In this document: in pieces, positions 1-34,024 of the stretch
Layout of the letters: each line of letters opens with the position of its first letter
Numbering within the stretch: the first letter of the stretch is position 1
Origin: Acidimicrobiales bacterium
GTDB lineage: Bacteria > Actinomycetota > Acidimicrobiia > Acidimicrobiales > Acidimicrobilacustridaceae
Direction of reading: 5' to 3'
NCBI GenBank assembly: GCA_025455885.1
Contig: JALOLR010000016.1
Coordinates: 1-34,024, forward strand
Length of the DNA stretch: 34,024 nucleotides
Program-made: the position numbers and the translations under genes
Notes under the pieces: generated by a model
What the model was told of the DNA's origin: nothing
The model's input: only the letters and a program-made list of their open reading frames with translations
Databases searched by the model: none

Positions 1-108
1 CGACAACTGCCCGATCGCCTCACCGGTGTCACGACGCCGCAACGCCGCGAACACCACCAACCCCGCCAACACCACGACCACGGGAACGACGATCACCAGC
101 GGGTTCAT
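1..108 (-). CDS. N-terminal fragment of a membrane-anchored protein (cut by window edge)
   Basis: Only the first 36 codons are in the window; the reading frame is open to base 1. The ATG at 108-106 is preceded by a GAGGTG ribosome binding site about 8 nt upstream. The peptide starts MNPLVIVVPVVVV, giving one hydrophobic segment at about residues 3-23, then a basic RRRD stop-transfer patch at 24-27. This suggests a single N-terminal membrane anchor with the rest of the protein in the cytoplasm or on the far side. It could be a respiratory-chain Rieske or cytochrome-associated subunit or any other anchored protein. The family cannot be named from this fragment. Confidence 0.7.
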   Translation of the reverse strand, partial: MNPLVIVVPVVVVLAGLVVFAALRRRDTGEAIGQLS

Positions 109-136
109 AAGGGCACCTCGGATTCCACTCGGGTCT

Positions 137-153
137 GGGGCCCGACGGGCCCC
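137..153. terminator. Short G/C hairpin downstream of the TM2 gene
   Basis: GGGGCCC (137-143) and GGGCCCC (147-153) form a perfect 7-bp stem with a GAC loop. It lies between the stop of the TM2 gene (241) and the start of the truncated gene (108), so it could end minus-strand transcription from the TM2 gene. There is no T-run, as is usual for GC-rich actinobacterial hairpins. The rest of 109-240 shows no gene. Confidence 0.4.
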
Positions 154-240
154 GTGCCATCTGTACGGGGCCGGGCCCGCACCTGGATGGTGCCCGACCG
201 GAGGTGAAAACCGGCGAAACCCGAGCGTGTGTGACCGATG

Positions 241-1008
241 TCAATCGGCGAGCGGGACCCCGTTCGCGTCGGTGAGGAAGTTCTCGTTCTTGACGAGGAT
301 GAGGATCCCCTCGACGAGCCCCCAGATCGACCCCAGGCCACAGGTGAAGACGGTGACCAGGATCTGGATGATCCCGATGTTGGTGTACCCGAGGTAGAAG
401 CGGTGGACGCCGAAGCCGCCGAGGAGGATGCCGAGGATCCCGGCGGCCATCCTGGACTTGGGTTGCACGCCGGGCGGGACGTAGCCGGCGGCCGCCGGGT
501 AGCCGGCGGGGGCGGTGTACGCGGTGGCTGGCGCGGCGGCCGGCGCGTACGCACCGGCCGCGGCGGTGTCGTACCCCGGGCTGTACCCCGGCTGGGACTC
601 GGGCGGGTACCACCAGCCGTCGGAGGCCTGCCACCACCCGGGTTCGCCGGGAGGCTGGGCCATGGGCCCGCGGGCCCCGACCGCCTCGGTGGCCGTCGGG
701 ATCGGTTCGGTGGGCGGGGGCGTCGGAACGGGCGAGGGCTCCGGCGGTGTGGGGATGGGCTCGATCGGCGGGGGTGCAGGGATCGGCTCGGTGGGCGGGG
801 GTGCCGGGACGGGCGCGGGCTCCGGCGGCGTGGGGATCGGTTCGGTGGGCGGGGGCGTCGGGACGGGCGCGGGCTCCGAGGGCGCAGGGGTGTCAGCCAC
901 CGGGGAGGTCTCGCTCGCCCGGGCGGCCTCGGGGGAGACCTGGCTGAAGGGGATGGGCTCCCCCGCGGCGCCGTCCTCGGGCGTCGGCTCGGTCGGTTGG
1001 TCGGTCAT
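241..1008 (-). CDS. TM2-domain membrane protein with a proline-repeat N-terminus
   Basis: 255 residues from the ATG at 1008-1006, which has an excellent GGAGGT site 8 nt upstream; a longer in-frame opening to 1053 lacks such a site. Residues 41-106 are a proline-rich stretch of repeated EPxPxPPP units. Residues 125-137 carry GWWQASDGWWYPP, a Trp-rich motif of the DUF2510-like kind common in actinobacterial membrane proteins. Residues 138-180 are Ala/Tyr/Pro-rich and low complexity. Residues 184-241 are a TM2 domain: two hydrophobic helices flanking the FGVHRFYLG signature. TM2 proteins are membrane proteins of unknown biochemical role. The layout suggests a long flexible cytoplasmic arm on a two-helix anchor. 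A TAACGT -10 box lies upstream on the same strand (1061-1056). Confidence 0.9.
   Translation of the reverse strand: MTDQPTEPTPEDGAAGEPIPFSQVSPEAARASETSPVADTPAPSEPAPVPTPPPTEPIPTPPEPAPVPAPPPTEPIPAPPPIEPIPTPPEPSPVPTPPPTEPIPTATEAVGARGPMAQPPGEPGWWQASDGWWYPPESQPGYSPGYDTAAAGAYAPAAAPATAYTAPAGYPAAAGYVPPGVQPKSRMAAGILGILLGGFGVHRFYLGYTNIGIIQILVTVFTCGLGSIWGLVEGILILVKNENFLTDANGVPLAD
698..880. repeat. In-gene minisatellite encoding the proline repeats
   Basis: Near-identical blocks beginning GGGATCGG(T/C)TCGGTGGGCGG start at about 698, 779 and 832. The offsets are about 81 and 54 nt, both multiples of 27, so the reading frame is kept. On the minus strand they encode the alternating proline units of the TM2 protein. 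Such in-frame repeats can expand or contract by slippage or recombination. The array is coding, not a CRISPR. Confidence 0.75.
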
Positions 1009-1055
1009 CTCGACACCTCCGGATCGCGTCGGGACCGGGTCGCGACGTCGCACCG

Positions 1056-1061
1056 ACGTTA
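1056..1061 (-). promoter_or_regulatory. Candidate -10 box for the TM2 gene
   Basis: TAACGT on the minus strand fits the actinobacterial TANNNT consensus. A start about 7 nt downstream would give a leader of about 40 nt containing the GGAGGT site. No convincing -35 is visible. Confidence 0.4.
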
Positions 1062-1098
1062 GTGACCCCGACGGCGGCCCGCGCCGAGGGGACCGCAG

Positions 1099-1500
1099 CT
1101 ACTCGCGGACCTCACGGCCGTGGACGATCAGCGCCCACAGCACGAGCACCTCGATGACCAGCAGCGTGACGGACCACAGCGGGTAGATCGGCATGGCCAG
1201 GAAGCTCCCGACCATGGCGATCGCCGTGACGATCACGCCGATCGTTCGGGCGAACACGTTGCCGGCGAGCACGCCGAAGCCCGACGCCAGCACCAGCACG
1301 CCGAGGATGAGGTGCACCCAGCCCCACTGGGTGATGTCGAGGTAGACGGTGCCCCGATTCCCCCACACCACCCACTCGTCGTTGAGGAGGGCGATGAGGC
1401 CGTAGACCGCATTCAGCGATCCGCCCAGGATCATCATGACGCCGGCGAAGAAGATCCAGCCCACCCAGCCAGTCGGATCGCCCTGTCGAGTCTCTGCCAT
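1099..1500 (-). CDS. DUF7144-type four-helix membrane protein
   Basis: 133 residues from the ATG at 1500-1498, preceded by GAGGAG about 6 nt upstream. A longer opening to 1602 is rejected because it adds a low-complexity leader with no binding site. Four hydrophobic segments are seen at roughly residues 10-32, 53-75, 78-100 and 103-125, with a GW-rich first helix and a WGWVHLILG second helix. This matches the small DUF7144 family of actinobacterial integral membrane proteins, whose function is unknown. It lies 90 nt upstream of the TM2 gene on the same strand, so the two may share a transcript. GTCTGACAGAC at 1554-1564 is a perfect 5-bp inverted repeat upstream and could be an operator, but it is short. 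Confidence 0.8.
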   Translation of the reverse strand: MAETRQGDPTGWVGWIFFAGVMMILGGSLNAVYGLIALLNDEWVVWGNRGTVYLDITQWGWVHLILGVLVLASGFGVLAGNVFARTIGVIVTAIAMVGSFLAMPIYPLWSVTLLVIEVLVLWALIVHGREVRE

Positions 1501-1598
1501 GTCGACTCCTCTCGGTTGTCCCCCAGCGTCGCCCGGAGCGGCCGCTGACCTCAGTCTGACAGACGGTGTCCGGTCGAACTGATGATGGGCGCACCAGG

Positions 1599-3065
1599 TC
1601 ACGCGTCGACGCGGGCGGCCTCGGTGCGGTTCGTCTCGTGGGTCACGGCCGCCACGAACGTGGCGTGGTCGAGCTCGGTCCGGTCGGCGTAGTTGGCGGC
1701 GAACTCGGTGAGGGCTTCACCGAGGACCTTGCCGGTCCCGAGGTAGCCCGAGATCATGGCGGCGTCCCCGGTCCGGGCATGGGCCCTGGCAAGGGTGTAC
1801 CCGCAGAGGCGGGCGTACGACTCGAGGATGGCAGGGTCCATGGCGGCGATGTCGGGAGAGGCCTTCCAGTCCCAGAGCTGGCGGAAGTAGTAGTCGTGGG
1901 GGAGCCCGTCCACCCCGATGTGGCGGTCCCAGCCGAGGAAGATGTCACTGGCGGATTGGATCAGCCGCTGCCCCTCGACGACGCGCTGCCCGTGCTGGGC
2001 GAACCCGCTCCCGCCGAGGTGGGGCTCCATGACGGAGGCCTCGGCCTCCTTGATCTGGAGGAACAACGGATCACCGGTGTCCTTGCCGATCATGAGTGCC
2101 ACCCAGCACCGCGTGCCCACGCTGCCCACGCCCACGACCTTGCGGGCGAGGTCCACGAACTCGTACCGGTCGAGCAGGACCCGTCGGTCGGCCTGGAGCG
2201 TGCGTCGGTAGTTGTGGAGGACCCCGTGGGCCATGGTCATCAGGACGTGCAGGTCCTGGCCGCCGTCGATGTCGTCGACGCGCACGAGCAGGGGCGGGTC
2301 GCTGACGAAGCGGAGCTCGCCGTCGACGACGGTGGTGAGCTTCTTGAAGGCCTTCAGCCGGTCCTTGCCACGGGCCTTCTGGGCGTTCGCCGCCACGCGT
2401 TCGTGCATGGCCTCGGTGAGCTCGGCGCCCCACTTGGCCTCGACCTCGGTCGCCGAGACCTTGGCGTACCAGATCTCGAGGTAGCTCATCGGTGCGAACT
2501 CCGCCATGGCGCCCGCGTAGGCGGCGACGAGCGCCCGCTGCACCTGCCCGCGCACTCTGCCGTCGAGCCCGTTCTCGCGGGCGGCGATCTCGAAGCTGGC
2601 CGACAGGCGCAGCAGGTCCCACTCGAACGGACCGGGCAGGGTCTCGTCGAAGTCGTTGAGGTCGAACACCATCACCCGTTCGGGGGAGGCGAAGCCCCCG
2701 AAGTTCGAGAGGTGGGCATCGCCGCAGAGCTGGACGGTGAGGCCGCTGCGGGGCCGCTCGGCGATGTCGGCGGAGAAGACCTTGGCGGCGCCACGGAAGA
2801 AGGTGAAGGGCGATACCGCCATCCGCTCGTGACGGACCGGCACCAGTTCCGGGACCCGGGTGAGCTCCTGCTCGGCGAGCTGGGCGACCACATCCACCCG
2901 GGCATCCGGTGGGCGCCAGTCGGCGAACGACGACCTCGGGATCCGTTGGCGCAGCGAACGCCCACGGGCCCGTCGCTCGGCCACCGAGAGGCCGGCGTGG
3001 AGGTCGGGGAGGATGTTGTGTCCGTCGCCGTGCGCGGAGGTCCTCTGGGTGCTCACCCGGGACAT
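1599..3065 (-). CDS. DUF2252 family protein
   Basis: 488 residues from the ATG at 3065-3063; an in-frame TTG at 3092 is a less likely start. The whole chain fits DUF2252, a family of about 400-500 residues common in actinobacteria. Seen motifs are FFRGAAKVF (about 89-97), GDAHLSNFG (115-123) and FDLNDFDE (134-141), with FLQIKEAEAS further on. The GDAHLSNF and LNDFDE pair resembles the catalytic-loop and metal-binding motifs (H-G-D-x-x-x-x-N and D-F-D/E) of aminoglycoside-phosphotransferase-like kinases. A phosphotransferase role is therefore a reasonable inference, but no substrate is known. The gene ends 98 nt before the DUF7144 gene and starts 66 nt after the SDR-DUF2867 gene, all on one strand. 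Confidence 0.88.
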   Translation of the reverse strand: MSRVSTQRTSAHGDGHNILPDLHAGLSVAERRARGRSLRQRIPRSSFADWRPPDARVDVVAQLAEQELTRVPELVPVRHERMAVSPFTFFRGAAKVFSADIAERPRSGLTVQLCGDAHLSNFGGFASPERVMVFDLNDFDETLPGPFEWDLLRLSASFEIAARENGLDGRVRGQVQRALVAAYAGAMAEFAPMSYLEIWYAKVSATEVEAKWGAELTEAMHERVAANAQKARGKDRLKAFKKLTTVVDGELRFVSDPPLLVRVDDIDGGQDLHVLMTMAHGVLHNYRRTLQADRRVLLDRYEFVDLARKVVGVGSVGTRCWVALMIGKDTGDPLFLQIKEAEASVMEPHLGGSGFAQHGQRVVEGQRLIQSASDIFLGWDRHIGVDGLPHDYYFRQLWDWKASPDIAAMDPAILESYARLCGYTLARAHARTGDAAMISGYLGTGKVLGEALTEFAANYADRTELDHATFVAAVTHETNRTEAARVDA

Positions 3066-3131
3066 CAGACCACCGGGCACCTTCGTCGGCAAACGCTTCC
3101 GGGCGGGACGGGACTCACGGCAGGGACGTGG

Positions 3132-4640
3132 TCAGGGGACGATCTGGGTCGCGTCCGGTCGGGGGGAGCCGGTGTGCTCGGCGTCCTCGACGATCCCCCG
3201 CAGTAGTCCGGGGAACACGAAGCGGTGGAACGGGGCCACCCCCAGCCAGTAGAGGCGGCCGAGGAGCCCGCGAGGGTGGAATCGGGCCAGCTGGTGGACC
3301 CGGCTGCCGACGGCGGTGGGTTCCACCCGCCACTCCAACCAGGCGTCGCCGGGCAGCTTCATCTCGGCTCGCAGGCGGAGCAGCGCACCGTCCTCGAGTG
3401 CCTCGACGCGCCAGAAGTCGAGCGCGTCGCCCACCCGGAGGCGGTCGGGATCCCGGCGGCCCCGACGCATGCCCACCCCGCCGATGAGCTTGTCGACGAC
3501 CCCCCGCACGTTCCACAGCCAACCGTTGCTGTGCCAGCCCCGGTCGCCGCCGAGGCGACACAGCGCCGCGAAGACGGCGTCGACGGGGGCGGAGGCGTCG
3601 GCGGTGCGAACGTCGGTGAGCACCGTGCCGCCTGCCCAGCTCGGGTCGGTGGGCATGGGTTCGGCCGGAGGGCGACCCTCGAGCTCGGCGCTGTCCCACC
3701 GGGTCGTGACCGCACCCTCGTGGATGCGCAGGAGGGCGGCGTCGATGGCCTGGCGGGTCGTGAACAGCGGGCCGGGGAGGAGCTCGGTGATCGCGGGGTC
3801 GTGGACGATGACCTCGTTGATCAGCGACGCCACCAGCGGGCGCGACAGCGCGACCGGGAGTGGCGTGACGAGCCCGACCCAGTGCGACGAGAGACGGGGC
3901 GAGAGCACGGGGACCGGCACGATCACGCGACGGCGCAGGCCGGCGGCGTCGGCGTAGACGTCCATCATCTCCCGGTAGGAGATGACGTCGGGCCCACCGA
4001 TCTCGAGGACTCGCCCCGCCGTGCGCGGCTCGCGGAGGCACTCGACCAGGTAGCGGAGCACGTCGCGCACGGCGATGGGCTGGCACCGCGTGTCGACCCA
4101 GCGGGGCGTGACCATCGCCGGCAGCACCTCGACGAGGTAGCGCAGCATCTCGAAGCTCGCGCTCCCCGAGCCGATGATGATCGCCGCCCGCAGCTCGGTC
4201 ACGGGGACGGGGCCGGTGGCGAGGACGCGGCCGACCTCGTGACGGCTGGCGAGGTGCTGGGACAGCTCGGACTCGTCGTCGCCGAGCCCGCCGAGGTAGA
4301 CGATCCGTCGGACACCGGCGCGGGCGGCCGTGTCGCGGACGTTGCGGGCGGCCGTGGACTCTCGCTCCACCCAGTCGGGCCCGTCACCGATGGTGTGCAC
4401 CAGGTAGTAGACGGCGGCAGCGCCGTCGAAGGCGCTGCCCAACGGCTCCTCGAGGTCGGCGCGCACGACCTCGACCTGGGCGCCCCACGGGGCGGCGTCG
4501 AGCTTGGCCGGGGTGCGGGCCAGGCAGCGGACCCGGTAGCCGCGCTCGAGCAGCTCGGGCACCAGTCGCCCGCCGATGTAGCCCGAGGCGCCCGTCACCA
4601 CCACGAGCTCGCCGGGTTCGACGGTGCCGGTCTCGGTCAT
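3132..4640 (-). CDS. SDR-type NAD(P)-binding protein fused to a C-terminal DUF2867 domain
   Basis: 502 residues. The N-terminal half is an atypical/extended short-chain dehydrogenase fold: TGASGYIGG at 16-24 is the Gly-rich nucleotide loop, VRADLEEP follows the third strand, and AAVYYLVH fits the NmrA/YwnB-like subgroup, which often lacks the classic YxxxK pair. From about residue 340 the DUF2867 domain continues to the end, with the conserved WxVExLEDG-type strand order. The same two-domain architecture is known in actinobacteria and proteobacteria as an uncharacterised oxidoreductase. No Shine-Dalgarno is visible. A TACCGT box ends exactly 6 nt before the ATG, so the mRNA is probably leaderless. 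The MFS gene lies 45 nt upstream on the same strand. Confidence 0.88.
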   Translation of the reverse strand: MTETGTVEPGELVVVTGASGYIGGRLVPELLERGYRVRCLARTPAKLDAAPWGAQVEVVRADLEEPLGSAFDGAAAVYYLVHTIGDGPDWVERESTAARNVRDTAARAGVRRIVYLGGLGDDESELSQHLASRHEVGRVLATGPVPVTELRAAIIIGSGSASFEMLRYLVEVLPAMVTPRWVDTRCQPIAVRDVLRYLVECLREPRTAGRVLEIGGPDVISYREMMDVYADAAGLRRRVIVPVPVLSPRLSSHWVGLVTPLPVALSRPLVASLINEVIVHDPAITELLPGPLFTTRQAIDAALLRIHEGAVTTRWDSAELEGRPPAEPMPTDPSWAGGTVLTDVRTADASAPVDAVFAALCRLGGDRGWHSNGWLWNVRGVVDKLIGGVGMRRGRRDPDRLRVGDALDFWRVEALEDGALLRLRAEMKLPGDAWLEWRVEPTAVGSRVHQLARFHPRGLLGRLYWLGVAPFHRFVFPGLLRGIVEDAEHTGSPRPDATQIVP

Positions 4641-4646
4641 GATCTG

Positions 4647-4652
4647 ACGGTA
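4647..4652 (-). promoter_or_regulatory. Leaderless -10 box for the SDR-DUF2867 gene
   Basis: TACCGT on the minus strand with a 6-nt spacer to the ATG (4640). Transcription would start at or next to the start codon. This implies the gene is not solely dependent on read-through from the MFS gene. Confidence 0.55.
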
Positions 4653-4685
4653 CCCGGTACCCCGGCGAGGCCACCCCGTCCGGAG

Positions 4686-5885
4686 TCAGGCCGGCTCCGG
4701 TGCCTCGTCGAGCGGCGCAGGCGAACGGAGGTGGACCGCGAAGCGCCACCGCGCCGCGGCGAGGAACACCAGCATGAGGACCGCGGTGCCGGTGAAGACC
4801 ACCTCGCGGCCGTAGGTCTCGTAGACGGCGGCGCCCCCGAGGGCGGCCATCGCCGCGACGGCCAGGCCGGTCGCCCCCAGCAGGCCCTGTCCGGTGGCCA
4901 ACTGGTCGGCGGGGCTGGCGATCGCCACCGCCACCTGGTTGCCGGGCAGGGTGTAGGCGTCGGCCAGGGCATGCACGCCGGACGCGACGATGAGCACCCA
5001 GAGCGGCCCGAACCCGTAGACGGCGGTGCAGGCCGCGGCCACGACGATGCTGACCGACATGACTCGGAGCGGGCCCTTGGCCTGGGCCAGACGCCCGCCC
5101 CGCGCGGCGAACAGCACCATCGGCACGGTGAAGAGGCTGAGGGTCACGCCGATGAGCCAGGTCGCCGAGCCGAGGTCGCGCAACAGCAGCGACCACAGGG
5201 CTTCGAACATGCCGATGGTCAGGTAGAAGGCGACGGCCGTGCACAGCGCCGACTGCACGGCCGGGCGCACCAGCATCCGGCGGACGGCCCGGTGCGAGGA
5301 CTCGGCGACCGTCCCCGCCCGCAGGTCGAGGCGGGTGAGGAGCGCGAAGGCGGCGACGTACAGGGCGAGCAGCACGGCGAACGGCGCTCGGAGCCCGAAC
5401 AGCTCCGCCGCCACCGCGGCGACGAGTGGCCCGAGCACGAACCCCCCGACGTCGAACGCCGTCTGACGCCCGAGGTTCGCCCCCACGTTCGCAGGGTCCC
5501 GCGCGATGACGAGGCGCCGCACGGCGGGCCCCACCGTGCCCGCCCCCAGGCCGAGCAGCAGGCGGGCGCCGACCCACTGCCACAGCTCCGCGGCCACCAG
5601 CATCCACATGACCCCGGCGGCGGCGGCGAGCACGCCGCTGCGCAGCATCAGGGCGGTGTGGCCCCGGTCGGCGTAGCGGGCCAGGACGACCTGGCTGGCG
5701 AACCCGGTGGCGAACCCCGCGAAGGCGATGAGCCCGACGGCGGCGTCGTCGAACCCGAAGCGGTCGCGGATGTCGGCCAGCAGCGTGAACACGCTGCCGT
5801 AGCCGAGCGACATGATCCCGGTGAGCAGGAACAGCAGCGGCATCGACCGGGAGGCCTCGACCCTGCCTTTCGGATCGTCGGTCAT
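4686..5885 (-). CDS. MFS transporter, 12-helix type
   Basis: 399 residues from the ATG at 5885-5883 (MTDDPKGR). The frame stays open to 6326, but that extension would run into the divergent DUF4397 gene and has no transporter character. The protein has about 12 hydrophobic segments. The loop after helix 2 carries LARYADRGHTALMLRSG, close to the MFS motif A pattern (G-x-x-x-D-R-x-G-R/K). GLGAGTVGPAVRR around helix 4 fits motif B/C-like regions. Substrate cannot be read from sequence; drug or metabolite efflux is typical for this MFS_1 type. There is no strong ribosome binding site. A TAGGGT box (5970-5965, minus) would give a leader of about 70-75 nt. Confidence 0.88.
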   Translation of the reverse strand: MTDDPKGRVEASRSMPLLFLLTGIMSLGYGSVFTLLADIRDRFGFDDAAVGLIAFAGFATGFASQVVLARYADRGHTALMLRSGVLAAAAGVMWMLVAAELWQWVGARLLLGLGAGTVGPAVRRLVIARDPANVGANLGRQTAFDVGGFVLGPLVAAVAAELFGLRAPFAVLLALYVAAFALLTRLDLRAGTVAESSHRAVRRMLVRPAVQSALCTAVAFYLTIGMFEALWSLLLRDLGSATWLIGVTLSLFTVPMVLFAARGGRLAQAKGPLRVMSVSIVVAAACTAVYGFGPLWVLIVASGVHALADAYTLPGNQVAVAIASPADQLATGQGLLGATGLAVAAMAALGGAAVYETYGREVVFTGTAVLMLVFLAAARWRFAVHLRSPAPLDEAPEPA

Positions 5886-5964
5886 CGAGGCGCCGGCACC
5901 GATCGCCCGAGCACCCACCGGTGGTCGTCCACGACCGTCCTCCCCCTCTTCGGCCAAGCCGTCG

Positions 5965-5970
5965 ACCCTA
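5965..5970 (-). promoter_or_regulatory. Candidate -10 box for the MFS gene at 4686-5885
   Basis: TAGGGT on the minus strand (ACCCTA on the plus strand) in the 196-nt divergent spacer between the MFS and DUF4397 genes. It is inferred from consensus only. Confidence 0.35.
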
Positions 5971-6012
5971 TCCTCGGCTCGCCCGGCGGCGTCCGGAACG
6001 CCCGCAGATGGT

Positions 6013-6030
6013 GATGATGCGCCTATCATC
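6013..6030 (+). promoter_or_regulatory. Promoter and overlapping inverted repeat for the DUF4397 gene
   Basis: TATCAT at 6024-6029 is the best -10 match in the divergent spacer, placing the start near 6036 and a leader of about 46 nt with an AAGGAG ribosome site. It is overlapped by a perfect inverted repeat, GATGAT (6013-6018), 6-nt spacer, ATCATC (6025-6030). A protein bound there would cover the -10 element, so the repeat is a candidate operator. Confidence 0.45.
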
Positions 6031-6081
6031 CGTGGGTCACTCGTCCGGGATCGGGCGAGCCGCCGGACAAGGAGTTCACGG

Positions 6082-6888
6082 ATGAAGCGCTTCGCCCTGT
6101 TGCTCGTCGCCTCGCTGGTGGCGGTGGGCCTGGTCCCGGCGGCCGCCGGCGCCGGCACCGCCGCCCCCGCCTCGGTCACGATCGTGCACGCCGCGACCTT
6201 CGGTTTTCCCGAAGGTGAGTTCGGAAGCGACTTCCCCGTGTACATCTGCGTCGACGGCGGCGACGTGTTCGAGACGGCGGCCGTCCTGGGTGACTCGTTC
6301 GGCCCGCTCGAGCTCCCGGCCGGCACCTACGACGTCGCCATCTTCCCCGGTGCCGAGTCCTGCCAGAGCAAGACCATCCTGGCCGACGAGGTCACGGTGG
6401 ACCCGGGTGACGACGTCACCGTCGCCGCCATCTACACCTCCCAGGGTCCGAGCATCGTGGTGTGGGACAACGACAGCAGCTGCTACGAGCCGGCGACGTC
6501 GTCGCGCCTCACGGTGCGCCACGGTGCCGCCACCGGCGGCCCGGTCGACGTCGTGGGCTTCGTCGACGGGTCCGAGACGAGGTCGACCATCATCAGCGAC
6601 CTCCCCGAGGGCGGCCAGCAGACCGAAGACCTGCCGGGTGGCACCCTCGCCGAGTTCGTCTCGGTGGTGCCGGCCGGTGGCGACCAGGTCTTCGTCCAGA
6701 TCCCCAGCGTCGAGTTCGAGGCCGGGCAGCACCTGGTGGTCTACGCCGCCGGTGGCGACGACGGCGCCGTCGGCGTGTTCGTCGAGCAGATCCCCATGGA
6801 GCCCTGCGAGGTCCCCGTCGACCCGACGACCCCGGCCCCGACCCCGGCCGCCGCGGCGGTGACCGCCGCTCCCCGCTTCACCGGCTGA
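6082..6888 (+). CDS. Secreted DUF4397 repeat protein with a PxFTG C-terminal tail
   Basis: 268 residues; the ATG follows AAGGAG by 7 nt. A Sec signal peptide is clear: MKRF, a hydrophobic core to about residue 20, and an Ala-rich cleavage region near 22-25. Two DUF4397-like units follow, the first beginning SVTIVHAA (31-38) and containing VYICVDGG (53-60), the second beginning SRLTVRHGA (141-149) with VDVVGFVDG (155-163). DUF4397 domains are beta-rich extracellular modules of unknown function. Cysteines at 56, 94, 134 and 242 could form disulfides after export. The C-terminus is a Pro/Thr/Ala linker (246-260) ending in PRFTG, a tail shared with the unrelated secreted protein at 24636-25667. 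Likely secreted or surface-held. Confidence 0.9.
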   Translation: MKRFALLLVASLVAVGLVPAAAGAGTAAPASVTIVHAATFGFPEGEFGSDFPVYICVDGGDVFETAAVLGDSFGPLELPAGTYDVAIFPGAESCQSKTILADEVTVDPGDDVTVAAIYTSQGPSIVVWDNDSSCYEPATSSRLTVRHGAATGGPVDVVGFVDGSETRSTIISDLPEGGQQTEDLPGGTLAEFVSVVPAGGDQVFVQIPSVEFEAGQHLVVYAAGGDDGAVGVFVEQIPMEPCEVPVDPTTPAPTPAAAAVTAAPRFTG

Positions 6889-6922
6889 GCGGTCGACCGA
6901 CCCTGCCCGACCTCGGTTCCGT

Positions 6923-6951
6923 CCGGTGCCCGCCCTCGGGGCGGGCACCGG
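6923..6951. terminator. Bidirectional hairpin between the DUF4397 and carD genes
   Basis: CCGGTGCCCGCCC (6923-6935) pairs perfectly with GGGCGGGCACCGG (6939-6951) across a TCG loop, a 13-bp stem. It sits between two convergent genes and can act on both transcripts. There is no T-run. I see no gene in 6889-7021. Confidence 0.75.
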
Positions 6952-7021
6952 CGCGTCCGGCCTCGTGCGGCGGGCTGCGTAGAGGCGACCGCGGAGCCGC
7001 TCCCGACGGAGCGGCGGTGGG

Positions 7022-7540
7022 TCAGGAGGTGACGGGGAGGCCGTCGAGGACGGCGTCGATGCGGTCGCCGGCGTCCTCCATCGTGGTGTCCCACGACACG
7101 GCCAGCTCGCTCACCAGGATGTGGCGGGCCTTGCCCAGCATCGCCTTCTCGGCGCTCGACAGCTTCGAGCTGCGCTCGCGCAGCGACAGGTTGCGCACCA
7201 CCTCGGCGCACTCGTAGATGTCGCCGGACTTCATCTTCTCCTGGTGGTTCTTGAAACGCCGAGACCAGTTGGTCGGCACGCGCACGTTGGTGACGGCCAG
7301 CACGGCCAGCACGTCCTCGACCTCGTCCTCCGAGATCGCCGGACGGACCCCGAGGTCCTCGGCGCGGTCCTCGGGCACGGAGACCTTCAGCGCCCCGCCC
7401 CGCCACGACTCCTCGCCGGCCGCCACCGAGAGCTCGAGGTAGGTGATCTTCTCCCCGTCGACCTTGCGCACCGAGCGACCGGTGACCACCGCGGTGCCGT
7501 GTGCCGGGTAGATGACCTTCGAGCCCACTTTGAAGTCCAT
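7022..7540 (-). CDS. carD: CarD-family RNA polymerase-binding transcription regulator
   Basis: 172 residues from the ATG at 7540-7538 (MDFKVGSKVIYPAHG), with an AAAGG site just upstream; the frame is open further but without homology. Residues 1-60 form the CarD/TRCF RNA-polymerase interaction domain, with the diagnostic VGxxVxYPxHG start. The C-terminal helical DNA-binding part holds PTNWSRRFKNHQEKM (89-103). Trp92 corresponds to the tryptophan that wedges into the upstream edge of the transcription bubble in mycobacterial CarD. CarD stabilises open complexes, notably at rRNA and housekeeping promoters, and is typically essential. Length and start match the actinobacterial family. CATACT (7573-7568, minus) is a candidate -10 element giving a short leader of about 20 nt. 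Confidence 0.96.
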   Translation of the reverse strand: MDFKVGSKVIYPAHGTAVVTGRSVRKVDGEKITYLELSVAAGEESWRGGALKVSVPEDRAEDLGVRPAISEDEVEDVLAVLAVTNVRVPTNWSRRFKNHQEKMKSGDIYECAEVVRNLSLRERSSKLSSAEKAMLGKARHILVSELAVSWDTTMEDAGDRIDAVLDGLPVTS

Positions 7541-7644
7541 GGGAGCCTTTCGCAGAACGGATCTCCAAGTATGCCCGGTCGCCACGCCGGTCACGCACGC
7601 CGGGGGACCCGGGGCCGGCTGCGCAACGGCGGGATCCGGAGCGA

Positions 7645-7657
7645 TTGCTGATAGCAA
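7645..7657. promoter_or_regulatory. TTGCT-GAT-AGCAA inverted repeat in the carD/MFS spacer
   Basis: Perfect 5-bp arms at 7645-7649 and 7653-7657 with a 3-nt centre, 33 nt before the proposed start of the MFS gene. It is in the usual size range for a dimeric repressor half-site pair. No regulator gene adjoins it, so the role is inferred. The remainder of 7541-7689 holds the carD promoter and no gene longer than nine codons. Confidence 0.35.
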
Positions 7658-7689
7658 GGCCGGGTGACGTCGACGGGTGGGCAGCAGCG

Positions 7690-8955
7690 GTGAACCGGGC
7701 CGCCGGCGACGAACCCGCATCGGAGCCGGTGAGCACGTTCGCGTCGCTGCGGGTGCTCGCCTACCGCCGCCTCTGGCTGGTCGGGCTCCTCGTCTTCCTG
7801 GCCGTCACCGCCCAGGCCATCGCCCGCGGATGGCTGGCCCGTGATCTGACCGGCACCAACGCCGGTCTCGGCGGGGTGCTGCTCGCCTTCGGCCTGGCCA
7901 TGTTGGTGGCCACGCCCTTCGGGGGAGTGGCCGCCGACCGCTTCCCCAAGCGGGCGGTGCTCGTCGTCGCCCAGCTGCTCCTGGCGCTGTCGTCGCTCCC
8001 GATCGGGATCGCCGTCCTCGTCGACGCCGCCCGGTACTGGATGCTGCTCGCCTCGAGCGCCGTGCAGGCCGTCGCGTTCGCGCTGTTCGGTCCGGCGCGC
8101 ATGGCCTACACCACCGAGCTCGTCGAGCGGCGGGTGCTGTCCAACGCCATCGTCCTCGGGCAGATGGGCGCCGAGGCCATGCGCATCATCGGGCCCAGCA
8201 TCGCCGGGATCGTGATCGCCGTCGCCGTGTGGGGCCTCGCCGCCGTGTTCATCGTCTGCGGCGTGCTGTGCCTCGTGGGCATGGCGCTGACGGCCATCCT
8301 CCCCCCCGGGCGTGCGCCCGCCGCCGGTACCCGACCGTCGCCGTTCGCCGAGATCGCCGAGGGCGTGCGCTACGTCTCGCGCCGTCGTGACCTGGCGCTC
8401 CTCGTCATGACCTCGCTCGCCGTCGTGATGGTCGGCTACCCGTACTTCGCCTTCCTCCCGTCGGTCGCCGACGGGATCTTCGACGAGGGCTCCGGCGGCT
8501 ACGGGATCCTGTCAGCGGTCTCGGCGGCCGGGGCGCTGGTCGGCGGGCTGGTGGCGGCGCGGGGTGGCTCCCGCCGGGACCCGTGGCGATTCGTGATGTT
8601 CTCCGGGTTCGGGTTCGGCGCCGGGCTCGTCGCCCTGGGACTCATGCCGCTGTTCGCCCTCGCCGCGCTGGCGCTCATGTTCATCGGGGCCTTCAGCCTG
8701 ACCTTCCAGACGATGACCAACTCGTTGCTGTTGAACCTCAGCGACTTCGAGTACCACGGGCGCATCCAGTCGCTCGTCATGCTGGGCTTCAGCGGGTTCG
8801 GCATCGCCGCCCTCCCGCTCGGGGCGCTGGCCGACCTGATCGGGCTGCGCACCACGCTCGTCGGGATGGGCACCGTGGTCATCGGCATCATGACGGTCTT
8901 CGTCGTGCGGCGCCGCCGCTTCAGCGACCGGGAGGTGGTCGCCGGGCTCGGGTGA
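7690..8955 (+). CDS. MFS transporter, EntS/MFS_3-like exporter
   Basis: 421 residues if the GTG at 7690 is the start; a TTG at 7645 would add 15 residues and is less likely. There are twelve predicted helices. GVAADRFPKRAVL after helix 2 is a clear MFS motif A, and RWGLARDLTG-type sequence follows helix 1 in the manner of the MFS_3 (enterobactin-exporter-like) group. The late segment FQTMTNSLLLNLSDFEYHGRIQS is also typical of that group, where this loop mentions integrity of a long helix. It probably exports a small molecule. A nine-codon open frame from GTG 7664 ends with TGA overlapping the proposed GTG start as GTGA, suggesting possible translational coupling. The next gene is convergent, only 15 nt downstream. 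Confidence 0.85.
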   Translation: MNRAAGDEPASEPVSTFASLRVLAYRRLWLVGLLVFLAVTAQAIARGWLARDLTGTNAGLGGVLLAFGLAMLVATPFGGVAADRFPKRAVLVVAQLLLALSSLPIGIAVLVDAARYWMLLASSAVQAVAFALFGPARMAYTTELVERRVLSNAIVLGQMGAEAMRIIGPSIAGIVIAVAVWGLAAVFIVCGVLCLVGMALTAILPPGRAPAAGTRPSPFAEIAEGVRYVSRRRDLALLVMTSLAVVMVGYPYFAFLPSVADGIFDEGSGGYGILSAVSAAGALVGGLVAARGGSRRDPWRFVMFSGFGFGAGLVALGLMPLFALAALALMFIGAFSLTFQTMTNSLLLNLSDFEYHGRIQSLVMLGFSGFGIAALPLGALADLIGLRTTLVGMGTVVIGIMTVFVVRRRRFSDREVVAGLG

Positions 8956-8970
8956 CCGGGCGGTCGGTGC

Positions 8971-9348
8971 TCAGCGCTCCCAGTCGACGCCGGCCAGGGT
9001 GGCCGCCCACGTCTCGGCGATGCGCCCGCCTTCGATGCGGTGGACGACCATCCACGTGAGCACCTGACGATCCTCGGTGGTGAGGTTCACCCCTCGGCTG
9101 GTGGCGCGGGTCCAGACCCGGTCGCCGGCGACCACCTCGTCGTCGATCGTGGTCTCGGCGCCGCGCAGCACGTGCATGGTCTGGGCGAGGCGCTGCTTGT
9201 ACTCCGCCCGTGAGATCCGCTCGGTGCCCAGGCTGGTGTGGCGGATGTAGGGATCGGTGCACAGCTCGTCGACGGCGTCGACGTTCCCGTCGCCCCAGAC
9301 CTCGGCCCACCAGCGTCGGACCAGGGCCCGTGAGGCGTCGGCGTCCAC
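8971..9348 (-). CDS. SnoaL/NTF2-like small protein
   Basis: 125 residues from a GTG at 9348-9346 (VDADASRALVRRWW). The pattern VRRWWAEVWGDGNVDAVDELC with PYIRH and then VWTRATSRG, MVVHRIEGGRIAETW fits the SnoaL-like polyketide cyclase / ester cyclase branch of the NTF2 fold (cone-shaped beta sheet plus helices). These proteins act as isomerases, cyclases, hydrolases or small ligand binders. The start is supported by TACACT (minus) ending 7 nt before GTG and the absence of a Shine-Dalgarno, so a leaderless message is likely. It lies 112 nt downstream of the P450 gene on the same strand; a shared substrate is possible but not shown. The longer open frame (to 9702) is antisense-like shadow inside the P450 gene. 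Confidence 0.8.
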   Translation of the reverse strand: MDADASRALVRRWWAEVWGDGNVDAVDELCTDPYIRHTSLGTERISRAEYKQRLAQTMHVLRGAETTIDDEVVAGDRVWTRATSRGVNLTTEDRQVLTWMVVHRIEGGRIAETWAATLAGVDWER

Positions 9349-9355
9349 GCCGCGG

Positions 9356-9361
9356 AGTGTA
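9356..9361 (-). promoter_or_regulatory. Leaderless -10 box for the NTF2-like gene
   Basis: TACACT on the minus strand with a 7-nt spacer to the GTG start at 9348. Confidence 0.45.
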
Positions 9362-9460
9362 GGCCGCCCCTGACCCCCGCCCGGGTGGCGGTCCCCGGGA
9401 CGGCGTCGCCGTCGGGTGGGTACGGCGCGAAGGCGACGTCGACAGCGGCTGACGCCGCGA

Positions 9461-10654
9461 TCAGAACCCGATGTGGACCTCGCCGTAGCCCCGGGTGAAC
9501 GTGGCCGGCACGATGCGGGGCTCGGGGTCGAGGAGCCGCCAGTCGGGAAAGCGCGCCAGGAGCTCCTCGAACAGCACCCGCAGCTCCAGGCGCGCCAGTG
9601 ACGCCCCGAGGCAGAAGTGGGTGCCGAACCCGAAGGCGACGTGGTGGTTCTGCGTCCGGGTGACGTCGTAGGTGTCGGGCTCGTCGAACACCCGCTCGTC
9701 ACGGTTGGCCGACCCGTACAGCAGCAACAGCTCGTCGCCGGCCTTCACGGACCGGCCGTGCAGCTCGGTGTCCACCAGCGCGGTGCGGCGCATGTTGCTG
9801 ATCGGCGTGACCCACCGGATGAACTCCTCGACGGCCGTCGAGCCGAGCAGGTCGGGGGAGTCGACCAGCGCCCGACGCTGCTCGGGTCGGCGAGCCAGCT
9901 CGACGAGGTTCCCGGCGATCACCGCCCGGGTGGTCTCGGCCCCCCCGTCGAGCACGAGCAGGGCCTCGGCCAGGATCTCGCCGTCGTCCCACGGCTGGCC
10001 GTGGACCTCGGTGTGGGCCCACACCGAGATGAGGTCGTCCCGGGGCTCGGTCCGCCGGGCGGCGATGACCGCCATCGTCTCGGCGGCGAACTCCATGATG
10101 GCGTCGATGCTCGCGCTCGACTGATCGGCGGGACTCCCGTCGGCCGGCGTCTGGCCGGCCTGGTACATCGTCACCTCCGACCACTCGCGCACCTTCGGCC
10201 AGAGCGAGGCGTCGTAGCCGAGCAGCTCGCAGATCACCATCGCCGGCAGGCGCGAGGCGATCATCTCGACCGCCTCGCAACCGCCGTCGGCCGACGCCTC
10301 GTCGAGGATGACCGTGACGAGGTCGCGAACCCGGTCCTCGTGGCTGCGCACCCCCCTCGGGGTGAAGCGTCGGGCGACGACCATCCGCTGGCGCTGGTGG
10401 GCGGGATCGTCACGGTTGATCATCGACGTGTCGTCGCGCTGGTCGGTCTTGGGCCGCGACCCGTCGAGGCTCGAGAAGCGCGCCGTGTCGTTCTCGACGG
10501 CCAGGACGTCGGCGTGGCGGGAGATCCCCCAGATCCGCTGCACCGGGTCCCAGAAGACGGGGTCCTCGTCGCGCAACCAGCGGTAGGCGTCGAACGGGTC
10601 GACGTACCACTCCGGATCGAGCAGGTTCACGTACGGCGTGGTGGTCGAGGTCAC
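9461..10654 (-). CDS. Cytochrome P450 monooxygenase
   Basis: 397 residues from the GTG at 10654-10652 after a GGGGGGA-type site; an ATG at 10699 would add 15 residues. All P450 hallmarks are present: I-helix oxygen-activation motif DGGAETT (236-242), K-helix ExxR (Glu277-Arg280), and heme loop FGFGTHFCLG with thiolate ligand Cys348. Size and lack of a membrane anchor mark a soluble bacterial class I enzyme that needs ferredoxin and ferredoxin reductase; neither is encoded nearby. The FGFGTHFCLGASLARLE form is widespread in actinobacterial CYPs acting on terpenoids, fatty acids or steroids, and the substrate cannot be called. A candidate CAGAAT -10 box lies upstream at 10703-10698 (minus). Confidence 0.93.
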   Translation of the reverse strand: MTSTTTPYVNLLDPEWYVDPFDAYRWLRDEDPVFWDPVQRIWGISRHADVLAVENDTARFSSLDGSRPKTDQRDDTSMINRDDPAHQRQRMVVARRFTPRGVRSHEDRVRDLVTVILDEASADGGCEAVEMIASRLPAMVICELLGYDASLWPKVREWSEVTMYQAGQTPADGSPADQSSASIDAIMEFAAETMAVIAARRTEPRDDLISVWAHTEVHGQPWDDGEILAEALLVLDGGAETTRAVIAGNLVELARRPEQRRALVDSPDLLGSTAVEEFIRWVTPISNMRRTALVDTELHGRSVKAGDELLLLYGSANRDERVFDEPDTYDVTRTQNHHVAFGFGTHFCLGASLARLELRVLFEELLARFPDWRLLDPEPRIVPATFTRGYGEVHIGF

Positions 10655-10760
10655 GGCATCCCCCCGGAGTCGGCAGGCCCTGGTCGGCCCGGCCCGCATT
10701 CTGGCAAAGCGGCGGCGACGGGGGCCGGTCGGGTCGGGCGCGGCGTGTGCGGGCCCGGGT

Positions 10761-11078
10761 TCAGCGGCGCGCCGACCGGGCGAGCGCGGTGAGCACCGCC
10801 GCCTCCTCCGGGTCGGCGTCGGGACCGTAGGCGGCCACGACGACCCCCTTCTCGCCCCAGGCCCCGCAGGTCACGCCGAGCACGATCGCCTCGTCGCCGG
10901 GATCGGTCGGCCCCTCGAAGCGGAACGTGTGGTCCACGCGCGCCTCGGTCGCGGGGTGCACGTCGTCGTGGCCGGAGGAGGCGATGCCGGTGGGGCAGAC
11001 CGTGTAGTCCTCGACGTAGCCCTGCGCGGCGAGGAAGGCGACGGCGTCGGTGACGGTCTCGGGAGCGGGCGTGGCCAT
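10761..11078 (-). CDS. Small conserved protein of unknown function
   Basis: 105 residues from the ATG at 11078-11076, with GAGGAGG about 6 nt upstream. That site overlaps the end of the upstream carboxymuconolactone-decarboxylase-like gene, so the two are surely cotranscribed (10-nt gap). The protein begins with a helix (TVTDAVAFLAAQGY), then DYTVCPTG, FRFEGPTDPGDEAIVLGV and KGVVVAAYGPDADPEE. No catalytic motif or membrane segment is visible; two cysteines (in VCPTG and VTCGA) are not in a CxxC pair. I recognise the sequence style from unannotated actinobacterial proteins but cannot name a function. Its tight coupling suggests it works with the gene upstream. Confidence 0.82.
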   Translation of the reverse strand: MATPAPETVTDAVAFLAAQGYVEDYTVCPTGIASSGHDDVHPATEARVDHTFRFEGPTDPGDEAIVLGVTCGAWGEKGVVVAAYGPDADPEEAAVLTALARSARR

Positions 11079-11088
11079 GGGGGCCTCC

Positions 11089-12033
11089 TCAGTCGAGGGT
11101 GAGGCCGTAGTGGGCCTCGCCGTCGGGCGTGATCTCGTAGATCTCGTACCCATCGGTGACGTGAGGCGTGTCGGCGGCGAAGGCCACGGCGATCTTGTTG
11201 GTGGCGTTGCGGGCCACGTCGAGGACGAGCTCGACCGTCGACGGCCCGTCGAGGTGGGCGCGCACCGCCTCGGTGACGCCCGGGTCGATCCGACCGGGGA
11301 GCCACACCATCGCGTCGGTGAGCCCCAGCGCCGCCTTGGTGGCCGGGGGGAGGTCGCTCGACTCGTAGCGCTCGACGGCCGCGAAGGTGGCGTCGTCGGC
11401 CCCGGCGAGCAGCGCGGGTCGACTCCGCAGCGACTGGCACAGCCGGCATCGGTGGGCGTTCGCACCCCGCAGGCGAACGAGCTCGGTCAGGACCGGATCG
11501 AGGTGCTCGAGACCGGGGACCACGTGGATGTAGGCGTCGATCGAGGCCCACAACCCCGGGTCGGGGGAGCCCACCGCCGGTGGGGGCCAGCCGGAGGACC
11601 CGAAGAGGGTGTCGAGCGCGGCCCGAACCCGGGGGATCATGTCGAGCGCCCATACCGCCTGCACGATGTCGCCGGTGGCCGCCCCCAGCGCCCCTCCGAG
11701 GCCGGCCCGCTCCTCGTCGTCGATCGTCGCGACGTCCACCGCGAAGTGCTCCGCGAAGGCGGCCGCCGTGCGGGCACGTTCGTCGAGATCGACGAAGTCC
11801 CGCCACCGGGTCGGGTCGCGGCCGACCCACGGACCCGGGCCGAGCGCCTCGGGCCGTCCGAGTGGTGCGAGGCCGTGGGCGGCGGCGGTGACCCGGGCCA
11901 GGAGGTCGACCGTGTCGACGTCGTCGAGCCCGACGGCCGTCGCCCACACGGTCTCCTCCACGGTCACCAGGGCGGCGCCCGCCGCCGCCGCCCAGGTGTC
12001 GAGCGCCTTTCGTCCGTCGGTCGCGGTGCCCAT
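11089..12033 (-). CDS. Carboxymuconolactone decarboxylase / AhpD-like protein
   Basis: 314 residues from the ATG at 12033-12031, preceded by a GGGGGGA-type site. The diagnostic motif is ANAHRCRLCQSLRS (191-204): His194 with Cys196-x-x-Cys199, the redox-active pair of the AhpD-like fold, followed by ATKAALGLTDAM (231-242). The N-terminal 170 residues form a second mostly helical region, so the chain is about twice the length of minimal AhpD-like proteins. Members act as alkyl-hydroperoxidases or carboxymuconolactone decarboxylases. The CRLCQ form favours a peroxidase-like, thiol-based reaction, but this is inference. It is first in a two-gene unit with the 105-residue protein and divergent from the gene at 12139. 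Confidence 0.85.
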   Translation of the reverse strand: MGTATDGRKALDTWAAAAGAALVTVEETVWATAVGLDDVDTVDLLARVTAAAHGLAPLGRPEALGPGPWVGRDPTRWRDFVDLDERARTAAAFAEHFAVDVATIDDEERAGLGGALGAATGDIVQAVWALDMIPRVRAALDTLFGSSGWPPPAVGSPDPGLWASIDAYIHVVPGLEHLDPVLTELVRLRGANAHRCRLCQSLRSRPALLAGADDATFAAVERYESSDLPPATKAALGLTDAMVWLPGRIDPGVTEAVRAHLDGPSTVELVLDVARNATNKIAVAFAADTPHVTDGYEIYEITPDGEAHYGLTLD

Positions 12034-12124
12034 GACGTTCCCCCCGGTGAGACCTGTGGGGCGAACTGTGGCACGTGGCGCTCCGGCGCGCGGCGCGCAC
12101 CGCGTCGGGTCGTGGGCCGGGCGG

Positions 12125-12130
12125 TAGGGT
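12125..12130 (+). promoter_or_regulatory. Leaderless -10 box for the reductase at 12139
   Basis: TAGGGT with an 8-nt spacer to the ATG at 12139. There is no Shine-Dalgarno. It lies in the 105-nt divergent spacer. Confidence 0.5.
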
Positions 12131-12138
12131 CCCCCGCC

Positions 12139-13215
12139 ATGGCTCATCGAGTGGTGGTGTGGGGAACGGGCAACGCAGGTCGGCCGGCGATCCGGGCGGT
12201 GGCCGCCCACCGGGACCTCGAGTTGGTGGGGTGCGTGGTGTCGAACCCGGCGAAGGTGGGTCGCGACGCAGGGGAGCTGGCGTTCATCGACGACCTCGGG
12301 GTGGTGGCCACCGACGACGTGAGCATCGCCCTGGCCGACGACGTCGACTGCGTCGTCTACACCGCGACCGCCGACACCCGTCCGGAGCACGCCGTCACGG
12401 ACCTGCTGCGGTGCCTCCAGTCGGGGCGCAACGTCGTGTCCACGTCCTTCTACCCGCTGCTCCACCCGCCCAGCGCGCCGAAGGAGGTCCTCGACGTCGT
12501 GCTGCCGGCGTGCGAGGCCGGGCAGTCGTCGGTGTTCGTGTCGGGCATCGATCCCGGGTGGGCGTTCGACATCCTCCCCGGCCTGGTGAGCGGCGTGGGA
12601 GCCGGCATCACCGAGATCCGGATGCAGGAGGTGTTCAACTACGCGCTCTACGACGCTCCCGAGGTGGTGCGCGAGGTCATCGGCTTCGGCGGGTCGATGG
12701 ACGACCTGCCGCTCATGCTCCTCGACTTCTCCCTGCAGATGGTGTGGGCGCCGATGGTCCGCATCGTGGCCGAGATGCTCGAGTTCGAGCTCGACGAGAT
12801 CGTGACGACGGTCGAACGGCGGGCGCTGGAGCGCACCATCGACGTGCCCGGGATGGGCCGCTTCGACGAGGGCACCCAGGGCGCGTTCCGCTTCCAGGTG
12901 CAGGGGATCGTCGAGGGTCGGCCGCTGGTCATCGTCGAGCACATCACCCGCATCGACGACGCCTGCGCGCCGGACTGGCCCTCGTCGTCGTCTCCCGGGG
13001 GCGAGCACCGCATCGTGATGTCCGGTCACCCCGAGCTGACGGTGAGCGTGCACGGCGTCGAGCACGGCGAGCCGGGCGCGGCCGGGGGCGGGAACGCCAC
13101 CGCGGCCAACCGCATCGTGAACGCCATCCCCGCGGTGGTCGCCGCCCCGCCCGGGCTGGTGAGCCCGCTCGACCTCCCGTTGATCACCGGCGCGGCGCAG
13201 GTCCGTCGGGGCTGA
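12139..13215 (+). CDS. Dihydrodipicolinate-reductase-like NAD(P)-dependent oxidoreductase
   Basis: 358 residues from the ATG at 12139. The N-terminus VVVWGTGNAGRPAIRAV holds the GxGxxG Rossmann loop (residues 9-14), followed by ELVGCVVSNPAKVGRDAGEL, the same layout as DapB-like reductases. It is clearly longer than lysine-pathway DapB (about 245-270 residues) and lacks the HHxxK-type catalytic signature, so it is not a DapB. The group is known in mycobacteria and relatives as dihydrodipicolinate-reductase N-terminal-domain proteins, some near steroid or amine catabolism genes; 2,4-diaminopentanoate-dehydrogenase-like activity is one relative. The acidic C-terminal half (GFGGSMDDLPLML) is conserved in this group. 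Substrate unknown. Confidence 0.85.
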   Translation: MAHRVVVWGTGNAGRPAIRAVAAHRDLELVGCVVSNPAKVGRDAGELAFIDDLGVVATDDVSIALADDVDCVVYTATADTRPEHAVTDLLRCLQSGRNVVSTSFYPLLHPPSAPKEVLDVVLPACEAGQSSVFVSGIDPGWAFDILPGLVSGVGAGITEIRMQEVFNYALYDAPEVVREVIGFGGSMDDLPLMLLDFSLQMVWAPMVRIVAEMLEFELDEIVTTVERRALERTIDVPGMGRFDEGTQGAFRFQVQGIVEGRPLVIVEHITRIDDACAPDWPSSSSPGGEHRIVMSGHPELTVSVHGVEHGEPGAAGGGNATAANRIVNAIPAVVAAPPGLVSPLDLPLITGAAQVRRG

Positions 13216-13263
13216 GCGACCGCGCCCTCCCGGTCCGGCGCAGCACGGTCGGCGCCGGTGGGG

Positions 13264-13269
13264 CACCAT
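13264..13269 (+). promoter_or_regulatory. Possible leaderless -10 box (CACCAT) for the gene at 13276
   Basis: CACCAT with exactly 6 nt to ATG 13276. It departs from TANNNT at the first base, so support comes mainly from the spacing shared with other genes here. Confidence 0.3.
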
Positions 13270-13275
13270 GGCGAC

Positions 13276-13659
13276 ATGGATGACCGCTCCCTCGCCCGTG
13301 CCATCGCCGCCGGCCGCCTCGGCTTCGGCCTCGTCATGTTGTTCGTGCCCAACCTGGTGCTCAAGCGGGTGAGCGACGAACGCCCCGGCCCCCTCGTCTG
13401 GATGTGCCGGGCCTTCGGGATCCGCGACGCGGTCCTCGGCACCGGTGCCCTCCTGGAGCTGGCCGTCGACGACGAGGAGGGGACCTCGGAGGCCCGCTGG
13501 GTGACGATGGGGGCGGTGGCCGACACGTCCGACGCGGTGGCGGCGCTGCTGTGGCGCAAGGAGCTCGGTTGGTCGGGGTTCCTGTCGACGTGGGGTCTCG
13601 CCATCCCGGCGGCAGCGGGGGGATGGAAGGCTGCGGCAGGTCTCCGTCGGGGCCGCTGA
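13276..13659 (+). CDS. Small integral membrane protein of unknown function
   Basis: 127 residues from the ATG at 13276 (MDDRSLAR); a GTG six codons earlier is possible but has no signal. Hydrophobic segments at about residues 9-27, 44-62, 75-92 and 101-120 suggest three to four membrane helices, with RLGFGLVMLFVPNLV first and WGLAIPAAAGGWKAAAGL last. The pattern resembles short uncharacterised actinobacterial proteins that often follow dehydrogenase genes, but I cannot assign a family. It starts 60 nt after the reductase gene and converges on the SDR gene with only one base between their stop codons. Confidence 0.75.
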   Translation: MDDRSLARAIAAGRLGFGLVMLFVPNLVLKRVSDERPGPLVWMCRAFGIRDAVLGTGALLELAVDDEEGTSEARWVTMGAVADTSDAVAALLWRKELGWSGFLSTWGLAIPAAAGGWKAAAGLRRGR

Positions 13660-13660
13660 C

Positions 13661-14584
13661 TCAGGCGGCGGACACCTCGAAGGACGTGGAGGTGAGCTCC
13701 TCGGACAGCGCCCACAGGCGGCGGGCGTCGTCGGCGTCGCGGGCCCGTCCGCTCGGCGTCTCGCGCACCGCCGGCCCCCGCACGTAGAACTTCGGCCCGT
13801 AGTACTCGCCGCCTCTCACGGTCGGGTCGGTGGCGGCCCGCACGAACGGCTCGGCGCCGCGCGACGCCGACTGGCTGTACAGCGCGCCGAACGGTTCGAT
13901 GAGCCGGTTCAGGACGCCTGATCCCTCGACGCCGAGGTCGGTGTGCGAGGCCCCCGGGTGGGCCGTCACGGCGATGGTGCCGGCGCCGGCGGCGGAGAGC
14001 CGGCGCTGCAGCTCGAGGCTGAACAGGAGGTTGGCCAGCTTGCTCTGGAAGTAGGCCGGCCAGCGCTGGTAGGGGCGGCGCTCGTACATGGGGTCGTCGA
14101 AGTCCATCGTCCCGGCCCGGTGGCCCATCGAGGAGTGGTTGACCACCCGGGATCCCGGGGTGGCCAGCAGCAACGGCATCAGCTCGGCGGTGAGGACGAA
14201 GTGCCCCAGGTGGTTCACCCCGAACTGCATCTCGAAGCCGTCGACGGTGCGGGACTCGTCGAGGGCCATCAGACCGGCGTTGTTGCCGAGGATGTGCAGC
14301 GCCGGCTCGCGGCCCCGGAGGTCGGCGGCCAACGAGCGGACCGAGCCGAGGTCGGCCAGGTCGAGGGGCACGAACTCCGCCCCGCCGGTGCCGGCGCCCA
14401 CGTGGGCGCGAACCACCTCGACGGCGGCCTCGGCCTTGGCCTGGTTCCGGCAGGCCATGAGGACCCGCGCGCCCCGGCCGGCCAGGGCGCGGGCGATCTC
14501 GAGCCCGAGCCCGGCGTTGGCGCCGGTCACGAGGGCCACCCTGCCCGTCAGGTCGGGGACGTCGGCGGGGCTCCAGTTCGTCAT
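13661..14584 (-). CDS. Short-chain dehydrogenase, retinol-dehydrogenase/protochlorophyllide-reductase-like
   Basis: 307 residues. The cofactor loop TGANAGLG (20-27), acidic/basic ACRNQAKAEAA (45-55, typical of NADP-preferring RDH-like SDRs), NNAG (101-104), Ser in NHSSMGHR (149-156) and catalytic YFQSK (Tyr178, Lys182) are all present. This is the subgroup with SSxxH and YxxSKLAN, annotated in databases as retinol dehydrogenase or protochlorophyllide reductase homologues; in non-photosynthetic bacteria the substrate is unknown. The start ATG has no Shine-Dalgarno but has TACCGT 8 nt upstream. It is divergent from the pirin gene. Confidence 0.9.
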   Translation of the reverse strand: MTNWSPADVPDLTGRVALVTGANAGLGLEIARALAGRGARVLMACRNQAKAEAAVEVVRAHVGAGTGGAEFVPLDLADLGSVRSLAADLRGREPALHILGNNAGLMALDESRTVDGFEMQFGVNHLGHFVLTAELMPLLLATPGSRVVNHSSMGHRAGTMDFDDPMYERRPYQRWPAYFQSKLANLLFSLELQRRLSAAGAGTIAVTAHPGASHTDLGVEGSGVLNRLIEPFGALYSQSASRGAEPFVRAATDPTVRGGEYYGPKFYVRGPAVRETPSGRARDADDARRLWALSEELTSTSFEVSAA

Positions 14585-14592
14585 GGGCGAGC

Positions 14593-14598
14593 ACGGTA
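14593..14598 (-). promoter_or_regulatory. Leaderless -10 box for the SDR at 13661-14584
   Basis: TACCGT on the minus strand with an 8-nt spacer to the ATG at 14584. Confidence 0.45.
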
Positions 14599-14649
14599 CC
14601 GGGCGACCTCGTCAGGGCGGCGACGGGGCGCGCCGCCCCTCGACGGAGG

Positions 14650-14678
14650 TTGCTTGTGTCCGCAAGGACTTCTACCCT
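14650..14678 (+). promoter_or_regulatory. Promoter of the pirin gene (-35 and -10)
   Basis: TTGCTT (14650-14655) and TACCCT (14673-14678) are separated by exactly 17 nt, the best two-element promoter in the window. The -10 box ends 6 nt before ATG 14685, with GGAGGC in between. The start would be leaderless or nearly so, even though the spacer looks like a ribosome site. Confidence 0.6.
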
Positions 14679-14684
14679 GGAGGC

Positions 14685-15725
14685 ATGGCCTCCCCCGTGC
14701 AGCAGACCTTCCCCCTCGGCTTCCAGTGGCCGACGGTCGACCCCTTCCTCTTCTGCGTGCACCACCTCGACACGTATCCCGAGGGCGACGGCGAGTTCGC
14801 GCCCCGCGCGTCGCTCGCCGGGCGTGACCTCGGGCAGGACTTCGAACCCCGTGACGGCTGGCGGATGTACCACGGGCGCACCGTCCCGGGCTTCCCCCAG
14901 CACCCGCACCGGGGCTTCGAGACCCTCACCTACGCCCGCCAGGGCTTCATCGACCACGCCGACTCGATGGGAGCCGCCGCGAGGTTCGGGCGGGGCGACG
15001 CCCAGTGGATGACCGCCGGCAGGGGCGTCGTCCACAGCGAGATGTTCCCGCTGCTCGCCACCGACGCGCCCAACCCCGCCGAGCTCTTCCAGATCTGGGT
15101 GAACCTCCCCGCCGAGGACAAGCTCGTCGACCCGCACTTCACGATGCTCTGGGACCGCGACATCCCCCGCGTCGTGCGCACCGACGCCGAGGGCCGCACG
15201 TCCACCGTCACCGTCATCGCCGGCGCACTCGACGGCGCCGTCGCCCCCTCGCCGCCCCCGCGCTCGTGGGCGGCGAGGCCCGAGGCCGACCTGGCGGTGT
15301 GGCACCTCCAGATGGCCGCCGGCGCCCACCTCGAGCTGCCCGAGGCCCGGTCGGGCGAGACCGCTCGCGTGCTCTACGTCTTCGAAGGTTCGGCGCTCCG
15401 CGTCGGCGGCGAGGAGGTGGCCGGCGCCCACGGTGCGCTCGTCGACGCCTCGGTGCCGCTCGAGCTCGTGGCTGCGGCCCACGGCCCGGTCGAGGTGCTG
15501 ATGCTCCAGGGACGTCCCATCGGCGAACCGGTGGCGCAGTACGGCCCGTTCGTCATGAACACCCGGGCCGAGATCCAACAGGCCGTCGAGGACTACCAGC
15601 GCACCGGTTTCGGTGGCTGGCCCTGGCCCCAGGACGATCCGGTGCACGGCCCCGACGCCCGCCGCTTCGCCCGCCACGCCGACGGCCACCTCGACGAGGC
15701 CGAGGCGATCCCCGCCGCTCGCTGA
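14685..15725 (+). CDS. Pirin-family cupin protein
   Basis: 346 residues, a two-cupin (bicupin) protein of usual or slightly long pirin length (about 230-350). The N-terminal cupin holds PQHPHRGFETLTY (71-83) and GRGVVHSEM (112-120); His73, His75, His117 and Glu119 match the metal ligands of characterised pirins. The C-terminal cupin has the family order (VLYVFEGSALRVGGEE) without clear metal ligands. The tail ends FGGWPWPQDDPVHGPDARRFARHADGH, also common in pirins. Pirins bind Fe and act as quercetin 2,3-dioxygenases or redox sensors; which applies cannot be told. It is divergent from an SDR and convergent with a SnoaL-like gene. Confidence 0.93.
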   Translation: MASPVQQTFPLGFQWPTVDPFLFCVHHLDTYPEGDGEFAPRASLAGRDLGQDFEPRDGWRMYHGRTVPGFPQHPHRGFETLTYARQGFIDHADSMGAAARFGRGDAQWMTAGRGVVHSEMFPLLATDAPNPAELFQIWVNLPAEDKLVDPHFTMLWDRDIPRVVRTDAEGRTSTVTVIAGALDGAVAPSPPPRSWAARPEADLAVWHLQMAAGAHLELPEARSGETARVLYVFEGSALRVGGEEVAGAHGALVDASVPLELVAAAHGPVEVLMLQGRPIGEPVAQYGPFVMNTRAEIQQAVEDYQRTGFGGWPWPQDDPVHGPDARRFARHADGHLDEAEAIPAAR

Positions 15726-15771
15726 GCGGCCCGTCGGGTTCCGGACACCCGCTTCGGGGCGGCCGCTCAGC
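15721..15771. terminator. Inverted repeat carrying the stop codons of two convergent genes
   Basis: GCTGAGCGGCC (15721-15731) and GGCCGCTCAGC (15761-15771) are perfect 11-bp arms. The pirin TGA (15723-15725) lies in the left arm and the SnoaL-like gene's stop (15769-15767) in the right arm. A second pair, CGGGT (15735-15739) and ACCCG (15747-15751), lies inside the loop. It probably works as a bidirectional terminator. Confidence 0.6.
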
Positions 15772-16309
15772 CCGGGGACGGCCCCTTCGCCCAGAAGGTC
15801 TGCCACGTCTCCCAGCGGCCGGGGAGCTCGGCCCGGTCGATCATGGGGTTGCCGGGGAAGTTGAACCGTCCGGGCACCTCGAGCGGGTGCTCGAGGACGT
15901 CGGCGGCGTAGAAGACCTTCGGGTGGCGGCTACGGAAGCACCAACGGCCCTCGCGGCGCTCGTAGCGATCCCAGTACTGCATCGGCATGACCACCCACAG
16001 GTCGCCCACCTCGTGCTCGGGTCGGCAGTACACGATCCCGGTCGCCCGATCGGGGTCGTCGGGGTCGAGGTCGATGACGTGGTTGCCGATCAGGTGGAAC
16101 GTCGTGGCGTAGGGACGCAGGATCGGGTCGAACCACTCGGCCAGCGCCTCGCGCCCGACACGCCCGTCGCCGGTGCGCACGTCGTCGGCGAAGAGGGCGA
16201 CGAGCGCGGCCACGTCGCGTTGGTCGAGGGCGAGCGCGTAGCGGGCGGCGAGCTGGCGGATCTCCTCGATCGCCTCCAGACGGGCGATCCGGGCCTCGAG
16301 GTCGCTCAT
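15767..16309 (-). CDS. SnoaL-like / NTF2-fold protein
   Basis: 180 residues from an ATG preceded by a strong GGGAGGA site. The start LEAIEEIRQLAARYALALDQRDVAALVALFADD is the classic SnoaL_4 opening: helix, tyrosine, then the acidic FADD turn. Arg-rich strands YWDRYERREGRWCFRSRHPKVFY follow. This subgroup of about 140-180 residues includes scytalone-dehydratase-like and aromatic-dioxygenase-beta-like proteins. No catalytic pair is certain: Tyr, Asp and His residues are present but unaligned. It probably binds or transforms a small hydrophobic ligand. The 5' region (16310-16345) has a small CGCCC-TTC-GGGCG hairpin at 16338-16350. Confidence 0.85.
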   Translation of the reverse strand: MSDLEARIARLEAIEEIRQLAARYALALDQRDVAALVALFADDVRTGDGRVGREALAEWFDPILRPYATTFHLIGNHVIDLDPDDPDRATGIVYCRPEHEVGDLWVVMPMQYWDRYERREGRWCFRSRHPKVFYAADVLEHPLEVPGRFNFPGNPMIDRAELPGRWETWQTFWAKGPSPG

Positions 16310-16411
16310 CGATCCTCCCTCCTCGTGCCCAGTCTTGCGCCCTTCGGGCGTGCGGGCGAGGTGTGTACCGCAGGGTCAATCATCGGAATAGCCATTCATG
16401 CAATCAGGAGC

Positions 16412-16417
16412 TAGCGT
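16412..16417 (+). promoter_or_regulatory. Candidate -10 box for icd
   Basis: TAGCGT in the most A/T-rich patch of the spacer (about 16375-16425). It predicts a leader of about 57 nt with GAGGAG before the ATG. No -35 is certain. The spacer 16310-16480 holds no gene. Confidence 0.45.
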
Positions 16418-16480
16418 TTCTCCGGGGAGCGAGCCGCCGACACCGCTGGATGTGTCCTCGCGCCCCCAGAGGAGCACGTC

Positions 16481-17935
16481 ATGCCATCCGACGCACCCAC
16501 CCCCATCACCGTGGCCCGAGGCGACGGCATCGGCCCCGAGATCATGGAGGCCACCCTGCGCATCCTCGAGGCCGGCGGCGCCCGGCTCGACATCGAGGAG
16601 ATCGAGATCGGTGAGAAGGTCTACGAGCGGGGGGTCACCGCCGGGATCGACCCCTCGTCGTGGGACTCGCTGCGGCGGACCAAGGTCTTCCTGAAGGCAC
16701 CGATCACCACCCCCCAGGGCGGTGGGTTCAAGAGTCTGAACGTGACGGTCCGCAAGACGCTCGGCATGTACGCCAACGTCCGCCCGTGCCTGTCCTACTC
16801 GCCGTTCATCGAGACCAAGCACCCGGTCATGGACGTCGTGATCGTCCGGGAGAACGAAGAGGACCTCTACGCCGGCATCGAGCACCGGCAGACCGACGAG
16901 GTCGTGCAGTGCCTCAAGATCCTCAGCCGCCCGGGTTGCGAGAAGATCTGCCGGTACGCCTTCGAGTACGCACGGCGGTACAACCGCAAGAAGGTCACGT
17001 GCTTCACGAAGGACAACATCATGAAGGTCACCGACGGCCTGTTCCACAAGGTCTTCGACGAGGTCGCCGCCGAGTACCCGGAGATCGAGAACGAGCACTG
17101 GATCGTCGACATCGGCGCCGCCAAGATGGCCGACACCCCCGAGGCCTTCGACGTCATCGTCATGCCGAACCTTTACGGCGACATCCTCTCGGACGTGGCC
17201 GCGCAGATCGCCGGCTCGGTGGGCCTCGCCGGCAGCGCCAACATCGGCACGTCGGTGTCGATGTTCGAGGCTATCCACGGCTCGGCCCCGCGCCGGGCCG
17301 GCCAGAACATGGCCAACCCCTCCGGCCTCTTCCTCGGCGCGGTGCAGATGCTGGTGCACATCGGCCAGGGCGACGTGGCCGAGAAGGTGCACAACGCCTG
17401 GCTGAAGACCATCGAGGACGGGGTGCACACCTACGACATCTACGTGGAGGGCGTGAGCACCGAGAAGGTGGGAACCAAGGAGTTCGCCGACGCCGTGATC
17501 GCCCGCATCGGCCAGCGGCCCGAGACCCTCAAGGCCGTCACGTACCCCGACTTCGGCGAGCCCATCAGCATCGAGCTGGCCGAGCGCCCGACGCCGGTCA
17601 AGGAGCTCGTCGGCATCGACGTGTTCCTCGACTGGGAGGAGGGCACCCCCGACGACCTCGGTGCGGCGCTCGAGGCGCTCACCGGTGACGACCTCAAGCT
17701 GGTGATGATCTCCAACCGTGGCCAGAAGGTGTACCCCGGCGGCGTGCCCGAGACCTTCTGCACGGACCACTGGCGTTGCCGGTTCCAGTCGACCACCGAC
17801 GGGGCCACCATCACCACCGACCAGACCATCGCCCTGCTCGGCCGCCTGCACGAGGGCGGCTTCGACTTCATCAAGAGCGAAGGGCTGTTCAACTTCGACG
17901 GCGCGCCCGGCTACTCCCTCGGTCAGGGCCAGTAG
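16481..17935 (+). CDS. icd: Isocitrate dehydrogenase, long (Thermus/Rickettsia-type) subfamily
   Basis: 484 residues with GAGGAG before the ATG. It converts isocitrate to 2-oxoglutarate and CO2 in the TCA cycle (cytosol). Substrate residues are visible: Ser85 and Asn87 in SLNVTVRKTLG, Arg91, Arg101 in NVRP, Arg124 and Tyr130 in VRENEEDLYAG. The PROSITE-type IDH/IMDH signature is NLYGDILSDVAAQIAGSVGLAG (230-251), with metal-binding Asp234 and Asp238. Cofactor loop HGSAPRRAGQNMANP (266-280) has basic Arg271-Arg272 where NADP-enzymes carry Lys-Tyr, so NADP is inferred. Residues 360-484 form the extra C-terminal domain of the approx. 480-500-residue subfamily, not the 415-residue E. coli form or the monomeric form common in actinobacteria. 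Confidence 0.95.
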   Translation: MPSDAPTPITVARGDGIGPEIMEATLRILEAGGARLDIEEIEIGEKVYERGVTAGIDPSSWDSLRRTKVFLKAPITTPQGGGFKSLNVTVRKTLGMYANVRPCLSYSPFIETKHPVMDVVIVRENEEDLYAGIEHRQTDEVVQCLKILSRPGCEKICRYAFEYARRYNRKKVTCFTKDNIMKVTDGLFHKVFDEVAAEYPEIENEHWIVDIGAAKMADTPEAFDVIVMPNLYGDILSDVAAQIAGSVGLAGSANIGTSVSMFEAIHGSAPRRAGQNMANPSGLFLGAVQMLVHIGQGDVAEKVHNAWLKTIEDGVHTYDIYVEGVSTEKVGTKEFADAVIARIGQRPETLKAVTYPDFGEPISIELAERPTPVKELVGIDVFLDWEEGTPDDLGAALEALTGDDLKLVMISNRGQKVYPGGVPETFCTDHWRCRFQSTTDGATITTDQTIALLGRLHEGGFDFIKSEGLFNFDGAPGYSLGQGQ

Positions 17936-17946
17936 CGACGCCCGTC

Positions 17947-17961
17947 CCGGCCGCGGGCCGG
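17947..17961. terminator. Small hairpin just after icd
   Basis: CCGGCC (17947-17952), GCG loop, GGCCGG (17956-17961), 11 nt after the icd stop. It is short, and probably acts together with the longer hairpin that follows. Confidence 0.4.
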
Positions 17962-18000
17962 TGAGGATCGTGTCAGCCAACATCCCTCCCGTCCCGTGTC

Positions 18001-18038
18001 GCAGGGCGCACATCCGGTCCGCCGGGTGTGCGCCCTGC
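18001..18038 (+). terminator. Strong hairpin between icd and the LLM gene
   Basis: GCAGGGCGCACA (18001-18012) pairs perfectly with TGTGCGCCCTGC (18027-18038). The inner bases continue the stem as one T-G wobble plus CCGG/CCGG around a TCCG tetraloop, about 17 bp in all. There is no U-tract, as is normal at this GC content. It should end the icd transcript and isolate the LLM gene. Confidence 0.75.
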
Positions 18039-18082
18039 CCGCGTGCGCCAGGCTGTTCACGAACCGACCCAGGAGCACACCC

Positions 18083-19021
18083 ATGACCGTCCCGACGCCC
18101 CAGATCTCGATGCAGCTCCGCACCTTCGCAGCCGACGACCCCGGGGGGTGGTCGCCGATGCTCGACCAGGCCATCGCCATGGACGCCGCCGGCGTCGACC
18201 GGCTCGTGGTGTCCGACCACGTGGCCTTCGGCGAGGACCTCGAGGCCTACGGCAACCCCCGCACCGGCGGCTCGGCGGGCGGTCAGCAGCCCACCGGCCC
18301 GGACGGGCACTGGCTCGAACCCCTCACCGTGCTCACCACGGTCGGGGCTCTCACCGAGCGCATCCGCCTCGGCACCGGCATCCTCTTGGCCGCCCTGCGG
18401 CGCCCGGTCGTGTTGGCGAAGACCGCGGCGACGATCGACGTGCTCACCGGCGGACGCCTCGACCTCGGGGTCGGGGTGGGATGGCAGCGCGAGGAGTACG
18501 AGGCCGCCGGCCTGTCCTTCGACGGGCGCGGCCGGCTCCTCGACCACACCCTCGAGGTGTGCCAGACCCTGTGGCGTGAGCCCCGTGCCTCGTACTCGTC
18601 CCCCGAGCTGACCTTCGACGCCATCCACCAGATGCCCAAGCCCCTGCAGTCCGGCGGCGTGCCGATCTGGATCAGCGGCACCCCCAACAAGGCGGTCGCC
18701 CGCCGACTGGTGGCCTTCGGCAGCGGATGGATCCCGTGGGGCCCGGCCATGGCCGACCCGCTCACCGGCGTGGCCCAGATGGCCGAGCTGGTGGAGGCGG
18801 CCGGGGGCGACCCGAAGGGCTTCCAGGTCCTGGCCTACGCGGGGATCGTGCGCCGCGACGACGGCTCGGTCGACCTCGACCGCACGATGGAGACCGTGCC
18901 GGCCCTCGTCGCGGCCGGGGTCACCGACGTGCGGCTCGGCCTGGCCCTCCCCTCCGGACGCGAGGCGGCCACCGAGTACCTCGTCGACGTGGTGACCCGC
19001 TTCCGGGCCGCCACCTCCTGA
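18083..19021 (+). CDS. LLM-class oxidoreductase, probably F420-dependent (TIGR03619-like)
   Basis: 312 residues from the ATG at 18083, with AGGAG 7-8 nt upstream; a frame opening at 17996 runs through the terminator and is rejected. It has the luciferase-like TIM barrel: VVSDHVAFG (42-50), EPLTVLTTVGALTERIRLGTGI (79-100), RPVVLAKTAATIDVLTGGRLDLGVGVGW (107-134) and a late PIWISG strand. The spacing RPVxLAKxxATxDxLxGGRxxLGVGVGW and the short C-terminus match the F420-dependent TIGR03619 group rather than bacterial luciferase. In actinobacteria such enzymes reduce or oxidise hydrophobic or aromatic substrates with reduced F420. A flavin-dependent role cannot be excluded. Confidence 0.88.
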   Translation: MTVPTPQISMQLRTFAADDPGGWSPMLDQAIAMDAAGVDRLVVSDHVAFGEDLEAYGNPRTGGSAGGQQPTGPDGHWLEPLTVLTTVGALTERIRLGTGILLAALRRPVVLAKTAATIDVLTGGRLDLGVGVGWQREEYEAAGLSFDGRGRLLDHTLEVCQTLWREPRASYSSPELTFDAIHQMPKPLQSGGVPIWISGTPNKAVARRLVAFGSGWIPWGPAMADPLTGVAQMAELVEAAGGDPKGFQVLAYAGIVRRDDGSVDLDRTMETVPALVAAGVTDVRLGLALPSGREAATEYLVDVVTRFRAATS

Positions 19022-19087
19022 ACCACGGCGATCGCCCCGATCCGCGGCGGCCGCCCCCGGAACCCGTCGGCGTGCCCCCGCGCAGCT

Positions 19088-19139
19088 CGAACTGTTGAGT
19101 CCCCAGCTCGCCGAGGCGAGCTGGGGACTCAACAGTTCG
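19088..19139. repeat. 52-bp perfect palindrome (25-bp arms)
   Basis: The left arm at 19088-19112 (starting CGAACTGTTGAG) and the right arm at 19115-19139 (ending CTCAACAGTTCG) are exact reverse complements, separated only by GA. As RNA it would be an exceptionally strong hairpin; as DNA it could extrude a cruciform or be a REP-like element. It lies 66 nt after the LLM stop and 86 nt before the SDR start. Its A/T content (AACTGTTGA) is unlike the surrounding GC-rich spacer, which suggests an inserted module rather than a plain local terminator. Confidence 0.9.
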
Positions 19140-19159
19140 GTCGGGGAGTTCGGTCGGGG
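19134..19159 (+). repeat. 13-nt tandem duplication abutting the palindrome
   Basis: AGTTCGGTCGGGG occurs twice in direct succession (19134-19146, 19147-19159); the first copy includes the last 6 nt of the palindrome's right arm. The rest of 19160-19225 contains the SDR ribosome site and no gene. Confidence 0.85.
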
Positions 19160-19225
19160 AGGTGGTCGGGCGGGTGACAGGGTGGTGACCGGCGCAGGGG
19201 CGCGCCGACGACGACGGAGGGACCG

Positions 19226-19996
19226 ATGGGCCAGCTGGACGACAAGGTGGCGGTCATCACCGGTGCCGGTCGGGGCATCGGCGCGGCCATCGCCGTTCGC
19301 TACGCAGCGGAGGGGGCGACGGTCGTGGTCTCGTCGCGCACCGGGTCCGAGCTCGAGGCCACTCTGGCGACGGCAGGGCTCGACCGTCATCGGGGCCTGG
19401 CGGTGGTCGCCGACGCCACCGATCGCCACGACGCCCGACGCCCCGTCGTCGAGGCCCTCGCCCGCTTCGGTCGGGTCGACATCGTCGTCAACAACGTGGG
19501 GGGCACGATCGGCGACAACGACCCCTTCCGGGCCGACGACGCCGCGTTCGAGGCCACCCTGGTCCTGAACCTCACGTCGGCGTGGTGGACCACCAGCGCC
19601 GCGCTCCCGGCCATGCGCGAGCAGGGCTACGGGCGCATCATCAGCATCGGATCCGGCACATCGAAGACGACCGGGGCCTCGTTGCCCTACACCACCGCCA
19701 AGCACGGCCTCGTCGGCTTCACCAAGGAGCTGGCCCGCGTCGTCGCCCCCCACGGCATCAACGTGAACCTCCTCTGCCCGGGATGGACGCGGACCTCGCT
19801 CGTGGACTTCGAGCGGATCGCCGCTTCCCGGGGCACGACGCCCGCCCAGGAGGAGGCGCGGGCGGCGGCGGAGAGCCTGCAGCGCCGCATCCTCGACGCC
19901 GAGGAGCTCACCGGGATGGCCACCCTCCTCGCCGGGCCCGACGGACGGGGCGTGACCGGCCAGGTGATCAGCGTCGACGGCGGCTACAAGGTCTGA
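19226..19996 (+). CDS. Classical short-chain dehydrogenase/reductase
   Basis: 256 residues, the standard length of classical SDRs, with GGAGGGA before the ATG. Motifs: TGAGRGIG (12-19), VVNNVGG (87-93, a common NNxGG variant of NNAG), Asn115, Ser143 in ISIGSG, and catalytic Tyr155-x-x-x-Lys159 in YTTAK, then NLLCPGWTRT and TGQVISVDGG. It catalyses NAD(P)-dependent oxidation or reduction of a hydroxyl/keto group. VSSRTG (35-40) after the second strand suggests NADP, but not firmly. It may be expressed alone because the palindrome precedes it. Its last 13 bases overlap the convergent carboxylesterase gene. Confidence 0.92.
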   Translation: MGQLDDKVAVITGAGRGIGAAIAVRYAAEGATVVVSSRTGSELEATLATAGLDRHRGLAVVADATDRHDARRPVVEALARFGRVDIVVNNVGGTIGDNDPFRADDAAFEATLVLNLTSAWWTTSAALPAMREQGYGRIISIGSGTSKTTGASLPYTTAKHGLVGFTKELARVVAPHGINVNLLCPGWTRTSLVDFERIAASRGTTPAQEEARAAAESLQRRILDAEELTGMATLLAGPDGRGVTGQVISVDGGYKV

Positions 19997-21477
19997 CCGA
20001 CGTCGTCCCAGTGGCGGCGCAGGTCCCCGTCCGGGTCGGTCACGACCTCGATCCGGTCGTCGAGGACCAGGGTCGCCCGGGCGTCGTAGTAGCGGGGCCA
20101 GTCGATCCCGGTGCTGGTCGGACGGCCGTCACGGGCGAGCGACGACCACAGGCCCCGGATCGTCGTCGACAGCCGAGCGGCACCGGTGGGGTCACCGAGG
20201 AACTCGCCCCACCCGGAAGTGTCGGTCGAACCGAACGGGAACGGGATGTCGACACCGTGGCAGGCGCCAAGGGCGGGGTCGGCGGCGGGTCGGTCGAAGC
20301 GGTACATCCACACCGGGGCGTGCCGTGCGTGGGCCTCGGCGATGCGAAGGGCGGGCAGCCACATCTGGGTGTCGGTCTGCACCCGCGACCAGATCGCCGG
20401 CGCGGTGTCGACACCGGCTGCCCGGTAGAGGGCCACGGTGGCCGCGGGGTCGGCCACGCCGAGGCGCCCGAGCCGTCGGGCGAGGCGGTCGTCGTCGAGC
20501 GAGCCCGACGACGGGTCGAGCCCGGCGAACAGCGCCATCTCGTCCCGGGTCGTACCGATGACGAGGGGCACCGGGTTCGTGCCGAGCCGTGCCGCGTCGA
20601 GCCAGGAGTGGGGGAGGACCTCGCCGTCCACGCAGGGATGGAACGGCATCGTGCCCACCGTCGCGAACAGCGCGGCGGCGGCGCGGGCCTGGGCGGCCAC
20701 GACCTCGGGTCCGGGCAAGGCGCGCAGCGCGTCGAGGTCGTCGACGTCCACGCCGGCGGCCTGCGCGAACGCCCCGGCCACGAGCCGGGCGCGATCCCGG
20801 TCGAGCAGCAGGTCGGTGGCACCGCTCTGCACGACGGCGCGGTGGACGAGGCCCTTCGCCGCAGGCATGGCCAGCAGCGACAGGACGCTCCCCGCCCCGG
20901 CGCTCTCGCCGAAGACCGTGACGCAACCGGGGTCGCCACCGAACACGGCGATCTCGTCGCGCACCCACTCCAGCACAGCCACCTGGTCGAGGAGGCCGAC
21001 CTCGGCGACGGCGCCCTCGAGGCTCAAGAAGCCGAGAGCCCCGAGGCGGTAGTTGAACGTGACGACGACCACGTCGCGCTCCGCGGCGAGCAGCGCCCCG
21101 TCGTAGACCGGCAGCGACCCGGCGCCCAGGCTGAACGCCCCACCGTGCACCCACACCATCACCGGGCGCCGCCCGTCGTCGGACGCCGGCGTCCACACGT
21201 TCACCGACAGGCAGTCGTCGCCCTGATCGGGAGCACCCATCCCGGGCACCAGGCCGTCGAGCGGCCCTCCGCCCGGCTGCCAGCACGCCGGTCCGAAGGC
21301 CGTCGCGTCGCGCACCCCGGTCCACGGCCGACGTCGTTCGGGCCGGTCCCATCGTCGGGGCCCGACAGGGGGCTCGGCGTACGGGATGCCCAGGAACGCC
21401 GCCGCGCCGCCGCCGACGCGGCCCCGCACCGCGCCGCGGCTCGTCCGGGCTACCGGCCCCCGCTCTTCGTGCGTCAT
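19984..21477 (-). CDS. Type-B carboxylesterase (alpha/beta hydrolase)
   Basis: 497 residues from the ATG at 21477-21475, with TACGGT 8 nt upstream and no Shine-Dalgarno; the longer open frame to 22365 lies antisense to the aldolase gene. Type-B esterase motifs: GIPYAEPPVGPRRW (30-43), DCLSVNVWTP (88-97), oxyanion HGGAF (111-115), nucleophile elbow FGESAGAGS with Ser192, acid Glu313 in GTTRDEMALF, and His407 in ACHGVDIPF. Length and order match para-nitrobenzyl-esterase-like bacterial enzymes. No signal peptide is seen, so it is cytoplasmic. It hydrolyses carboxylic esters, and could activate or detoxify an ester substrate of the nearby catabolic genes. It ends 13 bp inside the convergent SDR gene. 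Confidence 0.93.
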   Translation of the reverse strand: MTHEERGPVARTSRGAVRGRVGGGAAAFLGIPYAEPPVGPRRWDRPERRRPWTGVRDATAFGPACWQPGGGPLDGLVPGMGAPDQGDDCLSVNVWTPASDDGRRPVMVWVHGGAFSLGAGSLPVYDGALLAAERDVVVVTFNYRLGALGFLSLEGAVAEVGLLDQVAVLEWVRDEIAVFGGDPGCVTVFGESAGAGSVLSLLAMPAAKGLVHRAVVQSGATDLLLDRDRARLVAGAFAQAAGVDVDDLDALRALPGPEVVAAQARAAAALFATVGTMPFHPCVDGEVLPHSWLDAARLGTNPVPLVIGTTRDEMALFAGLDPSSGSLDDDRLARRLGRLGVADPAATVALYRAAGVDTAPAIWSRVQTDTQMWLPALRIAEAHARHAPVWMYRFDRPAADPALGACHGVDIPFPFGSTDTSGWGEFLGDPTGAARLSTTIRGLWSSLARDGRPTSTGIDWPRYYDARATLVLDDRIEVVTDPDGDLRRHWDDVGQTL

Positions 21478-21485
21478 CGGCGGCG

Positions 21486-21491
21486 ACCGTA
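21486..21491 (-). promoter_or_regulatory. Leaderless -10 box for the carboxylesterase
   Basis: TACGGT on the minus strand with an 8-nt spacer to the ATG at 21477. It lies 13 nt from the divergent TAGGGT box of the aldolase gene. Confidence 0.5.
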
Positions 21492-21503
21492 GCGCCCACC
21501 TCC

Positions 21504-21509
21504 TAGGGT
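21504..21509 (+). promoter_or_regulatory. -10 box for the aldolase-amidohydrolase pair
   Basis: TAGGGT with a predicted start near 21516, giving a 25-nt leader that contains GGGGGGAGGA before ATG 21541. The two -10 boxes of this divergent 63-nt spacer point outward and are close enough to interfere. Confidence 0.5.
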
Positions 21510-21540
21510 GGGAGCCTCGATCATCCGGGGGGAGGACCGC

Positions 21541-22383
21541 ATGACGATCAGCGCCGGCCCGCCACGGGGCGACACCGCAGCGCACCCGGGCATCGTCGAG
21601 GGCGAGGCGCCGGCCGGCCTCACCCTGTCCGAGGGGGGGGCGGCGGTGTGGTCGCCCTCGATCACCCCCGGCATCGGCGTCGACCTCGACGAGCGCCAAG
21701 CCCTCGCCTGTGCCTTCCGGATCCTCGCCGCCCACGACTTCGTCGAGAACATCGCCGGCCACATCACCTGGGCCCCCGAGGGGCACGAGTCGATGTGGGT
21801 GAACCCGTGGGGGCTGTGGTGGGACGAGATCCGCGCCTCGGACATCTGCCGGGTCGACGGCGAGGGCACCGTGGTGGAGGGTCGATGGGACGTCACGCCG
21901 GCGTTCCACATCCACACCGAGCTCCACCGCCGCCGGCCCGACGCCCGGGTCGTGGTGCACAACCACCCGTACCACGCCGTCGTGCTGGCCGCCCTCGGCC
22001 TCGTGCCGGAGTTCCTGCACCAGCAGTCGTCGATGTACGACGGCGACATCGCCCTCGTCGACGAGTACTCCGGCGAGATCGACTCCCCCGAGCTCGGCGC
22101 CGACCTCGCCGAGCGGATCGGGGACGCCTCGGTGGTCATCCTCGCCAACCACGGCGTCGTCGTCACCGCCCCCGGCATCGAGGAGGCGACCTACAAGGCG
22201 GCCACCCTGGACCGGCAGTGCCGGCTGATGCTCGACGTGGTGACGTCGGGCCGCGCCGCCACCACCGTCCCCGCCGTCACCCGCCCCGCCATGAAGGCGT
22301 CGCTGCTCGAACGGGGCACCGAGGTCTTCTGGGCCGGCGCCGTCCGCCGGCTCCTGCGCGACCAACCGGAGGTCCTCACGTGA
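21541..22383 (+). CDS. Class II aldolase/adducin-family protein
   Basis: 280 residues; the ATG at 21541 follows GGAGGA. Zinc ligands are visible as VVHNHPYH (138-145; His140 and His142) and ILANHGV (200-206; His204), the normal pattern of class II aldolases such as fuculose-1-phosphate aldolase. The family's usual catalytic Glu would be in the N-terminal part (FVENIAGHITWAPEG region). The first 45 residues are a low-complexity leader. Family members cleave or form C-C bonds of sugar phosphates or decarboxylate keto-acids; proteins of this type next to amidohydrolases also occur in aromatic and polyketide-like catabolism. It overlaps the next gene by 4 nt (GTGA), so the two are translationally coupled. 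Confidence 0.9.
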   Translation: MTISAGPPRGDTAAHPGIVEGEAPAGLTLSEGGAAVWSPSITPGIGVDLDERQALACAFRILAAHDFVENIAGHITWAPEGHESMWVNPWGLWWDEIRASDICRVDGEGTVVEGRWDVTPAFHIHTELHRRRPDARVVVHNHPYHAVVLAALGLVPEFLHQQSSMYDGDIALVDEYSGEIDSPELGADLAERIGDASVVILANHGVVVTAPGIEEATYKAATLDRQCRLMLDVVTSGRAATTVPAVTRPAMKASLLERGTEVFWAGAVRRLLRDQPEVLT

Positions 22384-23645
22384 GCATCAGCATCGACGAT
22401 CTGGCCGCCAACGGCGACTTCACGACCGGCGGGAAGTCGAAGACCGGACGGGTCACCTTCCTGCCCGAGCCCGAGCGTCGGGCGCGTCGGTACACGATCA
22501 TCTCCGCCGACGACCACATCGTCGAACCCCCCGACACCTTCGCCGGTCGGGTTCCCGGGGCCCTCGCCGACCGGGCCCCCCGTGTCGTGGAGAAGGAGGA
22601 CGGGTCCGAGGTGTGGGCGTACGACGGCCAGGAGTTCCCCAACGTCGGGTTCAACGCCGTGGTCGGCCGTCCCGTCGACGAGTACTCGTTCGAGCCCGCC
22701 CGCTTCGACGAGATGCGACGCGGCGCCTGGGACATCGACGCCCGGGTGGCCGACATGGACCTCAACGGCGTCTACGCCAGCGTCAACTTCCCCTCCTTCC
22801 TGCCCGGCTTCGCGGGGCAGCGCCTCCAGCTCACCACCACCGACGCCGACCTGGCGCTGGCCACCGTGCGGGCCTGGAACGACTGGCACCTCGAGGCCTG
22901 GGCGGGCGCCCACCCCGACCGCATCATCCCCTGTCAGATCCCGTGGCTGCTCGACCCGGAGGTCGCCGCCGCCGAGGTGCGCCGCAACGCCGAGCGCGGC
23001 TTCAAGGCGATCACCTTCAGCGAGGCGCCGCACATGCTCGGCCTGCCCACGCTGCACTCCGGTCACTGGGACCCGCTGATGGCCGCCTGCGCCGAGACCG
23101 GCACCGTGGTGAACCTCCACATCGGTTCGTCGGGCACCTCACCGGCGACCGCCCCCGACGCCCCTCCCGACACGGTGGGCGTGCTGTTCTTCGGCTACGC
23201 CATGTTCGCGGCCATCGACTGGCTGTACTCGATGCTGCCGGTGCGGTTCCCCGACCTGAAGCTGTGCATGAGCGAGGGGGGCATCGGGTGGGTGGCGGGG
23301 CTCATGGACCGCCTCGACCACATGCTCGGCTACCACGACATGTACGGCACCTGGGTGGGCACCGATCTCACACCGGCCGAGGTGCTGGCCCGCAACTTCT
23401 GGTTCTGCGCGGTGGAGGACCCCTCGGCGTTCGTCCAGCGCGAGCGCATCGGGGTCGGCAACATCCTCCTCGAGAGCGACTACCCCCACTGCGACTCCAC
23501 CTGGCCGAACACCCAGGAGATCGTCCACCGTGAGATCGGCGACCTGCCCGCCGACGACATCGCCGCCATCACCTGGCGCAACGCCGCCGAGCTCTACCGC
23601 CACCCGGTCCCGGCGGAGGTGCAGGCGGATCCCGAGGCGTACTGA
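22380..23645 (+). CDS. Amidohydrolase-family (amidohydro-related, ACMSD-like) metal enzyme
   Basis: 421 residues from the GTG at 22380, which overlaps the aldolase TGA as GTGA and has GGAGGT 7 nt upstream. The metal-binding start is ISADDHIVEPPDTF (41-54; Asp45, His46), with further sites VVNLHIGSSG (243-252; His247) and NILLESDYPHCDST (361-374; Asp367). SEGGIGW (298-304) is typical of the Amidohydro_2 / ACMSD-like branch, which includes decarboxylases of aromatic or enol acids and hydrolases. In actinobacteria this style (D-D-H with E-S-D-Y-P-H) accompanies catabolic clusters for steroids and aromatics. It probably acts on the product or substrate of the coupled aldolase. Confidence 0.9.
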   Translation: MSISIDDLAANGDFTTGGKSKTGRVTFLPEPERRARRYTIISADDHIVEPPDTFAGRVPGALADRAPRVVEKEDGSEVWAYDGQEFPNVGFNAVVGRPVDEYSFEPARFDEMRRGAWDIDARVADMDLNGVYASVNFPSFLPGFAGQRLQLTTTDADLALATVRAWNDWHLEAWAGAHPDRIIPCQIPWLLDPEVAAAEVRRNAERGFKAITFSEAPHMLGLPTLHSGHWDPLMAACAETGTVVNLHIGSSGTSPATAPDAPPDTVGVLFFGYAMFAAIDWLYSMLPVRFPDLKLCMSEGGIGWVAGLMDRLDHMLGYHDMYGTWVGTDLTPAEVLARNFWFCAVEDPSAFVQRERIGVGNILLESDYPHCDSTWPNTQEIVHREIGDLPADDIAAITWRNAAELYRHPVPAEVQADPEAY

Positions 23646-23680
23646 GCCGGTCGCCGTCGAGCCTCGTGGAGGCCGGCCGG

Positions 23681-23686
23681 TAGCGT
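23681..23686 (+). promoter_or_regulatory. Leaderless -10 box for the SDR at 23693
   Basis: TAGCGT with a 6-nt spacer to the ATG at 23693, despite the gene lying only 47 nt after the amidohydrolase stop. Confidence 0.5.
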
Positions 23687-23692
23687 TCGGAG

Positions 23693-24541
23693 ATGGACGA
23701 TCTCGAGGGGAAGGTCGCCGTCGTCACCGGTGCCGGCAGCGGCATGGGGCGGGCGATGGCCGAGCGATTCGGTGCCGCGGGGATGCGTGTGGTGGTCGCC
23801 GACATCGAGCAGCCGACGCTCGACGAGACGGTCGACGCCGTCCTCGGCACCGGCGGGACCGCCATCGGCGTGCGGACCGACGTGTCGTCGGCGGAAGACG
23901 TCGAGCACCTCGCCGGTGCGGCCTACGACGAGTTCGGGGCGGTGCACCTGGTGTGCGCCAACGCCGGGGTGTTCAGCGGCGGTGTGGTGTGGGAGCGGCC
24001 GGTGGCCGACTTCGAGTGGACGATGGGTGTGAACCTCTTCGGGGTCGTGCACGCCATCCGCTCGTTCGTCCCCCGCATGATCGAGGGCGGTGAGCGGGGG
24101 CACTTCGTGACCACCGCGTCGATGGGCGGCCTGGTCACCAACGCCTACTCCGGGCCCTACTACACGTCGAAGTTCGCCGCTGTCGGCCTCACCGAGTGCC
24201 TGGCCCACGACCTCGCCGCGGCCGGTGCCCCCATCGGGGTGTCGTGCCTCGTACCGAGCCTCGTGGCCACCGGCATCGGCTTCTCCGAGCGCAACCGACC
24301 CGAACGCCACGTCGACCGGCTCCATCCCGACCCGACCCCCGACGCCGAGTTCGTGACCGCCGCCATCCGCGACGCCACCGCGTCCGGGATGGCGCCCGAG
24401 GAGGTCGCCGACCTCGTGCTCGACGCCGTGCTCCACGACCGTTTCTGGATCCCCACCAAGCCCAGCTACCACGACCAGATCCGGGGTCGGCACGACGACA
24501 TGCAGGCCCTGCGCCTGCCGACCTCGCCCTCGTTGGACTGA
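23693..24541 (+). CDS. Short-chain dehydrogenase/reductase
   Basis: 282 residues, slightly longer than classical SDRs. Motifs: VTGAGSGMG (11-19), VVVADIE (33-39; Asp37 after strand two favours NAD), CANAG (88-92), Asn114, Ser143 in TTASMGG, and catalytic Tyr156-x-x-x-Lys160 (YYTSK). The C-terminal part (APEEVADLVLDAVLHDRFWIPTKP) is the extra helix of the subgroup often called SDR family NAD(P)-dependent oxidoreductase in steroid/aromatic degraders. It may oxidise an alcohol made by the aldolase, P450 or Rieske steps. The start has no Shine-Dalgarno; it follows the aldolase-amidohydrolase pair and may be served by both read-through and its own -10 box. Confidence 0.91.
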   Translation: MDDLEGKVAVVTGAGSGMGRAMAERFGAAGMRVVVADIEQPTLDETVDAVLGTGGTAIGVRTDVSSAEDVEHLAGAAYDEFGAVHLVCANAGVFSGGVVWERPVADFEWTMGVNLFGVVHAIRSFVPRMIEGGERGHFVTTASMGGLVTNAYSGPYYTSKFAAVGLTECLAHDLAAAGAPIGVSCLVPSLVATGIGFSERNRPERHVDRLHPDPTPDAEFVTAAIRDATASGMAPEEVADLVLDAVLHDRFWIPTKPSYHDQIRGRHDDMQALRLPTSPSLD

Positions 24542-24571
24542 CCCTCGGTCGGGGTCGCCGACGACCGAGGG
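24542..24571 (+). terminator. Hairpin after the SDR gene
   Basis: CCCTCGGTCG (24542-24551) and CGACCGAGGG (24562-24571) form a 10-bp stem with a 10-nt loop, starting right at the SDR stop. It is placed to end the plus-strand unit and possibly the convergent secreted-protein gene. Nothing else is seen in 24572-24635. Confidence 0.65.
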
Positions 24572-24635
24572 CCGACCCCCGGTGGGAGCCGGCCCTCGAC
24601 GTCGGAACGGATCGGTTCCCCGGAGGGGCGCGGTG

Positions 24636-25667
24636 TCAGCCGGTGAAGGCGGGTGTCACCGAGACGGCCTGGGCGGCGGGCGCCGTCGTCGTCGGGGGAG
24701 TCTCCGGGGTGGGCGGCGGGGTGGGTGCGGTCGGCGGGATGGCCAGCAGCGTGATGTCGGCGTCGGCGGGGTCGATGTCGGCGATGACCGTCGTCGTGCC
24801 GGTGGCCGGGTCGAAGGTGGCCAGCGCGCTGCCGAGGGCCTGCGTGCTCGAGCCGACGGGGAAGTTCGGCTCGCCGATGATGGCGAAGCCGAAGGTGCCG
24901 GCGCAGTCGTACCCGACCGGGAAGTCGCTGAGGGCGGGCCCGTCGGTCAGCTCACCGGAGGTGGGGTCGATGAAGCCGACCTCGGGCTCGAACACCGTCG
25001 GCGTGCTCTCGGCGATCGCCTCGCGCTCTCTCGGCAACACCACGGTGACGACGCCGGCGTCGCACGCCGCCAGGCCGAACATGGTCTGCTCGAAGGTGTC
25101 GGTGGGGCCGACCAGGGTGGCGACACCGGTGGTCGGGTCGATGGTCCAGAGGCAGTTCTGGCTGGCCTCGTCGCACGAGTCGGACGCGAACAGCGCCCAC
25201 ACGGTGCCGTCGGGGGTGATGGCCAGGCCGCCGTCGGGCAGGAACGCACCCTCACCGAGGTCGGCGATGTCGATGACGACCTCGTCGACCATCGCGCCGG
25301 TGGTGGGGCTGAAGGCCCGCAGCCGGAGATCGGAGGCGGCCTGCGGGGCGAACGAGTCGACCTCGAGCACGGGGAGATCGATGCCGGGGTCGTCGTCCAG
25401 CTCGGCGATGCCCCACACGGTGCCGTCCGGGGCCACGGCGAGGTCGTTGACGCAGGCGTCGTCGCCGGCGGCGGCCGGAAGGGGGGTGACCACACCGGTG
25501 GCGAGGTCGATGGTGGACAGGCGGCAGCCGTCCACCTCGTCGGACACCACCGTGTAGCCCGTGGTGGGCGGGGCGGTCTGCGACGAGACCGGGGACGCCG
25601 GCAGGACGGTGGCGGTCGCGGTGAGCAGCAGCGCTGCGGCACCAGCCTTCAGGACGGTTCTCAGCAT
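24636..25667 (-). CDS. Secreted propeller-like protein with a PxFTG C-terminal tail
   Basis: 343 residues; the ATG at 25667-25665 has GGGAGG 9-11 nt upstream. A signal peptide is clear: MLRTVLK, hydrophobic AGAAALLLTATATVL, cleavage near residues 24-30. The mature part has repeated short strands with L-x-x-I-D-x-x-T-G, TPDGTVWALF, DPTTGVATLVG and FDPATGTTTVI units, the pattern of blade repeats (SMP-30/NHL-like or quinoprotein-like propellers), though blades are irregular. Several cysteines occur as possible disulfides. Residues 310-330 are a Pro/Thr linker, and the end is VTPAFTG. That tail matches the DUF4397 protein at 6082-6888 in 8 of the last 13 positions. A TAGCGT -10 box (25706-25701, minus) gives a leader of about 27 nt. 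Confidence 0.85.
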   Translation of the reverse strand: MLRTVLKAGAAALLLTATATVLPASPVSSQTAPPTTGYTVVSDEVDGCRLSTIDLATGVVTPLPAAAGDDACVNDLAVAPDGTVWGIAELDDDPGIDLPVLEVDSFAPQAASDLRLRAFSPTTGAMVDEVVIDIADLGEGAFLPDGGLAITPDGTVWALFASDSCDEASQNCLWTIDPTTGVATLVGPTDTFEQTMFGLAACDAGVVTVVLPREREAIAESTPTVFEPEVGFIDPTSGELTDGPALSDFPVGYDCAGTFGFAIIGEPNFPVGSSTQALGSALATFDPATGTTTVIADIDPADADITLLAIPPTAPTPPPTPETPPTTTAPAAQAVSVTPAFTG

Positions 25668-25700
25668 GGCGACGTCGCCTCCCGTATCGGTTCGTCGGCA

Positions 25701-25706
25701 ACGCTA
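25701..25706 (-). promoter_or_regulatory. -10 box for the secreted propeller-like protein
   Basis: TAGCGT on the minus strand; with a start about 7 nt downstream the leader is about 27 nt and contains the GGGAGG site. Confidence 0.45.
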
Positions 25707-25752
25707 CTGCGAACCTCGGGTCGGGGCGAGGACGACGAGACGCCGACTGGCC

Positions 25753-25758
25753 TACCGT
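25753..25758 (+). promoter_or_regulatory. Leaderless -10 box for the VOC gene
   Basis: TACCGT with a 6-nt spacer to the ATG at 25765 and no Shine-Dalgarno. Confidence 0.5.
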
Positions 25759-25764
25759 GCGGCC

Positions 25765-26691
25765 ATGCCGATCGGGGGATCACGGATCTACCACGTCAAC
25801 TCCAACTGCACCGACCTCGACCGGTCGGTGCGCTTCTACGAGGCGCTCGGCCTCGAACCCACCACCCGCACCGTCCCGAGCCGCACCCAACCCGGGCACG
25901 CCTTCGGCCTCGCCGAGGTGGCCTGGGACGCCTGGATGCTCCAGGGCGACCCCGGCTTCGACGGGCTGTCCCTCGACCTGTTGGTGTGGACGACCCCGCC
26001 CCCGACCGGGTCCCCCCCGTCCACCCCGTGGGCCCCGGGGCTGCACCACCTCGTGCTCACCGTCCCGGACCTCGACGTCGTGCTCGACGGGATCGAGGCG
26101 GTGGGCGGGCGGCTCCTCGACGGGCCGGTGGAGGTGATCGCCCCGTCGGGCGAGAAGGTGCCGACCGCGATGGTGGCCGATCCCGACGGCGTGCCGGTCC
26201 AGGTCGAGCACGGCGACGACGTGCGGATCGCCCGGGTCGTCGTCAACGTCGTCGACCTCGAGACGTCGGTCGCGTACTACCGCGACGTGCTCGGGCTCAC
26301 CCTCATGGGCCGGTGGGACGAGGTGGCCGCCGACGGGGCGCTCCACGGCGCCGACGGCGACGTCGTCGTCAGCCGGGCCGACTTCGCCGACAGCGGCTCG
26401 GAGTTCGGGGTGTCGCTGCTGCAGTGGCACGCCCCGGTCGCGCCGGGCCCCGCCGACCGCTCGGTGCGCAGGGCCAACGAGCTCGGGCTCTTCCGGATGG
26501 CCTGGGCGACCGACGACTGCGCCCGGGACGAGGTCGTGGTGCGCGCCGCCGGGAGCGAGCCGTTCGCACCGACCGGTGAGCTGTCGGTGGGCGACGAGCT
26601 GCCCCTGCTGCGGGTGCTGTTCTGGCCCGGTCCGGACGGGGAGTGCCTCGAGCTGATCGAGGTCACCCCGGACAGCGGGGTCCTCTCCTGA
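25765..26691 (+). CDS. Two-domain VOC (glyoxalase/extradiol dioxygenase fold) protein
   Basis: 308 residues built from four beta-alpha-beta-beta-beta half-modules: 7-80, 93-150, 155-222 and 240-300. Each domain opens with the typical strand and helix, YHVNSNCTDLDRSVRFYEALGL (9-30) and ARVVVNVVDLETSVAYYRDVLGL (156-178). Candidate metal positions are His10 near the first strand and Glu295/Glu298 near the last (CLELIE), but a full His-His-Glu triad of an extradiol dioxygenase is not obvious. A glyoxalase-like or binding role is therefore as likely as ring cleavage. The size matches the two-domain VOC proteins of aromatic and steroid catabolism. It is followed at 46 nt by the DAC-like gene on the same strand. 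Confidence 0.87.
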   Translation: MPIGGSRIYHVNSNCTDLDRSVRFYEALGLEPTTRTVPSRTQPGHAFGLAEVAWDAWMLQGDPGFDGLSLDLLVWTTPPPTGSPPSTPWAPGLHHLVLTVPDLDVVLDGIEAVGGRLLDGPVEVIAPSGEKVPTAMVADPDGVPVQVEHGDDVRIARVVVNVVDLETSVAYYRDVLGLTLMGRWDEVAADGALHGADGDVVVSRADFADSGSEFGVSLLQWHAPVAPGPADRSVRRANELGLFRMAWATDDCARDEVVVRAAGSEPFAPTGELSVGDELPLLRVLFWPGPDGECLELIEVTPDSGVLS

Positions 26692-26725
26692 GCACGGCGT
26701 CGGTCCGACGGCGACCCCGCCTGGG

Positions 26726-26731
26726 CACACT
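26726..26731 (+). promoter_or_regulatory. Possible leaderless -10 box (CACACT) for the DAC-like gene
   Basis: CACACT with exactly 6 nt to the GTG at 26738. The first base differs from TANNNT, so it is weaker; read-through from the VOC gene is an alternative. Confidence 0.3.
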
Positions 26732-26737
26732 GGGGCG

Positions 26738-28150
26738 GTGACCACCGCTCCCCCCGCCGTCGCCGACCAGCTCGAACCCCCCGATCCGGTGGGCGAGGCG
26801 GTGGCGTCGATCCTCGCCGGGGTGATGTTCGGCGCCACCGCCGGCCTCACCCACCAGCATCCCGGCGAGGCCCGGCACCCCCGCCTCGACGGGCCCGGCG
26901 CCGTGAGCGCCACCGCCCCCGGCCCCGACGGCTGGGAGACCACGTGCACCGTCTGCCTCGACGACCGCATCGCCGAGGTCCTGGTCGCCGACTCCGGGCC
27001 GCTCATGGACATGCTGGCCGGACTCCCCGCCGCGGGCCTTCGGGCCGCCGAGCGGTTCCGCGGCACCGACGTGGGCGCCGACGGCGCCCTCGATCCGTCG
27101 GTGCGCCGGGCCCTGCGCGACGTGATCGCCGCCGAGGTCCTGGCCGATTACCTGCCCGAGGCGGCCGACCCGGCCCGCGGCGCCCGCTTCATCGGCGACA
27201 TCATCGACTACCTCATCGAGCTCAGCGGCACCCGTGTCGAGAGCCACGACCTGACCCACGGCGTGCTCGTCGCCGACGTGCTCTCGGACGACCCCCGCCT
27301 CGTCTTCCACTACCCCGCCGACGTCCGACCGGCCAAGCGGGCGCCGCTGCTCTTCGACGGCCAGCGTTCGCTGCTCGTGGTCGACAGCGCGGGCCACGCC
27401 CGCACCGAGCTGCAGTGGCACCGGATCGACCGGCTGGCCCGGGTCGACGACGCGCCACCGGCGCTCAGCCCGGCGGGCCGGCGCATCGACGCTCCCCGGC
27501 GCAGCGTGGCCCTCGTCGAGAGCGGTTCGCTCGTGGCGGCGGCCAGCCGACGACTCGGCGGCCTCGGCTTCTTCCTCCGGGCCGACCGCAGCATCTGGAC
27601 CTTCGTGTCCGGTCGCCCCTTCCTGGTGCGCCGGGGCGAGCACTGGTCGGCCTTCCCCCTCCAGCTGGCCACCCTGATCGAGGGCATGATCGGTGGCGGC
27701 GACGCGGCCGGACTGGTCGTCGACACCGCGTTCATCGTCTCCGGGGAGAGGGGCGGGGCGATCCTGGCCATCGCCGAGGATGCGTCGGCCCTCGACGCCA
27801 CGGTGCCCGACAAGGACCGCTACGACCTGCGTGACCGGCTCGACCCGACGGGCATGCGTCCGGAGACGAAGCTGCACCACCTCATCGACGCCGCCGAGCT
27901 CGACGACGTGACCCTCGCCCGGCTCGCTCTCCTCGACGGCGCCACCGTCGTCGACCGCGACGGCCGTCTGCTGGCCTACGGGGCCATCGTCGAGAGCGCC
28001 GACAGCGAGCACGAAGGGGCCCGCACCGCGGCCGCCAAGACCCTCTCGAACCTCGCGCTCGTGGTGCTGAAGGTCTCCGCCGACGGCGACATCACCGTGT
28101 TCCGGCAGGGTCGTGTCGTGGCCACGCTGCTCGGCCCGCCCCCGCTCTGA
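26738..28150 (+). CDS. DisA_N/diadenylate-cyclase-like protein with a long N-terminal region
   Basis: 470 residues from the GTG at 26738. The last 150 residues look like a DAC domain: a helix followed by GGAILAIAED (339-348), LARLALLDGATVV (394-406, containing the catalytic DGA at 400-402), RLLAYGAIVES, then EGARTAAAKTLS (426-437) and VVLKVSADGDITVFRQGR (442-459). In known diadenylate cyclases, which make c-di-AMP from two ATP, DGA is followed by GTRHRAA; here the matching bases read GARTAAA. Arg429 is kept but the His and second Arg are lost. Residues 1-320 carry no known motif I can name with certainty and may be a sensor of the kind fused to DAC domains. Soluble, no signal peptide. Whether it still makes a nucleotide or has become a binding protein is open. 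A CXXC-like TCTVC lies at about 69-73. Confidence 0.72.
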   Translation: MTTAPPAVADQLEPPDPVGEAVASILAGVMFGATAGLTHQHPGEARHPRLDGPGAVSATAPGPDGWETTCTVCLDDRIAEVLVADSGPLMDMLAGLPAAGLRAAERFRGTDVGADGALDPSVRRALRDVIAAEVLADYLPEAADPARGARFIGDIIDYLIELSGTRVESHDLTHGVLVADVLSDDPRLVFHYPADVRPAKRAPLLFDGQRSLLVVDSAGHARTELQWHRIDRLARVDDAPPALSPAGRRIDAPRRSVALVESGSLVAAASRRLGGLGFFLRADRSIWTFVSGRPFLVRRGEHWSAFPLQLATLIEGMIGGGDAAGLVVDTAFIVSGERGGAILAIAEDASALDATVPDKDRYDLRDRLDPTGMRPETKLHHLIDAAELDDVTLARLALLDGATVVDRDGRLLAYGAIVESADSEHEGARTAAAKTLSNLALVVLKVSADGDITVFRQGRVVATLLGPPPL

Positions 28151-28178
28151 CCCGAGGCGGTCGTTCCGGCCCCCTCGC

Positions 28179-29429
28179 TCAGACCCGGACCGGGAGGTGC
28201 TTGATGCCGTTCACGAAGTTCGAGTTCAGCTGCACGGGCGGACCGGCGAGCTCGAGCTCGGGGAGCTGGCGGAACATCTCCCGGAACACGAGCGACAGCT
28301 CCCGGCGGGCCAGGTGGGCACCGAGGCAGAAGTGCGGCCCGGGACCACCGAACCCGACGTGGGGGTTCGGGTCGCGGCGCACGTCGAAGCGGTCCGGGTC
28401 GGTGAAGACGGCCTCGTCACGGTTGGCGGAGCCGTAGTACAGGAGCACCTTGTCGCCCTCGTGGAACTGGTGGCCGGACAGCACGTGGTCGCGGGTGAGG
28501 GTGCGGCGCATCCAGATGACCGGCGAGGCGTAGCGGACGATCTCCTCGACCGCGGTGGGCGTGACCCCCTCGACGTCGGCCATCCACGCGGCGCGCTGGT
28601 CGGGGTTCGCGCCCAGGTGGGCCACCCCGTGGCTGGTGGCGGTGCGGGTGGTCTCGTTGCCGGCCACGGCCAGCAGGATGAAGAACGACACCAGCTCCTG
28701 TTGGCTCAGGCGCTCGCCATCGACGTCGGTGTTCACCAGGGCCGACAGGAGGTCGTCGGTGGGCTGCTCGCGGCGGGCGGCGGCCAGTTCCTCGAGCAGG
28801 GCCTGGAGCTGCGCGCCGGCGCCCAGGAACGCGGCGACCGGGTCGGTGCCTTCGGGGATGAACTCCGAGTCACCGCCCGAGAGGATGATGTTCGACTGCT
28901 CGAGCACCATCTCGCGCTCCGCGACGGGGATGCCCATCATGTCGCAGATGACGAGCAGCGGGAACGGGCTCGCGATCTCGGTGACGAGGTCGAACTCCCC
29001 CTTCCCGGCGGCGTCGGCGACGACCGAGACGGCGACGCGTTCGACGTCGTCGAGGATCTTGTTGAGCATCCGGGGCGTGAAGGTGCCGGCCACGATCTTG
29101 CGCAGGTGGGCGTGGCGCGGGTCGTCCATCGAGATGAACGAGCCGAAGAACTCGTTCATCTCCTGCGGGAGGTCGAGGATCGACACCGCCCCGGCCGCCG
29201 AGGAGAACACCTCCGGGTTGCGGCTGATCTCGAGCACGTCGGCGTGGCGGGTGATCGCCCAGTAGCCGGGACCGGGCGGGATGGCCTCGATCACCGGCTC
29301 CTCGAAGAAGGCGATGGGCCGTTCACGGCGCAGCGTGGCGAACGCCGCGTCGCGCTGCGCCCACGGCAGGGCCCAGAAGTCGCGGCTCGACAGGTCGATC
29401 TCGTCGACGGTGAGAGGGCTGTCGGGCAT
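28179..29429 (-). CDS. Cytochrome P450, CYP124/CYP125-like
   Basis: 416 residues from the ATG at 29429-29427, with GGAGGT upstream and TAGGTT beyond it as a possible -10 box. P450 motifs: I-helix LAVAGNETTR (253-262), K-helix ExxR (Glu296-Arg299), heme loop GFGGPGPHFCLG with Cys368. The GxGGPGPHFCLGAHLARREL form and the N-terminal FWALP region resemble actinobacterial CYP124/CYP125/CYP142, which hydroxylate the terminal methyl of methyl-branched lipids and sterol side chains. Substrate assignment to that group is inference. It is divergent from the Rieske oxygenase gene across 168 nt and ends 28 nt from the convergent DAC-like gene. Confidence 0.93.
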   Translation of the reverse strand: MPDSPLTVDEIDLSSRDFWALPWAQRDAAFATLRRERPIAFFEEPVIEAIPPGPGYWAITRHADVLEISRNPEVFSSAAGAVSILDLPQEMNEFFGSFISMDDPRHAHLRKIVAGTFTPRMLNKILDDVERVAVSVVADAAGKGEFDLVTEIASPFPLLVICDMMGIPVAEREMVLEQSNIILSGGDSEFIPEGTDPVAAFLGAGAQLQALLEELAAARREQPTDDLLSALVNTDVDGERLSQQELVSFFILLAVAGNETTRTATSHGVAHLGANPDQRAAWMADVEGVTPTAVEEIVRYASPVIWMRRTLTRDHVLSGHQFHEGDKVLLYYGSANRDEAVFTDPDRFDVRRDPNPHVGFGGPGPHFCLGAHLARRELSLVFREMFRQLPELELAGPPVQLNSNFVNGIKHLPVRV

Positions 29430-29597
29430 GCGGTCGACCTCCGGTCCGGGCGGGGCTGTCGAACCTAGCAGCGGCCCTCCTCGGCCCCTCCACGTCGGGG
29501 CTGTGGCATGGTGAGACCCGTCCGGGGGAGCGCGACGAGGCCTCCCGGCGACCGTCCCCGCCCCTGCGCGCCCGCGCCCGTCCCCCAGGAGCTCCGC

Positions 29598-30920
29598 ATG
29601 GCCATCGGCCACCCCGTGAACGGTCTGAGCGACGGCGACATGGTCGACACGGCCATCACGCCGTCGATCGAACCGGTCCGCATCCCCCGGGACCGGTACG
29701 TCACCGCCGAGTTCGCGGCGCTCGAGGCCGAGCGCATGTGGCCGTTCGCCTGGCAGGTGGCGTGCACGGTCGACCACCTGCCCGAGCCGGGGGACTTCTA
29801 CGAGTACGTCACGGGCACGTTGTCCGTGCTGGTCGTCAGGGGCGACGACGGCACCCTCCGGGCCTTCCAGAACGTCTGTCGCCATCGGGGCATGGTGCTC
29901 TGCACCGGTTCGGGCTCGGGTCTCGACGAGCTGCGCTGCCCCTACCACCGTTGGGCGTGGGACCTCGAGGGCACCCTGCGGGAGGTCCCCTCCCGCAAGG
30001 GGTTCGGACCCGGGTTCCGCCTCGAGGACCACCCGCTGTTCGAGGCCCGCGTGGACACCTGGGGCCCGCTGGTGTTCGTGAACCCCGACCCGGAGGCGAT
30101 GCCGCTGGCGGAGTACATGGACGGCATGTGGCACGACGCCGACTGGGCCCGCCTCGACGAGTTCCACTGCGACGCGGCCCTACGGGTGCCGGTGCGCAGC
30201 AACTGGAAGGTCGTGGCCGAGGGCTTCTCGGACACCTACCACGTGCAGGGCATCCACCCCGAGATGCTCTACACGATCGACGACGTCCACTCCCCGCAGC
30301 GGTTGTGGACCCACTGCGGCGTGTCCTATCAGCAGTACGGGCTGCCCAGCCCCCGGGTGCGCGACGCGTCCGACCAGGAGATCTGGGACAACATGATCAT
30401 CACCCAGGGAGGGCGGATCGGCGCCGAGCTGGGTGACCCGGTGCCGGAGGTGCCCGACGGGCGCACACTCCGCGACGTGATGGCCGACGGCATCCGTCGG
30501 GTGCAGGCCGAACGAGGCGTCGACCTGAGCGACTTCAGCACCGACCAGCTCCTCACCCTCTCGCAGTACAACATGTTCCCCAACACCACGGTGCTGGTGT
30601 GGGGCGACATGATGAACCTGCTGATCGCCCGACCCGGCCCGTCGCCCGACGAGGCCTTCCTGACGATGTTCCTCTTCTACCGGCGTCCTCCCCGGTCGCC
30701 CCGCACCCGGGTCGCCGACATGGACCTGCCGGAGGACACCCCGCTCGGCCTGGTACCCAACCAGGACGTCGAGCTCCTGAAGCACGCCCAGCGCGGTCTG
30801 CACCAGCCCGGCCTCGACCACCTGCTCGTCGGGAGCGAGGAGGTGCGCGTCATCAACCTGCACCGCAACCTGGAGCGCTACCTCGGCATCGAGCCGACCC
30901 AGCTCGAACCGCTCCGATGA
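29598..30920 (+). CDS. Rieske non-heme iron oxygenase, ring-hydroxylating alpha subunit type
   Basis: 440 residues from the ATG at 29598, with AGGAG 8 nt upstream; a frame opening at 29508 lacks a site. The [2Fe-2S] Rieske motif is CRHRG (Cys94, His96) with CPYHRW (Cys114, His117). The mononuclear iron site is EGFSDTYHVQGIH (208-220; His215, His220) with Asp390 in NQDVELLKHAQ as third ligand. Such proteins dihydroxylate or monooxygenate aromatic rings, or demethylate substrates, using electrons from a ferredoxin/reductase not encoded here. It overlaps an NTF2-like gene by 4 nt, a layout like alpha and beta subunits of dioxygenases. The cytoplasmic substrate is unknown. Confidence 0.93.
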   Translation: MAIGHPVNGLSDGDMVDTAITPSIEPVRIPRDRYVTAEFAALEAERMWPFAWQVACTVDHLPEPGDFYEYVTGTLSVLVVRGDDGTLRAFQNVCRHRGMVLCTGSGSGLDELRCPYHRWAWDLEGTLREVPSRKGFGPGFRLEDHPLFEARVDTWGPLVFVNPDPEAMPLAEYMDGMWHDADWARLDEFHCDAALRVPVRSNWKVVAEGFSDTYHVQGIHPEMLYTIDDVHSPQRLWTHCGVSYQQYGLPSPRVRDASDQEIWDNMIITQGGRIGAELGDPVPEVPDGRTLRDVMADGIRRVQAERGVDLSDFSTDQLLTLSQYNMFPNTTVLVWGDMMNLLIARPGPSPDEAFLTMFLFYRRPPRSPRTRVADMDLPEDTPLGLVPNQDVELLKHAQRGLHQPGLDHLLVGSEEVRVINLHRNLERYLGIEPTQLEPLR

Positions 30921-31426
30921 CCGCTCTCGGGCTCGCCGAGCTGCTCGTCCGCGAGGAGATCCGCGACGTCGTGAAGCGCCTGGCGCGGGGCACGGATCGG
31001 CTCGACGAGGAGCTGATGGCGTCGTGCTACCACCCCGACGGCACCGACGACCACAACGCCTTCCGGGGGACCGGGACCGAGTTCGCCCGTTGGGTCATGG
31101 AGGTGCTCCCGCACTTCGCGGCGACGCACCACTTCGTCGCCGATCCGCACTTCCGGCGGATCGAGGGCGACGTCGCCGACACCGACACCTACTGCATCGC
31201 CCACCACGTGAGCCGCCCGGACGACGACGGCCGGGCCACCGACATGGTGCTGGCGCTGCGCTATCTCGACCGGTTCGAGCGCCGAGGGGACATGTGGCGG
31301 ATCGCCGAGCGGGTGTGCGTGTTCGACTGGAGCTACACGGTCCCCTTCGACGTCGCCACGGCGTACGCGTTCGCCGACGACTTCACCGTCGGGGCGCGCG
31401 ACCGTACCGATCCCACCTACCGCTGA
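30917..31426 (+). CDS. NTF2-fold protein, likely small partner (beta-subunit-like) of the Rieske oxygenase
   Basis: 169 residues; its ATG overlaps the oxygenase TGA (ATGA), a clear sign of translational coupling. It starts with the SnoaL_4 helix LAELLVREEIRDVVKRLARGTDRLDEELMASCYHPDG, then strands with HHFVADPHFRRIEGDVADT and YLDRFERRGDMWRIAERV. Ring-hydroxylating dioxygenase beta subunits have the same fold and a similar length (about 160-190). The strict coupling makes that role the best guess, but some such partners are separate enzymes (dehydratase or isomerase). No redox centre, as expected for a beta subunit. Confidence 0.85.
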   Translation: MTALGLAELLVREEIRDVVKRLARGTDRLDEELMASCYHPDGTDDHNAFRGTGTEFARWVMEVLPHFAATHHFVADPHFRRIEGDVADTDTYCIAHHVSRPDDDGRATDMVLALRYLDRFERRGDMWRIAERVCVFDWSYTVPFDVATAYAFADDFTVGARDRTDPTYR

Positions 31427-31467
31427 CGGCCGACGAGCCGGCGGGTGCCGGCGCCGACGCTCGCCCG

Positions 31468-31473
31468 TAGCCT
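31468..31473 (+). promoter_or_regulatory. Leaderless -10 box for the DsbA-like gene
   Basis: TAGCCT with a 6-nt spacer to the ATG at 31480. No Shine-Dalgarno is visible. Confidence 0.5.
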
Positions 31474-31479
31474 GCAGCC

Positions 31480-32139
31480 ATGACCGCCGACGCCGACCTC
31501 GAGTTCTTCTTCGACCCGATCTGCCCGTTCGCGTGGATCACCAGTCGGTGGGTGAACGAGGTCGCCGACCAGGGCGGCTACGCAGTGCGCTGGCGGTTCA
31601 TCTCGCTGGCCGTCATCAACGAGGGGAAGGACTACGGCGCGGAGTTCCCGCCGGGCTACCCGGCGCTGCACGGGCTGGGACGTGAGCTGTTGCGGGTGTG
31701 CGCCGCGGCCCGGGCCGAGCTCGGCAACGACGCGGTGGCCGCGCTGTACACGGCGACCGGCGATCGACTCCACCCCGGCGGAGTCAGCTCGGCGATCTGG
31801 CGGGGCGACCCGGTGCCGGAGGGCTTCGTGGCCGATGCGCTCGCCGCAGCCGGGCTCCCTGCGGCACTCGCCGCGGCGGCCGACGACGCGACCTGGGACG
31901 CCGAGCTGCGCGAGGAGAGCGAGACCGCGTTGGCGCGGACCGGGCCCGACGTCGGCACCCCGATCCTCACCTTCGAGCCGGGCACCGAGCGGGAGAACTC
32001 GCTGTTCGGCCCCGTCATCTCGAGGATCCCCCGTGGCGCCGAAGCGGTGCAGCTGTGGGATGCCGTGCGCACCCTGGCGGCCACGAAGGGGTTCGCCGAG
32101 CTCAAGCGCTCGCTCCGCGACGACCTCGACTTCTCCTGA
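31480..32139 (+). CDS. DsbA-family thioredoxin-fold protein, Rv2466c-like
   Basis: 219 residues from the ATG at 31480. The start FFFDPICPFAWITSRWV (9-25) is the family signature of the mycothiol-dependent nitroreductase Rv2466c group, which normally reads C-P-W-C. Here the site is Cys15-Pro-Phe-Ala18, so the resolving cysteine is absent. The insertion domain with HPGGVSSAIWRGD and the ending PDVGTPILTFEPG, FGPVIS match DsbA/2-hydroxychromene-2-carboxylate-isomerase-like folds. A mono-cysteine site points to a glutathione- or mycothiol-linked isomerase or reductase. The gene follows the Rieske pair after 53 nt and could share its function. Confidence 0.87.
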   Translation: MTADADLEFFFDPICPFAWITSRWVNEVADQGGYAVRWRFISLAVINEGKDYGAEFPPGYPALHGLGRELLRVCAAARAELGNDAVAALYTATGDRLHPGGVSSAIWRGDPVPEGFVADALAAAGLPAALAAAADDATWDAELREESETALARTGPDVGTPILTFEPGTERENSLFGPVISRIPRGAEAVQLWDAVRTLAATKGFAELKRSLRDDLDFS

Positions 32140-32152
32140 GGCGGCGGCGGCC

Positions 32153-32818
32153 CTACTCGACGATGTCGAGGGGGCTCGGGCCGAACACCGCGAGGTGGTC
32201 GAGGAACGGCTCCGGATCAGCCGACCAGTCCATGGCCGCCATCTGGCGCCGGCTCCGCCGGCCCATCCGCCAGCGGAGGAGCTCGAAGTCGGTCGTGGTC
32301 ACGACGACGGGCTCGGCGTCGGAGTCGCCGCCGCTCGTGCGGGCCGGCGTGTCGCCCGACTCCGTGCGCACGACCAGCGACGTCGGGACGCTGATGCCCT
32401 TGACCAGCAGGGCGCTCGCCCAGCGGGTGGCGTCGTCGTCTCGGGACCCGGGCCGGCCGAGCGCCCCTCGCAGGTCGTGTTCGTGGGTCACGGCGTCGAT
32501 CACGATCTGAGGGCGGTCCACCCCGGACTCGAAGGCCTCGGCCCGCTCGGTCCAGGTGGCGAGCAGCGCGGGCACGGTCATGCCGCGACCCCACTCGACC
32601 TGGCGGGCCGTCCAGTCGTCGTCGGGACCCTGCGGGGGCACGGGTCCCGCCGCGCCCACGGTGATCCCGACGAGGTGGGCCAGCACATCGTGGACCGTCC
32701 ACGCGGGGGTGGCCGGCACCGGGAGGGAGCCGTCCCCGGGAGGGCCCGTCTCGAGCAGCTCGGTCACGCGGAGCCGGACCGCCCGGTAGAGCGGGCCGAG
32801 CGCAGGTCGTTCGTCCAC
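32153..32818 (-). CDS. TIGR03083-family (DinB-fold, mycothiol-dependent) metal protein
   Basis: 221 residues from a GTG at 32818-32816, with no Shine-Dalgarno but TAGCCT 6 nt upstream. The signatures are WTVHDVLAHLVG (40-51; His48) and DAVTHEHDLRGALG (108-121; His112, His114), the zinc-ligand regions of maleylpyruvate-isomerase-like, mycothiol-dependent proteins (TIGR03083). Members add or use mycothiol in isomerisation or transfer. The presence of this family in the same stretch as the Rv2466c-like gene fits a mycothiol-using actinobacterium. The acidic C-terminal part is family-typical. It converges on the DsbA-like gene with 13 nt between. Confidence 0.87.
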   Translation of the reverse strand: MDERPALGPLYRAVRLRVTELLETGPPGDGSLPVPATPAWTVHDVLAHLVGITVGAAGPVPPQGPDDDWTARQVEWGRGMTVPALLATWTERAEAFESGVDRPQIVIDAVTHEHDLRGALGRPGSRDDDATRWASALLVKGISVPTSLVVRTESGDTPARTSGGDSDAEPVVVTTTDFELLRWRMGRRSRRQMAAMDWSADPEPFLDHLAVFGPSPLDIVE

Positions 32819-32824
32819 GTCCGG

Positions 32825-32830
32825 AGGCTA
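32825..32830 (-). promoter_or_regulatory. Leaderless -10 box for the TIGR03083 gene
   Basis: TAGCCT on the minus strand with a 6-nt spacer to the GTG at 32818. Confidence 0.5.
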
Positions 32831-32889
32831 GGCCCCCGCCCGGCCTGCGAGGGCGGAATCCCCGGGGGTCGGTCCCGGTTGAGAGGCGT

Positions 32890-33315
32890 ATGGATCTCGT
32901 CACCGGCCTCGACTTCGTCCGCCCCCGCCGCAACGGGGTGCTCGTCACGCTCAAGCGCGACGGCCGTCCCCAGAGCTCGAACATCAGCTACGTGCTCGGT
33001 GCGGACGGTGTGGTGCGGATCAGCGCCACCGACGGGCGGGCCAAGACCGCCAACCTGCGCCGCGACCCGCGGGCCTCGCTGCACGTCAGCGCCGACGACT
33101 TCTGGTCCTACGTCGTGCTCGAGGCCGACGCGGAGCTCAGCCCGGTGGCCGCCGAACCCGACGATGCGACGGTGGAGGAGCTCGTCGACTACTACCGGGT
33201 CGTACAGGGTGAGCACCCCGACTGGGACGAGTACCGCACCGCGATGGTCCGTGACCGGCGCCTGGTCCTGCGCCTGCACCCCACGCACGCCTACGGGATG
33301 CCCGGCCAGGGCTGA
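32890..33315 (+). CDS. PPOX-class flavin/F420-dependent oxidoreductase-like protein
   Basis: 141 residues from the ATG at 32890, with GAGAGG 4-6 nt upstream. The order LVTLKRDGRPQSSNISYVLGADGVVRIS, then TDGRAKTANLRRDPRASLHV and FWSYVVLEADAEL, is the split-barrel pyridoxamine-5-phosphate-oxidase-like fold as found in F420-dependent actinobacterial proteins (TIGR03618-like). The DGRPQSSN and TxxxAKxxNLRRDPR segments contact the flavin or F420 in characterised relatives. Function may be reduction of a quinone-like, biliverdin-like or aromatic compound. Together with the LLM gene it supports F420 use. Confidence 0.88.
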   Translation: MDLVTGLDFVRPRRNGVLVTLKRDGRPQSSNISYVLGADGVVRISATDGRAKTANLRRDPRASLHVSADDFWSYVVLEADAELSPVAAEPDDATVEELVDYYRVVQGEHPDWDEYRTAMVRDRRLVLRLHPTHAYGMPGQG

Positions 33316-33337
33316 CCGGCCGGGCGACGCGAGGGCG

Positions 33338-33796
33338 CTACGCGCTGGCGTGCTGCCCGGTCACGACGACCGGGCAGGGGGCGTTGCGCACGACGTGGTC
33401 GGAGACCGACCCGAGGACGGCCCGGCGAAAGCCGCTGTGCCCTCGCGACCCGATCACGATGGCCCGGGCGCCCACCTCCTCGGCGAGCTGGCAGATTGCG
33501 GTGGCGGCGTCGCCGCGCAGCACGTAGGTGTCGACGTCGTCGAGGCCCAGCGTCTGCGCGGTCATGTCCAGCACCTCCCGCCCGCCGGTCATCGCCGCGG
33601 CGGTCATCTCGTCGAGCGCGTCGGGCGTCATGACCCCTCCGGCGAAGCCCGTCCCGCTGACGAGCATCGGATCGGGGTCCTCGACCACGGTCACGAGGGC
33701 GAGGGCGGTGTCGCGACCGAGCAGCTCGAGCCCTGCGGCCAGGGCGGCGGTGGAGGTCGCGGAGCCGTCGGCGCAGAGCAGGGCGGGAGCGGTCAC
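33338..33796 (-). CDS. Universal stress protein (UspA family)
   Basis: 152 residues from a GTG at 33796-33794, chosen because TACGGT lies exactly 6 nt upstream; the longer open frame to 33895 would overlap the next gene's start and has a low-complexity leader. The Usp fold is seen as ALLCADGSATSTAAL at the start (ATP-type Asp) and GSRGHSGFRRAVLGSVSDHVV (the G-2x-G-9x-G-S/T ATP-binding signature) near the end. Such ATP-binding Usp proteins form dimers and act in stress survival and dormancy-type states. It is convergent with the PPOX gene, 22 nt apart. Confidence 0.92.
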   Translation of the reverse strand: MTAPALLCADGSATSTAALAAGLELLGRDTALALVTVVEDPDPMLVSGTGFAGGVMTPDALDEMTAAAMTGGREVLDMTAQTLGLDDVDTYVLRGDAATAICQLAEEVGARAIVIGSRGHSGFRRAVLGSVSDHVVRNAPCPVVVTGQHASA

Positions 33797-33802
33797 GCCC
33801 GC

Positions 33803-33808
33803 ACCGTA
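33803..33808 (-). promoter_or_regulatory. Leaderless -10 box for the universal stress protein
   Basis: TACGGT on the minus strand with a 6-nt spacer to the GTG at 33796. Confidence 0.5.
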
Positions 33809-33847
33809 GCGCCGCCGGGGCAGCGGAACGGCGCCGCGGGCAGTCGG

Positions 33848-33853
33848 TAGCCT
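33848..33853 (+). promoter_or_regulatory. -10 box for the partial gene at the right edge
   Basis: TAGCCT predicts a start near 33860 and a 34-nt leader containing GGAGAGG before ATG 33894. Confidence 0.4.
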
Positions 33854-33893
33854 CGCCGCACCCGGGCGGCGACGCCGCGAGACAGGAGAGGCC

Positions 33894-34024
33894 ATGAGCG
33901 AGCACCGTGACCCCGTCGGCGGACCGCCCCCCTGGCCGGCGGCCGGCCCGCCATCCGGACCGCCGCCGTACCCGCCCCGGACCGATCCGTGGTACCCGCC
34001 CTCGGGGGCGCCGCCGAGCCCCCC
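33894..34024 (+). CDS. N-terminal fragment of a proline-rich protein (cut by window edge)
   Basis: 43 codons from the ATG at 33894, preceded by GGAGAGG. The visible part is MSEHRDPVGGPPPWP, then Pro/Gly/Ala-rich sequence with YPPRTDPWYPPSG. Proline-rich, Trp/Tyr-containing leaders of this kind head many actinobacterial membrane proteins (TM2, DUF4190, DUF4870, RDD and similar), so a C-terminal membrane domain beyond the edge is probable but unseen. The family cannot be called. Confidence 0.6.
   Translation, partial: MSEHRDPVGGPPPWPAAGPPSGPPPYPPRTDPWYPPSGAPPSP

What the first reader, a model, noticed from the sequence alone, without database searches (positions are those of the whole stretch)
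6082..25667. Shared C-terminal A-A-x-A-V-x-x-x-P-x-F-T-G tail on two unrelated secreted proteins
The DUF4397 protein (6082-6888) ends AAAAVTAAPRFTG and the propeller-like protein (24636-25667) ends AAQAVSVTPAFTG; 8 of 13 positions match, and both sit after a Pro/Thr linker and end exactly on Gly. Both have N-terminal signal peptides but share no other sequence. A terminal motif after a flexible linker on different exported folds is what a sorting, anchoring or processing tag would look like. It differs from LPxTG: there is no following helix or basic tail.
Basis: partly seen in the sequence, partly recalled or inferred. Interest (0 to 1): 0.7.

Follow-up and report, generated by a model that had tools for sequence, protein, structure and literature searches.

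The report
Phe-Thr-Gly tail for wall anchoring
About 27 exported proteins in this actinobacterial genome end in the same few residues (Pro-x-Phe-Thr-Gly) where related proteins elsewhere carry a cell-wall anchor, and some of these genes sit beside a wall cross-linking enzyme, which points to an undescribed way of attaching proteins to the bacterial surface.

Summary
In the window's genome P-x-F-T-G followed by stop or Trp occurs 30 times against 1 for the reversed pattern; 27 end ORFs, 25 of them with an export-signal-like start, against 117 of 663 other genes. The tail also marks exported proteins in other Acidimicrobiia families and in Thermoleophilia. It stands where homologues carry a sortase signal: DUF4397 and 'choice-of-anchor Q' proteins. 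No helix or basic tail follows. I read it as a surface-sorting tail without a membrane segment. The best candidate enzyme is a YkuD L,D-transpeptidase: in the held DNA this subfamily was found at 9 loci in 8 genomes, each time beside a tail gene; no sortase-like hit lay within 4 kb of one. I propose that -Thr-Gly-COOH imitates the stem-peptide end -DAP-D-Ala-COOH, so the enzyme swaps Gly for a wall amine. Sorting tail: well supported. Enzyme: neighbourhood only. Chemistry: inferred. Class E sortase is the main rival; it was not detected in two tail-bearing genomes.

The parts
6082..6888 (+). Exported DUF4397 protein, 268 aa, carrying the tail
   Evidence: export start by heuristic
6082..6153 (+). 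Signal peptide region (approximate end)
   Evidence: sequence, heuristic only
6826..6870 (+). Pro/Thr/Ala-rich linker before the tail
   Evidence: translation
6871..6888 (+). Tail P-R-F-T-G and stop codon
   Evidence: pattern hit G000:C16:6871-6888
24636..25667 (-). Exported propeller-like protein, 343 aa, no lysine after residue 45
25578..25667 (-). Signal peptide region (approximate end)
   Evidence: sequence, heuristic only
24654..24710 (-). Pro/Thr/Ala-rich linker before the tail
   Evidence: translation
24636..24653 (-). Tail P-A-F-T-G and stop codon
   Evidence: pattern hit G000:C16:24636-24653 minus

Best explanation
The two window proteins carry a genome-wide C-terminal sorting tail, core [A/V/L/I]-x-P-x-[F/Y]-T-G-COOH, that fixes exported proteins to the cell wall without any membrane segment. 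Steps: (1) export (inferred from N-termini); (2) a flexible linker, P/T/A-rich here, presents the free C-terminus (seen in sequence); (3) a YkuD L,D-transpeptidase, a lipoprotein by its lipobox in the Acidimicrobiia examples, takes the -Thr-Gly-COOH end as it takes -DAP-D-Ala-COOH of a tetrapeptide stem, Gly being the achiral stand-in for D-Ala, releases Gly and forms a Thr thioester; (4) the Thr carbonyl is passed to an amine of the wall, probably DAP. Shown: tail, export bias, exchange with sortase-type anchors in homologues, gene neighbourhood with the transpeptidase. Inferred: that the enzyme acts on the tail, and the chemistry of steps 3-4.
For: Tail count and export bias. Pattern hits 5-36 against control 0-2 in 8 of 8 sampled genomes of the own family, and 9-35 in 7 of 12 of family f36; tail proteins read in f8-g51, f47, f49, f50, f11, f12-g29, f7, an A-x-F-T-G form in f9, and Thermoleophilia. 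Anchor exchange: DUF4397, choice-of-anchor Q. tblastn of six YkuD proteins over 478 held loci (3.17 Mb, overlaps counted twice): the subfamily is found at 9 loci in 8 genomes, each beside a tail gene; the one other YkuD gene seen (L254) is of another type and about 7.4 kb from a tail. Gene-level: 5 of 6 YkuD genes adjacent to a tail gene while 134 of 1724 non-tail genes are, P 1.5e-5, or 1.6e-4 without the second f12 genome. By contrast 67 sortase-like hits in 61 held loci include none within 4 kb of an accepted tail gene. Two genomes with one tail by this pattern (G149, G079) and two with one tandem tail cluster (G211, G169) have the enzyme beside it, the kind of clue by which single-target rhombosortase genomes were recognised (16 of 21; PMC3237569, passages). 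Invariant H, S, G, C, R of the catalytic motif in 9 sequences, Pfam YkuD, model (pLDDT 78.8) closest to B. subtilis YkuD. L,D-transpeptidases exchange terminal D-Ala for glycine (PMC10434034, passages; PMC8649774, passages). 27 of 79 tail proteins have no lysine after residue 45 and 61 of 79 none in the last 40, so the known lysine side-chain linkage cannot serve those 27.
Against: Neighbourhood is not catalysis, and much of the held DNA was fetched around tails. In genomes with many tails few tail genes lie beside the enzyme (1 of 27 in the window genome). G139, with one tail gene read (L450; one further hit unread), shows no such enzyme within 1.5 kb, nor does L236, a third tail gene of the Solirubrobacteraceae genome. 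In the protein-to-wall linkages by these enzymes that I read of, the protein is the amine acceptor, not the acyl donor (PMC12729407, PMC12274547, passages). The window-genome and G149 enzymes have N or A where the other seven have H in S-H-G-C. The adjacency test counts G149's tail gene by hand because its frame is broken. A locus-level version of the test gave P 0.08 with a faulty filter.
Confidence: 0.5

Rival explanations
1. The tail is a sortase signal that has lost its membrane helix; the conserved class E sortase beside the cytochrome c biogenesis genes cuts between Thr and Gly.
For: T-G is kept, and the two LPxTG-type proteins read in stretches of the window genome are LPFTG and LPYTG. 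All 15 genomes with 9 or more tail hits match the class E sortase profile at E <= 1e-10. Some tail-rich genomes have a sortase but no convincing LPxTG protein (top hits of G028, G044 and G064 read as membrane proteins; G060, G076, G119, G218 judged by score only). Precedent: streptococcal AbpA ends LPKTS-AVK without a helix and is anchored by sortase B (PMC4974636, abstract and passages).
Against: G211 and G169 have 3 and 2 tail genes but no match to the class E profile at E <= 1e-10; a PF04203 search was not run on them, but two other f12 genomes have no PF04203 match. The profile also matches 217 of the 281 other genomes, so it does not discriminate. Pro is one residue further from Thr than in LPxTG. 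No sortase-like hit within 4 kb of an accepted tail gene. LP[FY]TG counts do not follow tail counts.
Confidence: 0.22
2. The L,D-transpeptidase does attach these proteins, but through the amine of the mature N-terminus as in Coxiella beta-barrel proteins; the tail only docks the protein.
For: N-terminal Ala-Gly and Gly-Gly linkages are known (PMC12729407, passages); crude cleavage sites are followed by Ala or Gly in 31 of the 69 proteins where one was found.
Against: Conservation is at the extreme C-terminus, and Ala/Gly after a signal peptide is ordinary.
Confidence: 0.12
3. The tail is a ligand for a surface receptor (non-covalent), or a protection or processing mark, with the transpeptidase a bystander.
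For: A free C-terminus with few fixed residues would suit a binding pocket; lineages differ in the residues upstream, as in co-evolving pairs.
Against: No obvious receptor among recurrent neighbours (names by eye); does not explain the transpeptidase neighbourhood or the exchange with sortase anchors.
Confidence: 0.13
4. The tail is a compositional accident of Pro/Ala/Thr-rich ends.
For: The linkers are low-complexity.
Against: 30 against 1 for the reversed pattern; varied codons; acidic (f12) and basic (Thermoleophilia) linkers end in the same FTG.
Confidence: 0.01

Closest known systems
LPxTG sorting signals and sortases
   Same: C-terminal, on exported proteins after a linker, Thr-Gly pair, many proteins per genome; homologous proteins carry one or the other
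   Different: No membrane helix, no basic tail, protein ends on the Gly, Pro displaced by one residue, no sortase near tail genes
AbpA / sortase B short signal of oral streptococci (PMC4974636, abstract and passages)
   Same: Wall sorting signal without a membrane helix, beside a transpeptidase gene
   Different: LPKTS-AVK on one protein; here many proteins, end exactly at Gly, neighbour is YkuD and not a sortase
Braun lipoprotein and OutB anchoring by L,D-transpeptidases (PMC12274547, PMC12729407, passages)
   Same: YkuD enzymes, short C-terminal box, covalent protein-wall link
   Different: There the C-terminal lysine amine is the acceptor; here lysine is mostly absent, so the protein C-terminus would have to be the donor
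GlyGly-CTERM, PEP-CTERM, MYXO-CTERM tails (PMC3237569 passages; MYXO-CTERM from the abstract in the listing)
   Same: C-terminal tags on many exported proteins found by genome comparison; homologues swap between such tails
   Different: Those have motif, helix and basic residues

Membership tests
LPxTG cell wall anchor (TIGR01167) | L-P-x-T-G pentapeptide | tested here: not met
   Tail is P-x-[FY]-T-G; 79 proteins
LPxTG cell wall anchor (TIGR01167) | Membrane helix and basic residues after the motif | tested here: not met
   The proteins end on the Gly by construction of the set
LPxTG cell wall anchor (TIGR01167) | Sortase in the genome | tested here: inconclusive
   Present in most tail genomes tested; G103 (87% complete) none by PF04203; no class E match in G211 and G169
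AbpA-type short sortase signal | LPKTS motif and adjacent sortase B | tested here: not met
   Motif differs; no sortase-like hit within 4 kb of a tail gene
Lpp/OutB-type L,D-transpeptidase anchoring | C-terminal lysine as acceptor | tested here: not met
   Last residue is Gly; no Lys in last 40 residues of 61 of 79
Lpp/OutB-type L,D-transpeptidase anchoring | Covalent bond to the wall made by a YkuD enzyme | not testable with these tools
   Only gene neighbourhood
YkuD L,D-transpeptidase (the neighbour enzyme) | YkuD domain above cut-off with catalytic H, S, G, C, R | tested here: met
   Pfam; alignment; fold
PEP-CTERM, GlyGly-CTERM and similar tripartite tails | Motif, helix, basic cluster | tested here: not met
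   Nothing follows the motif
Type IX secretion C-terminal domain | Conserved C-terminal domain of about 80 residues (recalled) | not tested
   No such name among the 25 of 72 NCBIfam families shown for 79 tail proteins

The most novel reading that the evidence does not exclude
A peptidoglycan-mimic sorting system: proteins whose C-terminal Thr-Gly imitates the DAP-D-Ala end of a wall stem peptide, so that a dedicated L,D-transpeptidase uses whole proteins as acyl donors and links their C-termini to the wall, doing the work of sortases without a membrane-retained signal, in two actinobacterial classes.
Probability: 0.4. Interest if true: 0.95.

Novelty: new variant of a known kind. Interest (0 to 1): 0.85.

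Why it matters
Covalent surface display in Gram-positive bacteria is explained mainly by sortases and tripartite signals. A short terminal tail, on about 27 proteins in this genome, would give a surface location to many unannotated proteins of Acidimicrobiia and Thermoleophilia. If the transpeptidase is the enzyme, proteins can be wall-linked by imitating a cell-wall peptide, which would be a new use of a drug-target family and a possible minimal tag for protein ligation. The claim is directly testable with one enzyme and one peptide.

Tried and rejected
Partner search by recurrent neighbours of tail genes over 996 genes: the families recurring in 3 or more genomes look like common housekeeping ones by eye; the transpeptidase was found only by reading single-tail and tandem-tail loci. 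Sortase as sole partner: weakened by G211 and G169 and. LP[FY]TG count as a test of shared sortase specificity: tail-bearing G060, G064, G103 and G258 have none while G083 has 11, so the two signals do not go together. Lysine avoidance as a sign of selection: tail proteins have little lysine, but 11 lipoproteins do not differ significantly (P 0.5). Locus-level Fisher test of transpeptidase adjacency on small loci was inconclusive (P 0.08) because my linker-composition filter put three basic-linker Thermoleophilia tails in the wrong class; I rely on the gene-level test. Hits in non-actinobacterial records look like short or antisense ORFs, read by eye. The G096 hits read and the first four G211 hits read are not tails; G211 has three real ones elsewhere. 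G072's one hit with a stop (L470) has no export start and is doubtful. G299 and G305, reached through named records, share match coordinates with G044 and G218 and are probably the same genomes. Signal peptides were called by a crude hydrophobicity and charge rule, genes by a home-made codon model; two window-genome tails (an ORF in L098, and L103) failed the rule, and in L090 the start accepted is doubtful. The related-loci scan with the DUF4397 alignment found nothing. 'SH3-like', my working label for the N-terminal part of the transpeptidase in the notes, is my reading of an R-P-N-x-x-x-G-[WF] stretch; Pfam reports only YkuD.

No publication of this tail was found: searches gave 0 papers; the listings show none on it by title and abstract start. 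Subscription papers are not searched.
Full report
OBSERVATION. Both window genes exist and end as described: 6082-6888 plus strand (DUF4397) and 24636-25667 on the minus strand.

GENOME-WIDE COUNT. In the 3.29-Mb window genome the pattern for P-x-F-T-G followed by stop or Trp matches 30 times, its reversed control once. Two matches read Trp and one is a 72-aa ORF without export start; the other 27 end ORFs of 139 to 775 codons, stop to stop. 25 of these 27 have an export-signal-like start under a loose rule that 117 of 663 other genes in the held stretches pass (P 2.7e-16). In 422 kb (stretches around tails plus the window), 18 other proteins passed a stricter export rule: 7 show a lipobox, most of the rest look cytoplasmic, and L100 9977-11977 and L109 4849-5304 look exported without a tail (by eye). 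In 380 kb chosen away from tails, exported proteins without tail include cell-wall enzymes: SLT, NlpC/P60 and VanY domains in L268, L269 and L271. The tail proteins include beta-helix, PKD, Ig-like, propeller, neocarzinostatin, subtilase, GDSL-lipase-like (weak) and DUF4397 proteins.

MOTIF. In 79 tail proteins called in the stretches, selected for P-x-[FY]-T-G, the free positions show -4 R 34, A 14, T 10; -6 T 30, A 14; -7 A, V, L or I in 68. Linkers differ by lineage: P/T/A-rich in the window genome, often P-L-x-P-x-F-T-G in G258, acidic ...VDEA..GSPLFTG in f12, basic ...KPRRKAAPRFTG in a Thermoleophilaceae MAG. Variants: Y for F in 2 of 79 (L247, L249); A at -5 in G110 (10 hits beginning GC, control 1; 8 of the 10 look like exported tail proteins); VITFTG twice and PRFVG once in G028.

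DISTRIBUTION. Of 296 genomes of the class, 15 have 9 or more matches: 7 of 8 of the own family (the eighth has 5), 7 of 12 of f36, and G258. Tail proteins were also read in f47, f49, f50, f11, f12-g29, f7 and f9. In 296 genomes drawn from the phylum few others stand clearly above control (not tested statistically). Named records with exported PRFTG proteins include several Acidimicrobiia, a Solirubrobacteraceae and a Thermoleophilaceae MAG. I take the class to be Acidimicrobiia because G218 shares match coordinates with genome G305, reached from a record titled Acidimicrobiia.

SWAP TEST. DUF4397 occurs in 17 of 57 genomes searched that have no or few tails. By my reading, 10 of the 17 end in a tripartite signal (x-T-G or alike, helix, basic end, for example VPTG, VNTG; G096 and G273 least typical), several beside a small sortase; 4 have no anchor; 3 were not resolved. 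In the window genome four DUF4397 proteins end P-x-F-T-G. NCBIfam matches 8 of 79 tail proteins to choice-of-anchor Q, named, as I recall, for exchangeable C-terminal anchors; that homologues swap tails is described in PMC3237569 (passages). That family occurs in 24 of 50 genomes searched. Of 12 members read in tail genomes, 8 end P-x-F-T-G 12 to 42 residues after the domain, 2 end VITFTG, 1 PRFVG, and 1 (G220:C58) goes on for over 500 residues without a tail; others there were not readable. G110's ends AATFTG. In genomes without the tail: LPxTG and helix in G199, G002 and G027, elsewhere nothing or another domain.

PARTNER. PF04203 sortases are in 50 of 56 genomes, with or without tails; the main one matches class E and lies beside ccm genes. 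The class E profile matches all 15 tail-rich genomes and 217 of the other 281 (E <= 1e-10; 98 of 296 over the curated cut-off): compatible, not informative. It does not match G211 and G169, which carry tandem tail genes. Beside those genes lies a YkuD lipoprotein. The same subfamily lies beside a tail gene in the window genome (L102 6511-7302, tail gene 7491-7826, 188 bp apart, same strand), in G149 upstream of its only tail gene, in G079 convergent with its only one (both 'only' by the P-x-F-T-G pattern), twice in one Solirubrobacteraceae genome, in a Thermoleophilaceae MAG and in G298 (about 0.4 kb from the tail). These are 9 loci in 8 genomes, two of them close relatives; no copy was found away from a tail in the 3.17 Mb held, but much of that was fetched around tails. 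Among called genes 5 of 6 YkuD genes are tail neighbours against 134 of 1724 genes overall. As a contrast, 67 sortase-like hits lie in 61 held loci, none within 4 kb of an accepted tail gene and none in the tail stretches L089-L128 and L239-L258. Against: G139's tail gene and a third one of the Solirubrobacteraceae genome show no such neighbour in view, and 26 of 27 tail genes of the window genome have none.

MECHANISM. L,D-transpeptidases attack the DAP-D-Ala bond at the free end of a tetrapeptide, release D-Ala and pass the carbonyl to an amine; they also exchange D-Ala for Gly (PMC10434034; PMC8649774). A protein ending L-Thr-Gly-COOH could present a like geometry with an achiral last residue. 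This would explain why the protein ends on Gly and why no helix follows. Known protein attachments run the other way, with a protein amine as acceptor (PMC12274547, PMC12729407); with no lysine after residue 45 in 27 of 79 tail proteins, only the N-terminus or the C-terminus is left for those. All of this paragraph beyond the cited facts is inference.

NOVELTY. C-terminal sorting signals are a known kind; one without a membrane segment is known on AbpA (PMC4974636). A tail ending on Gly, on some 27 proteins of a genome, next to YkuD enzymes, was not met in the searches. I rate it a new variant of a known kind, with a 0.4 chance of being a new mode of anchoring.

Noticed in passing
L146:306-974 (G145): A tail protein (...LPNFTG) whose called start reads like ubiquitin; one of the 79 tail proteins matches the ubiquitin family (Pfam, E 4e-22).
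   Followed up: no
L106:9398-10018 (G000): A tail protein with a PqqD-like domain and a twin-arginine-like hydrophobic segment inside.
   Followed up: no
L156 (G000:C12:71000-82927): Second sortase beside an LPFTG protein in what reads like a phosphate-transport (pst) operon (by eye).
   Followed up: partly
L141-L159 sortase genes: Many of the class E sortases at the ccm locus have two extra C-terminal helices and end in LPxxY or alike; seen also in L129 of G036, a genome without tails.
   Followed up: partly
L158:9641-10627 (G023): Sortase gene interrupted by an in-frame TAG in a tail-bearing genome.
   Followed up: no
L111:8202-9306 (G149): The only tail gene of G149 is broken in frame between its export part and its tail.
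   Followed up: partly
L200 (record titled Bifidobacterium breve GH-07nov19-52): Tail-bearing contig; its genome has 14 tail-pattern matches against 0 in control, so the title may be wrong.
   Followed up: no
L292/L302 (G142): DUF4397 hit and a small-sortase-like end called as one open frame.
   Followed up: no
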